Origin: Arthrobacter sp. Leaf234
Lineage (GTDB): Bacteria; Actinomycetota; Actinomycetes; Actinomycetales; Micrococcaceae
Reading direction: 5' to 3'
DNA length: 64,000 nt
NCBI RefSeq assembly: GCF_001422665.1
Contig: NZ_LMLU01000001.1
Span: 788,797-852,796 of the forward strand
The notes beneath the pieces were generated by a model. That model was not told where the DNA came from, did not search any database, and saw nothing but the letters and a program-made list of their open reading frames with translations. Below are positions 1-64,000 of this stretch, piece by piece (position 1 is the stretch's first letter; the number at the start of each line of letters is the position of its first letter). A program made the translations under genes and the position numbers.

Positions 1-1
1 C

Positions 2-724
2 GGCAGGGCCGAGGATGCCCAGGCGGACGGGGCGGACTGGATCATCCGGACGGCGGACGGCGCCTCGGTGCGCGGCAGGCACGTCGTCGTCGCCACGGGG
101 CTCCGCGACGAGCTGCCCGGGATCGGCGGGGCGCGGGAGGCCTGGGGGTGCGGCCTGCTGCAGTGCCCGTACTGCCATGGCTGGGAGGTCCGCGACCAGG
201 CGCTGGGAGTGCTCGGGTCCTCCTCCGAATCCGTGCAGCAGGCCCTGCTCGTCCGCCAGTGGTCGGAGGACGTCACCTTCTTCCCGCACGTGCTCGGCGC
301 GTTGTCCGACGATGACGAGCGCCGCCTCCGGTGCCGCGGTATCCGGATCGTCGGAGGGACCGTGCGCGGGCTCGTGCTGCAGGGCGGCGACGACGGCGGA
401 CCCCGGGCCGTCCGGGGCGTCGCGCTCGACGGCGGTGCGACCGTCCCGTGCTCCGCGGTCTTCTGCGAACCAGGGTCGGACGCCTTCCTGCCGCTGCTCG
501 AGGCGCTCGGATGCGCCATGCGGGACGACGGCTGCGTGACCACGGACGGGGTCGGACGGACTTCGGTCGAGCGGGTCTGGGCAGTGGGGAACGCCGCCGA
601 CCCGGCTGCGCAGCTGCTGCCGGCAGCGGGCGACGCCTATCGCGTCGCGGTGGCCATCAATGCCGTCATGGTGCGGGACGAGGCCGAGGCGTCCCTCGCG
701 TCGGAGGAAGCCGTCCGCGGATAG
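2..724 (+). CDS. Thioredoxin reductase-like FAD/NAD(P)H oxidoreductase (C-terminal part)
   Basis: The reading frame is open at the window edge, so the N-terminal FAD-binding Rossmann segment lies outside. What remains shows a beta strand and the ATG motif of the nucleotide-binding fold (VVVATG, about nt 89-106), then a CPYCHGWE motif (about nt 164-187), which is the redox-active CxxC of thioredoxin-reductase-like proteins. The C-terminal AVGNAAD segment with the AINA helix is the usual FAD contact region. Family members reduce a small disulfide substrate with NADPH. The CPYCHG(Y/W)E variant is typical of small actinobacterial homologues that are not the main thioredoxin reductase, so the partner is unknown. 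It ends just before a strong hairpin shared with the next gene, which converges on it. Confidence 0.85.
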   Translation, partial: GRAEDAQADGADWIIRTADGASVRGRHVVVATGLRDELPGIGGAREAWGCGLLQCPYCHGWEVRDQALGVLGSSSESVQQALLVRQWSEDVTFFPHVLGALSDDDERRLRCRGIRIVGGTVRGLVLQGGDDGGPRAVRGVALDGGATVPCSAVFCEPGSDAFLPLLEALGCAMRDDGCVTTDGVGRTSVERVWAVGNAADPAAQLLPAAGDAYRVAVAINAVMVRDEAEASLASEEAVRG

Positions 725-739
725 GGCCCCGGCATGGGG

Positions 740-768
740 CAGGGCCCCGGCTCGACGCCGGGGCCCTG
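740..768. terminator. Bidirectional hairpin terminator
   Basis: A perfect 12-bp stem (CAGGGCCCCGGC pairing with GCCGGGGCCCTG) with a 5-base loop sits between two convergent genes, so it can end transcription from both sides. There is only a short T run after it, as is common in high-GC genomes. Confidence 0.7.
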
Positions 769-786
769 TTCGCCGCCGAGGCCGAG

Positions 787-1227
787 TCAGCTCCTGCCGA
801 GGTCGGGACGGGTGGACTCGTCCTGCTCCTGGAAGGGGGTGTCCTCGACGGTGCGCGGATCACCGCCGCTCGGGCCCGTGGTGCCGCCGGCGCTGCCGGA
901 TCCACCACCCATGGCGCTCGCGGTGGGCGGGAGGTCCAGGGGAAGGTCCCCACTCGCGCCGACGTCCTTGCCCGGATCCTGCGGTGCCTCCGCACCGTCA
1001 GGACCTCCCGACCCGTCCTTCTTCAGGACTCCCTTGAGGGTGTCCTGGACCTTCGGCGTCGTGCTCTTCAGGGTGGCCGTCGTGGAGCTGACGGTGTCCT
1101 GGACCTTCGGACTGTTCCAGAGCTGCTGCGCCTTGCCCTTGATCTGCTCGTAGCTCTCCCGCCCGGCCCGCGTCCCGAGGACGTATCCGGCAGCCATTCC
1201 CGCTGCGAAAACGAGTTTGTTCTTCAC
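787..1227 (-). CDS. YtxH-domain-like small protein
   Basis: 146 residues. The N-terminus (KNKLVFAAGMAAGYVLGTRAG) has a glycine-rich hydrophobic helix followed by a basic GRESYEQI segment, the pattern of YtxH-type proteins seen in many actinobacteria. The middle (about 35-75) is a repeated helical stretch with two KVQDT segments and the C-terminal half is Gly/Pro/Asp-rich and probably unstructured. The GTG start at 1227 was chosen because AGGAG lies 7 bases upstream; a longer frame exists but lacks a site. No enzymatic role is known for the family; a membrane-associated or stress-related role is inference. Transcribed alone, towards the terminator at 740-768. Confidence 0.7.
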   Translation of the reverse strand: MKNKLVFAAGMAAGYVLGTRAGRESYEQIKGKAQQLWNSPKVQDTVSSTTATLKSTTPKVQDTLKGVLKKDGSGGPDGAEAPQDPGKDVGASGDLPLDLPPTASAMGGGSGSAGGTTGPSGGDPRTVEDTPFQEQDESTRPDLGRS

Positions 1228-1394
1228 GCTGTTCTCCTGTCGTCGGTCTGCAGTGCAATCGAATCTAGACCACGGCACCGGTGCGCCGCGAGCAGAGTTT
1301 CGCCGGCAGCGGTGCTGTAGACGGCCGGGGTTCCGATGGCGGGGGCCATGCGTGAGAATGGTGTGGAAAGCGCTATCCAACCGAAGGGTCACCA

Positions 1395-2663
1395 GTGCAC
1401 TCGGAGCTCGACGTCATCCGTCCCACCACCGATGTGCCGTCGGCGTCCCGGCATCGGGCCTTACCCGTCCTGGCGGCACTCGCCATGCTGCAGGTGATCT
1501 GGCCGCTCACCATGGATCTCTACCTGCCCTCCTTCCCGGCGATCCGCCGCGACTTCGGCGTGGACGAGGCGGCGGTCCAGCTCACGCTCACCGGCGCCTT
1601 CATCGGGATGGGCGTCGGTCAGCTCACGTCCGGGCCGGTGTCCGATGCGATCGGGCGAGCCCGCCCCCTCGCCGTGATGACGGTGCTCTACTGCGTCGCC
1701 ACGGCATCCTGCGCCCTGGCGCCCAGCCTGGGCTGGCTCATCGCGAGCAGGGCGGTCCAGGGCATGGGCTCCGCGGCGTGCGCCGTCATCGCCCTCGCGA
1801 TCGTCCGCGACCTCTACAGTGGCAGCCGGCTCCTCGTGTTCCTGGCCCGTCTGTCCATCGTCTCGGGGGTGTTCGTCGTGGCGTCGCCGGCGCTCGGCGC
1901 GCAGCTGCTCGGCGTCGTGGGGTGGCGCGGCCTGTTCTGGGCCCTGTTGGCCTACGGGGTGGTCCTGCTCTGCGTGGCCGGTGGGATCCTCCTCCGCAAC
2001 GAGACCCATACCGAGGAGCGCCGGCGCCTGCGGGAGGGCACGAGGCTGCGGGACGACTACGCTGCGCTGGCCACCGACGGGCGTTTCCGGTCCGTCGCGG
2101 TGGCCGGGGGGTTGCTCTTCGCCGCGATGATGGCCTTCATGGCCGGCAGCGCCTTCCTGGTGCAGGAGGTGTTCGGCCTGAGCCCCACGGAGTATGCACT
2201 CGTCTTCGCCGCTCAGGGGGCGCTCCTGGTGGTCGGCGCGCAGGTGGGCGCGCTGATCGCGCGCCGGGCCTCGCCCCTGATCACGGTGCGCGTCGGAGCG
2301 ATCGCCCTGGTGCTGGCGGCCTCAATCCTCGTCCTGAGCGTGGTGCTGCTGCCGGGCCTCGGACTCTGGGGCCTGGTGGGACCGGTCATGGGTTTCACTG
2401 CCGCGTTCGGCCTGATCAGTCCGGCCCTGCAGGCCACCGCGCTGGAGCGCCACGGGTCGCGTGCAGGGACGGCAGCCTCCCTGCTCGGCGCCGCGAACAT
2501 GGTGGGCGCTGCCGTGATCGCTCCGCTGACCGGTGCCTTCGGGCTGACGTCGCCGGTGCCGACGGCGGTCGTGATGCTCTGCTGCGCCGGAGTGGCCTGC
2601 CTGGTCCTGATGGTCTCGGGGCGGTCGTCGCGCCCATGGTCGGAGGCAGTCCCGGCGTCCTGA
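1395..2663 (+). CDS. Bcr/CflA-type MFS drug exporter
   Basis: 422 residues with twelve predicted hydrophobic segments. The first helix region contains the MDLYLPSFPAI motif characteristic of the Bcr/CflA subfamily of major facilitator drug:H+ antiporters, and the loop between helices 2 and 3 has the MFS signature GQLTSGPVSDAIGRARPL (about residues 73-90). Helix 5 region AVQGMGSAACAV fits motif C of exporters. Members expel bicyclomycin, chloramphenicol or sulfonamides; the actual substrate here cannot be read. The GTG at 1395 follows the divergent YtxH gene by 167 bases. Length is normal for the family (about 400). Confidence 0.88.
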   Translation: MHSELDVIRPTTDVPSASRHRALPVLAALAMLQVIWPLTMDLYLPSFPAIRRDFGVDEAAVQLTLTGAFIGMGVGQLTSGPVSDAIGRARPLAVMTVLYCVATASCALAPSLGWLIASRAVQGMGSAACAVIALAIVRDLYSGSRLLVFLARLSIVSGVFVVASPALGAQLLGVVGWRGLFWALLAYGVVLLCVAGGILLRNETHTEERRRLREGTRLRDDYAALATDGRFRSVAVAGGLLFAAMMAFMAGSAFLVQEVFGLSPTEYALVFAAQGALLVVGAQVGALIARRASPLITVRVGAIALVLAASILVLSVVLLPGLGLWGLVGPVMGFTAAFGLISPALQATALERHGSRAGTAASLLGAANMVGAAVIAPLTGAFGLTSPVPTAVVMLCCAGVACLVLMVSGRSSRPWSEAVPAS

Positions 2664-2693
2664 GTAAACCGGTACCTCAGGACACCGGCCCGG

Positions 2694-2945
2694 TCAGGAG
2701 GAGCGGCGGGCCGGCTCGACGACGTCGGGCAGGACGGGCGAGGACTCGGGGCGCCGGTCGCGCCGGTCCAGTTCCTCGGTCAGTTCCTCGTGGCGGATCT
2801 CGGTCTCGAGGGAGGGTTCGCCGTCGTGCGCGTACTCGTAGTCGAGTTCGCGGTGGATCTTGCTGTTCAGCACCTCGACCGTGGGGAGATCGAGCGCGGT
2901 GAGGTCTTCCGGGAAGTCCTCGGCGGGCGAGAGTCTTGTGCTCAT
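2694..2945 (-). CDS. Small acidic hypothetical protein
   Basis: 83 residues, rich in Glu, Asp and Arg, with no membrane segment or signal peptide. The middle (EVLNSKIHRELDYEYAHDGE) is predicted helical with several charged pairs. The ATG at 2945 is the first in-frame Met with a purine-rich leader. I do not recognise a family. It sits alone, convergent with the exporter before it (30-base gap) and divergent from the DNA glycosylase. The frame continues upstream without a stop, so the start could be earlier, but upstream residues are low-complexity Ser/Arg that look non-coding. Confidence 0.6.
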   Translation of the reverse strand: MSTRLSPAEDFPEDLTALDLPTVEVLNSKIHRELDYEYAHDGEPSLETEIRHEELTEELDRRDRRPESSPVLPDVVEPARRSS

Positions 2946-3289
2946 GGGGGCCTGTTCGGTGGTTCGGAGCGGACACGGGCGACCGGGCCCGCTTCTGGAC
3001 CACGCATGCCGGGAAGCCCGGCAAAGGTCGATGATATCGGTCGCCCGGCGAGAACGGAAGCCATCCGGCGGGGGATCGACGACGTGTGGACGGGAGCGAG
3101 CGGGGAGTCCGCCCGGCGTTCTCGACGCGGACGACGACGCGGACGATGACATGGACGATGACGTGGACGACGACGCGGACGACCGGACGGCGGCCGGGAC
3201 GCACGCCTGTCGGTGGCGGGCGGTACCGTAGCCCGGATCCATCCGCTCCCACCGCGCACAGCCCCGACGAGCAACGGCAGGGAGGCCCC
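2946..3289. promoter_or_regulatory. Divergent intergenic region with tandem repeat
   Basis: 344 bases without a convincing gene, between the divergent small acidic gene and the DNA glycosylase. It must hold both promoters, but no clear -35/-10 pair was found. Its main feature is the 12-base tandem repeat at 3124-3183. Confidence 0.5.
3124..3183. repeat. 12-bp tandem repeat (GACGAYGACRYG)
   Basis: About five units of a 12-base repeat, each built from GAC triplets and ending in ACG, ATG or GTG variants (for example GACGATGACATG, GACGATGACGTG). Units: 3130-3141, 3142-3153, 3154-3165, 3166-3177, with half units on each side. On the plus strand one frame would read as Asp-rich, but no good start precedes it. 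It lies about 107 bases before the glycosylase start. Confidence 0.75.
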
Positions 3290-4087
3290 ATGCCCGAGGG
3301 AGACAGCGTCTTCCGGCTCGCCGCGAGGCTGCGCAGGTCCCTCGACGGCCGCACGCTCGAGCGCGGCGACCTGCGCGTACCGGCGCATGCCACCGACGCG
3401 CTGGACGGCATGCGGCTGATGGAGCACGCCACCCACGGCAAGCACCTGCTGACCCGCTTCGACGGCGGCGTGACGCTCCACACCCACCTGCGCATGCAGG
3501 GCTCGTGGACGGTGACGGCGCCGGGCAGGTCGCTTCCCCGCGCGCTCCTGCCCGACGCCCGCGTCATCCTGACGGTGAGGGACGGGCCGACGGCCTACGG
3601 CCTGGCCCTGCCCGTCGTCGGCCTCGTGGCCACGCGCGCTGAACACGACGTCGTCGGGCATCTCGGGCCGGACCCGCTCCGTCCGGACTGGTCGGTCGAG
3701 GAGGCGGTGCGGAGGTTGCGACGCGACCCGGGCGAGCGGGTGGCGGCAGCCCTGCTCGACCAGCGCAACGTGGCGGGCTTCGGCAACCTGTGGGCCAACG
3801 AGCTCTGCTTCCTGCGCGGCGTGCACCCCGACACGGTGATGGCCGACGTCGACGTCCCGGCCCTCGTGGCGTTGGGCGCACGGTGCCTGCGCTTCTCGGC
3901 GACCCAGCCCGGCGCCCACCAGGTCACCACCGGCAGGACGCGGAAGGGGGAGCAACACTGGGTCGCGGGACGAGCCGGGAAGCCGTGCCTGCGCTGCGGC
4001 ACCACCATCCGTGTGCGGGCGGAGGTGCCCGGTGATCCGGGCCGTCGCCGGACCTGGTGGTGCCCGCGGTGTCAGCCCCTTCGCTGA
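3290..4087 (+). CDS. Fpg/Nei family DNA glycosylase (endonuclease VIII-like)
   Basis: 265 residues. The protein begins MPEGDS, giving Pro and Glu at the new N-terminus after Met removal; in this family the Pro forms the Schiff base and the Glu is catalytic. A lysine-containing THGKHLL segment near residue 50 and an HLRMQGSW segment match the N-terminal sandwich; the H2TH region contains LLDQRNVAGFGNLWANE. The C-terminus has a CxxC...CPRC zinc finger. The EGDS start and THGKHL resemble the actinobacterial Nei2 group, which removes oxidised pyrimidines, rather than MutM. The start is fixed by the required Pro-Glu and by the upstream GGGAGG. Confidence 0.92.
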   Translation: MPEGDSVFRLAARLRRSLDGRTLERGDLRVPAHATDALDGMRLMEHATHGKHLLTRFDGGVTLHTHLRMQGSWTVTAPGRSLPRALLPDARVILTVRDGPTAYGLALPVVGLVATRAEHDVVGHLGPDPLRPDWSVEEAVRRLRRDPGERVAAALLDQRNVAGFGNLWANELCFLRGVHPDTVMADVDVPALVALGARCLRFSATQPGAHQVTTGRTRKGEQHWVAGRAGKPCLRCGTTIRVRAEVPGDPGRRRTWWCPRCQPLR

Positions 4088-4128
4088 CGCGCGATGTGGG
4101 GGCCCGCGCCGTGAAGGAGGAGAGGACC

Positions 4129-5367
4129 TCAGCGCCTCGCGTCCAGGGCGGCAGCAAAGGCGTCGACCGACGCCGTGGAGCTGTCGATCCGCCAGTCCGC
4201 CTCCTTGGCGATGTGGAACCAGACCAGGCCGACCACGTCCGGCTGGGCAGAGAGGTATCCGAAGAGGTCCGTGATCCAGCGGGCCTTGGAGCCGCCGAGT
4301 TCGGAGGAGGACGTCTCGGCGATCACGATGGGCGTACCGGGTGCGAGGCGCCGCAGCTGCGCGAGGCCGTCCCCGAACAGCGCCGCAGGATCCTGCCAGC
4401 CGCTCCAGGACTGCGACGTACCCCAGTTGTAGCCGTCGAGGGCGACGACGTCGGCATAGCCCTGCCCCGGGTACAGGCCGTCCAGCGGGGTGGAGCCCCA
4501 GTAGGGCACGTTCGGGTTCCAGACCCAGCTGACATTCGTGGCTCCGGTGGACCGGACGACGTCGTGCACGTGGCGGTAGGCGGCCACGTAGTCTCCCGCA
4601 CCGTTCCCGTTGACGCCCTCGGACCACGGGTACCAGTCGCCGTTCATCTCGTGCCCGAACCGCAGGTAGACGGGCCGGCCCCACTGACCGAGGGCGCTGC
4701 CCCACTCACGCAGGTAGGCGTCGAAGTCGCCCGCGGCGATGCGGTCGAGCGAGTAGGCGGGCTGCTCCGTGCCGCCGCCCCAGGTCCACGGCTCCCATGT
4801 CAGCAGCGTCTCGGCACCCCGCGCCCTGACGGCCTCCAGCTCCGCGATGGGCGCGGGCTGGTTGAAGTCCTTGTAGGAGAGGACGATCGACGGAGCCTCG
4901 CCCGCCAGGGCTGCCACCTCGTCGAGCTCGCCCCCTGCGGCGGGACCGCCACCGGTGCCGACGCCGAAGCGGATGCCCTTGGAGGAGTCGGTCCCGGGCG
5001 CCGCCGCGAGGACCGTGTACCCGGTGGAGGCAGCGGCGCTGCCGACCGCTGCGCTGATGGTCACCGTCCCCGAACCGCCGGGCACGATCGACACCTGGAG
5101 GGTGCCGGTCGACGTCGTCGTGACCGCGACGCGGCTGGTGCCCGCGACGACGGTCCCCTTCGTGCGCTTGGGGAAGCCAGCACCCGTCACGGTGACGCCT
5201 GCGCCGGCTGTCCCGGCGGAGCTGCTCAGCGTGATCGTCGCCGCGGCGCCGGCCGGAGGAGGCGTGAGACCCACCATCAGCACGGCCACCGCAGTGAGGA
5301 GCAGCAGGATCCGGGCGGCGGCGGGGAGCGTGCCGGGCGGGAGGGGCTGGGCGGGGACGATGATCAT
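4129..5367 (-). CDS. Secreted GH26 glycoside hydrolase with N-terminal Ig-like domain
   Basis: 412 residues. Residues 1-42 form a signal peptide (basic start, hydrophobic core, AGA cleavage). Residues about 43-120 look like an IPT/TIG or Ig-like beta domain (ITLSSSAGTAGAGVTVTGAGF). Residues about 130-412 are a GH26 barrel: RFGHEMNGDWYPW carries the likely acid/base E240 and IVIAETSSSE the likely nucleophile E351. GH26 enzymes are mainly endo-beta-mannanases. The start at 5367 has GAGG 8 bases upstream and lies directly behind a c-di-GMP-I riboswitch, so synthesis is probably tied to c-di-GMP. Other GH26 activities (for example on mixed-linkage glucans) remain possible. Confidence 0.88.
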   Translation of the reverse strand: MIIVPAQPLPPGTLPAAARILLLLTAVAVLMVGLTPPPAGAAATITLSSSAGTAGAGVTVTGAGFPKRTKGTVVAGTSRVAVTTTSTGTLQVSIVPGGSGTVTISAAVGSAAASTGYTVLAAAPGTDSSKGIRFGVGTGGGPAAGGELDEVAALAGEAPSIVLSYKDFNQPAPIAELEAVRARGAETLLTWEPWTWGGGTEQPAYSLDRIAAGDFDAYLREWGSALGQWGRPVYLRFGHEMNGDWYPWSEGVNGNGAGDYVAAYRHVHDVVRSTGATNVSWVWNPNVPYWGSTPLDGLYPGQGYADVVALDGYNWGTSQSWSGWQDPAALFGDGLAQLRRLAPGTPIVIAETSSSELGGSKARWITDLFGYLSAQPDVVGLVWFHIAKEADWRIDSSTASVDAFAAALDARR

Positions 5368-5706
5368 GCGGGGTACCTCGCTGGTTCGGTAGCCCGGCTG
5401 ACCGCGTGGGTCCCGTGGCTTTGCGTCCCCGGCTCGCACCGGGTTTGCCTTTGTCGCCCGGCGGCCACCCGCCGGTCGTCCGTCCTCGTGGACTGCTTCC
5501 ATTCTCCCGCGCCCTACACGCCCCGGGGTGCGATTACCCCGAATTCTGCCGAAGGATTGGTGCAGGTCCGGCGCAGCGACTCCTCCGGTGCCCAGCACCT
5601 GCACCGCGCGGGGAAGCCCGGCACTGCTGTGCTTTTGGTGTGTCCTGGCCCACAATGGTCCTGTCGCGGTTGGAGGCACCCGCGACGGGTTGTGCTGGAG
5701 GGAACC
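5368..5706. other. Divergent intergenic region: riboswitch and promoters
   Basis: 339 bases between the divergent GH26 and peroxiredoxin-like genes. The part near GH26 is the c-di-GMP-I aptamer; the remaining 250 bases should hold both promoters, which I cannot place with confidence. CTGGAGGGA just before 5707 is the ribosome binding site of the plus-strand gene. Confidence 0.5.
5382..5460 (-). promoter_or_regulatory. Cyclic di-GMP-I (GEMM) riboswitch
   Basis: Read on the minus strand, the leader of the GH26 gene has the two most conserved GEMM blocks in order: AAAGGCAAACC, a short GC hairpin with a GCGA loop, then GGGGACGCAAAGCC, followed by the second stem that ends GGGCTACCGAACC. The GNRA-like loop and a tetraloop-receptor side are both present. 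The ribosome binding site GAGG (5376-5379) starts only a few bases after the aptamer, so control of translation or of a short terminator is plausible. In actinobacteria this class commonly precedes secreted wall- or polysaccharide-active enzymes. Confidence 0.85.
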
Positions 5707-6378
5707 ATGAAGCAGATACCGGCGTTCGCGCGCACCATTGCGTCTCAGGTGGACGGCTACAGGCCGGAATTCGAGGCACGGGTGGGGCCGGAACTCGCCG
5801 CGGTCTTCGCCCGCGAGCAGGAGGACCTCCGCCGCGCGGGACTGCCGGAGGGTATCGCCCGCGTCGGTGACCGGCTCCCGGATGCGGTCCTGCACGACGC
5901 CGCCGGCCGGATCGTGAGCCTGTCCACGGTGCTCGATGCCGCCGCCGCGATCATCGTCTTCTACCGCGGGTCCTGGTGTCCGTACTGCAGTATCGCGCTC
6001 AAGACCTACCAGCGGGAGCTCCGCCCCGTGGTCGAGGCCTTCGGGACCAGGCTGATCGCGGTCAGCCCGCAGGCGCCGGATGTGGCCGCGCGGGGAGGGC
6101 GACAGGCCGGACTGCACTTCGAGCTGTACTCCGACGAGGGCAATGCGCTCGCGGCGCACCTCGGCATCGTGACGACTCCCAGCCCGGAGTCGCTGCGGGC
6201 CCGGGAGGCCCTCGGCATCGACGTGGCGGGGAGCAACATGGACAGCACTGCCGCCATCCCGTTCCCCACGGTGGTCGTGGCCGATGCGACCGGCACCATC
6301 CGGCTGATCGACGTGCGGGTGGACTACACCACGCGGACGGAGACCTACGAGATCATCGACGCCCTCGTGGCGCTGTAG
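5707..6378 (+). CDS. AhpC/TSA-type peroxiredoxin-like protein
   Basis: 223 residues with a thioredoxin fold from about residue 50. The active-site stretch RGSWCPYCSIAL has a CxxC arrangement (CPYC) in the position where AhpC/TSA proteins carry the peroxidatic Cys, and the partner strand ends in FPTVVVADATG with a cis-Pro. It belongs to the peroxiredoxin-like group that reacts with thiols or peroxides in the cytoplasm; no signal peptide is present. The N-terminal 45 residues are helical and unique to this group. Start chosen for GGAGGGAACC directly upstream. It is divergent from the GH26 gene and not clearly part of the sugar pathway. Confidence 0.82.
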   Translation: MKQIPAFARTIASQVDGYRPEFEARVGPELAAVFAREQEDLRRAGLPEGIARVGDRLPDAVLHDAAGRIVSLSTVLDAAAAIIVFYRGSWCPYCSIALKTYQRELRPVVEAFGTRLIAVSPQAPDVAARGGRQAGLHFELYSDEGNALAAHLGIVTTPSPESLRAREALGIDVAGSNMDSTAAIPFPTVVVADATGTIRLIDVRVDYTTRTETYEIIDALVAL

Positions 6379-6478
6379 GTCCCCGCCGGCGGCCCGTCCT
6401 ACCGAGGCTGCCACCAGGGCCGATGCCGGTGCCTCTCCGGCCGGTCGGTCGGGCCGGGTCGAGCGAGGGTCCGCCCGG

Positions 6479-7768
6479 TCAGGCGAAGGAGACGGAGCGG
6501 AGGGACCGGGGTGACATGCGGTCCTGCAGGACGAGGGTCGCCGCGCCGAGTGCCGCGGCGTCGTTGCCGTTGACCGACAGGCGCACCTCGACCGGATGGA
6601 TGGCGCGCGCCATCGCCCGCCGGGAGAGCAGCCCGCTGATGATGTCCACATAGAAGGCGCCGGCCGTCGAGAACGCGCTCCCGGCGAGGACGATGAGCTG
6701 GAGATCGAGGAGGTTGACCATGGAGATCACGGCACTCGCCACGTACTCGGCAGAGTTCCGGATGAGCTGCAGGGCCACGGCGTCCCCGTCCGCCGCGGCG
6801 GTGCCGAGTGCGGCGAAGTCCTCGGAGATGACGCCTGTCAGGGGGATGCCCAGCTCGCCGCGCGCTGCCGCTTCTGCAGCCTGTGCGACGACGACGCGCG
6901 GACTCGCGTACAGCTCCAGGCACCCGATGTTGCCGCAGGGGCAGGGCAGTCCGCGGGCGTCGACGGTGACGTGGCCGATCTCGCCGACGTTCGAGCTGAC
7001 GCCCTGGTAGATGGTGCCGTCCATGACGATGCCCGAGCCGATACCGGAGCCCATGTAGACCGAGGCGTAGTTGGCATAGCCCTCGGTGGCTCCGAGCCAG
7101 TACTCGCCGATGGCGGCGGCGGTGGCATCGTTGTCGAATTCGCAGTGGAAGCCGGTGGTGGAGGTGAGGGCGCGCCGGATGGGGAAGTCGCTCCACGTCT
7201 CGAGCGAGGGCGCGTTCCGGACCGTGCCCGCTGCCCGGTCGAGCGGCCCCGGTGTGGCGATGCCCATGCCGACGATGCTCGTCCGGTCGACACCGGACTC
7301 GAGGATGAGGGCGTCGATGTCGCGGGTCATCCTGCTGACCACGGTCAGGGGCGAGGTTCCGCCCGGGCCGTCCACGCGTCGCCGCCCCACCACGTGGCCC
7401 CGCAGGTCCGAGATGATGTACGTGATGTAGTCCTGGCCGATGTGCAGTCCGACCGCCAGGCGCGACGCCGGATTGAGTTCCAGGAACATGCGTGGCTTGC
7501 CGCCTGTCGACTCGCCGCGGCCGGATTCGACGATGATGTCCTCGGTGAGGAGGGTGCGCACCAGGGTCGAGATGGTGGCCTGGGTCAGCCCGGTCTTCTC
7601 GGCGAGTTCGACCCGGCTGATGGGCCCGCTGGAGCGGATCAGGTCGATGATCTTGCCCCGGGAAGACTCGCGGCGGCGGGTCTTTTCGATCACGGTCAAT
7701 GGTAGCTCAGCGGCCAAGGAAGTTGAAGGAGCAACCTTTTGCGGGCCGGCCCCTGGAGGCATCGTCAC
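6479..7768 (-). CDS. ROK family transcriptional repressor
   Basis: 429 residues. Residues about 37-95 form a winged helix-turn-helix (SRVELAEKTGLTQATISTLV) and the rest is a ROK sugar-kinase fold: GIATPGPLD, a GSGIGSG phosphate loop, and the zinc motif with CPCGNIGCLE. Proteins with both parts (NagC/Mlc/XylR type) repress sugar operons and release DNA on binding a sugar. The GTG start at 7768 overlaps the TGA of the SGNH gene by 4 bases (GTGA), so the two are translationally coupled in one operon. Its targets probably include its own promoter and the ABC importer operon, where related inverted repeats occur. Confidence 0.9.
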   Translation of the reverse strand: MTMPPGAGPQKVAPSTSLAAELPLTVIEKTRRRESSRGKIIDLIRSSGPISRVELAEKTGLTQATISTLVRTLLTEDIIVESGRGESTGGKPRMFLELNPASRLAVGLHIGQDYITYIISDLRGHVVGRRRVDGPGGTSPLTVVSRMTRDIDALILESGVDRTSIVGMGIATPGPLDRAAGTVRNAPSLETWSDFPIRRALTSTTGFHCEFDNDATAAAIGEYWLGATEGYANYASVYMGSGIGSGIVMDGTIYQGVSSNVGEIGHVTVDARGLPCPCGNIGCLELYASPRVVVAQAAEAAARGELGIPLTGVISEDFAALGTAAADGDAVALQLIRNSAEYVASAVISMVNLLDLQLIVLAGSAFSTAGAFYVDIISGLLSRRAMARAIHPVEVRLSVNGNDAAALGAATLVLQDRMSPRSLRSVSFA

Positions 7769-8364
7769 GCTGCCCCCACGGTCCTCGACCAGGCTGCGGC
7801 GATCTCTCGGTGTCCGCTCTCGGTGGGGTGCACGCCGTCAGCGGCGAGGGCAGGGGCGCCGAGTGTCCGGGCCAACCGGTGGAGGATCGCGTCGATGGGT
7901 ACGAGGACTGCGCCGAACTCCTCGGCGAGCAGGTGTACGACCTCGATCCGCGGATCGAGGTCGTCCCGCCACCGCTCCTGGTCCTCGGTGACGGGAAGTA
8001 CGAAGGGTTCCAGGAGGACGATCCGCGTGGTCGAGGGAAGAGCCGAGAGCAGGAGCCGGTACCGCTCGGCGAAGGCGCCGTGATCCGAGCGCTCGCCGGT
8101 GTCCTGCAGGCGCCAGGTGTCGTTGATGCCGATCAGCACCGAGACGTGGTCCGGGTGCCGTGCGACGACGTCGACCTCCCATCGGTCGCCGAGGTCGGCG
8201 AGGCGGTCGCCGCCGACGCCCGCGTTGGCGACCCGGACACCCCGTGGGACGAGCGTCGACGCCAGCTCGCGGACGTAGCCGGAACCGAGCCCCGCCGGGT
8301 CCTCGCGCCGGCCGCAGTCGGTCACGCTGTCCCCGGCGAAGACCAGGGACCCATGGACGTCCAT
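7765..8364 (-). CDS. SGNH/GDSL hydrolase (probable esterase)
   Basis: 199 residues. Block I is FAGDSVTDCGR with the catalytic Ser, block II has the NAGVGGD glycine, block III GINDTW has the Asn, and block V DGVHPTESGH carries Asp and His. All catalytic elements are intact. No signal peptide, so it acts in the cytoplasm, for instance to deacetylate imported oligosaccharides; the link to acetylated mannan is inference from its operon with the ROK repressor and the neighbouring importer and mannosidase. The ATG at 8364 was preferred over one 15 bases upstream because AAAGGAG lies 6 bases before it. Confidence 0.85.
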   Translation of the reverse strand: MDVHGSLVFAGDSVTDCGRREDPAGLGSGYVRELASTLVPRGVRVANAGVGGDRLADLGDRWEVDVVARHPDHVSVLIGINDTWRLQDTGERSDHGAFAERYRLLLSALPSTTRIVLLEPFVLPVTEDQERWRDDLDPRIEVVHLLAEEFGAVLVPIDAILHRLARTLGAPALAADGVHPTESGHREIAAAWSRTVGAA

Positions 8365-8385
8365 CGGCACTCCTTTCATTGCTCA

Positions 8386-8408
8386 CTATCTTTAGTGCCC
8401 TAAGTTAG
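8386..8408 (-). promoter_or_regulatory. Candidate ROK operator at SGNH-ROK promoter
   Basis: Imperfect inverted repeat CTATCTTTAG - TGC - CCTAAGTTAG in the 5' region of the SGNH-ROK operon; 7 of 10 arm positions match. A possible -35 (TTGACC, plus-strand 8416-8421) lies just upstream in the minus direction, placing the repeat over the -10 area. The spaced motif ACTTAG...TAAAG also occurs at the importer promoter (9846-9881). Assignment to the ROK protein is inference. Confidence 0.5.
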
Positions 8409-8516
8409 ACCATCCGGTCAACTTCCCGGACACGGGACCCGCGACTCCGCGCCTGCAGGCCGCGATGGAAGGATGGGAGGGACACGAATGACGCCTCACG
8501 AGGATGACCAGCGACC

Positions 8517-9140
8517 ATGCACCTGACCCTAGATCCGGTCCCCTTCGACGCCCCCGAAGCGCACGCGCTCCGCACTGCCCAGCAGGCGGAGCTGCACGTC
8601 AGGTACGGAAGCGAGGATCACGAACCAGGCGAGCAGCCGACGGCCGCCAACGTGCCCTTCTTCCTCGTCGCCCGGACCGAGGACGGAAGGGCCGTGGGGT
8701 GCGGCGGGCTGCGACCGCTCGCAGGCGGCGGCCTGGAGGTGAAGCGGATGTACGTCCTGCCGGAGCTTCGCGGCAATGGCGTCGCGACGGCGATACTGCG
8801 GCGGATCGAGGACGAGGCACGGGCCCGGGGCGTCGCGGAACTGCTGCTGGAGACCGGGATGGGGCAGCCCGATGCGATGCGCTTCTACGAGCGCGAGGGG
8901 TACCACCGCATCCCGGCCTTCGGCGCCTACGTCGGTGAGGACCACTCCGTCTGCTACGCGAGGGTACTGGGTGCTCCTGCCGCGACGTCGGGGTCAGCCG
9001 TCGGCCCCGCAGCTGCCGGCGCGGGAGCCGCCGGCGCTCAACCCGGCGTCGAACCCGGCGCGGGAGCCGCCGGCGCTCAACCCGGCGTCGAACCCGGCGC
9101 GGGAGCCGCCGGCGCTGAATGCGTCCTGCCGAACCGGTGA
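8517..9140 (+). CDS. GNAT N-acetyltransferase with C-terminal repeat tail
   Basis: 207 residues. Residues about 45-150 are a GNAT domain: GGLRPLAGGGLEVKRMYV strand, the acetyl-CoA loop LRGNGVATAIL, and the AMRFYEREGYHRIP segment. Substrate unknown. From about residue 160 the protein changes to an Ala/Gly/Pro tail with two full and one partial copy of a 13-residue repeat (GAGAAGAQPGVEP), which arises from a 39-base tandem repeat. This tail is not part of the family fold and may be a recent expansion. It is divergent from the SGNH gene and ends 7 bases from the convergent YbaK-like gene. Confidence 0.85.
   Translation: MHLTLDPVPFDAPEAHALRTAQQAELHVRYGSEDHEPGEQPTAANVPFFLVARTEDGRAVGCGGLRPLAGGGLEVKRMYVLPELRGNGVATAILRRIEDEARARGVAELLLETGMGQPDAMRFYEREGYHRIPAFGAYVGEDHSVCYARVLGAPAATSGSAVGPAAAGAGAAGAQPGVEPGAGAAGAQPGVEPGAGAAGAECVLPNR
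9016..9116 (+). repeat. 39-bp tandem repeat inside GNAT gene
   Basis: Period 39 bases, about 2.6 near-identical copies (GGCG anchors at 9018, 9057 and 9096). Because the period is a multiple of three, each copy adds 13 residues to the acetyltransferase tail. Confidence 0.9.
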
Positions 9141-9147
9141 ACGGGAC

Positions 9148-9630
9148 CTAGGACGTGATGTCACCCGTCACGGCGCCCAGCGAGTCCAGCAGCGCGTCGG
9201 CGTCGGTGAAGAGCAGGTAATCCGCGGATCCCGATCCCATGCCGATCCGTCGACCCCTGATGCGCTCGTCCGCGTAGACCGGCAGGACCGTCGAACTGCC
9301 CAGCGGCGTGATGGTGCCCGGGGCGTAGCCCGTGACCTCGAAGGCGGCGTCCGGGCGAACGAGGGAAGCCTTGTTGACGGACAGCAGGGCGCGGAGCTTG
9401 GCCCAGTCCAGGCGCCGGGTCCCGGGGATCAGCACGAAGACCGTGATGCCCCCGCTGATCTTCGCCACCATCGTCTTCACGCCGTCGTCCTCGGACAGGC
9501 CCTGTGCGGCGGCCACCTCGTCGAACGTGCCGTCCTCGTGCCGTGCCACGAGGACGATGTCGAGGCCCCGGGCCTCCGCGTCACGCTCGGCGGGGGAGGG
9601 GTGGGTGCCGTCGGTGTCCATGGTGCCCAT
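9148..9630 (-). CDS. YbaK/ProX-type aminoacyl-tRNA deacylase
   Basis: 160 residues with the YbaK fold: KTMVAKISGGITVFVLIPG, the KLRALLSVNKASLVRPDAA helix region where a Lys is catalytic in relatives, and the GTITPLGS loop that precedes the substrate pocket. These proteins clear mischarged tRNAs, most often Cys- or Ala-tRNA(Pro), in the cytoplasm. The start could be the ATG at 9630 or the one at 9621. It converges on the GNAT gene with a 7-base gap and is divergent from the importer operon; no functional tie to either is evident. Confidence 0.82.
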   Translation of the reverse strand: MGTMDTDGTHPSPAERDAEARGLDIVLVARHEDGTFDEVAAAQGLSEDDGVKTMVAKISGGITVFVLIPGTRRLDWAKLRALLSVNKASLVRPDAAFEVTGYAPGTITPLGSSTVLPVYADERIRGRRIGMGSGSADYLLFTDADALLDSLGAVTGDITS

Positions 9631-9952
9631 CGTAGGGCCGCGCGGCCTCGCTGCGGCCGGGCGTGATGGTGCTTCCCTGCGATGACGACGGCAGGGTGGC
9701 GGGCGGCGCCGACCAGGCCGGTGGGGGCGAGGGTCCTGGCGGACCGGGATCCGGTGCAGGACGACGGCTGCGCTTCATGGAGGAGTGTGGCGGCTCTGCT
9801 GGGGCAGCACGGAGGGGCCACGCTTCGGGACGCACGTCGGACACTTACTTGACTTAGATAATAAAGTCGCCTAAGAAAGTACCCAACGGTTTACCTCGGG
9901 TGGTCGAACCGGCCGGCGGCACCGTAGCCGCCCACGATTGAAAGGTACGAAG
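9631..9952. promoter_or_regulatory. Divergent intergenic region before importer operon
   Basis: 322 bases. The left two thirds are GC-rich with no gene seen. The right part contains an AT-rich promoter/operator block (9846-9881) and ends with GAAAGG, 7 bases before the start of the substrate-binding protein. Confidence 0.6.
9846..9881 (+). promoter_or_regulatory. Importer-operon promoter within inverted repeat
   Basis: A -35-like TTGACT (9849-9854) and a -10-like TAAGAA (9872-9877) stand 17 bases apart. They lie within an inverted repeat: TACTT-GA-CTTAG on the left, CTAAG-A-AAGTA on the right, 13 bases between. A regulator bound here would cover the whole promoter. The CTTAG...TAAAG elements resemble those before the SGNH-ROK operon, which makes the ROK protein the best candidate. 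Confidence 0.55.
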
Positions 9953-11653
9953 ATGTCCTCATCACTTTCGGGAACCAGGCGCCTGGGTCTGGCAGCAGCC
10001 ACGATGCTCAGCGTCGCAACCCTCGCCCTCAGCGGCTGTGCGGGCGGCGGGGGAGCATCGAATGACGCCGGCGGCTCGGAGAACACCTCCGTCACCGTCT
10101 TCAACGGCGCGACCGGGACCATCTCCGAGAACTTCAACCCGTTCTCCTCCACGGCGCTCCAGCCGACCCTCGGCGTGATCTTCGAGCCGCTCTTCTGGTA
10201 CAACGCGGCATCCGACGAGCCGCCCACCCCGCTCCTCGCGGAATCGTTCGAATGGAACGAGGACGGCACGCAGCTCACCATCACGACGCGCGAGGGCGTC
10301 CAGTGGTCCGACGGCGAACCCTTCACCGCGAACGACGTCGCCTTCACCTTCAACCTCGTCAACGAGACGCCGGAGCTCAACACCACGGGCCTGGCCGCCA
10401 CGGCGGAAGCCACCGATGACACGACGGTCGTCCTGACGTTCACCGAGAACTCCTTCATGCAGGAGCCCAGCGTGCTCGGCAACCGCGGGATCGTCCCCGA
10501 GCACATCTGGAAGGATGTCGCGGATCCGATCACCGAGATCAACTCCGACCCCGTCGGCACCGGACCGTTCAAGGTCAAGGACTTCACGGCGCAGAGCTAC
10601 CTCCTGGAAAAGAACGATCTCTACTGGGAGGAGGGCAAGCCCGCCATCAACGAGGTGCGCTACATCTCGCTCGACACCGCGGACGCCGCGACGGGCGCGC
10701 TGCTCGCCGGGGAGGTGGACTGGATGAGCTCCTTCCTGCCGGGCCTCGAGCAGATCCTCGCGGACAACGAGAACCTGTCCTACGTCAACACCCCCGCGCT
10801 GACCGCCTCCATCTTCACCTGCTCCAACGAGGCCCTGGGCTGTGAGGGACCGCAGACGGACCCCGCCGTGCGCCAGGCCATCTATCAGGGCATCGACCGC
10901 GAGCAGCTGAACGCCCTCGCCGGCGGAGGCTTCGCCGGTACGGCATCCCCCACCCTGGTGCTCCCCGAGCGGGATGCCGACTGGATCGCCGATCCTGCCA
11001 ACACCGAGACGCCGGCCAACGCCGATGTCGAGGGAGCCAGGAAGGTGCTCGAGGACGCCGGATGGGTCGAGGGCTCGGACGGCATCCGCGAGAAGGACGG
11101 CGAGCGGCTCTCCCTCGGCATCCAGACGGTCACCGGCTACAGCGACTTCATCTCGCTGAACGACGCCATGTCGCAGCAACTGCGCGACGTGGGGATCGAG
11201 CTGAACCCGACGTCCATCACCTACAACGAGTGGGTCAACAACCTCAACATCGGCGAGTACCAGCTCACGCTGGAGTCGATCGGCCTGCAGCCCTCCAACA
11301 ATCCGTACTACTCCTACGAGAAGTGGTACAACTCGGCGAACACGACGCCGGTGGGTGAGTCGGCGCTGAACAACAACACCTCCCGCTACAGCAACCCGAC
11401 GGTCGACGAGGCGCTCGCCGTCGCGCGCTCCACCAACGACGAGGCGGTGCAGAAGGAGCAGTACGGGATCATCCAGGAGGAGATCGTCCGGGACATGCCG
11501 TACATCCCCATCTACGTGAACTCGCTGCTCACCGAGTTCAACACCGAGCGCGCCACCGGCTGGCCCACCAACGAGGACCCCTACGCCCTCGCCGCCACCT
11601 GGAAGGCCTGGGACAACGGGATCGTCCTGAAGAACATCACCCCCGCCCAGTAG
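9953..11653 (+). CDS. ABC importer substrate-binding lipoprotein (family 5)
   Basis: 566 residues. Signal peptide with lipobox LALSGC (Cys29), then a Gly/Ser linker and an SBP_bac_5 fold: NPFSSTALQPTLGVIFEPL, ITTREGVQWSDGEPFTANDV and the VGTGPFKV segment are family hallmarks. Such proteins bind oligopeptides or, in many actinobacteria and thermophiles, beta-oligosaccharides. The adjacent beta-mannosidase and sugar kinase favour manno- or cello-oligosaccharides here (inference). Start at 9953 chosen because GAAAGG sits 7 bases upstream; a TTG 15 bases earlier overlaps that site. First gene of an operon running to 19029. Confidence 0.88.
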   Translation: MSSSLSGTRRLGLAAATMLSVATLALSGCAGGGGASNDAGGSENTSVTVFNGATGTISENFNPFSSTALQPTLGVIFEPLFWYNAASDEPPTPLLAESFEWNEDGTQLTITTREGVQWSDGEPFTANDVAFTFNLVNETPELNTTGLAATAEATDDTTVVLTFTENSFMQEPSVLGNRGIVPEHIWKDVADPITEINSDPVGTGPFKVKDFTAQSYLLEKNDLYWEEGKPAINEVRYISLDTADAATGALLAGEVDWMSSFLPGLEQILADNENLSYVNTPALTASIFTCSNEALGCEGPQTDPAVRQAIYQGIDREQLNALAGGGFAGTASPTLVLPERDADWIADPANTETPANADVEGARKVLEDAGWVEGSDGIREKDGERLSLGIQTVTGYSDFISLNDAMSQQLRDVGIELNPTSITYNEWVNNLNIGEYQLTLESIGLQPSNNPYYSYEKWYNSANTTPVGESALNNNTSRYSNPTVDEALAVARSTNDEAVQKEQYGIIQEEIVRDMPYIPIYVNSLLTEFNTERATGWPTNEDPYALAATWKAWDNGIVLKNITPAQ

Positions 11654-11675
11654 GCTCCCCTCCGCACCACGGGCA

Positions 11676-11704
11676 GGACGGCGCGTCCCACCGACGCGCC
11701 GTCC
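11676..11704 (+). terminator. Intra-operon hairpin after binding protein
   Basis: Perfect 12-bp stem (GGACGGCGCGTC / GACGCGCCGTCC) with a CCACC loop, 22 bases after the binding-protein stop and 45 before the permease start. Such hairpins after the first gene of importer operons often reduce read-through or protect the upstream message, giving excess binding protein over membrane parts. Confidence 0.6.
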
Positions 11705-11749
11705 CGCCCCCGGGCGCGGACCTCGACCCGTCGTGGAAAGTCGATCGCC

Positions 11750-12739
11750 ATGAAATACATCCTGCAGAAGCTCGGGTTCTACCTCGTCGCCTTCTGGGCC
11801 GCACTGACGGTCAACTTCTTCCTCCCGCGGCTCCTTCCGGGAAATCCGGTGGACATCATGCTCGCGAAGCTCGCGCAGCGCGGACCGGTCACTCCCGAAG
11901 CGCGCGAGGCCGTCGAACTCCTCCTCGGCACCAACACCCAGGCGCCGCTGATCGTGCAGTACTGGCAGTACCTCGGCAAGCTCTTCACCCTCGACCTCGG
12001 GACGTCGGTGGCCTTCTTCCCGGCGTCCGTCACGGACATCATCGCGCAGACGCTGCCCTGGACCATCGGGCTCATCGGCGTCGCCACGGTCATCTCGTTC
12101 GTCCTCGGGGTGGGCCTCGGGATGCTTGCCGGGTGGAAGCGCGGCTCGTGGCTCGACAACCTGATCCCCGTGACCACCATGCTGCAGTCGGTGCCCTACT
12201 TCTGGCTCGCGCTGATCCTCCTGTTCGTGCTCGGCGGCATGTGGGACCTGTTCCCGCTGAACGGCGGCTACAACGTCTACGAGGTCAGCCCCGGCTGGAA
12301 CTGGGCCTTCATCAGCAGTGTCGTCTACTACGGGACGCTGCCCGCCCTGACCATCGTGATCTCCTCGGTGGGTGGCTGGATGCTCGGCATGCGCAACATG
12401 ATGGTCTCCACCCTCTCCGACGACTACATCCTGACGGCCGAGGCCAAGGGCCTGCGTCCCCTGAGGATCATGACCACCTACGCGGCACGCAACGCCGTGC
12501 TGCCGTCGGTCGCGGGATTCGCGATCTCGCTCGGCTTCGTGGTGGCCGGGTCGATCGTCACCGAGGCCGTCTTCTCCTACCCCGGCATCGGCTCCGCCCT
12601 GCTGAACGCCGTCGGCAGCAACGACTACTCGCTCATGCAGGGCCTGTTCCTGGTCATCACGCTGTCCGTCCTCGGCGCGAACCTGCTCGTGGACCTCCTC
12701 TACTCGTTCATCGATCCCCGCACCCGGGCCCGAAGCTAG
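11750..12739 (+). CDS. ABC importer permease 1 (DppB-type)
   Basis: 329 residues, six hydrophobic segments. The N-terminal helix and FFLPRLLPGNPVDIML stretch are typical of DppB/OppB permeases, and the cytoplasmic EAA loop is present near residue 230 (TAEAKGLRPLRIMTTYAARN). It forms half of the membrane channel for the family-5 binding protein. Nine bases separate it from the next permease gene. Confidence 0.9.
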   Translation: MKYILQKLGFYLVAFWAALTVNFFLPRLLPGNPVDIMLAKLAQRGPVTPEAREAVELLLGTNTQAPLIVQYWQYLGKLFTLDLGTSVAFFPASVTDIIAQTLPWTIGLIGVATVISFVLGVGLGMLAGWKRGSWLDNLIPVTTMLQSVPYFWLALILLFVLGGMWDLFPLNGGYNVYEVSPGWNWAFISSVVYYGTLPALTIVISSVGGWMLGMRNMMVSTLSDDYILTAEAKGLRPLRIMTTYAARNAVLPSVAGFAISLGFVVAGSIVTEAVFSYPGIGSALLNAVGSNDYSLMQGLFLVITLSVLGANLLVDLLYSFIDPRTRARS

Positions 12740-12747
12740 GATCCGCC

Positions 12748-13707
12748 ATGACCGCCACCACGCAGGACCCGGGGATCGCCGCCACCAGCGCGCGCTCCAC
12801 CCGGTCGAGACGATCAATGCCACCGATGACGCCGAAGCTGGCCATCGGGCTCCTCATCGCCGGCAGCATCATCCTCTTCGGGATCATCGCACCCTTCTTC
12901 GTGGGTGATCCCTCGGAGGTCGACAACGTGGGCCTCGCCGGCCCCGCCGACGGCTTCATCCTCGGCACCACCCAGACCGGGCAGGACGTCTTCGCGCAGC
13001 TCGCGTACGCGACGCGCGGATCGCTCACCGTCGGCTTGATCGTCGGCATCCTGACCCTCTTCCTGTCCGCGTTCTTCGGGATCATCGGCGCCTACTTCGG
13101 GGGCTGGCTCGACGAGTCCTTCTCCCTGTTCACCAATGTCATGCTCGTGATCCCGGGGCTCCCGCTGGTCATCATCATCTCCAGCTACGTCCCGGAGAAG
13201 AGCATCCTCCTGGTCTCCGTGGTCCTCGCCATCACCGGCTGGGCCGGGTCGGCGCGCGTGCTGCGCGGCTTCACCCTGAGCGTGCGGAACCGCGACTACG
13301 TCGCCGCGGCCCGGGTGTCGGGCGAGAAGCCCTGGCGCATCCTCGGCGTCGAGATCCTCCCCAACCTGATCCCGCTCCTCGCCTCGCAGGTGGTGTTCGC
13401 CGTCATCTTCGCCATCCTGGGCGAGGCCGGACTGTCCTTCCTCGGCCTCGGCGCCGCGGACTCCTTCACCTGGGGCACCATGCTGTACTTCGCGCAGAAC
13501 GGCCTCGCGCTGAGGCTGGGCGCCTGGTGGTGGTTCGTCCCGCCGGGACTGCTGATCGCCCTCTTCGGCGCGGCCCTCGCCCTCATCAACTTCTCGATCG
13601 ACGAGATCATCAATCCGAAGCTGCGCTCGCAGACACGGGCCACCCGGCGCGGCTGGAAGCTATCGAAGGCAGAACTGCGCGCCGCCACCAAGGAGGACGT
13701 CCTGTGA
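12748..13707 (+). CDS. ABC importer permease 2 (DppC-type)
   Basis: 319 residues. A 35-residue cytoplasmic tail precedes the first membrane helix; the family motif LGTTQTGQDVFAQLAYATR (about residues 71-89) and the EAA loop AARVSGEKPWRILGVEILPN follow. Six hydrophobic segments are visible. It pairs with the DppB-type permease. The ATG at 12748 follows that gene by 8 bases, and its own stop overlaps the next start. Confidence 0.9.
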   Translation: MTATTQDPGIAATSARSTRSRRSMPPMTPKLAIGLLIAGSIILFGIIAPFFVGDPSEVDNVGLAGPADGFILGTTQTGQDVFAQLAYATRGSLTVGLIVGILTLFLSAFFGIIGAYFGGWLDESFSLFTNVMLVIPGLPLVIIISSYVPEKSILLVSVVLAITGWAGSARVLRGFTLSVRNRDYVAAARVSGEKPWRILGVEILPNLIPLLASQVVFAVIFAILGEAGLSFLGLGAADSFTWGTMLYFAQNGLALRLGAWWWFVPPGLLIALFGAALALINFSIDEIINPKLRSQTRATRRGWKLSKAELRAATKEDVL

Positions 13708-14674
13708 GCAGCACCGACCAGGGAGCCCATTCCGTCAGCATCACCGACGTCGGCGCACGCGGATCCGCGGACGAGGCGCGGCCCGGACGCGAGCGCCGCA
13801 CCGAGCGGGCCGCCGAGGCCCGCGAGCACCCGGTCCTGACCATCGAGGACTTCAGCGTCGAGTACAAGGGCGACCGCGTGGTCCGAGCGGTGAAGAACGT
13901 GACGCTCTCGCTCGGCCGGGGCGAGATCCTCGGTCTCGCGGGGGAGAGCGGCTGCGGGAAGTCCACGCTCGCCTACGGCATCAACCGCCTCCTGAAGCCC
14001 CCCGCCGTCATCACCGGCGGCACCGCCCATTTCCATTCGCGCGAGGGCTACGTGATCGACCTCAATGAACTCAGCGGGGAGGAGCTGCGGGCCTTCCGCT
14101 GGGACAAGATCGCGATGGTCTTCCAGGGGGCCATGAACTCGCTCAACCCCGTGATCACGGTCCAGCGGCAGATGGAGGACATCTTCTCCACGCACCGCCC
14201 CGACCTGTCCAGGAAGGAGCGCCGGACCCGGTGCGGCGACCTCCTGGAACGCGTCGGGGTGGATCGGGCCCGCCTGCGCTCCTACCCGCACGAGCTCTCC
14301 GGCGGCATGCGCCAGCGCGTCATGATCGCCATGGCCATGGCGCTGGACCCGCAGGTCATGATCATGGACGAGCCGACCACCGCCCTCGACGTCGTGGTCC
14401 AGCGCGAGATCCTGCGCGAGATCACGCGCCTGCGCGCCGATCTCGGCTTCGCCGTCATCTTCATCACGCACGACCTCCCGCTCCTGCTGGAGATCAGTGA
14501 CCGCATCGCGGTCATGCGCGAGGGCGAGATCGTGGAACTCGGGGACGCCGTCGAGCTCTACACGAACCCGCAGCACGACTACACCAAGAAGCTGCTCGCC
14601 TCCTTCCCCAGCCTGACCGGCGAACGCGGCGACTTCATCCGCGGAGGAACGCGGCACCAGGACGGAGGACAGGC

Positions 14675-14678
<4 letters not shown>
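13704..14678 (+). CDS. ABC importer ATPase 1 (DppD-type)
   Basis: 324 residues. After a 45-residue charged N-terminal tail come Walker A (GESGCGKST), Q-loop (MVFQGAMNSLNPV), signature (LSGGMRQRV), Walker B (VMIMDEPTTALD) and the switch His (FITHD). The GTG at 13704 overlaps the permease stop by 4 bases (GTGA). The C-terminal region (TNPQHDYTKKLLASFP) is the oligopeptide/dipeptide-type extension. Supplies energy for import together with the next gene. Confidence 0.9.
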
Positions 14679-15466
<788 letters not shown>

Positions 15467-15523
15467 CCCCGGTCCCCGAACCACAGGCGGCGCAAGCCGC
15501 CGCAGACCTACTGGAGTACGCGC

Positions 15524-18115
15524 ATGAACACCTTCACCCCCGCACCGCAGGCCCTCGACCTCGGCGGCAGCTGGAACCTCACCTGGACCGCCGGACCGGT
15601 GGATGCGCCGTCGTACGCGACGTCCGGCGCGCCCATCCGGGCCTCCGTGCCCGGCCAGGTGCACACGGACCTCATGGCCGCGGGCCTGCTCGACGACCCC
15701 GATGTGGGGCTTCGCGAGGCGGACCAGATGTGGATCGGGCACTCGCAGTGGACGTACGCCCGCCACTTCGCATGGGACGGCACGATCGCGGGGGAGCGGA
15801 TCGAGCTCGTGGCCGAAGGGCTGGACACCTTCGCCACGGTCACGCTGAACGGCCACGAGGTGGCCATGACGGCGGACCAGCACATCGGGTACCGCTGGGA
15901 CGTGGCGCACCTGCTCCTTCCTGGCGAGAACCTGCTCGAGATCCGCTTCGGGTCAGCCTGGGACGCCGCGCACGAGTGCGAGGTCCAGGTCGGTGAGCTG
16001 CCCCGGCCGTACGACGAGCCGTACCCCTTCGTCCGCAAGAGTGCCTGCAACTTCGGGTGGGACTGGGGACCGCACTACGTCACCGCCGGCATCTGGCAGC
16101 CCATCCGCCTCGAGGCATGGTCCGGCGTGCGGATCGATTCGATCCGCCCCGATGTCACGCTCGACGGCGGTTCGGCCCGCGTCGGCATCACCGTGGGCCT
16201 CGACCGGCAGGGGACGACGTCGGACGTGTCCGTCACGGCCGTCCTGACCGCGCCCGACGGCTCGGAGGTGGCCCGCAGCAGCGTGGCGGCCGGGGCCGAC
16301 CGGGCGGTGCTCGCGCTCGAGGTCGCCGATCCCGCGCTGTGGTGGCCGACGGGCCTCGGGGACCAGCCCCTCTACGGCCTGTCCGTGACGGCCGGGACCG
16401 AGGGCCACGTGCTCGCGGAGGGCACGCGCCGTATCGGCCTGCGCACCGTCGTTGTCGAGGAGGAGCCGGACGCCGTCGGCACCACCTGGGCCCTCGTGGT
16501 GAACGGCAGGCGCGTCCGCGTGCGCGGCTACAACTGGATCCCGGACGATCCCTTCATCGCCGAGGTGACGGAGGAGCGGCTCGGCCGGCGCCTGGACCAG
16601 GCCGTGGACGGCGGAGCCAACCTCCTGCGCATCTGGGGCGGCGGATACTTCTCCACCGAGGAGTTCATGGCCGGCTGCGACGAGCGCGGCCTGATGGTGT
16701 GGCACGACTTCCTCTTCGCCTGCGCCGCCTACGACGAGTCCGACGCCATGATCGAGGCCGTCACCACCGAGGCCGAGCAGGCCGTGGCCCGCCTGTCCGC
16801 GCACCCGAGCCTCGTCATCTGGTGCGGCGGCAACGAGTGCGTCTGGGGCATGTACGACTGGGGCTGGCCCGAGATCCTGCAGGGCCGCCCGTACGGCGCC
16901 GCCTTCTACACCGAGGTCCTCCCGGGCGTCATCGGGCGTCTCGATCCCTCGCGCCCCTACGTCCCCAACAGCCCGTGGGCGGGGTCGATGGAGAAGCACC
17001 CCAACAGCCGTGACGAGGGACCCGTCCACATCTGGGAGGTGTGGAACACCGTCGACTTCGTGCACTACCGCGACGTCGATCCGCCCTTCGTCTCCGAGAT
17101 GGGCTGGTGTGCGCCCCCGGCCTGGTCCACCCTGCGCCGTGTCGTGACGGAGGGGGACCTCGTGCCCGACAACCCGCAGGTGGCGCACCACATGCGTGCC
17201 GCGGACGGCATGGAGAAACTCGCCCGCGGCCTCGAACCCTACTTCGGTGCCCCCGAGGCTGCGGAGGACTGGCACTACCTGACCCAGATGGTGCAGGCAC
17301 GCTCGCAGGCGGTCGGCGCCGAATGGCTGCGGACCCGCGAACGGTGCGCCGGTGTGGTCATCTGGCAGCTCAACGACTGTTGGCCCGTGCTCAGCTGGTC
17401 GGCGGTGGACGGTGACGGCATCGAGAAGCCCGTCTGGTACGCGCTCCGCCGGTCCTTCGCCGAACGGATGCTCGCGATCGTCCCCGTCACCGCGGGCGGA
17501 ACCGACGACCCCACCGGTCCGGACGGACTCGAGATCGTCCTCGTCAACGACGGGCTCGACGCGGCGTCGGCCGACGTCGTCGTCCGCCGCCTGACGCTCG
17601 ACGGCGCCGAGGTGGGACGGGCGGAGCTCACCCTCACGGCAGCTCCGGATGGGACGGCGCGCACGGCGCTCCCCGCCGCACTCACCGAGGCGAGCGACCG
17701 CGAATTCCTCGTGGCGGACGCCGACGGGCTGCGCTCCACCTGGTTCTTCGTCCCCGATGCGGCGCTCGCGCCGTCCGGACCGAGCTTCACGGCGCGCGCC
17801 TCGGCCGATGGCGGGTTCCTCCGCATCACCGTCGAGGCGGGGTCACTGCTACGGGACCTGTGCGTCTTCGCGGACCGCCTCGCCGACCTGCTGGACGTCC
17901 CGGCGCCGGATCTCACCGTCGACGACATGATGGTCACCCTCCTGCCCGGCGAGACCGTGACCTTCACCGTCAGCCGGCGGGACGGCGCACCCCTCAGCGT
18001 GCCCGCAGACCTGTCGGTGGCGGAGCGGTCACCGGTGATCCGCTGCATCGGTGACAGCGCTGCCCTCGCGGGCACGCCACGGCCGGACGCCGCGGAAGGG
18101 ACCGTGGCGTCATGA
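15524..18115 (+). CDS. GH2 beta-mannosidase
   Basis: 863 residues, normal for bacterial beta-mannosidases. N-terminal jelly roll (WNLTWTAGPVDAP onward; FNFGWDWGPHYV-like SACNFGWDWGPHYV is a mannosidase hallmark), an Ig-like domain, and a TIM barrel from about residue 330 with the acid/base in WCGGNECVWG and the nucleophile in FVSEMGWCA. No signal peptide, so it hydrolyses imported manno-oligosaccharides from their non-reducing end. Fifty-seven bases follow the ATPase, and its stop overlaps the kinase start (ATGA). Context and motifs agree on mannose-releasing activity. Confidence 0.9.
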   Translation: MNTFTPAPQALDLGGSWNLTWTAGPVDAPSYATSGAPIRASVPGQVHTDLMAAGLLDDPDVGLREADQMWIGHSQWTYARHFAWDGTIAGERIELVAEGLDTFATVTLNGHEVAMTADQHIGYRWDVAHLLLPGENLLEIRFGSAWDAAHECEVQVGELPRPYDEPYPFVRKSACNFGWDWGPHYVTAGIWQPIRLEAWSGVRIDSIRPDVTLDGGSARVGITVGLDRQGTTSDVSVTAVLTAPDGSEVARSSVAAGADRAVLALEVADPALWWPTGLGDQPLYGLSVTAGTEGHVLAEGTRRIGLRTVVVEEEPDAVGTTWALVVNGRRVRVRGYNWIPDDPFIAEVTEERLGRRLDQAVDGGANLLRIWGGGYFSTEEFMAGCDERGLMVWHDFLFACAAYDESDAMIEAVTTEAEQAVARLSAHPSLVIWCGGNECVWGMYDWGWPEILQGRPYGAAFYTEVLPGVIGRLDPSRPYVPNSPWAGSMEKHPNSRDEGPVHIWEVWNTVDFVHYRDVDPPFVSEMGWCAPPAWSTLRRVVTEGDLVPDNPQVAHHMRAADGMEKLARGLEPYFGAPEAAEDWHYLTQMVQARSQAVGAEWLRTRERCAGVVIWQLNDCWPVLSWSAVDGDGIEKPVWYALRRSFAERMLAIVPVTAGGTDDPTGPDGLEIVLVNDGLDAASADVVVRRLTLDGAEVGRAELTLTAAPDGTARTALPAALTEASDREFLVADADGLRSTWFFVPDAALAPSGPSFTARASADGGFLRITVEAGSLLRDLCVFADRLADLLDVPAPDLTVDDMMVTLLPGETVTFTVSRRDGAPLSVPADLSVAERSPVIRCIGDSAALAGTPRPDAAEGTVAS

Positions 18116-19029
18116 TCGCCGGTATCGAGACGGGTGGCACCAAGGTCATCTGTGCCGTCGCGGATCCCCGGGACCCCGAGAGCCCGGTCGACCAGGCGCG
18201 CATCGACACCACCTCACCCGCGGAGACCCTCGCGGCGGTCCGCGCCTTCCTCGCTCCGTACGCCGTCGACGGGCGGTTCGACGCCGTCGGGCTGGCCTCT
18301 TTCGGGCCGGTCGAGGTCGACGCCGCGTCCCCCCGCTACGGCCGGATCACCTCCACACCCAAGCCGGGCTGGCGCGACACCGACCTCATCGCCGGTCTCG
18401 GCCTCGTGGACGGGACGCCCGTCCGCCTCGTCACGGACGTCACAGGGGCTGCGCTCGGTGAGCACCGGTTCGGTGCGGGCCGGGGCGTCGCGGACCTCGC
18501 CTACGTGACGGTGGGAACGGGGATCGGTGCCGGCATCGTGGTGAACGGGGCGCCCTTCACGCTCCGCAGCCACCCGGAACTGGGACACCTGGTCATCCGA
18601 CGGCACCCGGAGGACTCCTTCCCGGGCGTGTGCCCCTTCCACGGGGACTGCCTGGAGGGACTCGCCTCGGGTCCCTCCGTCGCTGCCCGGTGGGGACGCC
18701 CGGGCCACGAGCTCGGATCGCTGCGCCACCGCGCGGTGGAGTTCTCGGCCTACTACGTGGCCCAGCTGCTGGCCACGATCACCTATGCGGCGGCGCCGCA
18801 GCGGATCGTCGTCGGGGGCGGGGTGCTGAAGACGCCGGGGCTGCTCGACGCCGTACGGGAGCAACTGGCCCTGCTGGTGGGCGGCGCGCTCGCCGATCAC
18901 CCGCTGACCGACACCCGCAGCGGCTACGTGGTCAGGCCCGCCCTCGGGGACGAGTCCGGGGTGCGTGGCGCGCTGTCCCTCGCCGGTGAGGCGTTGCCGC
19001 TGGGCGCGGCCCTCGCGACGGCGGGCTGA
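18112..19029 (+). CDS. ROK family sugar kinase (fructokinase/mannokinase-like)
   Basis: 305 residues. ATP loop GIETGGTK at the N-terminus, a GTGIGAGIV phosphate loop, and the zinc-site segment GVCPFHGDCLEGLASGP, which is the fructokinase/mannokinase form of the ROK motif (as in ScrK and in GmuE of glucomannan operons). It lacks a DNA-binding domain, so it is an enzyme. Translationally coupled to the beta-mannosidase (ATGA), it would phosphorylate the released hexose, probably mannose or fructose. Last gene of the importer operon. Confidence 0.88.
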   Translation: MIAGIETGGTKVICAVADPRDPESPVDQARIDTTSPAETLAAVRAFLAPYAVDGRFDAVGLASFGPVEVDAASPRYGRITSTPKPGWRDTDLIAGLGLVDGTPVRLVTDVTGAALGEHRFGAGRGVADLAYVTVGTGIGAGIVVNGAPFTLRSHPELGHLVIRRHPEDSFPGVCPFHGDCLEGLASGPSVAARWGRPGHELGSLRHRAVEFSAYYVAQLLATITYAAAPQRIVVGGGVLKTPGLLDAVREQLALLVGGALADHPLTDTRSGYVVRPALGDESGVRGALSLAGEALPLGAALATAG

Positions 19030-19104
19030 GCCGAGGCGGAACTCCGGCCGCTCCAGCCAAGGGATCGACCGATCGCACGGTCGCATCGTCGGGGGCCGGG
19101 TCGG

Positions 19105-19506
19105 CTATTCCTCGGGCTCGTAGCCGATGAGCCAGTGCAGGCCGTGGCGGTCGGTCACCTGGCCGTCCGTGGCTCCCCACGGCTTCCTCGCCAGGGGATC
19201 GGTCACGGAACCGCCGTCGGCGAGGGCGTCGAACCACCTGTGCAGGACCGCGGGTCCGGCAGTGCGGAGGAGCGACAGCAGGACGCCCTCGAGCCGGACG
19301 GTGGTCCCGCCGTCGGGAGCGTCCGATCCGCCTAGGGCGACCACGCCGTCGAGCACCCCGTGCGCCACGGCGTCCGGCGGTCCGTCGGTCCTGCCGAACT
19401 CCTCGTACGTGTGCAGGGTCAGATCACCCCCGAAGGTGTCCCGGTAGAAGCCGAGGGCCTCACGTGCCGTGCCCGGGAAGCTGAGGTAGACGAGGGGTGC
19501 AGCCAT
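19105..19506 (-). CDS. VOC superfamily protein (PhnB-like)
   Basis: 133 residues. Paired beta-alpha-beta modules typical of the glyoxalase/bleomycin-resistance fold: PLVYLSFPGTAREALGFYRDTFGGDL at the start and the PWGATDGQVTDRHGLHWLIG end are PhnB-like. The metal ligands of true glyoxalases are not obvious. Role unknown, possibly a small-molecule binder. AGGAG lies 8 bases before the ATG. It is convergent with the kinase and stands apart from the sugar genes. Confidence 0.8.
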   Translation of the reverse strand: MAAPLVYLSFPGTAREALGFYRDTFGGDLTLHTYEEFGRTDGPPDAVAHGVLDGVVALGGSDAPDGGTTVRLEGVLLSLLRTAGPAVLHRWFDALADGGSVTDPLARKPWGATDGQVTDRHGLHWLIGYEPEE

Positions 19507-19535
19507 GGGATGTGCTCCTGACGCTCGATCATGGT

Positions 19536-19560
19536 CGGTGCGGTGCGGTGCGGTGCGGTG
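19536..19560. repeat. CGGTG pentanucleotide run (x5)
   Basis: Five perfect copies of CGGTG lie 30 bases upstream of the minus-strand VOC gene, in its promoter region. Such runs can change copy number by slippage. Confidence 0.85.
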
Positions 19561-19674
19561 CGCTGGTGCGTCCTGCGGGTTCCTGCCGGGTCCGCTTCCT
19601 GATGGACGGCTCGGGCGGTGGGAAATCATCGGTGGCCGGCTGCACCTCCGGGTGCGGGCCGGTGGCGGCCGCGG

Positions 19675-20694
19675 TCAGCTCCCGGTGCTGGACCTGGCCA
19701 CGAGGTCGCTCGCCGGCATCGCACGCGTCTGCAGCGTGCCCGCGTCGAGGAGCGAGAGCAGGAGCTCCGCCGCCACCCGCCCCTGCATGACCGGGTTCCT
19801 GGACAGGGCGGTGACCGACGGAGAGGCGAGCTGGCAGTGCAGTGAGTCGTCCCAGCTCACGATCGCCACGTCCTCGGGGCACCGCAGGCCCAGCTCGCGG
19901 AGTGCCAGGAGCGCGCCCATGGACATGAGGTCGTTGCCGAGGATCACGGCGGTGACGCCGTCCTCCGCGGTGTCGCCGAGGAGGGACACGACGGCGTCGT
20001 GACCGGCGGCGAGGGCGTAGTTCCCCTCGCGTGTGACCACGGCCATGCCGTGCGCGGCAGCACTGCGCCGGACGCAGGCGATGCGCTGCTCCTCGTGCAG
20101 GAACCGGTGGGGGCCCGAGACGTGCGCGATCCGCCGGTGGCCGCGGAGGTGGAGGTGGTCGACGATCGTCGCGGAATCCACGGCGTGGTCCGTCGTCGTG
20201 CCCGAGAACAGGGCCGGCCCGTGCCGCTCCGGGGCGCCGTGCAGGACGAACGGGAGGCCCAGCCGGTCGAGCAGCGCGGGCCGCGGATCCTCGTGCAGGT
20301 GGTCGAACATGAGGACGCCGTCGACCTTGCGTTCACCCGCCCACCGCTCGTACGTGGCCCGTTCCTGCGCCGGGTCCGTGCCGACCATGCGCAGCATCAG
20401 TGCCATGTCGCCCTCGGCGAGGGCCGTCTCGATGCCCGCGAGCAGGCCCATGTAGTAGGGCTCGGTGCCGATGAGGTCCGGATCCGCCGAGAGGACCATC
20501 CCCACCGCACCCGACCGGGAACGGGAGAGCGCGCGGGCCGACGAGCTGGGGTACCACTCGAGCTCCTCGGCGAGGTCCAGCACGCGGCGCCGCGTCACCT
20601 CGCTGACCCCTGGCTGGCCGTTGAGCGCGTAGGACACCGATGCCTTCGAGATGCCCAGCCTCTTCGCCAGGCCGGCGATGGTTTCCTTGGCCAT
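19675..20694 (-). CDS. LacI family transcriptional regulator
   Basis: 339 residues. Helix-turn-helix at the N-terminus (TIAGLAKRLGISKASVSYALN) with the hinge helix ALSRSRSGAVGMV, then a periplasmic-binding-protein-like sugar-sensing domain to the end. The ATG at 20694 gives the usual short lead-in to the HTH; a GTG 9 bases earlier is possible. It is divergent from the isomerase gene at 20806, and a 14-bp perfect palindrome of LacI type stands between them, so it most likely represses that sugar operon and possibly itself. Confidence 0.9.
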   Translation of the reverse strand: MAKETIAGLAKRLGISKASVSYALNGQPGVSEVTRRRVLDLAEELEWYPSSSARALSRSRSGAVGMVLSADPDLIGTEPYYMGLLAGIETALAEGDMALMLRMVGTDPAQERATYERWAGERKVDGVLMFDHLHEDPRPALLDRLGLPFVLHGAPERHGPALFSGTTTDHAVDSATIVDHLHLRGHRRIAHVSGPHRFLHEEQRIACVRRSAAAHGMAVVTREGNYALAAGHDAVVSLLGDTAEDGVTAVILGNDLMSMGALLALRELGLRCPEDVAIVSWDDSLHCQLASPSVTALSRNPVMQGRVAAELLLSLLDAGTLQTRAMPASDLVARSSTGS

Positions 20695-20721
20695 GGCTTC
20701 CACAATAGCGTCAGGTTTTCC

Positions 20722-20750
20722 TTGACCGGCCCCGTCCTATCCCCTAGGTT
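20722..20750 (+). promoter_or_regulatory. Promoter of isomerase operon
   Basis: TTGACC (20722-20727) and TAGGTT (20745-20750) with an exact 17-base spacer. The start of transcription would fall near 20757, immediately before the palindrome at 20761. Confidence 0.65.
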
Positions 20751-20760
20751 CGTGTCATAC

Positions 20761-20774
20761 CTGAACCGGTTCAG
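20761..20774. promoter_or_regulatory. LacI-type operator palindrome
   Basis: CTGAACCGGTTCAG is a perfect 14-bp palindrome with the central CG of LacI/GalR operators. It follows the predicted transcription start of the isomerase operon, the position where a bound repressor blocks the polymerase, and lies 67 bases from the lacI-type gene start. Confidence 0.75.
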
Positions 20775-20805
20775 TAGTCCTACTTTCTCAGCGAGGAGAA
20801 TCCCC

Positions 20806-21540
20806 GTGACGTACTCACTCCAGCTCTACACACTGCGGACAGCCATGGGGGAGGACCTGCCGGGCACCATCAAGCGCGTCGCGGATCTCGGCTACACCGC
20901 CGTCGAGCCCTACAACTTCGTCGCCACGGCGGAGCAGCTCGCCGAAGCGCTCTCGTCGAACGGGCTGAGCGCACCCTCAGGCCATGCGCCCCTGCTGCGC
21001 GCCGACCAGGACGAGATCTTCGAGGCCGCCCGCACGCTCGGCATCGGCACGGTGATCGACCCCCACGTGGAGCGCTCGCACTGGACCACCGAGGAGGACA
21101 TCAAGGCGACGGCGGAGGCACTCAACGCGGCAGCGAAGAAGGGCGCCGAGTACGGCATCCGGGTCGGGTACCACAACCACGAGTTCGAACTCGAGGAACG
21201 CATCGACGGCACCTCGGCCCTCGAGGTGCTCACCCGGTACCTCGACCCCGAGGTCGTCCTCGAGGTGGACACCTACTGGGCCGCGGTCGGCGGCGAGGAC
21301 CCCGCAGAACTGCTGCGCCGCCTGGGTGGCCGCGTGCGCTTCGTCCACATCAAGGACGGTCCGCTCACCAAGAACGACAAGGAGCAGGTGGCGGTCGGCC
21401 ACGGCTCCATGCGCGTCTGGGACGTGCTCGACGCCGTCCCCGGCCTCGAGGCCGCCGTCGTGGAACTCGACGATTTCGACGGGGACGTCTTCACCGCCGT
21501 CGCCGACAGCCTGACCTATCTCGACGAGGGGAAGAAATGA
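20806..21540 (+). CDS. Sugar phosphate isomerase/epimerase (xylose isomerase-like TIM barrel)
   Basis: 244 residues. TIM barrel of the AP-endonuclease-2/IolE superfamily: LQLYTLRTAM strand, RVGYHNHEFEL and VVLEVDTYWAAVGG with conserved His, Glu and Asp metal ligands, and VRFVHIKDG. Members interconvert or dehydrate keto-sugars and inositols; the exact substrate is open. The GTG start has GAGGAG 9 bases upstream. Overlaps the next gene by ATGA, forming an isomerase-dehydrogenase pair under LacI control. Confidence 0.85.
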   Translation: MTYSLQLYTLRTAMGEDLPGTIKRVADLGYTAVEPYNFVATAEQLAEALSSNGLSAPSGHAPLLRADQDEIFEAARTLGIGTVIDPHVERSHWTTEEDIKATAEALNAAAKKGAEYGIRVGYHNHEFELEERIDGTSALEVLTRYLDPEVVLEVDTYWAAVGGEDPAELLRRLGGRVRFVHIKDGPLTKNDKEQVAVGHGSMRVWDVLDAVPGLEAAVVELDDFDGDVFTAVADSLTYLDEGKK

Positions 21541-22679
21541 GCGCGGACACCCCCGGTACCGCTGCAGCGGGCCACCGCACCGGCCCGGTCGGCGTCGCCG
21601 TCATCGGCGCCGGCGTCATCAGCAAGGAGTACCTGACCAACCTCACGAGCTTCCCGGACGTGACGGTGCACATCGTCGCCGACATGTTCGAGGAGGTTGC
21701 CGCAGCCCGCGCCGCCGAGTTCGGAGTGCCCGCCTCGGGCGGCGTGCAGGACGCGCTCAACCACCCCGACGTCGAGATCGTGGTGAACCTGACCATCCCC
21801 GCCGCGCACGTCGAGGTGGCCACCGCCGCGGTCGCGGCCGGCAAGCACGTGTGGAGCGAGAAGCCCTTCTCGCTGGACCGCGAGAGCGGCATCGGGCTCC
21901 TGAAGACCGCCGACGCCGCGGGCCTGCGGCTGGGCTGCGCCCCGGACACCTTCCTCGGCGCCGGCCTGCAGACCGCCTTGCGCCTCGTCGCCCGCGGTGA
22001 CATCGGGGTACCCCTGACGGCCCTCACCCTCATGCAGTCCCCGGGCCCCGAGTCCTGGCACCCGAACCCCGCCTTCCTCTTCCAGGAGGGTGCAGGGCCG
22101 CTGTTCGACATCGGTCCGTACTACCTGACCACGCTGGTGCAGACCTTCGGAGCCATCACCAAGGTGGCCGGGTTCGGCTCCACCTCGCGGTCGACCCGGA
22201 CCATCGGTTCCGGTCCGAAGGCCGGCGAGGTCTTCGACGTCACCGTGCCCTCGCACGTCAGCGCCATCGCCCAGTTCGCGAACGGCGAGTCCTCGCAGAG
22301 CATCTTCAGCTTCGACTCGCCGCTCAAGCGTGCGGGCTTCGTGGAGGTCACGGGCACAGACGGCACCCTCGCGTTCCCCGACCCGAACAACTTCACCGGT
22401 GACCTCACCCTGACCCGCCGCGGCTCCGACGAGGCCGAGGTGATCCCCGCCGTGGGCGCGACGTCCACGCGCGGCAGCGGGGTGCTCGAGATGGCGCGGG
22501 CCATCCGCGAGGGGCGTCCGCACCGCGCACAGGGCGAGATGGCCTACCACGTGCTCGATGCGATGGTCTCCATCTCCGAGAGCGTGGCCACCGGCGAGTT
22601 CGTCACGCTCTCCAGCACGGCGACCGCAGCCGAACCACTGCCGGAGGACTGGGACCCGTACGCCGCGACCCTCTCCTGA
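21537..22679 (+). CDS. Gfo/Idh/MocA family oxidoreductase
   Basis: 380 residues. N-terminal Rossmann fold starting VGVAVIGAGVISKEY (about 17-31), then the EKPFSLDRES motif whose Lys is catalytic in this family, and the C-terminal beta-sheet domain. Members oxidise sugars or inositols with NAD(P). The ATGA overlap with the isomerase supports a joint pathway. A GC hairpin follows 8 bases after the stop. Confidence 0.9.
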   Translation: MSADTPGTAAAGHRTGPVGVAVIGAGVISKEYLTNLTSFPDVTVHIVADMFEEVAAARAAEFGVPASGGVQDALNHPDVEIVVNLTIPAAHVEVATAAVAAGKHVWSEKPFSLDRESGIGLLKTADAAGLRLGCAPDTFLGAGLQTALRLVARGDIGVPLTALTLMQSPGPESWHPNPAFLFQEGAGPLFDIGPYYLTTLVQTFGAITKVAGFGSTSRSTRTIGSGPKAGEVFDVTVPSHVSAIAQFANGESSQSIFSFDSPLKRAGFVEVTGTDGTLAFPDPNNFTGDLTLTRRGSDEAEVIPAVGATSTRGSGVLEMARAIREGRPHRAQGEMAYHVLDAMVSISESVATGEFVTLSSTATAAEPLPEDWDPYAATLS

Positions 22680-22686
22680 TCCCGGG

Positions 22687-22715
22687 GCGGCGCCGCGGAT
22701 GAGCCGCGGTGCCGC
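22687..22715 (+). terminator. Hairpin after the dehydrogenase gene
   Basis: 12-bp stem (GCGGCGCCGCGG / CCGCGGTGCCGC, one G-T pair) with loop ATGAG. It may end or attenuate the isomerase-dehydrogenase transcript before the aldo/keto reductase gene 125 bases downstream. Confidence 0.5.
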
Positions 22716-22840
22716 TTCGGCCAGGACCGACGGCGCCCGCCCGCCCCCGGTGGCCCGACGGAGCCACCTGACGAAGACCGCGGACGCGCGAGCCGCCCGC
22801 AGCCGCCCTGCTCTCCACCAGATCGAGAACGGACTGTCCG

Positions 22841-23887
<1,047 letters not shown>

Positions 23888-23978
23888 CGCGGCGACGATG
23901 ACGATGCCGCTGAGGAACGTTCCGAGGGCAGTGCGATCCCGTGCTGCACAGACCAGGGCGACGCGCGGGAGGACCACC

Positions 23979-24926
23979 GTGGAACGGCAGAGCGGCAGCA
24001 GGAGCGACGACCACGGGCTCCGGCCGGAGACCCCGCGGTGGCGCCGGCTGCTCCCGGGGCAGCGTGCCCGCCTCATGGTCTTCGACGTCGTCACCCGCTC
24101 CTCGACCTGCGTCTTCGAGACCGACGACTTCGTCATCGAGGCGCCGAACTGGACGCCGGACGGCGCCTGGCTCGTCTTCAACTGCGACGGCCTGCTCTAC
24201 CGCACCCCGCCGGAGGAGGACGGGCAGCCGCGCGTGATCTTCACGGGAGCGGTGACGGACGCCAACAACGACCACGTGGTGTCCGCCGACGGACGGTACC
24301 TCTATCTCTCCTCCCAGGACGGGCATCTCTACGAGGTGCCCCTCGGCGGCGGTGAGGCGCGGCGCGTGACGCGGCCCGACGACGGCCTGGAGGCCCGCTA
24401 CCTGCACGGCATCTCGCCCGACGGGACCACCCTGGCGCACATCGGCTGCAGGCGCCGCGACGGCGTCCAGGCCTTCGACATCTTCACCGCGGACGTCAGG
24501 GACGGCTCCACCCGCCGGCTCACGGACTCCGACCGGCCGCACGACGGCGCCGAGTACAGCCCGGACGGCGCGTGGCTGTATTTCAACTCCGAGCGCGCCT
24601 CCGATCGAGCGGGCCACTCGCAGCTGTTCAGGATGCGCACGGACGGCAGCGGCGTGGAACAGCTGACGTCGGACGACCGCGTGAACTGGTTTCCTCATCC
24701 GGCCCCCGACGGCAGCCGCCTGGTGTACCTGAGCTACCCACCCGGCGTGCTGGGCCACCCCGCCGACGAGCCGGTGGTGCTGCGCGTGGCGGAGCCCGAC
24801 GGGCGGAACGCGTGGGACGCCGTCGAACTGATCGGGGGCCAGGGGTCGCTCAACGTCAACAGCTGGGCCCCGGACGGGCGGCGCTTCGCGTACGTCGAGT
24901 ACCCGACGGCGCCGGCGGCGGGCTGA
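23979..24926 (+). CDS. TolB-like beta-propeller protein
   Basis: 315 residues, no signal peptide. Repeated propeller blades are visible: APNWTPDGAWLVFNCDGLLYR, VVSADGRYLYLSSQDGHLYEVP, GISPDGTTLAHIG, EYSPDGAWLYFNSER, and SWAPDGRRFAYVEY, each with the SPDG turn of TolB/PD40 repeats. Cytosolic homologues near sugar operons are common, but their role is unclear; some act as lyases or lactonases. GTG at 23979 chosen because GGGAGG lies 6 bases upstream. The gene is 91 bases after the aldo/keto reductase on the same strand. Confidence 0.78.
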   Translation: MERQSGSRSDDHGLRPETPRWRRLLPGQRARLMVFDVVTRSSTCVFETDDFVIEAPNWTPDGAWLVFNCDGLLYRTPPEEDGQPRVIFTGAVTDANNDHVVSADGRYLYLSSQDGHLYEVPLGGGEARRVTRPDDGLEARYLHGISPDGTTLAHIGCRRRDGVQAFDIFTADVRDGSTRRLTDSDRPHDGAEYSPDGAWLYFNSERASDRAGHSQLFRMRTDGSGVEQLTSDDRVNWFPHPAPDGSRLVYLSYPPGVLGHPADEPVVLRVAEPDGRNAWDAVELIGGQGSLNVNSWAPDGRRFAYVEYPTAPAAG

Positions 24927-25073
24927 GGCATTCGGGTAGGACCCGGGTGGGCGGCCAGGGTGCGGATGCCGGGGCGGGGCCCGCTCCAGGAAGGCCGGCC
25001 GCGGACTGGCGTAGGCTGGAAGTCAGCGGACACGTTCGCGCCACCTCTGGCGCCGTTCGCGAGGAGGCGGAAT

Positions 25074-25721
25074 TTGGTACAGCGCATGGCAGACCCCACG
25101 TACAGGGACCAGCAGTGGGAACAACGCTACGATCCACAGATCGAGGACGTGAACCGGCTGTGTGACACCCTGGCCGAGTCCAAGCCGGGATCGGCGGTGC
25201 CCTACATCGATCCGATCCATGACGTCGACGGGTGCAAGATCGTCAGTCTCTTCTCCAACCCCGGGGCCTCCCTGCCCTCGGGGTTCGTCTCCTTCGAGAA
25301 CGACGACCCCAGCTCCATCCGGATGGCCGGGATCTACGAGGCCGTGGGACTGCGTCCCGACGCCTTCATGCCCTGGAACGCCCACCCGTGGTACCTGCCC
25401 GAGGGCAAGGAGCGGGCGCTGACGATGGACCAGATCTCCGACGGCGTGAAGCCGTTGCTCACCTTCCTGCAGCAGGTGCCCCGTGCCTCCGCCCTGGTGG
25501 CGCACGGTGCTGACGCGCACAAGGCTGCGCGGCGCCTGATGAAGCTCGAGAACCGCGCGATCGCCAAGCGCGGGTTCAAGATCTACGAAGTGCGGTCCCC
25601 GGGGGAGCGTGCCTTCAAGGGCACCCCGGCGAACCAGGAGCTGTGGCTCAAGGACATCCAGTCGGCCTACACAGACGCGATGGGCAGGGCCGGCATCCGG
25701 GCCCGCCAGTCCATCCAGTAG
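25074..25721 (+). CDS. Uracil-DNA glycosylase-superfamily-like protein
   Basis: 215 residues. The pattern KIVSLFSNPGASLP, then FENDDPSS, FMPWNAHPWY and SALVAHGADAHKAA is reminiscent of the uracil-DNA glycosylase superfamily (NPG loop, PWN strand, late His segment), but the classic GQDPYH and HPSPLS motifs are absent, so function is uncertain. The best ribosome site is GAGGAGG at 25061, which fits the TTG at 25074 (6 bases) better than the ATG at 25086 (18 bases). It is alone on its strand and followed by a 28-bp repeat. Confidence 0.6.
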   Translation: MVQRMADPTYRDQQWEQRYDPQIEDVNRLCDTLAESKPGSAVPYIDPIHDVDGCKIVSLFSNPGASLPSGFVSFENDDPSSIRMAGIYEAVGLRPDAFMPWNAHPWYLPEGKERALTMDQISDGVKPLLTFLQQVPRASALVAHGADAHKAARRLMKLENRAIAKRGFKIYEVRSPGERAFKGTPANQELWLKDIQSAYTDAMGRAGIRARQSIQ

Positions 25722-25794
25722 TCCCCGTCGTCCTACCCGCGACGCCGATCGTCCCGCGTGGGGCGGTCGGCGTCGTCGTTCCGTGGGCGAGAGC

Positions 25795-25850
25795 AGTCCG
25801 GGCCGATCAGTGCCGGACGAGGAGTCCTGGCCGATCAGTGCCGGACGAGG
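25795..25850. repeat. 28-bp tandem duplication
   Basis: Two copies (25795-25822 and 25823-25850) differing by one base; the core GGCCGATCAGTGCCGGACGA is identical. Located in the 131-base gap between convergent genes, ending 2 bases before the stop of the minus-strand gene. Confidence 0.9.
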
Positions 25851-25852
25851 GC

Positions 25853-26215
25853 TCAGGCGGGGCCGTTGACCGCGCGCACGCGGGGCTCGGCAGGTGCTGC
25901 CTCGACCTCGGAGCGGTTGAGGGACAACCCACGCAGCGTGGCAGCGACGTCCTCCAGGGATTGCTGCACCCACGCGAAGGCGTCGTCGTCCGTCACCTGG
26001 TCCTCCGGGTCCTGCGTGCAGGACCGGTGAGCGAGCGCGAGCCGCGCCACAGCACTTTCCAGGGATTCGAGGAGCGCTTCCGTCTCGACGGCGATCTGCG
26101 CCGCCAGCGCGCCGACGTCCTGCGCATCACGTCCGCCGGGCACCATGAGGAGCGTGGTTCGGGGGAGCCCCGAGGCGTCCGTGGACGTGAAGGCTGGAGG
26201 GCGCTGTGCGCTCAT
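25853..26215 (-). CDS. Helical hypothetical protein
   Basis: 120 residues. The centre (DVGALAAQIAVETEALLESLESAVARLALAH, about 32-62) is a long amphipathic helix with a heptad-like pattern and may form a coiled coil or four-helix bundle; a second helix spans DAFAWVQQSLEDVAATLRGL. No family recognised. GAGG lies 13 bases before the ATG. Transcribed alone; upstream 244 bases hold its promoter but no further gene. Confidence 0.55.
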   Translation of the reverse strand: MSAQRPPAFTSTDASGLPRTTLLMVPGGRDAQDVGALAAQIAVETEALLESLESAVARLALAHRSCTQDPEDQVTDDDAFAWVQQSLEDVAATLRGLSLNRSEVEAAPAEPRVRAVNGPA

Positions 26216-26459
26216 GGAACTGAGACCTCGTTCGAGTCAAAAAGGGCGCCCTGCATATCCCCACGGGCGGAAAGACGGTGACCATCGCAAGTCTGCCACC
26301 GGTGGGGTGCGTCCCCTAGGGATTCCGACGCAGGAAATCCGCAAGTTACCGCCCGGTTCATCGAGATGTCATCAGGGCGAGGGATGCATCGCAGGCGTGC
26401 ACGCTCGCTCCGGGCATCCGTATCCCTGGAGCCCTCACGCCGGATGGTTGTCCCCGGAC

Positions 26460-26687
26460 CTAGTGCTCGCGGCCCTGCTCCTCGCGCTTCGGAGTCAGGT
26501 AGGTGGAGCCGTCCGCGTTCCGCACCACGGTCCACTGCTGCAGTTCCTCCTGCCGCCGGCGCTGCGCCTCGTCGTCGAGATACACGATCGGCCCCGCGGT
26601 GGAGCCCCGCTGGGCCGGCCCGAAGAACATGCGCAGCTTGCCGGTTGCAGCCATGAACCGTGCTGACAAGGGTTCCTTGGTGCTCAT
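26460..26687 (-). CDS. Small hypothetical protein downstream of MarR gene
   Basis: 75 residues, charged, with a helical EAQRRRQEELQQW stretch near residues 40-52 and a short C-terminal beta-like part (TVVRNADGSTYLTPK). Its start overlaps the MarR-family stop by ATGA, so both are made from one transcript under the MarR operator. No family recognised. Confidence 0.6.
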   Translation of the reverse strand: MSTKEPLSARFMAATGKLRMFFGPAQRGSTAGPIVYLDDEAQRRRQEELQQWTVVRNADGSTYLTPKREEQGREH

Positions 26688-27205
26688 GATCGGGGCCTCT
26701 CGTGGGTCATCGATGCGTCCGGGTGGAGGTTCGTGCGGGCCTGGCCGGCGGGGGGGCTCGGCAGTTCGGTCCCCGTGGCCCTGATGATCGCGTGCATCGC
26801 CTCGTTGAGTGCGTCCACCTGGTCCCGGGTGAGCCCGAGGCGCTTCATCATGGTGCCGGGGACGTCGACCGCGCGGGACCGCAGGTCCCGTCCGGCAGTC
26901 GTCAGCTCGACGGCGAGTGCCCGCTCGTTTCCCGGGACGCGCGTCCGGGTGAGGAGTCCGAGGGCCTCCAGCCGCTTGAGCATCGGGGAGAGGGTCGCCG
27001 ATTCCATGGCGAGCGCCCGGCCGATGTTCCTGACCGTGCGGGGGCTCTCCTCCCAGAGCGAGAGCATCACCAGATACTGGGGGTGGGTGAGGCCGAGGTC
27101 GTCGAGGACCGGACGATAGGCGCCGACCACGCTCCTGGAAGCGACCGACAGGGCGAAGCAGAGTTGTCGTTCGAGCAACAGGTCGTCATCCATCCGCGTC
27201 GTCAT
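26684..27205 (-). CDS. MarR family transcriptional regulator
   Basis: 173 residues. Winged helix: LTHPQYLVMLSLWEE, TVRNIGRALAMESATLSPMLKRLEALGLLTR as recognition helix and RVPGNERALAVELTTAGR as the wing, with dimer helices at both ends. The LCFALSVASR start resembles OhrR/MarR organic-peroxide sensors (a Cys at about residue 16 is in the right region), but no ohr gene is nearby. Start at 27205 or at the in-frame ATG at 27193. A nearly perfect 21-bp inverted repeat 17 bases upstream suggests autoregulation. Confidence 0.85.
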   Translation of the reverse strand: MTTRMDDDLLLERQLCFALSVASRSVVGAYRPVLDDLGLTHPQYLVMLSLWEESPRTVRNIGRALAMESATLSPMLKRLEALGLLTRTRVPGNERALAVELTTAGRDLRSRAVDVPGTMMKRLGLTRDQVDALNEAMHAIIRATGTELPSPPAGQARTNLHPDASMTHERPRS

Positions 27206-27221
27206 CCTCCTCCTGTATTTC

Positions 27222-27242
27222 GTACCCTAATAATTAGTGTAC
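27222..27242. promoter_or_regulatory. MarR-type operator
   Basis: A 21-bp inverted repeat, GTACCCTAAT-A-ATTAGTGTAC, with 9 of 10 arm pairs matching. It is AT-rich in GC-rich surroundings and 17 bases before the MarR gene start, the normal place for autoregulatory MarR sites. Confidence 0.75.
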
Positions 27243-27286
27243 TACTGATGAGTTCCAGGATGCCCACGGAGTCCTCGTCCTGGTCC

Positions 27287-27640
27287 TCATTCCGGCAGCG
27301 AGCCCGGGAAGCGCCAGAGCCAGTCTCCGACCCGCCCCCAGGGCTGGCCGATGCCGGCTGACGCGGAGGGGAGGCCGGGAGGGGGCTCCGGTCGGTAGGG
27401 GGCTCTTGGCAGCGGAGGTTCCTCATCGATGAGTTCGTTGAGTGCCCGAGTGAGGAGGTTGCACTCTGTCACCGGCAGGGGCATGAGACCGCCGAGGTAC
27501 GCCTCGAGCTCGAACAGGTCGGCGTGACCGCCGGTCTCGACGTAGCGGCGCCCGACGTCCGCGAGCACGAAAGCCGCGGCGGTCATCGCCGCCTCGATCA
27601 GGCAGCGCTGCCGCTCCTCTTCTGCTGCATAGTCCGACAT
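27287..27640 (-). CDS. Stand-alone unrecognised GG-module protein (pair A)
   Basis: 117 residues. Residues about 15-72 form a module that recurs in three other proteins of this window (28051, 41995 and 42849): an aromatic helix, GG (37-38) followed by AD, ELEAYL (44-49) and the ALNELIDE helix (66-73). The Pro-rich tail that follows is not shared. The ATG at 27640 follows GGGA by 7 bases; an in-frame ATG at 27733 with AGGTGG is an alternative that would add 31 residues. Divergent from the GAF-linked gene at 28051, the same layout as at 41995/42849. I do not recognise the module. Confidence 0.65.
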   Translation of the reverse strand: MSDYAAEEERQRCLIEAAMTAAAFVLADVGRRYVETGGHADLFELEAYLGGLMPLPVTECNLLTRALNELIDEEPPLPRAPYRPEPPPGLPSASAGIGQPWGRVGDWLWRFPGSLPE

Positions 27641-28050
27641 GATCGTCCCGTTCTGGAACCCCGTCCCCACCACCATTCTTCCGAGAACCGCAGACGCGTC
27701 GCGGACGAACACCGGTGCCTGAATCATCGACATGAGGACCACCTGCCGTTACAAGCCGGACCCGGCAGATCACACCCGGCAGTCGTCCCTCGGTGCGAGC
27801 TGGTCCGGTCGACGCGGGATCAGGGGCCGATGATGGCACCATGGATCCGCGACACGGCTCCTCGGGTTCCACCGCGTATCGCGGTGACGAGGGAAGCGGC
27901 AGCAGGAGCGGGACAGCCGGCCCGCAGGATCTGTCCCGGACGATTCGGTGTCCGCTGTGATGGTGACTCGTCCTAAGGTGGAGGATCAGTCCGCCCGGGA
28001 TGCCGATGTCCGGGCGAAGAACGTTCGCCGAGTACGGAGCTTCGTCACTC
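27641..28050. promoter_or_regulatory. Divergent region of pair A
   Basis: 410 bases (308 if the longer start of the minus gene is used) between the two divergent module genes. GC-rich with no further gene seen. It should contain both promoters; no clear shared motif with the 42586-42848 gap was found by eye. Confidence 0.45.
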
Positions 28051-28923
28051 ATGATCAGTAGCTGCAGGCAGCAGTGGACAGCGGTCCAAGCCCTTCAGGC
28101 CGGGGGGCTCGATCCTTCCGATGCCTGGGTGTCGTATGTCGGCTTCGGTGGGGAGGCCGACGAGGTCGACGTGTCCGGCTACCTTTCCGGGCTGATAGGC
28201 CTGCCCCGTGCCGATCGCGATCTCCTCTCGTACGCCATCAACGAGATGCTCGCGGAGAAGGGACTCGTCATCACCGGCGCCCAGTACAGCCAGGACGGCG
28301 CAACCGGGAAGACCTGGGTCGCGGATGGCCTGTACCGGCTGCTCGTCGCCTCCAACGAGGTCAGCACCGGCCATCCATTCCGCCCACGGTCCGGGCGCCC
28401 TGCAGAGGGTGACGCGGGACGGCCGGAGGATCGGGCCGGGTTCCTGGCCCACGAGGCCAGACGATGCGATGCCCTGTCCCGGAGCGGGCTCCTCGATTCC
28501 GGCGCGGAGGAGCGCTTCGACAGGATCACCGCGAAGGCCCGCCGGCGTTTCGGAACGTCCTCGGCGTCCATCGCACTGATCACCGATGACCGGCAGGTCA
28601 TCAAATCCGTGGTGGGACCGATCGGGCAGGACCTGCCCCGCGACGTCGCTCTCTGTTCCCGCACCGTCGAAGCGGACCGCACCCTGGTCATCACCGATGC
28701 TCGCAGCGACCCCGACTACAGCGACCACCCCCTCGTCGCCGGGAGTCCCGGGATCCGGTTCTACGCGGGACACCCCCTGACCAGTGCCGACGGGTGGCGC
28801 ATCGGCTCCCTCTGCGTCATCGACGATCGGCCGCGGGCCTTCACACCAGCCGACGCACGCGACCTGCGGCTCCTCGCAGCCCAGGTGCAGCTCGAGATGT
28901 GGACCGGAGAACCACCGGGGTAG
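28051..28923 (+). CDS. GG-module plus GAF sensor protein (pair A)
   Basis: 290 residues. Residues about 8-70 are the shared module (W26, Y29, GG 33-34, YLSGL 44-48, AINEML 62-67). A linker (75-130) leads to a GAF domain at about 140-282: RFDRITAKARRRFG helix, SIALITDDRQVIKS, LPRDVALCSRTV, IRFYAGHPL and RIGSLCVIDDRPR, a GAF form often joined to GGDEF or kinase outputs. Here nothing follows, so it is a sensor without a known output unless the module is the output. ATG chosen with GGAG 11 bases upstream. Divergent partner: 27287-27640. Confidence 0.8.
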   Translation: MISSCRQQWTAVQALQAGGLDPSDAWVSYVGFGGEADEVDVSGYLSGLIGLPRADRDLLSYAINEMLAEKGLVITGAQYSQDGATGKTWVADGLYRLLVASNEVSTGHPFRPRSGRPAEGDAGRPEDRAGFLAHEARRCDALSRSGLLDSGAEERFDRITAKARRRFGTSSASIALITDDRQVIKSVVGPIGQDLPRDVALCSRTVEADRTLVITDARSDPDYSDHPLVAGSPGIRFYAGHPLTSADGWRIGSLCVIDDRPRAFTPADARDLRLLAAQVQLEMWTGEPPG

Positions 28924-29018
28924 ACGCGTTCCATCATCCGTGCGGTGGGCCCCTTCCCCGGGCAACCGGACACCGGTTCCGACCCCGTTCCGGGTGGACT
29001 GCGCCTCACTCCGCCGGG

Positions 29019-29975
29019 TCAGCGGGGAAGGGCCGCGATCCACTCGGAGAAGTCGGTGAGCTCGGTGCCGGTGACGACGGCGGCGGGGCCTGCGTCCATC
29101 GGATCGCTGAGGAGGGCCAGGGATTCGGCCGGCAGGTCCTTCGTGGACTCCCAGACGATCGACGTGGGCGATCCCGAGTCCGGCCAGCACAGGAAGACGA
29201 GAGGATCAGCGGTGGTGGACTCCACGATGCCGACACGGTGATGGAGCAGGTCCGCGAGTTCGCTCGTGAACATGGGCGCTGACACGTCTCCCGCAGTGAG
29301 GAGGACGCCTGATTCCAGGGTTCCCTTGCGTCCGCGGGGGAGCGGGTACGACTCAGCCCGTAGGCTGGCGCCCTGCCAGGGTGCGACGTCGCCTGGCACC
29401 GCGGGAGCCGTGGTCTGCTGCCGGGGGGTGCTCTGCTGCAGGAAAGCGACCAGGTCGGTGTAGCCGATGCTGATCCTGGTCGCCGTGAAGAGCATCCTGC
29501 CGCCCACGTCCCTGACGTCGACCCCGCCGAGGGCGTTGGGCGCCGGACGGACCGAACCGATGTCGGTCAGGGCGACGACCCGCGTCGCTCGGAACCACGG
29601 GCGGACCGTCAGGTGGTCGTCGAACGCCTCGACCCTGAACCGGTGGATGCCCATGGCGAGAACCACGAAGACCGCCCCGGCCACCGTGATCCCGGCCGCA
29701 CCGACCAGGGGACCCGGACCCTCCAACTCCTCGGTCCTGGCGACCGAGACGATCGTGAAGAATCCCCCGACAACCAGGAGGACGATGCCGAGCACCCGGA
29801 ACAGGGCAGCCTGCCAGCGCCGATTCCTCACGACGAACAGCGCCCCCGTGTCTGCATCCGTGCGAGCCGTTCCGCGACCGCTCCGGTCACCCCGGCGGAC
29901 GGCCCCGCCGACGATCACGGGGATCACGCTCGACAGCAGGACCGTGACGACCACGGGAATCATGATGGGAGACAT
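29019..29975 (-). CDS. Membrane-anchored hypothetical protein
   Basis: 318 residues. Three hydrophobic segments near the N-terminus (about 2-23, 59-76 and 90-108) are followed by a PH-like stretch (HRFRVEAFDDHLTVRPWFRATRVVALTDIGSV) and a soluble C-terminal domain of about 110 residues with a WxESTKDLPAESLALL segment resembling SseB/enhanced-serine-sensitivity folds only loosely. Function not recognised. Start at 29975 picked because it begins MSPIMIPVVVTVLL, a clean first membrane helix. Confidence 0.65.
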   Translation of the reverse strand: MSPIMIPVVVTVLLSSVIPVIVGGAVRRGDRSGRGTARTDADTGALFVVRNRRWQAALFRVLGIVLLVVGGFFTIVSVARTEELEGPGPLVGAAGITVAGAVFVVLAMGIHRFRVEAFDDHLTVRPWFRATRVVALTDIGSVRPAPNALGGVDVRDVGGRMLFTATRISIGYTDLVAFLQQSTPRQQTTAPAVPGDVAPWQGASLRAESYPLPRGRKGTLESGVLLTAGDVSAPMFTSELADLLHHRVGIVESTTADPLVFLCWPDSGSPTSIVWESTKDLPAESLALLSDPMDAGPAAVVTGTELTDFSEWIAALPR

Positions 29976-30100
29976 CCACCGAATGTAGCCCGTACCGCAC
30001 GTGCAGTGTCCTCGCCGCACAGAACACCGCAGCACGGGACAGCCCACACGCCCACTCCGGCAGGCGACGGCAGTGCTGTCGCAGGAGACAGTACCGGCAG

Positions 30101-31120
30101 TCAGGCCGAGCGTGAGGTGTTCCGCCGTGGTGCGTCACTCCGAGCACCGCGGCTGGCCGACGCCACGCGCGCGTGGCCGTCCGCCCTGGTATCGGCCGGA
30201 TACCCAGGTGCGGCGCCGACCCGGGAAAAGGGCTGCAGGTGCTGAGGATCGGGGCGTCGAAGATGACGCCTGCGGTGCAGGAGCGGGCTGATCACCGCCA
30301 CGCCTGCGTAGAGGGCGATCGCGAGCACCGTGATGGTCGCTCCCGGGGAGAGCGCATGGAAATACGTGATGGAGAGGCCGACGACGCAGACGGTTCCGCC
30401 CAGCACCATGGCCAGTCCCATGGTGGCGCGGAAGGAGGGTGCGATGAGCTGCGCCACGGCGACCGGCACGATCATCAGTGCCGACACCAGCAGTACGCCG
30501 ACCACACGCATGGAGATCGCCACGGTCAGCGCGGCGGTGACGGCGACCAGGATGTTCAGGGCCCGCACCGGCAGCCCGCTGGCGCGGGCGAACTCCTCGT
30601 CGTAGCAGAGGGCGAACAGTGCCGGCCGCAGGCCGAGGCCGACGCCGAGGATGAGGACGGCCAGTCCGGCGCTGAGCCACACGTCGAGGGAGTCGACGGT
30701 GGAGATGGATCCGAAGAGGTACCCGGTGAGATTCGCCGCTGTTCCGCCCGCGAGCCCGATGAGGAGCACGCCGCCGGCTATACCACCGTAGAACAGCATC
30801 GCCAGGGCGACATCGGCGCTGGTGCGGCCGCGTTCGCGGACGAACTCGATGAGGAGCGCCCCGATGATGGCGGCGGCGACCGCACCGGGCACGGCCAGGG
30901 CGTCGGCGGATGCGGTGCCGGCGGCAGCGCCGGCGAGCCATCCCATCGCGACACCTGTCAGGGCGACATGGCCGATGCCGTCGCCGAGCAGTGCAAGGCG
31001 GCGTTGGACGAGGTACGTGCCGATGACCGGAGCGCTGACACCGACGAGGCCGGCGATGAGCAGGGCCCGCTGCATCAGCTCACTGGACAGCATGGACAGC
31101 AGGGTGTCGAGGAAGGTCAT
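30101..31120 (-). CDS. aztB: Zinc ABC transporter permease AztB
   Basis: 339 residues with about eight to nine hydrophobic segments of the ABC-3 (ZnuB/MntB) family: LVGVSAPVIGTYLVQRRLALLGDGIGHVAL near the start and RALNILVAVTAALTVAISMRVVGVLLVSALMI later are its conserved blocks. The last 55 residues are a hydrophilic Arg/Pro-rich tail not typical of the family. Its start overlaps the ATPase stop by ATGA. With aztA, aztC and aztD it forms a high-affinity zinc importer. Confidence 0.88.
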   Translation of the reverse strand: MTFLDTLLSMLSSELMQRALLIAGLVGVSAPVIGTYLVQRRLALLGDGIGHVALTGVAMGWLAGAAAGTASADALAVPGAVAAAIIGALLIEFVRERGRTSADVALAMLFYGGIAGGVLLIGLAGGTAANLTGYLFGSISTVDSLDVWLSAGLAVLILGVGLGLRPALFALCYDEEFARASGLPVRALNILVAVTAALTVAISMRVVGVLLVSALMIVPVAVAQLIAPSFRATMGLAMVLGGTVCVVGLSITYFHALSPGATITVLAIALYAGVAVISPLLHRRRHLRRPDPQHLQPFSRVGAAPGYPADTRADGHARVASASRGARSDAPRRNTSRSA

Positions 31121-31947
31121 GATGATCCTCCCCCGCCGGTCGTGAGGTCGAGCGCGTGATGGTCCGGGTGGGGTGCGCGGCCCGTCCCTCGGACTTGCGC
31201 GTCCTCCCAGGCGTCGGAGGGCAGTGTGCTCCGGGCCCTCGACGGAGGGCCCTCGATGCCTGCGGCGTCGTCGTGCCTCACCCGGCCGTGGTCGAGGACG
31301 ACGGTGCGGTGGATCAGCGGGGCGAGGGCGCCGGGATCGTGCAGCACGACCAGGATGGTGGTTCCCCGCGCCTGGAGACCGCGCAGTGTGACCGCGAGTG
31401 CCGCCTGCGAGTCCTGGTCGATGCCGGACAGCGGCTCGTCGATGATCAGCAGGTCCGGCCGGCGGATCAGGGCGCGGGCGATCAGCGCGCGCTGCTGCTG
31501 TCCGCCGGAGAAGAGGTGCACGTTGTCGCGGGCGCGTTCGCGCAGACCGACCTGCCCGAGGGCGTCCTGCGCGCGCTCGCGAGCGTGCGGCCCGGGAGTC
31601 AGGCGCCGATGGTCCAGCAGGCCGGCGGCGACGACTTCCTCGGCGGTGACGCTCATGCCCGGCTGGGCGTTCACGCGCTGCGGGACGTACCCCACGCGTG
31701 ACCAGGGCACGGTGCGGCGCATCGCGAGGTCCGCGCCGTACACGGCGATCCGCCCGCGGGTGGCCGGCACCAGTCCCAGAAGGGCCCTGACCAGGGTCGT
31801 CTTCCCCGAGCCGTTCGCCCCGAGCAGGGCGAGGGTCTGGCCGTCCGCGACCTCCAGGTCGATGCCCTCGAGGACGGAGTGCGCGCCGAGCTGCACGTGG
31901 AGTCCGTCGATCTGCACCGCAGGATGCCGGCCGGCACGGTCACGCAC
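31117..31947 (-). CDS. aztA: Zinc ABC transporter ATPase AztA
   Basis: 276 residues. Walker A GANGSGKTT, Q-loop GYVPQRVNA, signature LFSGGQQQRAL, Walker B LLIIDEPLSGID and the switch His in VVLHDPG. The GTG start at 31947 overlaps the end of the binding-protein gene by 8 bases. The C-terminus contains several His residues (HPDHHAL) that might touch zinc, which is speculative. Energises import through AztB. Confidence 0.88.
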   Translation of the reverse strand: MRDRAGRHPAVQIDGLHVQLGAHSVLEGIDLEVADGQTLALLGANGSGKTTLVRALLGLVPATRGRIAVYGADLAMRRTVPWSRVGYVPQRVNAQPGMSVTAEEVVAAGLLDHRRLTPGPHARERAQDALGQVGLRERARDNVHLFSGGQQQRALIARALIRRPDLLIIDEPLSGIDQDSQAALAVTLRGLQARGTTILVVLHDPGALAPLIHRTVVLDHGRVRHDDAAGIEGPPSRARSTLPSDAWEDAQVRGTGRAPHPDHHALDLTTGGGGSS

Positions 31948-32875
31948 AGCCGAGGGCTTCCCGCAGGGCGCTGAGGTTGCCGCGCATCACGTCGAGGTAG
32001 TCGCCGCTGGTGTCCGCGTGCGATTCGATCGGATCGAGCAGCGCCGTCGTCACGCCGAGGTCCGCGGCCAGCGTCTCGGCGACCTTCGGGTTGACGAGCG
32101 ATTCCGTGAAGATAGTCGTGACGTCCTGGCCCTCGATGACGCGGCGGATCTTCGCGATCCGGGCCGGCGCCGGTTCGGCTTCGGGGTCGATGCCCGAGAC
32201 CCCGGTCTGCTCGAGACCGTAGCGGTCCGTCAGGTAGCCGTACGCCTCATGGGAGACGACGATTGTGCGGCGCTCGCACGTGGCGAGACCCGTGGTGAAG
32301 TCCTCGTCGAGGGTGGACAGCTCCTGGTTGAGCTGGTCGGCGTTCGCCGCATACTCGGCGGCGTTCTGCGGGTCCAGTTCGCCGAGACGTTCGGCGACCA
32401 CGTCCGTGACGTCGCCGAGGCGTTCCGGGTCGAGCCAGAAATGGGGGTCCCCCGCGCCGTCGTCCTCGGCGATGCCGCCGCCGGCGGTCGAGAGCTGAGC
32501 GGCATCCGCCACGTCGATGGCATGCTCCGGTGCGGTCTGCTCGACCGCTTCGTCCACAGCGGCCTGGAAGCCGGAGGCGTAGACCACCGCGGAGGCGTCG
32601 GCCAGCTCGGCGACCTTCGCCGGTGAGAGTTCGAGGTTGTGGGGCTCTGCGCCGGGCGGGGTGATGGTGCCGATCTCGACGGTGTCCCCGCCCACGCGCT
32701 CGACGACGAACTGGAGGGGGTAGAACGAGGTGAGCACCGTCATCGACGTACTGGTCGCGCCGGCGGGATCGGCGGGATCGGCGGGATCGGCGGGGTCGGC
32801 CGGCGGGGCGCAGGCGGACAGGGCGAGGGCTGCCATGACCGGCAGAACGAGGATTGGACGCGACAGGACGTTCAC
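31940..32875 (-). CDS. aztC: Zinc-binding lipoprotein AztC (cluster A-I)
   Basis: 311 residues. Lipobox ALSAC (Cys22), then a (PAD)4 spacer coded by a 9-base repeat, then a ZnuA/TroA fold with likely metal ligands in PPGAEPHNLEL, GDPHFWLDP, VVSHEAYGY and LLDPIESHAD. A His-rich loop as in ZnuA is missing, which fits AztC, a type that receives zinc from AztD. GTG start with AAGGA 7 bases upstream. The zinc assignment rests on the aztD neighbour and the Zur box. Confidence 0.88.
   Translation of the reverse strand: MNVLSRPILVLPVMAALALSACAPPADPADPADPADPAGATSTSMTVLTSFYPLQFVVERVGGDTVEIGTITPPGAEPHNLELSPAKVAELADASAVVYASGFQAAVDEAVEQTAPEHAIDVADAAQLSTAGGGIAEDDGAGDPHFWLDPERLGDVTDVVAERLGELDPQNAAEYAANADQLNQELSTLDEDFTTGLATCERRTIVVSHEAYGYLTDRYGLEQTGVSGIDPEAEPAPARIAKIRRVIEGQDVTTIFTESLVNPKVAETLAADLGVTTALLDPIESHADTSGDYLDVMRGNLSALREALGCA
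32761..32796. repeat. 9-bp repeat coding (Pro-Ala-Asp)n
   Basis: Four tandem copies of CGGCGGGAT (last copy with one change) within aztC, just after the lipobox. It codes the flexible spacer between membrane anchor and zinc-binding domain. Confidence 0.85.
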
Positions 32876-32974
32876 TGGGTTCCTTGAGGGGGTTCGGGGA
32901 GGGTCGGGGCCTGATCGATGACGGGCAGCCGCGACGACCCGATGGGCCGTCGCGACTGTTCGGTGCCGGTGGCC

Positions 32975-34321
32975 TCAGCCTTCGCCGTCGGCGTGGTCGT
33001 GTCCGTGGCTTCCCTCTCCGGTCACGACGGCGAGCTCCACCGGGGTCTCGGGAAGGTCGAAGCTGTCCAGCAGGGTTCCCTCGGCGACGTCGATGACATG
33101 CAGCTTCTTGGCGGACGGCTCCGTGACGTAGGCAAAACCGTCGGCTCCGACCTTGACGGTCGGGGCGGGGGACTGCCATTCCTCGGGCTCCTCCCAGGGT
33201 GCGACGACCTTCACTTCGTGGAGGACGGCGCCGCTCTCCTCGTCGAGGATGTTCAGTTCCCCGTCATAGGTCAGGACGAGGGCCTCACCGTCGGCGCCCC
33301 GGGCGAGTGAACGGAACCAGTACGCCGATCCGAGGTCGACGGTGGTCATGACGGAGGCGTGGGTGTCGATCAGCCCGACGCGGGTGGGGCGTTCCTGCTC
33401 CGCGTCAGGGTCCGTCTTGTAGTCGGCCAGGACGATCGGGGATTCGTGGCTGCCGAACTGGTTGCCGGAGCGCTGGTAGGGCTCGTCGACGGGGATCTTG
33501 TGGAACTCGCCGTCCCGATAGACCACCGGACCGTTCTCGCAGCCCAGGGAGACGACGTCGCCGCCCGCGGTCGGCATGGCAGCGGCTTCGCCGTGTACCC
33601 CCGGGCAGTCCGTCGTCTCTGCGAGGACCTCACCCTCGGGAGAGACGACCTGCACGGTGGAGCGGGAATCCGCTGTCCCCTGCGTCATCAGCAGATCACC
33701 CGACGTCAGGGGGACGGCCACCCCGTGGTGGGGGTCATCGGTGGAGAAGCCCTCGACCTCGTCCGGGTCGATCCGGCCGTCCTCGAATGCCGAGGTGTCC
33801 ATGATGCTGATCGCTCCGCTGCCGTCGGCGAAGAGCGCGGTCTTCCCCTCGTGCGCAACGACGTGTCCGGCCTCGGCGGCCTCCACCGTGGAGCCCGTGA
33901 GCGCAGGGGCCTGCTCGTAGTAGTGGTCGTGGTCCCCGTGCCCCTCGACGATCAGGCCGCTGTCGAACACCCGAAATTCCTTACCGGCACTGACGAGGAC
34001 GTGCCGTCCGTCGCCGGCCTCGTTGAGGCGCAGGAAGCCCTCGGACTCGGTGTTCGTCAGCACGTCACCGGTCTCGGTATCGACAGCCATGATGCCGCCG
34101 TCGTACGTCAGGACCGCCCGGGGTGCGAGACCGTCGACCTCCTGCCGATCCGTGGCATCGGCGCCAGGTGTGCCGGCTTCCGAGGGGCTGTCGGCGGTCG
34201 TGGCGGGACTCGCCGGGGCATCGGCCCCGGAGCCCGTCGAGGCCGGCGTGGAACACGAGGTGAGCACCAGGGCTGCGAGGACGGCGGTGGACAGGGGGAG
34301 GGTTCGACGATGTAGCGACAT
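32975..34321 (-). CDS. aztD: Zinc metallochaperone AztD (secreted beta-propeller)
   Basis: 448 residues. Lipobox-like LVLTSC (Cys23) after a short signal peptide, then a Thr/Ala/Pro spacer and a propeller domain. Zinc-related His clusters include GHGDHDHYYEQ (about 127-137), DDPHHG and the C-terminal SHGHDHADG. This matches AztD, which in Paracoccus hands zinc to AztC. It is the first gene of the operon, 99 bases before aztC, and its promoter carries a Zur box. The predicted -10 stands so close to the ATG that the message may be leaderless. Confidence 0.87.
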   Translation of the reverse strand: MSLHRRTLPLSTAVLAALVLTSCSTPASTGSGADAPASPATTADSPSEAGTPGADATDRQEVDGLAPRAVLTYDGGIMAVDTETGDVLTNTESEGFLRLNEAGDGRHVLVSAGKEFRVFDSGLIVEGHGDHDHYYEQAPALTGSTVEAAEAGHVVAHEGKTALFADGSGAISIMDTSAFEDGRIDPDEVEGFSTDDPHHGVAVPLTSGDLLMTQGTADSRSTVQVVSPEGEVLAETTDCPGVHGEAAAMPTAGGDVVSLGCENGPVVYRDGEFHKIPVDEPYQRSGNQFGSHESPIVLADYKTDPDAEQERPTRVGLIDTHASVMTTVDLGSAYWFRSLARGADGEALVLTYDGELNILDEESGAVLHEVKVVAPWEEPEEWQSPAPTVKVGADGFAYVTEPSAKKLHVIDVAEGTLLDSFDLPETPVELAVVTGEGSHGHDHADGEG

Positions 34322-34357
34322 ACCCCTAGGTTAGACGTAAATGAAGATCATTCTCAA
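34322..34357 (-). promoter_or_regulatory. Zur box and promoter of aztDCAB
   Basis: Minus strand: -35 TTGAGA (34357-34352), 18-base spacer, -10 TAACCT (34333-34328), then 6 bases to the ATG at 34321. The palindrome TGAGAATGATCTTCA (34356-34342) overlaps the -35 and spacer and matches the actinobacterial Zur consensus (TGA-AAT-ATT-TCA type). Zinc-loaded Zur bound here would shut the operon. Confidence 0.8.
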
Positions 34358-34443
34358 CGAGGGCGGGGAAAAGAGGAATTCGCCATGGAAGTGTCGGTGG
34401 CGGAATCTACCGTGGAGGCAGTCGACGCCGCGCGAAGGGATCC

Positions 34444-35511
34444 ATGCTCCAGGCCGAGAAGCTCCTCCAGATCAGTCGCATCTATGTCGAACCTGCAGCA
34501 GCAGCGCTGCCGCGAGGCCAGGAGATCCTCGCACGCTGGCCGGAGGCCGACGTCGTCGAGGTCGCCAGTCACTGGCGCATCCCGGAGCTCAGCGGCGACG
34601 AGGCGAACGTACGCCGCTGGGTCCGCATCAAGACCGAGGCCCTGATCATCGGGGTGAAGAAGTCGCTCACGGCGAAGCCCAACGGCAGGTCCGCGGATTT
34701 CATCGCGCCCTCCACGGCCAACGGCTGTGCCATGGCCTGCGCCTATTGCTATGTCCCCCGGCACAAGGGGTACAGCAATCCCATCACGGTCTTCGCGAAC
34801 ATCGACCAGATCAGCGGCTACCTCGAGCGGCATGTGGCGCGCCAGGGGATGAAGCTGGAACCGAACCAGTGCGACGACCGGGCCTGGGTCTACGACATCG
34901 GGGAGAACAGCGACTGCTCCGTCGATGCCCTCGTCAGCGACAACGTGCAGGACCTCGTGTCGCTCTACCGGGAGCTGCCCACCGCCAAGCTCTCCTTCGC
35001 CACCAAGTACGTGAACCGCGATCTGCTCGGGTGGGATCCGCAGGGACGCACCAGGATCCGGTTCTCCCTCATGCCGGAGAAGCTCGCCCGGATGGTCGAC
35101 GTGCGCACCACACCCGTGACCGAGCGCATCGCGGCCATCAACGACTTCGTGGAGGCGGGGTACGAGGTCCACGTCAACTTCTCACCGGTCATCATCACGC
35201 CCGGGTGGAAGGAGGACTGGCGGGAACTCTTCGCGCAGCTCGACGCAGCGCTGTCACCCGCCGCGAAGCAGCAGCTCGCGGCCGAGGTCATCTTCCTGAC
35301 GCACAACCAGCAGCTGCACGAGGTCAATCTCGGTTGGCACCCCCAGGCGGAGGAGATCCTGTGGCGCCCGGACCTGCAGGAGACCAAGCAGTCCCAGAAC
35401 GGCTTCGCGAACGTGCGCTACATCGCCTACGAGAAGCGTGGCTACCTGGATGCCTTCCTCGGCCTCGCCGCCGAAGCGCTGCCGTACTGCCGCATCCGTT
35501 ATGCCTTCTGA
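34444..35511 (+). CDS. Spore photoproduct lyase family radical SAM protein
   Basis: 355 residues. The cluster motif is CAMACAYCYVPRHKGY (about residues 95-110; three Cys in CxxxCxxC spacing), with VNFSPVIITPGWKEDW and the C-terminal RYIAYEKRGYLDAF matching the SplB-like family found in non-sporulating actinobacteria. True SplB repairs spore photoproduct in DNA; the substrate of this subgroup is not known. Divergent from aztD across a 122-base gap that includes the Zur box, though the box lies 88 bases from this start and control of this gene is unproven. Confidence 0.82.
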   Translation: MLQAEKLLQISRIYVEPAAAALPRGQEILARWPEADVVEVASHWRIPELSGDEANVRRWVRIKTEALIIGVKKSLTAKPNGRSADFIAPSTANGCAMACAYCYVPRHKGYSNPITVFANIDQISGYLERHVARQGMKLEPNQCDDRAWVYDIGENSDCSVDALVSDNVQDLVSLYRELPTAKLSFATKYVNRDLLGWDPQGRTRIRFSLMPEKLARMVDVRTTPVTERIAAINDFVEAGYEVHVNFSPVIITPGWKEDWRELFAQLDAALSPAAKQQLAAEVIFLTHNQQLHEVNLGWHPQAEEILWRPDLQETKQSQNGFANVRYIAYEKRGYLDAFLGLAAEALPYCRIRYAF

Positions 35512-35528
35512 AGCCACTGCTTCCGCCG

Positions 35529-35560
35529 CCCGGCGATCCTGCCGTCGCAGGGGCGCCGGG
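35529..35560 (+). terminator. Hairpin terminator
   Basis: Two-part stem: CCCGGCG / CGCCGGG outside and CCTGC / GCAGG inside with a CGTC loop, separated by 2-base bulges. It lies 18 bases after the radical SAM gene stop. Confidence 0.5.
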
Positions 35561-35595
35561 ACGGGGGCGCAGGTGCTCCGTTGTAGATTGGCCGG

Positions 35596-36759
35596 GTGGT
35601 CTCAACCCTCGCGCGCGTGCTCACCGCACTGCTCCTCCTGTCCCTCTGCGCCTGCAACATCAACCCCACGGCCAGGCCGTGCCCGCCCATCGAGGGACGT
35701 GACCTCGCACCGGAGGTGGGCACCCTCATGGGCGTGAACCTCGAGTGGGGCAAGGAGACACTCGCCGAGTACGCCGGGAAGCTGGGGAGCCGGCCCGCCG
35801 TCGCCGTGTCCTTCGCCGACTTCCCCTTCGCCGCCGAGGATCGGGCCCTCATCGCCGCGGCGGCAGAACAGCTGCGTCAGGAGGGCGGCACACTCCTGCT
35901 GACCCTCGAGCCGCAGCAGGGTCTCGCGGCCGTGACGGCGGAGCGTGCCGACGAGCTCGCCGCGATGCTGGCGGGCTTCAACACCAGCGGTGTGCCGGTG
36001 ATCGTGCGTTTCGCCCACGAGATGAACGGCTCGTGGTACCCGTGGGGGCAGCAGCCCGCCGAGTACATCGACGCGTTCCGCCGGGTGTCGGACGCCGTCC
36101 ACGGCCGGGCTCCGGGCTCGGCGATGATGTGGGCTCCGAACTATGCCGGCGGCTACCCGTTCGCGGGCGGCGCCCACGAGGCGCGTCCCGGCACGGCCGG
36201 CTTCGCCGCTCTCGACACCACGGGCGACGGCGTGATCACGAGTGACGACGACCCCTACGCGCCCTACTATCCAGGCGACGACGCCGTCGACTGGGTGGGC
36301 ATGTCCCTGTACCACTGGGGGAGCACCTACCCCTGGGGCGAGAGCGAGATGCCCGAGGAGGGCAAGTTCGTGGAGCAGCTCACCGGCGCCTACGACGGGA
36401 AGAACGGGGACGATTCGATGCTCCCCGACTTCTACGCCGACTACGGGGTGCGGCACGGCAAGCCCGTCGCCATCCCCGAGACCGCGGCCCCCGTCACGGA
36501 CGGGATCGGCGACCTGCGGACCCTCAACATCAAGCGCGCCTGGTGGGAGCAGGTCTTCGACCCGGCGGTGCAGGAGCGGTTCCCGCACCTGAAGATGGTG
36601 AACTGGTTCGAATGGAACAAGGTGGAGCCCGAGGTGGGCTCCGCGGTGGACTGGACCGTCGTCGAGGACGCCGCGGTCCGTGCCGAATTCACCGCGGCGA
36701 TGCCCGAGTGGTACCGCTTCGCGGAAGAGCCCGACGACTGCGGGGAGCAGATCTCATGA
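35596..36759 (+). CDS. GH26 glycoside hydrolase, lipoprotein
   Basis: 387 residues. Signal peptide with lipobox SLCAC (Cys20), so it is anchored outside the membrane. The GH26 barrel shows the acid/base Glu in RFAHEMNGSWYPW (E142) and a likely nucleophile in PVAIPETAAP (E295). An insertion DTTGDGVITSDDDPY (207-221) is an EF-hand-like calcium loop. No N-terminal Ig domain, unlike the GH26 at 4129. The GTG start has no ribosome site; a -10-like TAGATT 6 bases before it suggests a leaderless message. Substrate probably beta-mannan or another beta-1,4 or mixed glucan. Its stop overlaps the next gene (ATGA). Confidence 0.85.
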   Translation: MVSTLARVLTALLLLSLCACNINPTARPCPPIEGRDLAPEVGTLMGVNLEWGKETLAEYAGKLGSRPAVAVSFADFPFAAEDRALIAAAAEQLRQEGGTLLLTLEPQQGLAAVTAERADELAAMLAGFNTSGVPVIVRFAHEMNGSWYPWGQQPAEYIDAFRRVSDAVHGRAPGSAMMWAPNYAGGYPFAGGAHEARPGTAGFAALDTTGDGVITSDDDPYAPYYPGDDAVDWVGMSLYHWGSTYPWGESEMPEEGKFVEQLTGAYDGKNGDDSMLPDFYADYGVRHGKPVAIPETAAPVTDGIGDLRTLNIKRAWWEQVFDPAVQERFPHLKMVNWFEWNKVEPEVGSAVDWTVVEDAAVRAEFTAAMPEWYRFAEEPDDCGEQIS

Positions 36760-37550
36760 CCGGTGGATCAAAGGACGACGCCGCGCGATCAGGCGGAGCG
36801 GCACAGCGCGGTGGCGGGCCGCAGGACGACTGGCAGCTCGCGCCCGCGCTGCCCCGGCCGGTCATCATGGACCAGTTCTGGGCGGACGCCGTATTCCTGC
36901 ACTGGCGCGTCGCCGCGGCCGAGGTGGCGCGGTACATGCCGCCCGGCGTGGTGCCGGACGAGGTGGACGGCTCCTCGTGGGTGGGACTCATCGGTTTCCG
37001 GATGATCGGTGCGGGGCTGGGCCGGGGCCTGCCGGTCCCGTACGTCGGTTCGTTCACCGAGGTCAACGTCCGGCTCTACTCGCGCGGCCCGGACGGCACG
37101 CGCGGGGTGGTGTTCGTGACCCTCGACGCGTCGCGGCTGGCCGTGGTCCTCGCCGCCCGGGCCGGCGGCATCCCGTACGTCTGGTCGAGATGCTCGCCCG
37201 TCCGGCGCGGGAGCGGCGACGGGCGGGAGTACGGGTACGACGTCGCCCGCTTCCGACGGCAGGCCGAGTCCCGCTTCGCCGTCCGGCCGGACGTGGCACG
37301 GACGGCGGTGGACCGCCTGTCCCTCGAGCTGACGGCGCGCTTCGGCCTGCACAGCACCCTGGCCGGCCGCACGCTGTACATCCCCAACACGCACACGCCC
37401 TGGCCGCTCCACCCCGCGACGCTCACGGAGCTCGACGACGGATTGCTGGGAGCCGCGGGGATCCGCGTCCAGGGTCCGCCGGATTCGGTGCTCTTCTCGC
37501 CCGGCGTGCAGACGCAGTTCGGCAGGCCGCGCGTCGTGCCCGCCGCCTGA
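36756..37550 (+). CDS. DUF2071 (YqjF-like) protein
   Basis: 264 residues. After a Gly-rich 30-residue lead come RPVIMDQFWADAVFLHWRV, the VARYMPPGVVPDEVDGSSWVGLIGFRM block and VPYVGSFTEVNVRLYS, the conserved core of DUF2071, an acetoacetate decarboxylase-like fold of unknown role. The final PPDSVLFSPGVQTQFGRP is the usual family end. Translationally coupled to the GH26 lipoprotein by ATGA, which is unexpected for this family. Confidence 0.85.
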   Translation: MTGGSKDDAARSGGAAQRGGGPQDDWQLAPALPRPVIMDQFWADAVFLHWRVAAAEVARYMPPGVVPDEVDGSSWVGLIGFRMIGAGLGRGLPVPYVGSFTEVNVRLYSRGPDGTRGVVFVTLDASRLAVVLAARAGGIPYVWSRCSPVRRGSGDGREYGYDVARFRRQAESRFAVRPDVARTAVDRLSLELTARFGLHSTLAGRTLYIPNTHTPWPLHPATLTELDDGLLGAAGIRVQGPPDSVLFSPGVQTQFGRPRVVPAA

Positions 37551-37768
37551 CCTCACCCTCGGTCGCCGTCGATCTGATGCCTCCTCCTGCCCGGGTGGCC
37601 GTGGAAAGGGCAGCCGCCCAGGGCGTGGAGGACGAGGACGGTCATCGACCGGACGCGAACCTGCATGCGATCACGGCACCGCCCACGCCCGGATTCCCCG
37701 ATGTTGTCCCGCGCCCGCAGGAGGAGGAAGGACGGCGACCGGACGCGGGTAGCCGGCGGGGGGAGGCG

Positions 37769-38473
37769 TCAGCCGCCCTCGAGCGTGACGCCCGACGGGC
37801 GGATGCTCAGCGTCTCGATGGTCGATTCGGGTGTGGCGTCGACGGCGAGCCGCACCGCTTTCGCGACCTGGCCGGGCTGGATCCAGGCCTCGGGACGGTA
37901 GTCCTTGCCCTCCCAGGCATGCAGCTCCTCCTGCATGTCCGTGGCGACGCGGCCGGGATGGATGGAACTCACCCGCACGCCGTGCGCCCGCTCCTCGTCG
38001 CGCAGCGCGTCGGTGAGGGCACGCAGCGCGAACTTCGTGCCGCTGTACACCGAGGAACCTGCGCCGGAGGAATAGCCCGACCCGCTGTTGATCGCGATCA
38101 CCTGGCCGCGCGCGCTGCGCAGCGCCGGCAGGAGCGCGCGCGTCAGCGATGCCACCGCGAACACGTTCACCTCGAAGCTCTCGCGCCAGGCGTCGTCGGA
38201 CAGGTCGGCGACGGAACCCATCCTGAGCACGCCCGCGGAGTGCACGAGGACGTCCAGCCGGGGGATGCCCGCCACGGCGGCGGCCACCTGACCGGCGTCG
38301 CGCAGCTCTGCCGCGAACGGTTCGGCGGACGGGAACGACGACGAGAGCTCGGCGAGCGCGGAGAGGTCGCGGCCGCCGAGCAGGAGGTGGTGCGTGGAGC
38401 CGAGCTCGTCGGCGATGGCGCGGCCGATGCCGCGGGAGGCGCCGGTGATGAGGGCGACGGGGTGGGGGGACAT
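37769..38473 (-). CDS. Short-chain dehydrogenase/reductase
   Basis: 234 residues. Cofactor motif TGASRGIGRAIAD near residue 10, active-site Ser in INSGSGYSSG, YSGTKFALR with the catalytic Tyr and Lys, and the loop SSIHPGRVATDM. A cytoplasmic NAD(P)-dependent reductase of unknown substrate. 218 bases separate it from the convergent DUF2071 gene; I see no gene there. Confidence 0.87.
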   Translation of the reverse strand: MSPHPVALITGASRGIGRAIADELGSTHHLLLGGRDLSALAELSSSFPSAEPFAAELRDAGQVAAAVAGIPRLDVLVHSAGVLRMGSVADLSDDAWRESFEVNVFAVASLTRALLPALRSARGQVIAINSGSGYSSGAGSSVYSGTKFALRALTDALRDEERAHGVRVSSIHPGRVATDMQEELHAWEGKDYRPEAWIQPGQVAKAVRLAVDATPESTIETLSIRPSGVTLEGG

Positions 38474-38541
38474 GCTGCCACCCTAGCAACGCCGGCAGGA
38501 CACGCGGACTGCCGACCGGTGCAGAGCGCGGACGGCCAGTA

Positions 38542-38582
38542 CGGGAACGCCCTTCCCTCCGAGGGAGGGGAGGGCGTTCCCG
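38542..38582. terminator. Strong hairpin terminator
   Basis: A stem of about 19 pairs (CGGGAACGCCCTTCCCTCC with its complement, one G-T pair) and a 3-base loop. It sits downstream of the minus-strand aldo/keto reductase and upstream of the SDR start, so it should separate their transcripts. Confidence 0.75.
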
Positions 38583-38601
38583 GGTGCCGCGTGTCGGCTG
38601 G

Positions 38602-39465
38602 TCAGAGGGCCGCGGAGAGCGCCTGGATCTCCTCGTCGGAGAGCTGGAGCTCGGCGGCCTTCGCCGAGTCGATGATGCTTTCCGGCCGCGAGGCGCCCGG
38701 GATGGGGATGACGGTCGGCGAGAGGGCCAGCTCCCAGGCCAGGCAGACCTGCTGGGGGCTTACCCCGTGCTTGTCCGCGGCCTCCTGGAACGGCGCGAAG
38801 GTCTCACCGAGCCCACCGGCCTTCTGGATGCCACCGAGGGGGCTCCACGGGAGGAAGGCGATCCCGTTCTCGCCGCAGTAGCGCAGCTCGTCCTCGCTGG
38901 AGCGGAAGGCGGGGGAGAACTGGTTCTGCACGGAGACGAGGCAGCCGTCGAGGATCTGGTTCGCCTTCCGGATCTGGTCCACCGTGGCATTGGAGATGCC
39001 GGCCATGCGGATCACGCCGTCGTCCAGCAGGTCCTTCAGGGCACCGATGGAATCCTCGTAGGGCACCTCGGTGTCCGGGCGGTGGAACTGGTAGAGGTCG
39101 ATCGCGTCGCCGCCGAGCCTCGCCAGGGACGCCTTCGCGGCCTCCTTGAGGTAGTCCGGATGGCCGTTCTGCGTCCACGAGCCATCACCGGGCCGCAGGT
39201 GCCCGCCCTTAGTCGCGACCAGCACGTCCGTTGCGCCCGACCCGAAGCTCGAGAGCGCCTTCGCGATGAGGGACTCGTTGTGGCCCACCTCGTCCGCGTC
39301 GCGGTGGTAGGCATCCGCGGTGTCGATCAGGGTCACGCCGGCCTCGAGGGCGGCGTGGATGGTGCGGATGGAACGGTCCTCGTCGGGACGACCCTCGATG
39401 GACATGGGCATGCCGCCCAGGCCGACTGCGCTGACGCTGGTACCGCCGAGTGTGCGTTGCTGCAT
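38602..39465 (-). CDS. Aldo/keto reductase
   Basis: 287 residues. Catalytic residues in LIDTADAYHRDADE (Asp, Tyr), VATKGG (Lys) and YQFHRPD (His); the cofactor part VIPIPGASRPESIIDS matches NADPH-dependent bacterial AKRs. The ATG at 39465 has AAAGGAG 7 bases upstream. Differs from the YghZ-like AKR at 22841. Ends at a strong terminator. Confidence 0.88.
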   Translation of the reverse strand: MQQRTLGGTSVSAVGLGGMPMSIEGRPDEDRSIRTIHAALEAGVTLIDTADAYHRDADEVGHNESLIAKALSSFGSGATDVLVATKGGHLRPGDGSWTQNGHPDYLKEAAKASLARLGGDAIDLYQFHRPDTEVPYEDSIGALKDLLDDGVIRMAGISNATVDQIRKANQILDGCLVSVQNQFSPAFRSSEDELRYCGENGIAFLPWSPLGGIQKAGGLGETFAPFQEAADKHGVSPQQVCLAWELALSPTVIPIPGASRPESIIDSAKAAELQLSDEEIQALSAAL

Positions 39466-39542
39466 TGTCGTTCTCCTTTGGATAGACGTGCTGCCCTCAT
39501 GGTAAGCACGCTTCAGGAGTTGGTGCCAATGACAACAAAGCC

Positions 39543-40673
39543 TCAGTCGACGGTGAAGATCCGCCGCACCACCCGGCCCTCGGCGAGGGCGTCGAGGCTC
39601 TCGTTGAGGTCGGCCAGGGGCCGGGTGTCGGTGTGCAGGAGTTCGACGGGGAGCTTCCCGCTCCGCCAGAGGTCGAGGTAGGCGGGGATGTCCCGCTCGG
39701 GCACGGCGTCCCCCATGTAGGAGCCGAGCAGCCGCCGGCCCATACCGGCGAACTGAAGGGCCTGGGTCGAGATCGCCTGATCGGGGTGGGGCAGTCCGAC
39801 GGAGACGAGCGCACCGCCGCGGGCGAGCAGCTGGAGCCCCGACTCCAGCACGCGGGCGCTGCCCACGGCCTCGATGACGACGTCGGCCCCGCCGTCCGTC
39901 GCCTGCCGCACGAGGTCCGCGGCGTCCTCCGGACCACCAGTGTGGTGCGCGCCGCACCGGAGACCGAGCTCCTGCTTGGACGGCAGGGGATCGATCGCGA
40001 TCACGGTGGTGCCCGCGATCTGCGCGGCGGCCATGACCGCCATCAGGCCCACGGCGCCCAGGCCGAAGACGACCACGGACTGTCCCGCTGCCACCTCCGC
40101 CGTGTTGAGGACGGCGCCGATGCCCGTGAGCGCCGCGCAGCCGAACATCGCGGCGATGTCGAACGGCACGTCGTCGTCGATCACCACCAGCGATTCCCGG
40201 GCCACGACGGCGTAGTCGGCGAAGGCGGAGACGCCGAGGTGGTGGTTGATGCGCTCTCCGTCGGCGGTGGCCAGGACGGCCGGACCGTGCAGCAGGTCAC
40301 CACTGCCGTTGGCCTCGGCGCCGCGGTAGCAGAGCGCCGGCCGCCCGGCGGAACAGGCGCGGCAGGAGCCGCAGGCGGGTACGAAGACGAGGACCACGTG
40401 GTCCCCGGGCCGGACGTCGTCGACGCCGTCGCCCACGCTCTCCACGATGCCGGTCGCCTCGTGACCGAGGGCCATCGGCAGGGGGCGGACCCTGGACCCG
40501 TTGATCACCGAGAGGTCCGAGTGGCAGAGGCTGGCCCGGGCGATCCGCACGCGGACCTCACCCGCACGGGGTGCGGGCACGGGAACCAGGTCCAGTGCGA
40601 GGGGCTTGCTCCGTGCATACGGGGCAGGCAGTTCGGCGGTACGCAGTACCGCGGCGCGCATCATCGGGCTCAT
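39543..40673 (-). CDS. Zinc-dependent alcohol dehydrogenase (class III-like MDR)
   Basis: 376 residues. Catalytic zinc ligands in SLCHSDLSV and LGHEATG, structural zinc Cys in FVPACGSCRACSAGRPALC, and the Rossmann motif VFGLGAVGLMAV. It resembles NAD- or mycothiol/formaldehyde-type dehydrogenases of actinobacteria, but the substrate is open. The ATG at 40673 follows GAGGGG by 5 bases. Divergent from terC. Confidence 0.88.
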   Translation of the reverse strand: MSPMMRAAVLRTAELPAPYARSKPLALDLVPVPAPRAGEVRVRIARASLCHSDLSVINGSRVRPLPMALGHEATGIVESVGDGVDDVRPGDHVVLVFVPACGSCRACSAGRPALCYRGAEANGSGDLLHGPAVLATADGERINHHLGVSAFADYAVVARESLVVIDDDVPFDIAAMFGCAALTGIGAVLNTAEVAAGQSVVVFGLGAVGLMAVMAAAQIAGTTVIAIDPLPSKQELGLRCGAHHTGGPEDAADLVRQATDGGADVVIEAVGSARVLESGLQLLARGGALVSVGLPHPDQAISTQALQFAGMGRRLLGSYMGDAVPERDIPAYLDLWRSGKLPVELLHTDTRPLADLNESLDALAEGRVVRRIFTVD

Positions 40674-40795
40674 GGCATCCCCTCGTCATAAAGGTACGGA
40701 CTGCGCCAGTCTAGGGGGAGGCCAGTACCGTTACGATCACGACCGGGGGCGGACCGTACCGGCTCGCCGCCGGCATCTTCTGAGGAGCCTGCATC

Positions 40796-41992
40796 ATGGA
40801 AGTACCGTTCTACGTCTGGACCGCCACGGTGATCGGCATCGTGGGACTGCTGCTCTTCGACTTCTTCTTCCACGTCCGTAAGGCGCACACGCCGACCCTC
40901 CGCGAGTCCGCCATCTGGTCCTCCATCTATGTGGGGATCGCTCTGGTCTTCGGCATCGGCGTCCTCCTGTTCGGCGGACCGACCATGGGCACCGAGTACT
41001 TCGCCGGCTACGTCACGGAGAAGGCGCTCTCCGTGGACAATCTGTTCGTCTTCCTCATCATCATGTCCAGCTTCAAGGTGCCACGGGCGGACCAGCAGAA
41101 GGTGCTGCTCTTCGGCATCGTCTTCTCGCTGATCGCCCGGACCGGGTTCATCTTCCTCGGCGCCGCCCTCATCAACAGCTTCGCCTGGGTGTTCTACATC
41201 TTCGGGCTGATCCTGCTCATCACCGCCGGCAACCTGCTGAAGCCGGCCGGGCACGACGACGACGGCGACAGCCTGGTGATCCGGCTCGCCAAGCGCTTCC
41301 TCCCGGCGTCGGAGCACTACGACGGCGACAAGCTGTTCACCATGGAGAACGGCAAGCGCGTCCTCACGCCGATGCTCCTCGTGATGGTGGCCATCGGCGC
41401 GACCGACATCCTGTTCGCCCTCGACTCCATCCCAGCGATCTTCGGCCTCACCCAGAACACGTTCATCGTGTTCACGGCCACGGCCTTCTCCCTCATGGGG
41501 CTGCGGCAGCTGTTCTTCCTCATCGACGGGCTGCTCGACCGCCTCATCTACCTCTCCTACGGACTGGCCGTCATCCTCGGCTTCATCGGCGTGAAGCTCA
41601 TCCTGCACGCGCTGCACGAGAACAACCTCCCCTTCATCAACAACGGCGAGCACGTGGAGGTCGTGGAGATCAGCACGGGCCTGTCGCTGAGCGTGATCCT
41701 CGGGGTCCTCGTCGTGACCGTGCTGGCCTCGGTGCTGAGCCCCAAGGGCCGGGCGAAGAACGCGATCTCCGGAGCCAAACGGCACGCTGCCGAGTACCTG
41801 GACCTCACCTACGAGACGGATATCAGCGAGCGCGAGAAGATCTACGCGCGGCTGTGCGCCGAGGAGCGGGACCTCAGGACCTTGCCCGAGAAGTTCAAGC
41901 GGCTCATCCGGAACGAGACCGAGTTCATGGAGATGATCCGGAAGGCGCACGCCGAGCACGACGCCGCGCTGGAGCGCGAACCGGGACGGTAG
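40796..41992 (+). CDS. TerC/Alx family membrane protein
   Basis: 398 residues with about eight hydrophobic segments. Family blocks: YFAGYVTEKALSVDNLFVFLII (about 68-89) and the later ATDILFALDSIPAIFGLT, both with acidic residues in membrane helices that coordinate metal ions. TerC/Alx proteins export manganese or help metal loading of secreted proteins. The 85-residue cytoplasmic tail is charged. GAGGAG upstream of the ATG is 9 bases away. I checked the 122-base leader for a manganese riboswitch and did not find one. Confidence 0.9.
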   Translation: MEVPFYVWTATVIGIVGLLLFDFFFHVRKAHTPTLRESAIWSSIYVGIALVFGIGVLLFGGPTMGTEYFAGYVTEKALSVDNLFVFLIIMSSFKVPRADQQKVLLFGIVFSLIARTGFIFLGAALINSFAWVFYIFGLILLITAGNLLKPAGHDDDGDSLVIRLAKRFLPASEHYDGDKLFTMENGKRVLTPMLLVMVAIGATDILFALDSIPAIFGLTQNTFIVFTATAFSLMGLRQLFFLIDGLLDRLIYLSYGLAVILGFIGVKLILHALHENNLPFINNGEHVEVVEISTGLSLSVILGVLVVTVLASVLSPKGRAKNAISGAKRHAAEYLDLTYETDISEREKIYARLCAEERDLRTLPEKFKRLIRNETEFMEMIRKAHAEHDAALEREPGR

Positions 41993-41994
41993 GG

Positions 41995-42585
41995 CTAGCG
42001 TCGCTCGCGCGAGATGATCCGGCCGATCACGCCGCTGTCGAGGATCTCGCCGAGCAGCTCGAGGGGCGCGCCGGGCGGCAGGGGGACGCCCGGGCGGCCC
42101 CTGAGGGGGCGGACGTCGAGGCCCGTCAGGAAGAGCGAGCCGAAGGTGTCGGGCGAGTGCGGACCCACGAGGTCGTCCACGGGGACGCGGAAGGGCCCTT
42201 CGTCGAGTCGGCCTGCGTCCTCGCCCTCCGTGCCCGGTCCGACGCCGGGCAGGATGCAGCCCGGCAGGGTGTCCTCGAACAGGCCGTCGTCGAGCATCGC
42301 ATCATGGAGGACGACGTCGGCAACCGTGCGGTCCGTGACGGCTGTCCAGGAGTAGGGGGCGCGGCAGAGGGCCGCCTCGTCGGCGGGGCAGGCGTCGTCG
42401 ATGAGTTCGTTGACGGCCTGCGACACGAGATCCGCGTCGTCGTCGTCGAGGGTGTACACGCCGTACAGGTAGGCGTCGAACTCGAAGTAGTCGGTCCAGC
42501 CGCCCATGTTGCAGTAGTGCATCCAGGTCTCGTAGGTCGAGAGCCCGGCGAACTCCATGGCCGTCAGGGTGTCGTCATTCTGCAT
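41995..42585 (-). CDS. Stand-alone GG-module protein with extra domain (pair B)
   Basis: 196 residues. Residues about 5-66 are the shared module: W21, Y24, GG 28-29, FEFDAYL (34-40), AVNELIDD (57-64). The remaining 130 residues are unlike its pair-A relative and contain PFRVPVDDLVGPHSPDTFGSLFLTGLDV; no known family was recognised. Stop lies 2 bases from the terC stop (convergent). It is divergent from the GAF-linked module gene at 42849, repeating the layout of pair A. Confidence 0.68.
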   Translation of the reverse strand: MQNDDTLTAMEFAGLSTYETWMHYCNMGGWTDYFEFDAYLYGVYTLDDDDADLVSQAVNELIDDACPADEAALCRAPYSWTAVTDRTVADVVLHDAMLDDGLFEDTLPGCILPGVGPGTEGEDAGRLDEGPFRVPVDDLVGPHSPDTFGSLFLTGLDVRPLRGRPGVPLPPGAPLELLGEILDSGVIGRIISRERR

Positions 42586-42848
42586 CGTGGTCAGCTCCTC
42601 GTCGCGGCCCCCAGCTGAGCCTCGACCGATCCTCGCAACCGCACGTCAACTGAAGCGGTCGCTGACGCTCAGTTTTGGCGCAAGCTCGCGGCAGTACCTC
42701 AAGGCAGCCCGTCGAAACCCCCGCAAGACTCCGGAGGGGGACACATCCGCCGGCCCTGCCGCGTCGAATCATGCTCACCGGGGCCGTGGCGTGTGTCACT
42801 CCGGCCGACCGCGCGTCCACCGGGACGCCGACGAGAACGGGACCGAAC

Positions 42849-43646
42849 GTGAAAGCAGTCACGCAGCAGTGGTTGACCCGGCAGGTGCTGGCGGACGTCG
42901 GCGCGGACCCCTTCGAGGCGTGGGTCGTGTACGTCGGTCTCGGTGGGTCCGCCGACGGCGTCGTGGTGGACGGGTACCTCAACGGCCTGCTGACCGCCCG
43001 GCCCGAGGACCGCGACCTCATCGCCCGCGCCGTCAACGTCCTCGCCGAGGAGACGCCCGGTACCGGGACCCGGGCGCCGTCGGGGAGGCAGCCGGCATGG
43101 GCTGACCGGGAGGAGCCCTTCGCCTCCTGGAGCACCTGCGGCATCTCGCCCGCGGACCTGATCGCACCCCTGGTCAGCGCGCGCCGCGCCGAACTCCTGC
43201 GCCTCGAATCGCTCGAGCGGACCGGTCTCCTCCGCTGCGTCGGCGAGGACCAGGTGGACGCCATCACGGCGGAGGCGGCGCGCCGCTTCCCCGGCTGCTC
43301 GTCCTCGCTGGCCCTGATCACCCGGGACCGGCAGGTCATCACCTCGATCTCCGGGACCATCGGGACGGACGGCCCGCGGGAGACGTCCTTCTGCCACCGC
43401 ACGGTCGGGGATGCCCAGCCCTTCGTCGTCACCGATGCCGCCCTGGATCCGCGGGTCTCGTCGAACCCCCTCGTGACCGGAGGACCACGCATCCGCTTCT
43501 ATGCCGGATACCCGGTGCTCGGCCCGGGGGGCTGGCGGATCGGGTCGCTGTGCGTGGTGTCGGACACACCGCGTGGCTTCTCTCCGGCGGATGCGCGGAC
43601 GCTGGAGCTCCTCGCGGCCTCGGTGCAGGGACTGATCGGCGTCTAG
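42849..43646 (+). CDS. GG-module plus GAF sensor protein (pair B)
   Basis: 265 residues. Module at about 5-67 (W25, Y28, GG 32-33, VDGYLNGLL 40-48, AVNVLAEE), linker to 118, then a GAF domain (about 125-262) with AEAARRFPGCSSSLALITRDRQVITS, FCHRTVG, IRFYAGYPV and RIGSLCVVSDTPRGF. GAF Cys/His details differ from pair A (FCHRT against LCSRT). No output domain follows. GTG start with GGGA upstream, the same element as before the pair-A stand-alone gene. Divergent partner: 41995-42585. Confidence 0.8.
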   Translation: MKAVTQQWLTRQVLADVGADPFEAWVVYVGLGGSADGVVVDGYLNGLLTARPEDRDLIARAVNVLAEETPGTGTRAPSGRQPAWADREEPFASWSTCGISPADLIAPLVSARRAELLRLESLERTGLLRCVGEDQVDAITAEAARRFPGCSSSLALITRDRQVITSISGTIGTDGPRETSFCHRTVGDAQPFVVTDAALDPRVSSNPLVTGGPRIRFYAGYPVLGPGGWRIGSLCVVSDTPRGFSPADARTLELLAASVQGLIGV

Positions 43647-43683
43647 CCGCCCCGCGGTCGCGCCACGCGTCGGGCGGACGGTG

Positions 43684-43998
43684 TCAGTGGGACAGCTTCA
43701 GCCCGACGACGCCGCCCACGATCATCAGGACGAACACGATCTTCAGGAGGGACGCGGGCTCGGCGCCCGTGGCCATGGCATAGACGACGGTCAGCGACGC
43801 CCCGATCCCCACCCAGACCGCGTAGGCGGTACCGATGGGCAGCGAGCGCATCGCGTAGGCCAGGCCCGCCATGCTCGCGACGATCGCGACGGCGAAGACG
43901 AGGCTCGGCACGAGTCTGCTGAAGCCCTCCGACCTGCCGAGGGCTGTTGCCCAGACGGCTTCGAGGATTCCGGAGATGATGAGGACGAGCCAGGCCAT
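43684..43998 (-). CDS. gdx: SMR guanidinium exporter Gdx (SugE)
   Basis: 104 residues, four membrane helices. The start MAWLVLIISGILEAVWATALG has the essential Glu13 of small multidrug resistance proteins, and this N-terminus is the SugE/Gdx form rather than EmrE/Qac. Gdx exchanges protons for guanidinium. The guanidine-III riboswitch directly upstream strongly supports that role. ATG with GGGAG 6 bases upstream, next to the riboswitch. Confidence 0.9.
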   Translation of the reverse strand: MAWLVLIISGILEAVWATALGRSEGFSRLVPSLVFAVAIVASMAGLAYAMRSLPIGTAYAVWVGIGASLTVVYAMATGAEPASLLKIVFVLMIVGGVVGLKLSH

Positions 43999-44011
43999 GA
44001 TGAACTCCCAC

Positions 44012-44052
44012 GCGCCGTCTTGTCGCACTCCGGGTACGGCGCCCTCGTCCGG
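44012..44052 (-). promoter_or_regulatory. Guanidine-III (ykkC-III) riboswitch
   Basis: On the minus strand the 41 bases before the gdx ribosome site contain the class consensus in order: CCGGACGAGG, GCGCCGTACCCGG, then ACAAGACGGCGC. The CCGG/CCGG and GGCGCCGT/ACGGCGC pairings form the class's pseudoknot. GGGAG of gdx begins 3 bases further on, so ligand binding can free or hide the ribosome site. Guanidine would turn on the exporter. Confidence 0.9.
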
Positions 44053-44120
44053 GGGGCCGGTCGTCCCTGCCCCGGTCCCCATGGTGTCACGATCGTGTCG
44101 TGCGCGGCGAAGGCGCCGTC

Positions 44121-45758
<1,638 letters not shown>

Positions 45759-45961
45759 GGTCCCAGTCTAGGAGGGGAACATGGCCGGGACCGGTCCTCC
45801 GACCCCATCCGGCGTAGTCTTCGGGCACCGCTCCGCGCCCGAAGACCGGGACGCAGGCCGGGCTGCGTCGGCACCGGCGACATCGCGGTGGGCGGAGCCA
45901 CGATGCCTCGGGCGTCGTCCACGCGAGCTACCGGGTCCTGCGCTGATGTCGTCCACGGCCG

Positions 45962-46195
45962 TCAGGCGGTGACCCGCCAGATGCTGTAGTCATCGAGGTG
46001 GAGGATGGCCCGGTGCCCGGCCAGGGTGTCGCGGACCCACACCACGCCGAGCCCGGGTGCCGAGTCCTCGACGCAGCCGCGGTAGTGGACCTCGCCCCTC
46101 CGGCGCGCTTCGACCACGGTGCCCGCGGTCACCGAACCCAGGTCGAGGATCCGGGACGTAGCGGTTGCGGTGGCGGGGGTGGCGACGACGGACAT
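45962..46195 (-). CDS. Small beta-rich hypothetical protein
   Basis: 77 residues. The sequence GTVVEARRRGEVHYRGCVEDSAPGLGVVWVRD and AILHLDDYSIWRV alternates in a beta pattern suggestive of a small barrel. No family recognised. GAGGAG lies 7 bases before the ATG, supporting a real gene. It stands alone between the ABC-F gene and the divergent M20 gene. Confidence 0.65.
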   Translation of the reverse strand: MSVVATPATATATSRILDLGSVTAGTVVEARRRGEVHYRGCVEDSAPGLGVVWVRDTLAGHRAILHLDDYSIWRVTA

Positions 46196-46385
46196 CGGGT
46201 GCTCCTCAGGATTCGGGATGTGCGGTCCGCCGGCTCGTGCTGCGGCCGGCGACCCCTTCATGATTCGGGAGCGGTGTTGCCGGGATATTTCGGGCAGATT
46301 ATGTTTCGGGACGCCGGCCCGGGATGTTACTCCGGAGGTCCCGCGGGGTCTGCACAGCAGGCTGATCGTTGCCTAAGCTACTCGA

Positions 46386-47705
46386 ATGAGCCACCCCACC
46401 GACCCGGACCGGGCCTACCTCCGAGCCATCGACGAACGCACGCGGACCCTCCTCGCGGAGGCCACGCCGGACCCCTCGCCGTTCGACGGGGCGCCGGCCG
46501 CCCTGGCCGACGACGTCGAGCGCGGGGTCGAGGGCGTGGCAGGGCGCCTGCGGCACGTGGTCCAGCACCTGCACGCCCACCCCGAGACGGCGTTCAGGGA
46601 GCACGCCGGCGCGGCGCTGCTGCACCAGGAGCTCACCCGGCACGGCCTCGACGCCCGCCTCGGCGTGCACGGGGTCGAGACCTCGGTGCGGGCGGAGATC
46701 GGCAGCGCGGACCGGGGGCCCACCATCGCGGTCCTCGCCGAGTACGACGCCCTCCCGGAGATCGGCCACGCCTGCGGCCACAACGTGATCGCCGCGGCCG
46801 GACTCGGCGCGTTCCTCGCCCTGGCATCGGTGGCGGACCGGTTGCCCGGCCGCGTCGTGTTCCTCGGCACCCCGGCCGAGGAGGGACATTCCGGCAAGGA
46901 GGTCATGGCGCGCCACGGAGCCTTCGACGACGTCGACGCCGCGATCATGGTGCACCCCTACGGCTACGACCTCGCCGACCAGGTGTGGCTCGGACGCCGC
47001 CTGCTCACCATCACCTTCACGGGGGTGGAGGCCCACGCATCCGCGCAGCCCTTCATGGGGCGCAACGCGCTCGACGCCGCGAACCTCGCGTACCAGGGCA
47101 TCGGCCTGCTGCGGCAGCAGCTGCCGCCGTCGGACCGGGTGCACACCAACCTCACCAAGGGCGGGCAGAGCCCGAACATCATCCCCGGCCGTGCGGTGCT
47201 GAAGCTCTACGCGCGGTCCCAGCAGCCGGCCACGCTGAGGGACCTCAGCGCGCGCCTCGAGGACGTGGCCCGCGGCGCCGCGCTGATGACCGGCACGGGC
47301 GTGGAGCTGCAGTGGGACGAGCATCCGCCGTCGCTCCCCATCCGCACCAACACCGCGCTGACCGGTCGCTGGGTGGCCGCCCAGCAGCGGCGGGGGCGGG
47401 CACCGCTCCCGCTCGGTGTCGTCTCGGAGACCCTTGCCGCTTCCACAGACTTCGGGAACGTGAGCTACCGCGTCCCGGGGATCCATCCCCTCATCCGCAT
47501 CGCCGAACCGGCCACGGCGCTGCACACGCGCGCCTTCGCCGAGGCGGCCCGCAGCGCGGCGGCGGAGCAGGGGGCGCTGGACGGCGCCGTCGGGCTCGCC
47601 CTGACGGCCCTCGACTACCTGACCGATCCGCTGCTCCGTGCCGCGGTCCACGAGGAGTTCGAGAACCAGGGCGGCGCGATCGACGTGCCGTCCTACTTCG
47701 CCTGA
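46386..47705 (+). CDS. M20 family amidohydrolase (AbgA/AbgB-like)
   Basis: 439 residues. Metal-binding segments HLHAHPETAFREH, IGHACGHNVIAAA and GTPAEEGHSGK are the M20D pattern (p-aminobenzoyl-glutamate hydrolase, carboxypeptidase G2-like). The dimer domain covers about 215-330 and starts with TFTGVEAHASAQPF. It precedes an AbgT transporter by 55 bases, the same pairing as abgAB-abgT, so folate breakdown products or other N-acyl amino acids are likely substrates. Confidence 0.85.
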   Translation: MSHPTDPDRAYLRAIDERTRTLLAEATPDPSPFDGAPAALADDVERGVEGVAGRLRHVVQHLHAHPETAFREHAGAALLHQELTRHGLDARLGVHGVETSVRAEIGSADRGPTIAVLAEYDALPEIGHACGHNVIAAAGLGAFLALASVADRLPGRVVFLGTPAEEGHSGKEVMARHGAFDDVDAAIMVHPYGYDLADQVWLGRRLLTITFTGVEAHASAQPFMGRNALDAANLAYQGIGLLRQQLPPSDRVHTNLTKGGQSPNIIPGRAVLKLYARSQQPATLRDLSARLEDVARGAALMTGTGVELQWDEHPPSLPIRTNTALTGRWVAAQQRRGRAPLPLGVVSETLAASTDFGNVSYRVPGIHPLIRIAEPATALHTRAFAEAARSAAAEQGALDGAVGLALTALDYLTDPLLRAAVHEEFENQGGAIDVPSYFA

Positions 47706-47760
47706 CCAGCACCGACCAGCAGCATCGCCCATCCGCAGCACCCACCGCCAAGGAGAACGC

Positions 47761-49329
47761 ATGTCATCCACTGCAGCAGCCCGTCCCGGGCTGGGCGACC
47801 GCTTCCTGACCGGCGTCGAGCGGGTCGGCAACAAGCTGCCCGATCCGTTCATGCTGTTCCTCATCCTGTTCGCGATCACGGCCGTGGTCACCACGGGCAT
47901 GGCCCTCGCGAACGTGACCGTCCAGGTGCCCGGCGCCGAGGAGGCCACGGTCATCAGGGGGCTCTTCACGGGCGAGGGACTGACCTGGCTGACGGAGAAC
48001 ATCGGGGCCAACTACCTGGGCTTCCCTCCGCTCGCCACGGTGCTGCCCATCCTGCTCGCCGTGGGCGTCGCGGAGAAGTCCGGGCTCCTCGGCGCGCTCA
48101 TCCGGCGGGTCTTCGGGTCCGCTCCCCGCTGGGCGCTGCCCTACGCCGTCGGTTTCGTGGGCGTGGTGGGCTCGGTCATGTCCGACTCCGCCTTCGTTAT
48201 CATCCCGCCCCTGGCCGCCCTCGTGTTCAAGGCTGCGGGGCGCCACCCGGTGGCGGGACTGCTCGGCGGCTTCGCGGCCGCGGGCGCGGGCTACTCCACC
48301 AACCTGCTGGTCACGAGCCTCGACGCACTGTTCGCCGGGATCACGACGGCCGTCACCGAGAACCTGCCGAACGCGGGCGCCCCGGTCACGCCGCTGTCCA
48401 ACTACTACTTCAACATCGCCTCTTCGCTGGTGCTGATCCTCATCGCCGGGTTCATCATCGACAGGGTGCTCGAGCCGCGCCTGGCCCGGCAGGACGTCCC
48501 CGTGGACGAGGTCGTCGAGGACGGGGAGCCCGCCTCCGCGCCCGTGGCGCTCACGGCCGGGCTCGAGCCGGTCGAGGCACGCGCCCTGCGCTGGTCCGTG
48601 ATCGTGGGCGCCGTCGTCGCGCTCGTGATCCTCGTGGCCGTGATCATCCCCGACTCGCCGTGGCGCAACGAGACCGGCGGGTTCCTGCCGCGCTCGCCGC
48701 TGCTCAGCTCGATCGTCTTCATCGTGTTCCTGCTCTTCACCATCCCGGGCCTGGTGTACGGACGCGTCGTCGGGACCATCACCACGGGCCGCGACGTCCC
48801 GCGGGTCATGGGCGAAGCCATCAAGGACATGGCGGGCTTCCTGGTGCTGGCGTTCATCCTCGGTCAGTTCATCGCCCTCTTCAACTGGTCCGGCATCGGG
48901 TCCTGGATCGCGGTCGCGGGCGCGACGGGCTTGGAGACCATCGGCCTGACGGGGTATCCGGCGGTCCTCGCGTTCATCCTGCTCGCCTCCGTCCTGAACC
49001 TGTTCATCATCTCGGGCTCGTCCATGTGGACCCTGATGGCCTCGGTGTTCGTGCCGCTGTTCGCGCTCCTCGGCTACGAGCCGGCCTTCATCCAGGGGGC
49101 GTTCCGCGTGGGTGACTCGGCCACGCAGGTCATCACGCCGCTGAACCCCTACATGATCGTGCTGCTCACCATGCTGCGGAAGTACGAGCCGAACGCCGGG
49201 CTCGGCACCTTGATGGCCAGGATGCTGCCCTTCGTGGTGCCGTTCTGGCTGGCCTGGGTGGCCATCCTCACCGTGTTCTTCTATCTCGACCTGCACATGG
49301 GCCCGGGGAACGACATCTTCATCGACTAG
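47761..49329 (+). CDS. AbgT family transporter
   Basis: 522 residues with about eleven hydrophobic segments. Family blocks: RFLTGVERVGNKLPDPFMLF at the start, GVVGSVMSDSAFVIIPPLAALVF, and FRVGDSATQVITPLNPYM near the end, which holds the substrate-site residues of AbgT/MtrF. Family members move p-aminobenzoyl-glutamate inward or act as sulfonamide/antimetabolite exporters. AAGGAG upstream of the ATG. Ends at a hairpin at 49341. Confidence 0.9.
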   Translation: MSSTAAARPGLGDRFLTGVERVGNKLPDPFMLFLILFAITAVVTTGMALANVTVQVPGAEEATVIRGLFTGEGLTWLTENIGANYLGFPPLATVLPILLAVGVAEKSGLLGALIRRVFGSAPRWALPYAVGFVGVVGSVMSDSAFVIIPPLAALVFKAAGRHPVAGLLGGFAAAGAGYSTNLLVTSLDALFAGITTAVTENLPNAGAPVTPLSNYYFNIASSLVLILIAGFIIDRVLEPRLARQDVPVDEVVEDGEPASAPVALTAGLEPVEARALRWSVIVGAVVALVILVAVIIPDSPWRNETGGFLPRSPLLSSIVFIVFLLFTIPGLVYGRVVGTITTGRDVPRVMGEAIKDMAGFLVLAFILGQFIALFNWSGIGSWIAVAGATGLETIGLTGYPAVLAFILLASVLNLFIISGSSMWTLMASVFVPLFALLGYEPAFIQGAFRVGDSATQVITPLNPYMIVLLTMLRKYEPNAGLGTLMARMLPFVVPFWLAWVAILTVFFYLDLHMGPGNDIFID

Positions 49330-49340
49330 CCGGGGAGAGG

Positions 49341-49380
49341 CCGCCCTGGCCGGGCCCGGGTCCGGGTCCGGCCAGGGCGG
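49341..49380 (+). terminator. Hairpin terminator after abgT-like gene
   Basis: Perfect 13-bp stem (CCGCCCTGGCCGG / CCGGCCAGGGCGG) with a 14-base GC-rich loop, 11 bases after the transporter stop. Confidence 0.7.
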
Positions 49381-49442
49381 AATAGGTGCCCGGGAGCACG
49401 GGTTATGCGGGGCGAGCCTGTCCCACGACGAAAGGACGATCC

Positions 49443-50390
49443 GTGACCACGGTCTACGCCCTGCACGAGAACCCCGAGTGGTTCCCGCCCTTCGCGCGCG
49501 CCTTCGAAGCCGAGGGGGTGGAGGTGGTCGAGTGGCTGCTCACGGACGGTGTGCTGGATCTGGACGCGGTCCCCCCGGAGGGCATCTTCTGGTCCCGGAT
49601 CAGCGCTTCCGCACACACCCGCGACCACGGTCTGTCGAAGGACTACGCGCGCTCCGTGCTGTCGTGGCTGGAGGCGCACGGCCGCCGGACGGTCAACGGG
49701 CGCCGCGTCCTCGAGCTCGAGATGAGCAAGGTCGACCAGCTCACCGCGCTGAGGGCCGCCGGTATCGACACGCCGCGCACCGTGGCCGCCGTCGGTCGTG
49801 AGCGCATCGTGGAGGCGGCGCAGGGCTTCGACCCGCCGTTCATCGTCAAGCACAACCAGGGCGGGAAGGGTCTCGGGGTCCGGAAGTTCGAGTCCCATGA
49901 CGAGCTCGCCGCCTACGTGGCGTCGGGCGAGTTCGAGGAGCCTGCCGATGGCATCACGCTCGTGCAGGAGTTCATCCAGGCCGCGGAGCCCTTCATCACC
50001 CGTGCGGAGATCGTCGGCGGCCGCTTCGTCTACGCCATCAAGGCCGACACGGCCCGCGGTGGCTTCCAGCTCTGCCCGGCAGACGCCTGCGCCCTCGACC
50101 CGGAGACCGGCAAGCCGATCATGCCGCCCGGGGCGACCATCGCCCCCGAGCCGGACCAGCAGCTCTTCAGTCTCCGCGAGGACTTCGACCATCCGGTGAT
50201 CGCGCAGTTCGAGGAGTTCGCGCGGCGCAACCACCTGGAGGTGTGCGGCATCGAGTTCATCGAGACCGCCGACGGCCGGGTGCTGACCTACGACGTGAAC
50301 ACGAACACCAACTACAACGCAGCGGTCGAGGCGGTCGCTCCCGCCTCGGCTCCTCGCGAGCTGGTGCGGTACCTCAAGACCCTGGGCTGA
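49443..50390 (+). CDS. ATP-grasp ligase (RimK/glutamate ligase-like)
   Basis: 315 residues. ATP-grasp elements: MSKVDQLTALRAAGIDTPRT, the phosphate loop IVKHNQGGKGLGV, VQEFIQ and the metal-binding CGIEFIETADGRVLTYDVNTN with conserved Glu and Asn. Members ligate amino acids such as glutamate to peptides, proteins or cofactors. The substrate is not visible and there is no partner gene nearby. The GTG start has AAAGGA 6 bases upstream. Confidence 0.82.
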   Translation: MTTVYALHENPEWFPPFARAFEAEGVEVVEWLLTDGVLDLDAVPPEGIFWSRISASAHTRDHGLSKDYARSVLSWLEAHGRRTVNGRRVLELEMSKVDQLTALRAAGIDTPRTVAAVGRERIVEAAQGFDPPFIVKHNQGGKGLGVRKFESHDELAAYVASGEFEEPADGITLVQEFIQAAEPFITRAEIVGGRFVYAIKADTARGGFQLCPADACALDPETGKPIMPPGATIAPEPDQQLFSLREDFDHPVIAQFEEFARRNHLEVCGIEFIETADGRVLTYDVNTNTNYNAAVEAVAPASAPRELVRYLKTLG

Positions 50391-50524
50391 GCAGTGGTCC
50401 CGCCGGTGGCGGCGTGGTTCCCGGTACCGCAGGTTCATCCGGCGGCCCACCGGCGTCGGTCTTCCGATCACCTGTGCTTCCTAGCGTGGGGAGTCACCGC
50501 ATCCCACGAGGAAGCCGAAGGCCC

Positions 50525-51385
50525 ATGCCGATCGCCCGTACCCTGCCCGTCCTGCTCGCCGCCACCGCCCTGGCCCTGCCCGCCGCACTCGCTACGCTGC
50601 CGGCGTCCGCCGCGCCCGCCCGCGACGACGTCGTCCTCGGGGACCCGCAGGCCGCCGCCCACGCGCACAACGACTACGAGCACGACCGTCCGCTGTACGA
50701 CGCACTCGAGCACGGCTTCACCAGTGTCGAAGCCGATGTGCACCTCGTCGACGGGGAGCTGCTCGTGGCCCACGATGCCGAGGACGTGACCCCGGGTGTC
50801 ACTCTGGAGAGCCTGTACCTCGACCCGCTGGACGAGCTCGTCCGCGGCAGGGCCGGCAGCGTCTACCCGGGGTGGGACGGCGAGTTCCAGCTCCTCGTGG
50901 ACATCAAGGGCGACGCCGGGCAGACGTGGGCGGCCATCGAGGCGGAACTCGAGGAGCACCGCAGCATGCTCACGCGCTACGGCAACGGCACGGTCGAGCG
51001 GGGCGCGGTGAGTGTCGTCATCAGCGGTAACCGGCCGCTCGCGACCATGGCCGCGGACCGCCAGCGCCTCAGCTCCTACGACGGCCGGGCGACGGACCTC
51101 GGGGGTGCGCTCCCGTCGTCGCTCATGCCGCTGATCAGCAACAACTGGACCCAGCTGTTCACCTGGCGTGGGGTGGGCGAGATGCCCGTCGCCGAGCGTG
51201 CCGAGCTCGAGGCCTACGTCGCAGCAGCGCACCAGCAGGGTTCGCGCGTCCGCTTCTGGGCGACCCCCGACCTCCCCGGCGCCGCCCGCGACGCGATCTG
51301 GGCCGAGCTGGCCGACGCCGGCGTGGACCACATCACCACCGACGACCTCCCGGCTCTCGAGGCGTTCCTCGCCGCGCGCGGCTGA
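50525..51385 (+). CDS. Secreted glycerophosphodiester phosphodiesterase/PLC-like protein
   Basis: 286 residues. Signal peptide with an ASAA cleavage region near residue 30. The mature part begins with HAHNDYEHDRPL, then SVEADVHLVDGELLVAHDAED, the two catalytic segments of the GDPD/PI-PLC-like barrel (His, Glu, Asp, second His). The DHITTDDL end closes the barrel. Probably releases alcohols from phosphodiesters outside the cell. Start supported by AAGG 5 bases upstream. Followed by a terminator hairpin and tandem repeats. Confidence 0.83.
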   Translation: MPIARTLPVLLAATALALPAALATLPASAAPARDDVVLGDPQAAAHAHNDYEHDRPLYDALEHGFTSVEADVHLVDGELLVAHDAEDVTPGVTLESLYLDPLDELVRGRAGSVYPGWDGEFQLLVDIKGDAGQTWAAIEAELEEHRSMLTRYGNGTVERGAVSVVISGNRPLATMAADRQRLSSYDGRATDLGGALPSSLMPLISNNWTQLFTWRGVGEMPVAERAELEAYVAAAHQQGSRVRFWATPDLPGAARDAIWAELADAGVDHITTDDLPALEAFLAARG

Positions 51386-51403
51386 CGCAGGGACCACCGA
51401 CCC

Positions 51404-51441
51404 ACGACGGCGCCCGCGCGGACCAGCGGAGGCGCCGTCGT
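51404..51441 (+). terminator. Hairpin terminator
   Basis: Perfect 11-bp stem ACGACGGCGCC / GGCGCCGTCGT with a 16-base loop, 18 bases after the phosphodiesterase stop. Its stem is almost the same as that of the terminator at 53245-53279. Confidence 0.7.
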
Positions 51442-51463
51442 CATGCCCGCGCGGGTTCCGGTG

Positions 51464-51526
51464 CCGGACGACTGTGGCGGACGACTGTGCCGGACGACTG
51501 TGCAGCCGTTCGTGCAGCCGTTCGTG
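51464..51526. repeat. Adjoining 13-bp and 12-bp tandem repeats
   Basis: Three copies of (C/G)CGGACGACTGTG (51464, 51477, 51490) are followed at once by two copies of CAGCCGTTCGTG (51503, 51515) and a decayed third. Located between the phosphodiesterase terminator and the MDR oxidoreductase gene. Confidence 0.88.
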
Positions 51527-51617
51527 CAGGCGCTTGTCCAGGCGGACCGAGGCACCGTCGGGGTCGCGGGCGAATGCGGCGGGAATGCCGTGCAGACCTC
51601 CGTGGTTCGCTCTGACC

Positions 51618-52640
51618 ATGAAGGCAATCGTCTACACCTCCCCAGGCCCCTCGTCCGTCCTCTCCGTCGTGGAGCGTGAGATCGCCGAGCCGGGCCCCGG
51701 GGAGGTACGGGTCCGTGTGGTCACGTCGGGCGTCAACCCGACCGACTGGAAGGCTCGTGCCGGCGGGACCATCGCGTTCCCCGAGATGGTGCCGAACCAG
51801 GACGGCGCCGGTGTGGTCGACGCCGTGGGCGACGGCGCCGACGGGCACACGATCGGTGACCGCGTGTGGCTGTACCTGGCGGCTCACGGCCGACCGACCG
51901 GCACGGCCCAGGAGTTCTCCGTCGTGCCCGCCGAGCGTGCGGTCGTCCTGCCGGACGGCGTCGACCTCGGTCTCGCGGCGAGTCTGGGTGTACCCGCCAT
52001 GACCGCGCACCGTGCGCTGACCGTCCACGAGCACGGCCCGTCCCGTCTCGCGCCCGGCGCACTCGAGGGGCGCGTGGTCCTCGTGCAGGGTGGCGCCGGG
52101 GCCGTGGGCCACGCGGCGATCCAGCTCGGCGTCTGGGCCGGGGCGACCGTCATCGCAACGGTCAGCAGCGACGCGAAGGCCGAGCTGGCCCGGGCCGCAG
52201 GGGCGCACCACGTGCTGCGCTACCCCGACGAGGCGCTCGCAGATCGCATCCGTGAGGTCGCGCCCGACGGCGTGGACCACGTCGTCGAGGTGTCCCCGGC
52301 GCAGAACGCGGCCCTCGACGTCGCGGTGATCGCCAACCACGGCAGCATCGCCTACTACGCGAACAACGGCGGGGACCACTTCTCCGCGCCGATCATCGAG
52401 AGCTTCGCGAAGAACGTCCGGTGGCAGGGTCTCCTGCTCTACACCGTGGGGCAGCATGCGCTCGACGCGGCGGCGGAGGACATCACCGCGGCCCTGCGGA
52501 GCGGTGCGCTGCCCGTCGGGGAGGATGCAGGGCTCCCCCTGACCTGGTTCCCGCTCGAGGAGACCGCCGCGGCCCACGACGCCGTGGAGGACGGGACCGT
52601 CGGCAAGGTCCTCGTCCGCGTGGCCGACGAAATCTCCTGA
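51618..52640 (+). CDS. MDR family NADPH:quinone-type oxidoreductase
   Basis: 340 residues. GroES-like N-terminal part (MKAIVYTSPGPSSVLSVVE, SGVNPTDWKARAG) and a Rossmann part with VLVQGGAGAVGHAAIQLG and the AAGAHHVLRYP strand; no zinc ligands. Typical of quinone oxidoreductase-like enzymes in the cytoplasm. The gene has no strong ribosome site before its ATG, and tandem repeats lie in its upstream region. Confidence 0.87.
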   Translation: MKAIVYTSPGPSSVLSVVEREIAEPGPGEVRVRVVTSGVNPTDWKARAGGTIAFPEMVPNQDGAGVVDAVGDGADGHTIGDRVWLYLAAHGRPTGTAQEFSVVPAERAVVLPDGVDLGLAASLGVPAMTAHRALTVHEHGPSRLAPGALEGRVVLVQGGAGAVGHAAIQLGVWAGATVIATVSSDAKAELARAAGAHHVLRYPDEALADRIREVAPDGVDHVVEVSPAQNAALDVAVIANHGSIAYYANNGGDHFSAPIIESFAKNVRWQGLLLYTVGQHALDAAAEDITAALRSGALPVGEDAGLPLTWFPLEETAAAHDAVEDGTVGKVLVRVADEIS

Positions 52641-52648
52641 GACCCCAG

Positions 52649-53032
52649 GTGTCCGACGACTGCCCCTGCGGGTCCGCCGTGCCGTACGAGGAGTGCTGCG
52701 CACCGCTCCACCGGGGTGGTGCTGCCGGGACGGCGCTCGCCCTGATGCGGTCGAGGTACTCCGCGTTCGCCCTCGGGCTCGAGCAGTACCTGCTCGACTC
52801 CTGGCACGCGTCGACGCGGCCGCCCGGCATCGACCTCGACGGGGACACGGAATGGCGGCGCCTGCAGATCGTCGACACGACCCACGGCGGCCCGTCGGAC
52901 GATGCGGGGTTCGTGGAGTACCGGGCGTCGTTCCGCAGCGGCGGGCAGCCGGGGCTGCTGGAGGAGCGCAGCAGGTTCATCCGGGTGGACGGGCGCTGGC
53001 TGTACGTCGACGGGGACGCGCAGTGGCGGTAG
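52649..53032 (+). CDS. YchJ-like SEC-C motif protein
   Basis: 127 residues. Starts with the SEC-C-like zinc motif CPCGSAVPYEECCAP, then LMRSRYSAFALGLEQYLLDSWH and a compact NTF2-like end with WRRLQIVDT. This is the YchJ (UPF0225) layout; function unknown. The GTG start is 8 bases after the oxidoreductase stop, suggesting one transcript. Confidence 0.87.
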   Translation: MSDDCPCGSAVPYEECCAPLHRGGAAGTALALMRSRYSAFALGLEQYLLDSWHASTRPPGIDLDGDTEWRRLQIVDTTHGGPSDDAGFVEYRASFRSGGQPGLLEERSRFIRVDGRWLYVDGDAQWR

Positions 53033-53130
53033 GGGATCGGACCAGGGAGTACGCCCGTCCTGTCCGACCCCTGGAGGTGCGAGATCGTCTCCACCGTCGA
53101 TGATCTTCGAGTCGGCGTCTGACGAGGCGC

Positions 53131-53193
53131 GGCACCGCGTCCGCGCTCCATCGCCGGCACCGTGTCCGCGCTCCATCGCCGGCACCGTGTCCG
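53131..53193. repeat. 25-bp tandem repeat
   Basis: About 2.5 copies with period 25 (anchors GGCACCG at 53131, 53156 and 53181); the core CCGCGCTCCATCGCC is identical in the full copies. Located in the 274-base gap between the convergent YchJ and M14 genes, before the terminator. Confidence 0.88.
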
Positions 53194-53244
53194 GCAGGAG
53201 GGCCGGGAGCGGCTCGAACGATGGCCATGGCCTGCGTGAGCAGC

Positions 53245-53279
53245 CGACGGCGCCCCTGCTCTCCGCGGGGGCGCCGTCG
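53245..53279. terminator. Bidirectional hairpin terminator
   Basis: Perfect 12-bp stem CGACGGCGCCCC / GGGGCGCCGTCG with an 11-base loop between convergent genes. Confidence 0.7.
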
Positions 53280-53306
53280 TCGCTCTCCTGATGAACCGAA
53301 CTGGTG

Positions 53307-54500
53307 CTACGGCGTGACGGGGATGGTGCCCGCGTAGTCCGTGCTGTAGCCCGTGACCGGAGCGTGCGGGATCTCCTCCCACACCTCAGGATCGGTCTGC
53401 TGCACCTCGCCGTTCGCCAGCCCGGTGAGCAGCGTGCGCATGGCGAGGATGTTCTGCTGGATGCTCTTGCCGCGGGCCTTCTGGCCGAGCGAGCCGTCAC
53501 TGGTGTTGCCGGAAGTCTCGAAGAACACCACAGGGTTGGAGTGACCCTCGGCGTTCAGGCCCTGGTAGTCCAGGCCCAGCATCATCGCCGAGACGACGCC
53601 GCCCTTGATGTCGATCTCGAGGCTGCCGCCCACCTGGTACCGGTCCATGGTGATGTAGCCGGCGCCCTTCAGTTCCTCGTAGACGTAGCCGTGCATCTGG
53701 CGGGTGAGGATGTCGTACGCGCCGCCCTCGAGCGTCGGCAACGTGGGTCCACCCGGCGCGAGCGAGATCCCGAGGGAGAGCGTGACGTCGTCGCCCGTGC
53801 CGTACTGCTGCTTGAGGCCCTGGTGGTGGATGTCGATGCCGTAGTCCGGGTCCACCATGGTCCAGTACTCGTAGAAGGCCAGCGACTCGCGGGCCTGGAA
53901 CTTGTCCGCCACCCAGTCCCGGTTGAGGTCGACGATGAGGTCCCGACCGTTCGCGTCCTTTCGCGGGGCATTCGCGGCGGTGTCCCAGAGGACGGTCTGC
54001 CGGATGTTCAGCTCACTTCCGTCCGGGTTGTACATCGGGATGAAATGGATGGTGAAGGCGTCGCGGATCTCCTCGTACTGCGGGGATCCGTTGGTCCCGA
54101 GGTCCTTCAGCAGGCTGAGGATGGCCTCGGCGCCGTACGGTTCGTTGCCGTGGATGCGACCCTGCACCCAGACGTCCCGAGGCCCGTCGCCCACGGTCGC
54201 CACGTACAGGTCCCTGCCCTGTTCGCTGGTGTTCACCGTGGTGCCCGCTTCGGCGAGGGTGAAGACGTCGACGCCGTAGCGGGAGGTCTTCTCGATCTTC
54301 TCGAGCTCCTTGATGGTGTCGGCGTAGGTGAGGATGCTCGCGGTGCTGGTGCTGCCCTCGGGGGAGGGGAAGTTCCCCTTCGCCTGTGCCGGCCCGGAGG
54401 TCAGCAGCGGCAGGCTGACGAGGGCGGCGAGACCCAGTGCCAGAGCGCGGCTCCTGGATGTCCTGGGCTTGCCTGATGCGGTGGTGTCGCTCCTGATCAC
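53307..54500 (-). CDS. Secreted M14 zinc carboxypeptidase
   Basis: 397 residues. Signal peptide (AQA cleavage near residue 40) and an M14 domain from about 50: zinc ligands in RIHGNEPYGAE (His, Glu) and IDIHHQG (His), and the general base Glu in VVFFETSGN. NRDW in VDLNRDWVADK is also conserved. It removes C-terminal residues from peptides outside the cell or acts on peptidoglycan stems. The GTG start at 54500 follows GGAGG by 6 bases. Confidence 0.88.
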   Translation of the reverse strand: MIRSDTTASGKPRTSRSRALALGLAALVSLPLLTSGPAQAKGNFPSPEGSTSTASILTYADTIKELEKIEKTSRYGVDVFTLAEAGTTVNTSEQGRDLYVATVGDGPRDVWVQGRIHGNEPYGAEAILSLLKDLGTNGSPQYEEIRDAFTIHFIPMYNPDGSELNIRQTVLWDTAANAPRKDANGRDLIVDLNRDWVADKFQARESLAFYEYWTMVDPDYGIDIHHQGLKQQYGTGDDVTLSLGISLAPGGPTLPTLEGGAYDILTRQMHGYVYEELKGAGYITMDRYQVGGSLEIDIKGGVVSAMMLGLDYQGLNAEGHSNPVVFFETSGNTSDGSLGQKARGKSIQQNILAMRTLLTGLANGEVQQTDPEVWEEIPHAPVTGYSTDYAGTIPVTP

Positions 54501-54720
54501 GAAATTCCTCCATTGGCGCGTGAGTGGATGCCGGTCGGGAAACACCGCACGCACCCCCTGTGCGGTTGGTCCTCCCCAATGACTGGTGCGCCCTACGGTA
54601 CCGTTCCGGAGCGACGGTGCACAGGGTGCTGAGTATGCTCGAAGGAACCCGGTGGTCGAGGGGCCGGTGCGGTCCCGCCCGTTCCCGCCGGAGCCGGCGT
54701 CGAAACGGAAGGAACCGGTC

Positions 54721-55143
54721 ATGTCGCGTTTCACGAAGGACGGCAAGGTCAAGCCCGAGACCCTGCCCAGCACACTCCAGCGGTCCGGGGTCAAGGCCCA
54801 GGACACGTTCGCCGCCACCCTCGATGCGGCGGAGGACCAGTACGGGGACGGTGAGCGCGCCCGCCGAACGGCATTCGCCTCCCTCAAGCACGGGTTCGAG
54901 AAGGTCGGGGACCACTGGGAGCAGAAGGACTCGAAGGGGCCGTCCGACGACCAGGCGGCCGGCGGTGGCGCTGACGCGCGGCCGACCGCGGGGGGAGTGG
55001 ATGCGAACTCCTCGAAGAAGCACCTCTACGACCTCGCGAAGAAACTCGACGTCCCCGGCCGGTCGAGCATGACCAAGGCCGAACTCGTCGAGGCCCTGCA
55101 GCGCGCCAACGACCGTGAGACGCGCAAGGCCCGCGAGAGGTAG
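54721..55143 (+). CDS. ChaB-like protein with C-terminal SAP/Rho-N-like domain
   Basis: 140 residues. Residues about 10-66 (PETLPSTLQRSGVKAQDTFAATLDAAEDQYGDGERARRTAF, HGFEKVGDHW) match the ChaB fold, a small helical domain of unknown role. A flexible Gly/Asp linker leads to a C-terminal helix-extended-loop-helix (KKHLYDLAKKLDVPGRSSMTKAELVEALQ) like SAP or Rho-N domains, which often bind DNA or RNA. The joint suggests a nucleic-acid-linked role (inference). Start is preceded by GGAAGGAACC. Confidence 0.78.
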   Translation: MSRFTKDGKVKPETLPSTLQRSGVKAQDTFAATLDAAEDQYGDGERARRTAFASLKHGFEKVGDHWEQKDSKGPSDDQAAGGGADARPTAGGVDANSSKKHLYDLAKKLDVPGRSSMTKAELVEALQRANDRETRKARER

Positions 55144-55150
55144 CCGCAGC

Positions 55151-55180
55151 CTATTACGCAACGAAAGCATTTCGTAATAG
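55151..55180. promoter_or_regulatory. 30-bp inverted repeat upstream of iron lipoprotein gene
   Basis: Perfect 8-bp arms CTATTACG and CGTAATAG with further inner AA/TT matches, 14 bases apart. AT-rich, so more like an operator than a terminator. It lies 8 bases before the IdeR box and 11 bases after the ChaB-like stop. Confidence 0.55.
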
Positions 55181-55188
55181 AGAAGACC

Positions 55189-55207
55189 TGAGGTTAGCCT
55201 TACTTCT
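55189..55207 (+). promoter_or_regulatory. IdeR/DtxR-type iron box
   Basis: TGAGGTTAGCCTTACTTCT matches the 19-bp actinobacterial iron box (TWAGGTTAGSCTAACCTWA) at 14 of 19 positions including the core GGTTAGCCT. 48 bases before the iron-siderophore lipoprotein gene, it implies repression when iron is ample. Confidence 0.78.
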
Positions 55208-55255
55208 ATCCCGTCCCCACGGCCTCCAGCGAGGCCATAGAAGCCAAGGAGCCTC

Positions 55256-56311
55256 ATGGCCCCCTCACGCCTGCGCGGCCTGATCGCCGCTGCCGCCGTC
55301 GCCGCCCTCTCCCTCTCCGCCTGCTCCACCGGCCCCGCCGACGGCGGTTCCACGGCCACCGGTGCCAGCAGCGCCCCGGCCGACGCGGGAGCCTTCCCCG
55401 TCACCATCGAGCACGCCTTCGGTGAGACCACGCTGAGCGAGAAGCCCGAGCGTGTGGCGACGGTCTCGTGGGTGAACGCGGACGTGTCCCTCGCCCTCGG
55501 TGTCGTGCCCGTCGGGATGCCGGCCGACTCCTACGGCGGCAACGAGAACCAGTCGACGCCGTGGAAGGACACGAAGCTGGAGGAGCTCGGCGCCGCGATC
55601 GGCACCGAGAGCGCCCCGGTCCAGTACTCCGAGACGGACGGGATCGCCTTCGACGACATCGCTGCGACCGATCCCGACGTCATCCTCGCTGCGTACTCGG
55701 GCCTGTCGCAGGAGGATTACGACACCCTGAGCAAGATCGCCCCGGTCGTCGCGTATCCCGAGGTCGCCTACGGCACCGCATGGCAGGACTCGACGCGGAT
55801 CATCGGCGATGCCCTGGGCCTGTCCGACGACGCGGAGCAGCTCGTCACCGAGACGGAGCAGGCCATCGCCGACGCCGCCGCCGACTACCCGCAGCTCGAG
55901 GGCAAGACCTTCATCTACGGCACGCTGGCTCCGGCGACCGCCGATGCCGTGAGTGTCTACACGGCCAACGACAACCGGCCCCGCTTCCTGACCGAGCTCG
56001 GCATGGTCCAGGCGGACGTCGTCACGGAGAACACGAAGGGGTCCGAGGAGTTCTTCATCCCCTGGTCCGCCGAGCGGGCCAACGAACTGGACTCCGACAT
56101 CTTCGTCACGTGGGTCCCGGACGAGGCCACCAAGGACGCCATCGCCACTGATCCGCTGCTCGGCCAGATCCCCGCGGTGCAGAACGGCGCGCTCGTGGCC
56201 GACAGCGACAACACGCTGACGCTGTCCGTCTCCGCGGCGAACCCGCTCAGCCTCGTGTGGGCACTGGACCGCTTCCTGCCGATGCTCGGCGAAGCCGCGG
56301 ACAAGGCCTGA
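55256..56311 (+). CDS. Iron-siderophore ABC binding lipoprotein (FepB/FecB-type)
   Basis: 351 residues. Lipobox LSLSAC (Cys23) and a class III binding-protein fold: EKPERVATVSWVNADVSLALGVVPVGM, FDDIAATDPDVILAAYSGLSQEDYDTLSKIAPVVAY and the long central helix. It captures ferric siderophores at the cell surface. No permease or ATPase gene is next to it, so it relies on components elsewhere. The IdeR box upstream fits its role. AAGGAG 6 bases before the ATG. Confidence 0.9.
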   Translation: MAPSRLRGLIAAAAVAALSLSACSTGPADGGSTATGASSAPADAGAFPVTIEHAFGETTLSEKPERVATVSWVNADVSLALGVVPVGMPADSYGGNENQSTPWKDTKLEELGAAIGTESAPVQYSETDGIAFDDIAATDPDVILAAYSGLSQEDYDTLSKIAPVVAYPEVAYGTAWQDSTRIIGDALGLSDDAEQLVTETEQAIADAAADYPQLEGKTFIYGTLAPATADAVSVYTANDNRPRFLTELGMVQADVVTENTKGSEEFFIPWSAERANELDSDIFVTWVPDEATKDAIATDPLLGQIPAVQNGALVADSDNTLTLSVSAANPLSLVWALDRFLPMLGEAADKA

Positions 56312-56390
56312 CGGACTGTCCTGATTGCCCTCCGGCCGCATCTGGGCTGGAATGGGAAGCGAACCGATCCTCGTCCTCGAAGGGAAGCCG

Positions 56391-56717
56391 ATGTCTCAGG
56401 CAGAAATCAACAAGCTCCAGGCCGCAGTGGCCTGGGACAGCAAGGGCAAGAAACTCGGCGATGTGAACGACGTGCATCTCGAGAAGGAATCAGGCATCCC
56501 CGCCTGGATCACCGTGTCGCTGGGCCTGCTGAACTCCCGCAAGCACTTCGTGCCGCTCGCGAACTCGCGCTTCGAGGGTGCTGATCTCCACCTCGCCTGG
56601 ACGAAGAGCGAGATCACCGACGCCCCGAAGTCCGCGAACAGCATCGAGCTCTCACCTGCCGAGGAGACTGCGCTGATCGACTACTACCGTCTCCGTGACG
56701 AGGCGTCCGCGTCCTAG
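56391..56717 (+). CDS. PRC-barrel domain protein
   Basis: 108 residues. SQAEINKLQAAVAWDSKGKKLGDVNDVHLEKESGIPAWITVS is the PRC-barrel pattern (a small beta-barrel), followed by HFVPLANSRFEGADLHLAWTKSEITDAPK and a helical tail. Actinobacterial relatives are general-stress proteins of unknown role. Start supported by AAGGGAAG just upstream. Confidence 0.82.
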   Translation: MSQAEINKLQAAVAWDSKGKKLGDVNDVHLEKESGIPAWITVSLGLLNSRKHFVPLANSRFEGADLHLAWTKSEITDAPKSANSIELSPAEETALIDYYRLRDEASAS

Positions 56718-56731
56718 CACGCTTCCCGCCC

Positions 56732-56777
56732 ACGCAGAAGCCCCCGTCCGCTTGTCGGTGGACGGGGGCTTCTGCGT
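56732..56777. terminator. Strong bidirectional terminator
   Basis: Perfect 18-bp stem (ACGCAGAAGCCCCCGTCC and its complement) with a 10-base loop between convergent genes; it contains the AAGCCCCC/GGGGGCTT form that gives a T-run on either strand. Confidence 0.85.
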
Positions 56778-56795
56778 GCTCGACAGGAGTGCCGG

Positions 56796-57062
56796 CTAGA
56801 ACATCTGGAAGATGCCGACGATGTTCCCGACGATGAACACGAGCACCAGGAGCACGACCAGCCCGATCACGCCGAGCCAGACCCCCTGAAGGCCTTTCGA
56901 GGGCGTCTCCTCATCCGCATGGCCCTGCTGCCAGGTGGTGCTCGCCTCGGCGGGTGGCGTCTCTCCCGGCGGGACGCCACCTCCCGGCTCGAGGCCGGTG
57001 ATGTTGTTGTCCAGCGGATCGGGGTTCCCTGCGTTCGAGGGATCGGGGCGCTTCTCGCTCAT
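56796..57062 (-). CDS. DUF6480-like single-pass membrane protein
   Basis: 88 residues. The segment GLEPGGGVPPGETPPAEAS (about 23-41) is the hallmark of DUF6480, followed by one C-terminal membrane helix (GVWLGVIGLVVLLVLVFIVGNIVGIF). Function unknown. Start at 57062 has a purine-rich leader. Confidence 0.75.
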   Translation of the reverse strand: MSEKRPDPSNAGNPDPLDNNITGLEPGGGVPPGETPPAEASTTWQQGHADEETPSKGLQGVWLGVIGLVVLLVLVFIVGNIVGIFQMF

Positions 57063-57200
57063 GCTGTCCTCCACGTGGTTGGCAGTACGGTTTCCACCCA
57101 CCCTACGCCCGAAACGCTAAGTGTGCTTATCGATGATCGCGGTCCGACCCATGGGCGGGTCGGGCCTCCGCACGGGTCGCTGGACGAGGCGCCCGCTCGG

Positions 57201-57599
57201 CTACTGGCCGACGCCGGCCGTGCTGCCTCCGGTCGGGTCGAACCGCTGGCCCGCGGCGGAGTGGGCTGCGGCGTCGGAGGCGTCCTGCTCGTCCTCGTCG
57301 GAGCCCCCTGCCGCTCGGCCCGTCTCGCCCGTCTCGCCCGTGCTGTGGGACGGAGCAGCCGCCAGGGACCCCTGCTCGCGCGGCGTCCAGGACATCGTGA
57401 TGTTCACGCCCTCCTCGGTGTCCTCGACGAAGAGGTGGAGGTCCTCGCCGACCAAAGCCTCGTGGTGGACCGGATCGCCCGCCTCCCGGGCCATCTCCGT
57501 GAGCCGGCAGATCGCCACCGCCATGGCCCGTCCCCAGTCGTGGGGATGCTTGCTCGTCGATTCCGCGGTCGCCGCGAATTTCCTGTCGGTCGTCGCCAT
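57201..57599 (-). CDS. Hypothetical protein
   Basis: 132 residues. An N-terminal folded part of about 75 residues (HDWGRAMAVAICRLTEMAREAGDPVHHE, then LHLFVEDTEEGVNITMSW) is followed by an acidic, low-complexity tail. No family recognised. GGGAAG lies 5 bases before the ATG. Confidence 0.62.
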   Translation of the reverse strand: MATTDRKFAATAESTSKHPHDWGRAMAVAICRLTEMAREAGDPVHHEALVGEDLHLFVEDTEEGVNITMSWTPREQGSLAAAPSHSTGETGETGRAAGGSDEDEQDASDAAAHSAAGQRFDPTGGSTAGVGQ

Positions 57600-57700
57600 C
57601 GTCTTCCCTGCTGTCAGTGAGGAACTAAGTACCCTTGGCTTCCAGGTGAGGCAACTTTAGCAGTGCGTCATACGGGCCGGCACGTGATATCCCGTTAAGG

Positions 57701-58681
57701 ATGACCGGGACGACGAGAGCACCGCAGGCCGCCGAAGAACGCAGCGCACGGACGGCCGTGACGCTGTTCCCGCTCCTGATCCTCGCCGGCGGACTGGTGG
57801 CAGTGCTCACGCCGGACACCTTCACGGGGCTCGGCCCCCTGGTGAATCCGCTACTCGGCGTCATCATGTTCGGTATGGGTCTGACGCTCAGGCCGGTCGA
57901 CTTCGCCCTCATCGCCAGACGTCCCCTCCCCGTGGTGATCGGCGTCGTGGCCCAATTCGTCATCATGCCGTCGATCGGCTGGCTGGTGTCGATGGCTCTC
58001 GGGCTGCCGCCGGCGTTGGCCGCGGGTGTCATCCTCGTGGGCTGCTGCCCGGGCGGGACCGCCTCCAATGTCGTCTCCTACCTCGCCCGCGGCGATGTGG
58101 CGTTGTCGGTGGCCATGACCTCGGTCTCGACGATCCTCGCGCCGCTGCTCACCCCGCTGCTCACCCTCTGGCTCGCGGGCCGGTACATGCCCGTCGATGC
58201 AGCAGGAATCGGCCTCTCCATCCTCCAGATCGTCCTGGTACCGGTGATCGTCGGACTCGCCGTCCGCTTCTTCCTGCCCCGGGTCGTCGAGCGGCTTCTT
58301 CCCGCCCTGCCGTGGATCTCCGTGGCGGCCATCACCCTGGTGGTGATCGCCGTGGTGTCCGGCAGCGCGTCGATCATCTTCTCCGCCGGGCTCCTGGTCC
58401 TCGCGGCCGTCATCCTGCACAACGGGCTCGGCCTCGCGCTCGGCTACGGGGCCGCACGGCTGTTCGGGCTCCCCACGCCTGCGAGGAGGACCACGGCCAT
58501 CGAGGTCGGGATGCAGAACTCCGGGCTCGCCGCAGGGCTCGCCCGGACCTACCTGACCCCGGAGGCTGCCCTGCCGGCGGCGATCTTCTCGATCTGGCAC
58601 AACGTCTCCGGAGCCGCGCTGGCCGCCTACTGGCGTCGGCGTGACGCGCGCGCAGCCCTCGTCGCTGCCGATCCCGCCTGA
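57701..58681 (+). CDS. BASS family sodium symporter (bile acid:Na+ type)
   Basis: 326 residues with nine to ten hydrophobic segments. Family blocks: NPLLGVIMFGMGLTL near residue 47, GCCPGGTASNVVSYLARGDVALSVAMTSVST (about 112-142), which lines the sodium and substrate site, and the IEVGMQNSGLAAGLA segment near residue 270. Moves organic anions such as pantoate or keto acids; the substrate is not visible. 101 bases before it no clear promoter was found. Confidence 0.88.
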   Translation: MTGTTRAPQAAEERSARTAVTLFPLLILAGGLVAVLTPDTFTGLGPLVNPLLGVIMFGMGLTLRPVDFALIARRPLPVVIGVVAQFVIMPSIGWLVSMALGLPPALAAGVILVGCCPGGTASNVVSYLARGDVALSVAMTSVSTILAPLLTPLLTLWLAGRYMPVDAAGIGLSILQIVLVPVIVGLAVRFFLPRVVERLLPALPWISVAAITLVVIAVVSGSASIIFSAGLLVLAAVILHNGLGLALGYGAARLFGLPTPARRTTAIEVGMQNSGLAAGLARTYLTPEAALPAAIFSIWHNVSGAALAAYWRRRDARAALVAADPA

Positions 58682-58714
58682 CGTCCGCCGCCCCCGTCGA
58701 CCAGGAGGGCGTGG

Positions 58715-58999
58715 TCAGTCCGGGCTGCCGCCCACACTGACCAGCCGCCAACCGTCGCTGGCGGCGTCGAATGCGATGCCGAACTCCAGGACGGGCGAGG
58801 CCGGTCCGGTCTGGGCGGAGAAGTGCCATCCCGTCGTCGAAGCCGCTGCTGCGGCCACCGTCGCCGGCCGGCCGATCACCTGCCAGATCCCGCCGTGCCA
58901 CCGCAGGGCCAGTGGCCGGCCCTGAGGGGTGAAGCGCACGGCTGCCGGCTCGTCGAGCCGCCTGTGCCCGTGGTGCACACCGATCACCTGTGCTGTCAT
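58715..58999 (-). CDS. Small hypothetical protein (loosely DUF6504-like)
   Basis: 94 residues. The core DEPAAVRFTPQGRPLALRWHGGIWQVIGRPATV and a later GWHFSAQTG recall the barrel-like pattern of DUF6504 proteins that accompany actinobacterial mutagenic polymerase genes, but the match is weak and no such gene is near. GGAGG 7 bases before the ATG. A near-perfect 20-bp operator lies 38 bases upstream. Confidence 0.6.
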   Translation of the reverse strand: MTAQVIGVHHGHRRLDEPAAVRFTPQGRPLALRWHGGIWQVIGRPATVAAAAASTTGWHFSAQTGPASPVLEFGIAFDAASDGWRLVSVGGSPD

Positions 59000-59037
59000 C
59001 TGCTGTCCTCCGTTGGTGCGTCCGCTTTCCTGTGAAT

Positions 59038-59057
59038 AATAGAACACGTCTTCTATT
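59038..59057. promoter_or_regulatory. 20-bp operator-like palindrome
   Basis: AATAGAA-C-ACGT-C-TTCTATT: 7-bp arms perfect, centre ACGT palindromic, only one mismatched pair. AT-rich and between two divergent genes (58715-58999 and 59201-59839). It is not a classic LexA box, since the CGAAC core is absent. Confidence 0.65.
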
Positions 59058-59200
59058 CCTCGGCAAGGAGTGACGCGCCCACGGGTCCTCGCCGGGGCTG
59101 TGTGATCACCGGTCGGCGGAAGTGGGGGTGGCACCGGCTAGTGTTCCTCACGCCACGGTCTAGCAGCAGGCTTCGGTTCCTGACCATCATCGGATTCCCC

Positions 59201-59839
59201 ATGACAGAGCCCTCAACTGTTCCCGATGTCACCAGCACCACCGGTGGCACATCGCTCCACTCCGTCTCCGGTCTCACCCACACCGACACCATCCCGGCGC
59301 CCGACCGCGGGATCTCCACCGACGTGCCTCTCACCAAGCGGGAGCGCGAAGCACAGTGGATGGGCGCGGCCCTGGAGACACCCGACCTCTCCGCGGTGCC
59401 CCTGGCCGACCTCCGCATCCTGGCCAACAGGATGTTCCGCATGCTCGATTCCGACCATCCGCCACTGCAGGCGGGCGAACGCTACGCGGCGGCGGTGGAG
59501 GAGATCGAGGAGCGCTCGCGCAGGATCGCAGCCCGTGGCGAGGCAGGCGGGATCCGCGAGGTGTTCAAGGACTCGGGATTCAACTCCCGCTTCGAGCTCT
59601 ACTTCGACGGCTCCCTCGCCGCCTACATCCGCTACTCGATGCTCGGCGGCCAGCTCACGCTGCGCGCACTGGTCGAGAAGCCCGGCTTCGAGGGCCGGGG
59701 CCTCGGGCCGGTACTCATGCGCCACGCGATGCTCAACGCGCACAAGCGTCGGCTGAGCGTCGTGGCGGGGTGCCCTTCCGCGCAGGCGTTCGTCGAGCAG
59801 AATCCGCAGTACCGGACCCTTGCCCGGATGCCGCGCTAG
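59201..59839 (+). CDS. GNAT-like (YjdJ-type) protein with helical N-terminal part
   Basis: 212 residues. The first 45 residues are Thr/Ser/Pro-rich; about 45-125 is helical (KREREAQWMGAALETPDL, LQAGERYAAAVEEIEERSRRIAARGE). From about 130 (SRFELYFDGSLAAYIRYSM, KPGFEGRGLGPVLMRHAMLNAHK, FVEQNPQY) it matches small YjdJ-type acetyltransferase domains. The combination is unusual; function unknown. The ATG at 59201 has no obvious ribosome site, so the start is uncertain. Confidence 0.7.
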   Translation: MTEPSTVPDVTSTTGGTSLHSVSGLTHTDTIPAPDRGISTDVPLTKREREAQWMGAALETPDLSAVPLADLRILANRMFRMLDSDHPPLQAGERYAAAVEEIEERSRRIAARGEAGGIREVFKDSGFNSRFELYFDGSLAAYIRYSMLGGQLTLRALVEKPGFEGRGLGPVLMRHAMLNAHKRRLSVVAGCPSAQAFVEQNPQYRTLARMPR

Positions 59840-59926
59840 CGCTCACGGACTCGTCCGGGGAACCATCCCTCGCCGGCTGCAGACCGGCCGGCCGCTGACC
59901 ATGGGGGTCCGCGAGACCGGAAGCCG

Positions 59927-61297
59927 TCAGCCGCGGAGTGCAGCCCGTGCGGCGTGGCCGATCACCGCGCTGTACGTCGGGTAGGCGAACTTCACGCGGG
60001 CGAGCGTCGCGAGATCGGTTCCACCTGCCATGGCGGAGGCGACGGCCGTGATGACCTCGACGGCGTTCTCGCCGACCGCGTGCGCGCCCAGGATCAGTTC
60101 GCGCCGACGATCGACCACCAGTTTCAGGAAGCCCTGCTCCCGGTCGTCGATAATGGGACGCTCCACCACGGCGTAGGGCACCGTCACGGCGTGGCACTCG
60201 GCATCACGCTCGCGGGCCTTGGCCTCCGTGAGGCCTACACCCGCGTAGTCCGGATCGGTGAAGCCGCCTTCGGGCAGGAGGTGGTGGGGTGTGGTCCGCG
60301 TGGCACCGAGGACGGCGTTCTCCGCGGCCGTCTCGCCCTCGAAGACCGCGGCCTGCACGAGCATGCTGCTGCCGTTCGCGTCGCCCGCGACGAAGATGTG
60401 GGGCACGTTGGACCGCAGGTAGCCATCCACCGGGACGAAGGAGCGCGCGGTCTGCACGCCCGCCGCCTCCAGTCCGAGTCCCGGCAGGTTGGCCGGCCAG
60501 CCGGCGGCCATGATGACGGCGTCGACGTCGCGTGACTGCTGTCCGCCGTCGCGCTTCCAGGTCAGGGTGAGGTGCGCGCCGTTCCGGCTGATGCTGTCGA
60601 TACCGTCGATGCCCGTCTCCACCTGCACCCCTTTGCCGGTGAAGCTGGCGGTGACCGCCGCAGCGACGTGCTCGTCCTCCGTCATGAGGATGCGCGGAGT
60701 GAGGTCGAGCAGGAGGACGTCGGATCCCATGGCGTCGAAGATGGTGGTCATCTGCGCGCCGGTGTGGCCGCCGCCGATGATGGCCACCGAGCCGGGGAGG
60801 CTCTCCAGGTCCAGGACCTCGTGCGGCAGGACGGCGAGTTCGGCGCCCTCGATGGGCAGCCGGCGCCCGCTGCCGCCGATGCACAGGATGATCGAGGCCG
60901 CCGTGACCTCTCGGCCGTCGACGAGGACGGCGTGCTCGCCGGTGAGTTCGGCGTCGCCCTCGATGAGCTCGATGTTGAGGCGCTCCATCGTGGGGCCGTA
61001 CCCCTTGGCCTCGAGGACCCGGGCGACCGTGGCCCGCACGCGCTGCACGGTCTTGTCCCAGTCCACCGAGGGTTCGTCCACGACGATCCCGTAGTCGTAG
61101 GCCGTCCGCACCTCGCGGAACAGGCGGGCGGTCTTCGCCAGGACGCGGGTGGGGACGCATCCCGAGTTCACGCACGTACCGCCGAGGGCGGACCGTTCGA
61201 CGACGGCGGTGCGCGCCCCGAGTTCGGCGGCGCGGGTGGCAGCGGCCATACCGGCGGGTCCACCACCGATCACGAGGACATCGAACGTGTACTCCAT
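59927..61297 (-). CDS. Class I pyridine nucleotide-disulfide oxidoreductase
   Basis: 456 residues. FAD motif VIGGGPAGMAAA, redox disulfide GGTCVNSGCVPT, NAD(P) motif IIGGGHTGAQM and FAD contact VAGDANGS. In the C-terminal dimer domain the usual HPTxSE active-site pair of dihydrolipoyl dehydrogenases is replaced by AYPTYSAV, as in mercuric reductase-like and transhydrogenase-like members, so dihydrolipoamide activity is unlikely. Start at 61297 has AAGGAG 9 bases upstream. Substrate unknown. Confidence 0.88.
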   Translation of the reverse strand: MEYTFDVLVIGGGPAGMAAATRAAELGARTAVVERSALGGTCVNSGCVPTRVLAKTARLFREVRTAYDYGIVVDEPSVDWDKTVQRVRATVARVLEAKGYGPTMERLNIELIEGDAELTGEHAVLVDGREVTAASIILCIGGSGRRLPIEGAELAVLPHEVLDLESLPGSVAIIGGGHTGAQMTTIFDAMGSDVLLLDLTPRILMTEDEHVAAAVTASFTGKGVQVETGIDGIDSISRNGAHLTLTWKRDGGQQSRDVDAVIMAAGWPANLPGLGLEAAGVQTARSFVPVDGYLRSNVPHIFVAGDANGSSMLVQAAVFEGETAAENAVLGATRTTPHHLLPEGGFTDPDYAGVGLTEAKARERDAECHAVTVPYAVVERPIIDDREQGFLKLVVDRRRELILGAHAVGENAVEVITAVASAMAGGTDLATLARVKFAYPTYSAVIGHAARAALRG

Positions 61298-61447
61298 GGA
61301 ACAGCTCCTTCGGTCCGTGCACGGGTCGCTGCCCCCATCCTCCACCGGATTCCGGCCGGGTCACAACGCGCCGCCGGATCCCGCGGGGAGTGTCGCCCAC
61401 GGGCGGCTGCCCCTAGGATCGAAGCCTAGGATCGACGAAGGACGTGC

Positions 61448-62209
61448 ATGACGGGGGACGCTGGGGAGCAGTCTCGATTCACCCTGACCGACGAGGGCGC
61501 CGTGCTGCGCCTGGCCTGGGCCGCAGGGGTCACCATCGAGGCCGACGACGTCCATGCGACCATGGCCGCGGTGACGGCGGCCTCGCCACAGGGCAGGAGG
61601 CCGCTGCTGGTCCTGATCGGCCTCGTCGAGGCCATCACGCTGGAGGCACGGCACCTCCTGATCGAGGACACGTGCTCGCTGCGCACGGGCGTGGTCGGCG
61701 TGGACGAGGTGGGCAAGGTCCTCACGGCGTTCAACTACCGGTCCGTCACCCCCAGCAGGTACTTCACGAACGAGCCGGACGCGCTGGCCTGGCTGACCGG
61801 CCATGCCGACGTCGGCGAACCCACCAGCCGTCCGGCGGAGGAGCCGGAGCCCTACCTCGCCCGGCTCGACGAGGGCGTGATCGTGGTGGAGTGGGACCGC
61901 GGCACCAGCGTGAGGACGTCCACGGCGGAGTCTCTGGTCACGGCTGTCGCGGCGCTCGCGCCCGAGGGGTGCACACCGATGCTCGCGCTGAACAACAACA
62001 TGGTCTCGCTGACGCCCGGCGCCCTGGAGGTGTTCGCCCACCGGCTCGGCGTGGCAGCGCTCGCGATCGTCGGCGTCGAAGGAGACCGTGTGATCGCCGC
62101 CTACTACAAGCAGCTGCACAATCCGCCGTATCCCACGCGTTTCTTCCCGACGGCCGCAGAGGCGCGTGCGTGGTTGGCCCGCGGAGCGAGCCCTGCGCGG
62201 GGGGATTGA
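61448..62209 (+). CDS. Duplicated STAS/SpoIIAA-like protein
   Basis: 253 residues made of two similar halves. Half 1 (about 10-118: TDEGAVLRLAWAAGVTIEADDV ... FTNEPDALAWLTG) and half 2 (about 137-246: LDEGVIVVEWDRGTSVRTSTAE ... FFPTAAEARAWLA) share the same strand-helix order and the closing F-x4-E/A-A-x-AWL motif, as in actinobacterial STAS-like DUF7793 proteins, usually single-domain. No kinase or sigma-factor gene nearby. The start is preceded by GAAGGA. Confidence 0.7.
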   Translation: MTGDAGEQSRFTLTDEGAVLRLAWAAGVTIEADDVHATMAAVTAASPQGRRPLLVLIGLVEAITLEARHLLIEDTCSLRTGVVGVDEVGKVLTAFNYRSVTPSRYFTNEPDALAWLTGHADVGEPTSRPAEEPEPYLARLDEGVIVVEWDRGTSVRTSTAESLVTAVAALAPEGCTPMLALNNNMVSLTPGALEVFAHRLGVAALAIVGVEGDRVIAAYYKQLHNPPYPTRFFPTAAEARAWLARGASPARGD

Positions 62210-62322
62210 CCACGATCCGTGCCGGTCGGGGACCGTGCCGGCCCGATCTCCTACCCGGGTCCTGTCCGTGCAGGTACCAGCAGGGCCTCCCACACCGGTC
62301 CGATCCCGCCTACCGTGGAGGG

Positions 62323-63309
62323 GTGAGCACCCAGAGCGACATCCAGGACTTCCTGACGTCGAGGCGCGCTCGCATCACACCGGGCCAGGCCGGCCTGGCC
62401 GCGTTCGGTACCAACCGCCGTGTGCCCGGCCTCCGCCGCGAGGAGGTGGCGATGCTCGCCGGCGTCAGCGTCGACTACTACGTCCGCCTCGAGCGCGGCA
62501 ACCTGTCCGGAGTGTCCGACGGCGTCCTCGAGTCCCTCTGTGCCGCACTGCAGCTCGACGACACGGAACGTACCCACCTCTACCATCTCGCCCGTTCCGG
62601 CACCACGGAGGTGCGCGCACGCCGGCAGCCGGCGTCGCGCCGGGTCCGCCCGAGCGTGCAGCGGTTGCTGGACACGATGGTGGGCGCTCCGGCGGTGGTG
62701 CAGAACGGCAGGCTGGACCTCCTCGCCGCGAATCACCTGGGCCGCGCGCTCTACGCGCCGCTGTCCGACGGCGCCCGGGGCCCCGCCAACTACGCCCGCG
62801 CCACCTTCCTCGACCCGCGGTCCAGGGACTTCCTCGGCAACTGGGAGCGGGCGGCCGACGACTGCGTCGCCCTGCTCCGGCTCGAAGCCGGACGCAACCC
62901 GCAGGACCGCGAACTGACGACCCTGATCGGCGAGCTGGCCACGCGCAGCGACACCTTCCGCGTACGCTGGGCCGCGCACAACGTCCATCTCCACACCACG
63001 GGGTCGAAGACCTTCCGGCACCCGGTGGTGGGTGAGCTCACCCTCACCTTCGAGGGCCTGCAGCTCGCCGCGGACCCGCACCTCACCCTCTTCGCCTACA
63101 CGGCCGAACCCGGCTCTCCGTCGTCGGACGCCCTGGCGCTCCTCGCCAGCTGGAGCGCGCACGAGCGTCCCGGCACCGTCCCGGTCGGTGACAGCTCCGG
63201 CGGCCCGGCGGAGGTGCTGCCCGGCGACGGCGCACGCACCGACGGGTCGCGGTCCGTGCCTGGCGCCGTCCGGCTTCCTCCGGGCCGTTCCGTCGAGGAC
63301 GACGGCTAG
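62323..63309 (+). CDS. XRE-type regulator with MmyB-like ligand domain
   Basis: 328 residues. Residues about 10-75 are a helix-turn-helix ([27 protein letters not shown]) of the MmyB-like type, followed by the conserved ligand domain with [43 protein letters not shown] and [18 protein letters not shown]. The last 45 residues are a Gly/Pro-rich extra tail. These proteins usually control an adjacent reductase; the alcohol dehydrogenase 104 bases downstream is the likely target. GTG start with a -10-like TACCGT 6 bases upstream suggests a leaderless message. Confidence 0.88.
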
Positions 63310-63365
63310 ACCGAGCGGTTCCCTTCCCGTGTCCCGGGTCGGGCAGCCCGCACCCCCGAGATCCA

Positions 63366-63387
63366 CGGCAGGCGGTCCCGCCTGCCG
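63366..63387. promoter_or_regulatory. Palindrome between regulator and dehydrogenase
   Basis: CGGCAGGCGG-TC-CCGCCTGCCG, perfect 10-bp arms. It could be an operator for the XRE regulator or a terminator of its gene; 25 bases before the dehydrogenase start favours a control role. Confidence 0.5.
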
Positions 63388-63412
63388 TTCCGACATCCTC
63401 CAGGAGGAACCC

Positions 63413-64000
63413 ATGACCACAGTCCACGCCTACGCAGCGCCGTCCGCCACGGATCCGCTCGTCCCCACCACCATCGAACGCCGCGAGGTCGGCGCACGCG
63501 ACGTCCTCATCAAGATCGCCTACGCCGGGATCTGCCACTCGGACATCCATACCGTGCGGGGGGAGTGGGGGCCGCAGCAGTACCCGTTGACCGTCGGCCA
63601 CGAGATCGTCGGTGTGGTCGAGGAGGTCGGCTCCGAGGTCACGCGCCACCAGGTCGGCGACCGCGTCGGTGTCGGCTGCATGGTGAACTCCTGCGGCGAG
63701 TGCGCCAATTGCGCCGAGGGTGAGGAGCAGTACTGCCTCAAGGGAAACGTCGGCACCTACGGCGCGAAGGACCGCGACGGCACCATCACGCAGGGCGGCT
63801 ACTCCACGCACGTCGTGGTCGTCGAGAACTTCGTCCTCTCGGTCCCCGAGAGCATCCCCTACGAGGCTGCGGCTCCGCTCCTGTGCGCCGGCATCACCAC
63901 CTACTCGCCGCTGAACCACTGGAACGCCGGTCCCGGCAAGAAGGTTGCCGTCGTCGGACTCGGTGGCCTCGGCCACATGGCCGTGAAGATCGCCCACGCC
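63413..64000 (+). CDS. Zinc alcohol dehydrogenase (YahK/CAD-like), 3' end outside window
   Basis: 196 residues visible; the frame is open at the window end. Catalytic zinc ligands in [11 protein letters not shown] and [13 protein letters not shown], structural zinc Cys in [17 protein letters not shown], and the Rossmann loop [12 protein letters not shown]. The [10 protein letters not shown] and [16 protein letters not shown] segments mark the cinnamyl-alcohol-dehydrogenase/YahK group, NADPH-dependent aldehyde reductases. Start has AGGAGG 6 bases upstream. Confidence 0.9.

Follow-up and report, generated by a model that had tools for sequence, protein, structure and literature searches.

ANTAR regulators act through RNA on transcription termination or translation, and in the AmiC–AmiR system the ANTAR protein is held by a co-encoded partner; AmiC and NasS are of larger size and detect the signal on their own. 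Other RNA-binding regulators also have protein antagonists, anti-TRAP for TRAP and FliW for CsrA. The NasS–NasT complex is described in PMC3795266 as falling apart on nitrate or nitrite, which sets NasT free. The protein family that we describe here resembles NasS–NasT and AmiC–AmiR in that an RNA-binding ANTAR protein is encoded together with what is probably a dedicated partner; however, this partner has only about 100 residues, with no sensor domain found in it, whereas a GAF or PAS sensor is part of the ANTAR protein itself. Like anti-TRAP and FliW, it would be a small protein blocking an RNA-binding regulator, through a contact that we propose, whereas those antagonists are not known to belong to the same family. 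Among the matches listed for the open-access literature on ANTAR, GAF-ANTAR and Arthrobacter, at the level of titles and abstracts, we found no such small ANTAR partner.

A module family with and without GAF domains

In a window of 64,000 nucleotides from Arthrobacter sp. Leaf234, the whole stretch of DNA that was analysed, an initial annotation had described four open reading frames in two divergent pairs that share a module, with a GAF domain in the plus-strand member of each pair only. All four reading frames were located at the positions given there (Table 1), Pfam detected GAF in both plus-strand proteins but no domain in either minus-strand one, and both pairs are divergent, with module matches 447 and 270 nt apart. 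Pairwise blastp confirmed that the module is common to all four proteins, aligning the two stand-alone proteins with each other (38% over 71 aa, E 9e-12), the two module-GAF proteins (45% over 282 aa, E 3e-66), and the stand-alone with the module-GAF protein within pair 1 (31% over 103 aa, E 7e-10) and pair 2 (37% over 51 aa, E 1.5e-9). The C-terminal tail of stand-alone protein 2 has full-length matches in relatives.

Table 1 Features of the two divergent pairs (positions in the window)
Feature	Position	Strand	Details
Stand-alone module protein 1	27287..27640	-	117 aa; module core about 27392-27616
Module-GAF protein 1	28051..28923	+	module about 28063-28296; disordered linker; GAF about 28507-28893
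Stand-alone module protein 2	41995..42585	-	196 aa; module about 42346-42585; long C-terminal tail
Pair 2 intergenic stretch	42586..42848	.	block conserved in relatives at 42668-42683
Module-GAF protein 2	42849..43646	+	module about 42858-43085; GAF about 43263-43625

Used as a lone query against the genome, stand-alone protein 1 found 12 other places at E <= 0.001, including stand-alone protein 2 and module-GAF protein 1; module-GAF protein 2 was missed at this threshold. A profile built from 11 copies, the four window copies included, found 19 places in the genome, with E 2e-32 to 1e-28 for the window copies; seven of the 19 copies are GAF-linked and 15 lie outside the window. Pfam, NCBIfam, PHROGs and PADLOC gave no match to the module in any of the four proteins. 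The module described in the initial annotation is thus real, although at about 65 residues it is slightly longer than the ~55 first stated; it has no name in these four family libraries and is found both linked to GAF and on its own.

Among 76 stand-alone members, the few library matches were taken as chance: Metal_resist, the lowest Pfam row (one member, E 0.0028), cIII (three members, best E 0.012), eight further Pfam rows with single members (E 0.066-0.25) and two single-member NCBIfam rows (E 0.044 and 0.086). The anti-CRISPR AcrIF4, the best PDB sequence match (E 0.095-0.4), was dismissed likewise. No relative was found in viral contigs, and in phage records a single record matched, by its GAF part only. 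The 15 further genomic copies and the link to ANTAR genes described below were beyond the reach of the window alone.

Stand-alone copies are coupled to ANTAR genes

The initial annotation had taken the divergent pair of stand-alone and module-GAF genes as a working unit; in loci chosen by the module, however, stand-alone copies most often adjoin an ANTAR gene, and 92 of 111 have a same-strand ANTAR domain upstream. With start codons picked by script, the distance from stop to start codon is -23 to +22 nt in 91 of 93 ANTAR/module pairs. Across six whole genomes, a same-strand ANTAR domain lies <=400 nt upstream of 29 of 102 copies, versus 0.15 expected by chance, and an ANTAR domain lies within 1.5 kb on either side of 49 of 102, leaving 53 without. 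GAF-linked copies are found directly behind an ANTAR gene in only 3 of 13 cases (loci chosen by module), and ANTAR hits without a module behind them are common in the loci (110 of 210).

The usual upstream neighbour is a GAF-ANTAR gene, both Pfam domains being found in the five scanned. Actinobacterial GAF-ANTAR regulators are regular neighbours of the module, but the module itself is not ANTAR: none of 76 members matches ANTAR (PF03861), and an hhalign comparison of the module and ANTAR profiles scored no better than shuffled columns. The same 76 members show no Pfam or NCBIfam match to the ligand-binding AmiC or NasS families. PAS-ANTAR genes are also preceded by the module, indicating that the common element is ANTAR more than GAF. 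A module gene behind a GAF-ANTAR gene is also seen in Kocuria, Rhodococcus, Nocardia and Lentzea, and in loci outside Arthrobacter and close genera the pair is kept in 9 of 13 (54-98 nt); the module is rare outside the genus.

Copy numbers of module and ANTAR correlate across 59 genomes (Pearson 0.93, kinship ignored), the highest load being 34 module copies beside 42 ANTAR domains in one Arthrobacter genome; the genome of the window has 23 ANTAR proteins for its 19 modules. Pairing is specific to paralogues, with r 0.90 where 2000 within-locus shuffles averaged 0.07 and reached 0.85 at most, in a test on 29 pairs from 13 loci in which few old duplications underlie r. ANTAR proteins followed by a module form a distinct GAF subtype, to which held-out assignment was correct in 42 of 46 and 42 of 48 cases, with halves that share close relatives. 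Together, these data show gene association with GAF-ANTAR genes of one subtype, and co-divergence with them. An apparent ANTAR-module fusion in locus L099 was rejected, its N-terminal half being another frame of the upstream gene and its module end being shifted.

Coupling to an ANTAR gene is a property of the family and not of the four window copies, near which no ANTAR gene was found in the window or within 140 kb. For stand-alone protein 1, 12 of the 13 best relatives listed are ANTAR-coupled (42-51% identity), a count that is biased because coupled copies are over-represented among the loci (108 of 149 stand-alone).

Predicted fold and surface charge

AlphaFold2 predicted a confident four-helix domain for the module, which Foldseek superposed, at E-values short of significance, on lambda-repressor-like folds such as those of Cro/CI (XRE, HTH_3) domains. 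About 41 of the 50 PDB matches listed by Foldseek are repressor or XRE-type by title (best E 0.66), most of the top ten aligning 58-61 columns at rmsd 1.2-1.8 A with a target TM of 0.5-0.7, and about 23 of the 50 viral matches listed have HTH, XRE, repressor or DNA-binding names; no E-value below 0.2 occurs among the PDB and viral matches listed. By eye, the YLxGxxxLP motif is similar to the G-x(3)-P of XRE domains. These likenesses would fit a divergent Cro/CI helix-turn-helix that has kept DNA binding, with module-GAF proteins as ligand-sensing regulators and stand-alone proteins as small repressors, often in ANTAR operons. Against this, HTH_3 matches none of the 76 members in Pfam, and hhalign against the 17 XRE-type domains of the genome gave probabilities of 0.2-1.8%, with a local score of 13.1 that exceeds the average obtained with shuffled columns (8.5, sd 1.6) but not their maximum (13.7); XRE membership by sequence was rejected on these figures. 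The surface also differs, as the module core has a mean net charge of -6.5, versus +1.2 for 19 ANTAR domains and +1.4 for XRE domains of the same genome. Residues 39-50, which would form the recognition helix, have a mean net charge of -3.4 and are basic in at most about 1% of sequences per position, and are thus neither neutral nor basic as a helix compatible with DNA would be. Since the module is acidic, DNA binding is doubtful, and we consider a DNA-binding regulator unlikely.

A probable partner of ANTAR proteins

Because its usual place, in Arthrobacter and a few further actinobacteria, is directly behind ANTAR genes, the module protein is probably a dedicated controlling partner. We favour a small acidic four-helix interaction domain that is dedicated to partnering ANTAR-type RNA-binding antiterminators; of the earlier suggestion that the module is an interaction or output part, an interaction role appears plausible. 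By analogy with NasS acting on NasT, the small protein would bind its own GAF-ANTAR protein during synthesis and keep it off its RNA targets, or set its oligomeric state, for as long as the sensor domain has not detected its signal. Going one step further, the window copies, with no ANTAR gene adjoining, might be derived members whose targets, reached in trans, are ANTAR proteins from other loci, and the module-GAF form would tie a second GAF sensor to the partner domain through a flexible linker. About half of all copies, among them the four of the window, lack an ANTAR neighbour, and trans action may apply to all of these. Operon mates may also be co-regulated without contact, and homotypic module-module contact is possible.

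Gene linkage and co-divergence would equally fit a positive co-factor that joins the RNA complex or helps dimerisation of the ANTAR protein without inhibiting it, as sequence does not fix the sign of the effect. We judge this improbable: so acidic a module is unlikely to touch RNA, and the known co-encoded ANTAR partners, AmiC and, according to PMC3795266, NasS, hold the ANTAR protein. A more far-reaching version of the partner proposal, somewhat less improbable but still doubtful, is a new family of acidic HTH-fold, RNA-mimicking anti-antiterminators, in which each coupled partner would hold the ANTAR protein encoded with it, while copies that are orphan or GAF-tethered, as in the window, would act in trans, a network that could be likened to the families of anti-sigma and sigma factors.

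If the partner role is correct, a co-evolving small protein would be a missing part in keeping many actinobacterial GAF-ANTAR proteins off or specific, offering a concrete way into genomes that encode 20-40 ANTAR proteins, as well as a likely role for genes annotated as hypothetical protein in plasmid records.

The divergent pairs and their gaps

The initial annotation had further suggested that the stand-alone protein may be a partner or antagonist; on this reading the divergent stand-alone and module-GAF proteins would act on each other. Two such pairs occur in the window, and pair 2 is kept divergent in 5 of the 14 relatives that keep stand-alone gene 2, although in one of these 5 the GAF gene is broken. 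However, the GAF gene was not found beside stand-alone gene 2 in the other 9, GAF gene 1 in the relative G031 stands without an adjoining stand-alone gene 1, and the commonest neighbour of stand-alone copies is the ANTAR gene. Among 11 close module-module neighbours in six genomes, 4 have the divergent orientation, namely both pairs of the window and two orthologues of pair 2. As a working unit, the divergent pair is therefore very unlikely.

A common operator of the two divergent gaps was rejected, a single 10-mer being present in both, in inverted sense. The longer form of the conserved block in the pair 2 gap has a single occurrence in the genome. As loci lacking the GAF gene also carry the block, it belongs to the stand-alone gene.

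An unnamed module family in two divergent gene pairs

The initial annotation described a module of ~55 residues in four proteins encoded by two divergent gene pairs. We confirmed the coordinates of all four open reading frames (table), and the module itself is borne out at ~65 residues, with pairwise E-values of 1.5e-9 to 3e-66. Its core of about 65 residues reads Q..T..A...A.L...ELW..Y...GG.....EVEAYL.GL..LP..ERDLLA.AVNEL, and Pfam detects a GAF domain in the plus-strand proteins only. The module region of the four proteins matched no model in Pfam, NCBIfam, PHROGs or PADLOC, and 76 stand-alone members searched against Pfam and NCBIfam returned weak rows only and no credible model for the module, which is a real family without a name.

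Features of the window and of loci from relatives and the own genome
Feature	Location	Strand	Remark
Stand-alone protein 1	window 27287-27640	-	pair 1; no GAF
Module-GAF protein 1	window 28051-28923	+	pair 1
Stand-alone protein 2	window 41995-42585	-	pair 2; no GAF
Module-GAF protein 2	window 42849-43646	+	pair 2
Block CTCAGTTTTGNCGCAA	window 42668-42683		upstream of stand-alone gene 2
c-di-GMP-I-GGC riboswitch aptamer	window 5384-5458	-	Rfam, 67.8 bits
Guanidine-III riboswitch	window 44009-44067	-	Rfam, 54.9 bits
Small multidrug-resistance-type exporter gene	window, about 43684-44000	-	named by eye
GAF-ANTAR gene, own genome (contig C7)	L057:6100-6798		broken by in-frame stop codon; precedes best-scoring module copy
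Module-SpoIIE protein, Lentzea	L117:5983-7443		N-terminal module, C-terminal SpoIIE domain; ANTAR gene directly upstream
Cold-shock protein gene	L229:5524-5730		
Cold-shock protein gene	L230:4939-5142		
Cold-shock protein gene	L234:3938-4141		

Stand-alone module genes often follow ANTAR genes

In loci of Pseudarthrobacter and Arthrobacter, a GAF-ANTAR gene has a stand-alone module gene directly behind it, and some loci repeat the order GAF-ANTAR, module, GAF-ANTAR, module. Antiterminators such as EutV bind RNA through their ANTAR domain (PMC8934654). Among loci selected by the module, with stand-alone meaning lack of a GAF motif, a same-strand ANTAR domain lies within 1.5 kb upstream of 92/111 stand-alone copies, mostly at a spacing of 54–114 nt, and of 3/13 GAF-linked copies. 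The module-GAF protein, previously proposed as the partner of the stand-alone protein, is not the main one, an ANTAR gene being the commonest neighbour in these loci. In 91/93 pairs (starts chosen by script), the interval from ANTAR stop to module start is -23 to +22 nt, which suggests that the two genes are translationally coupled.

Pfam confirmed GAF and ANTAR domains in all five GAF-ANTAR proteins scanned, and a sixth protein carries a Pfam ANTAR domain plus a PAS fold slightly under the cut-off. PAS-ANTAR genes occur downstream of the module gene on one Arthrobacter plasmid and two own-genome contigs; GAF and PAS sensors interchange beside the module, leaving ANTAR as the shared element. 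Module copies adjoin PAS-ANTAR genes on the short own-genome contigs C2 and C11 (L062, L064, L067), which have in common a hydrolase-like gene (by eye) at their ends and are possibly plasmid pieces.

As a control for locus selection, we mapped module and ANTAR positions across six whole genomes (five relatives and the own genome). A same-strand ANTAR lay within 400 nt upstream of 29/102 modules, with 0.15 expected by chance, and an ANTAR lay within 1.5 kb on either side of 49/102; the own genome alone gave 5/19 and 9/19, respectively. The 53 modules with no ANTAR inside 1.5 kb include all four window copies. Module and ANTAR counts, uncorrected for kinship, correlated across 59 genomes (Pearson 0.93, Spearman 0.91) and within the own genus alone (38 genomes; Pearson 0.92, Spearman 0.87).

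The GAF region of module-followed ANTAR proteins is distinct from that of other ANTAR proteins, and GAF profiles from half of each set placed the other half correctly in 42/46 and 42/48 cases, the halves sharing close relatives. Distances among 88 stand-alone modules track those of their GAF-ANTAR neighbours (r 0.83). At multi-pair loci (29 pairs, 13 loci), r was 0.90, and shuffling partners within loci gave a mean of 0.07 and a maximum of 0.85 in 2000 shuffles, a signal that stems from a few old duplications. By these distances, module proteins and their GAF-ANTAR neighbours co-diverge, which does not by itself prove contact.

Occurrence of the module and of the pair

The own genome holds 19 copies, 12 stand-alone and 7 fused N-terminally to a GAF part called by motif (Pfam check in 3/7). 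Counting this genome, the module occurs in 38/97 genomes: 35/38 of the own genus (0 to 34 copies per genome), 3/21 from other genera of the family and 0/38 from other families of the order. A phylum sample gave matches in 5/396 genomes, of which one is the own genome and another is marginal, with 12 candidates scored per genome, so that copies may be missed. Ten of 72,556 plasmid records carry the module, from Arthrobacter, Kocuria, Rhodococcus and Nocardia; the five matches with a listed gene are named "hypothetical protein" (four) or "GAF domain-containing protein" (one). The named loci closest to the window's copies, among at least 80, belong to Arthrobacter agilis and A. bussei, so that the window probably comes from this group. 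Modules that closely resemble the Arthrobacter ones are also encoded on two contigs titled Vibrio cholerae 35D (L072, L105), which probably reflect contamination or mislabelling of that assembly.

Outside Arthrobacter, Pseudarthrobacter, Paenarthrobacter, Paeniglutamicibacter and Sinomonas, we considered 13 loci (L092, L117, L133, L146, L173, L174, L177, L229-L231, L233, L234, L237), leaving out L175 as a marginal match. L172, from another genus of the family that is possibly an excluded one, was uncounted; its ANTAR-module spacing is 53 nt. An ANTAR gene lies 54–98 nt upstream of the module in 9/13: Lentzea, a Mycobacterium bin, an Actinomycetes bin, Kocuria rosea, two Rhodococcus pyridinivorans plasmids, Nocardia farcinica and two further genomes. 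Each R. pyridinivorans plasmid has its module spread across two frames, so that it may be broken there. The distance is about 750 nt in Kocuria flava, and no ANTAR gene was found in the stretch examined around the module in 3/13. Cold-shock protein genes lie near the module/GAF-ANTAR pair on plasmids of Kocuria and Rhodococcus.

The divergent layout is partly conserved

We found an orthologue of stand-alone protein 2 in 14 relatives, chosen as likely orthologues among the matches listed (a fifteenth region carried another module copy), and in 12 of them it adjoins one and the same gene, judged TerC-like by eye. The divergent GAF gene is present beside it in 5/14 (one with a broken frame) and was not found in 9/14, and a relative of GAF protein 1 in genome G031 (94%) has no stand-alone gene 1 adjoining. 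The divergent pair, earlier taken as a working unit, is thus a real and partly conserved layout, but the stand-alone gene also occurs without its GAF neighbour. With identities of 45% and 38%, the two pairs do not stem from a recent duplication.

Twelve of the 13 best further matches listed for stand-alone protein 1 are coupled to ANTAR genes (42–51% identity), and such copies are over-represented in the set used; the thirteenth is an uncoupled copy on an Arthrobacter plasmid (54%). The nearest relatives of stand-alone protein 2 are its own orthologues, and those of the two window GAF proteins are mostly further GAF-linked copies. Block CTCAGTTTTGNCGCAA recurs in L213, L214, L216, L217 and L220, five loci from relatives in which no divergent GAF gene was found, and its longer form occurs once in the own genome; the block is probably a promoter or operator for stand-alone gene 2.

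Predicted fold and charge

AlphaFold2, given a stand-alone window protein and 75 further sequences, predicted helices at residues 3-22, 26-35, 42-49 and 57-73, with block-mean pLDDT of 94–97 over residues 11-70 and a low-confidence tail. The model of a module-GAF protein (only eight sequences; mean pLDDT 68) showed the same four helices, a ~50-residue low-confidence stretch and the GAF domain. Foldseek against the PDB gave 94 matches at E <10, none <0.001 (best 0.66); about 41 of the 50 listed are repressor or XRE-type by title, and the rest comprise six MPnS entries, two Oct4 entries and one arbitrium entry. Of 50 matches listed from the viral library (best E 0.22), about 23 are named as HTH, XRE, repressor or DNA-binding proteins.

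Sequence profiles did not establish XRE membership: Pfam gave no XRE (HTH_3) match for 76 members, and hhalign against the own genome's XRE-type domains gave probabilities of 0.2–1.8% and a local score of 13.1, compared with a mean of 8.5 (sd 1.6) and a maximum of 13.7 for shuffled columns. The module core has a mean net charge of -6.5 (range -15 to -2), with an average of -3.4 at residues 39-50, compared with averages of +1.4 for 17 XRE-type and +1.2 for 19 ANTAR domains of the own genome. We interpret the module as a possible HTH-like fold that became an acidic interaction domain.

A putative partner gating ANTAR antiterminators

In our best explanation, the module protein would bind the GAF-ANTAR protein and gate its RNA binding, and orphan and GAF-tethered copies would work in trans. 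AmiC-AmiR and NasS-NasT are ANTAR systems working via a co-encoded partner. The NasS-NasT complex falls apart on nitrate or nitrite, freeing RNA-binding NasT (PMC3795266). The module protein would likewise be a co-encoded partner of an ANTAR protein, but one of another kind: it is small, has no sensor domain found and exists in many copies. Target RNAs for ANTAR apparently number nearly 10, even up to 36 per genome, in some species of several genera including Arthrobacter, according to an ANTAR RNA survey (PMC8164766), which fits an enlarged ANTAR network.

Riboswitches in the window

The window also contains two riboswitches (table). The putative exporter gene lies directly downstream of the Guanidine-III riboswitch, the arrangement expected for a guanidinium exporter.
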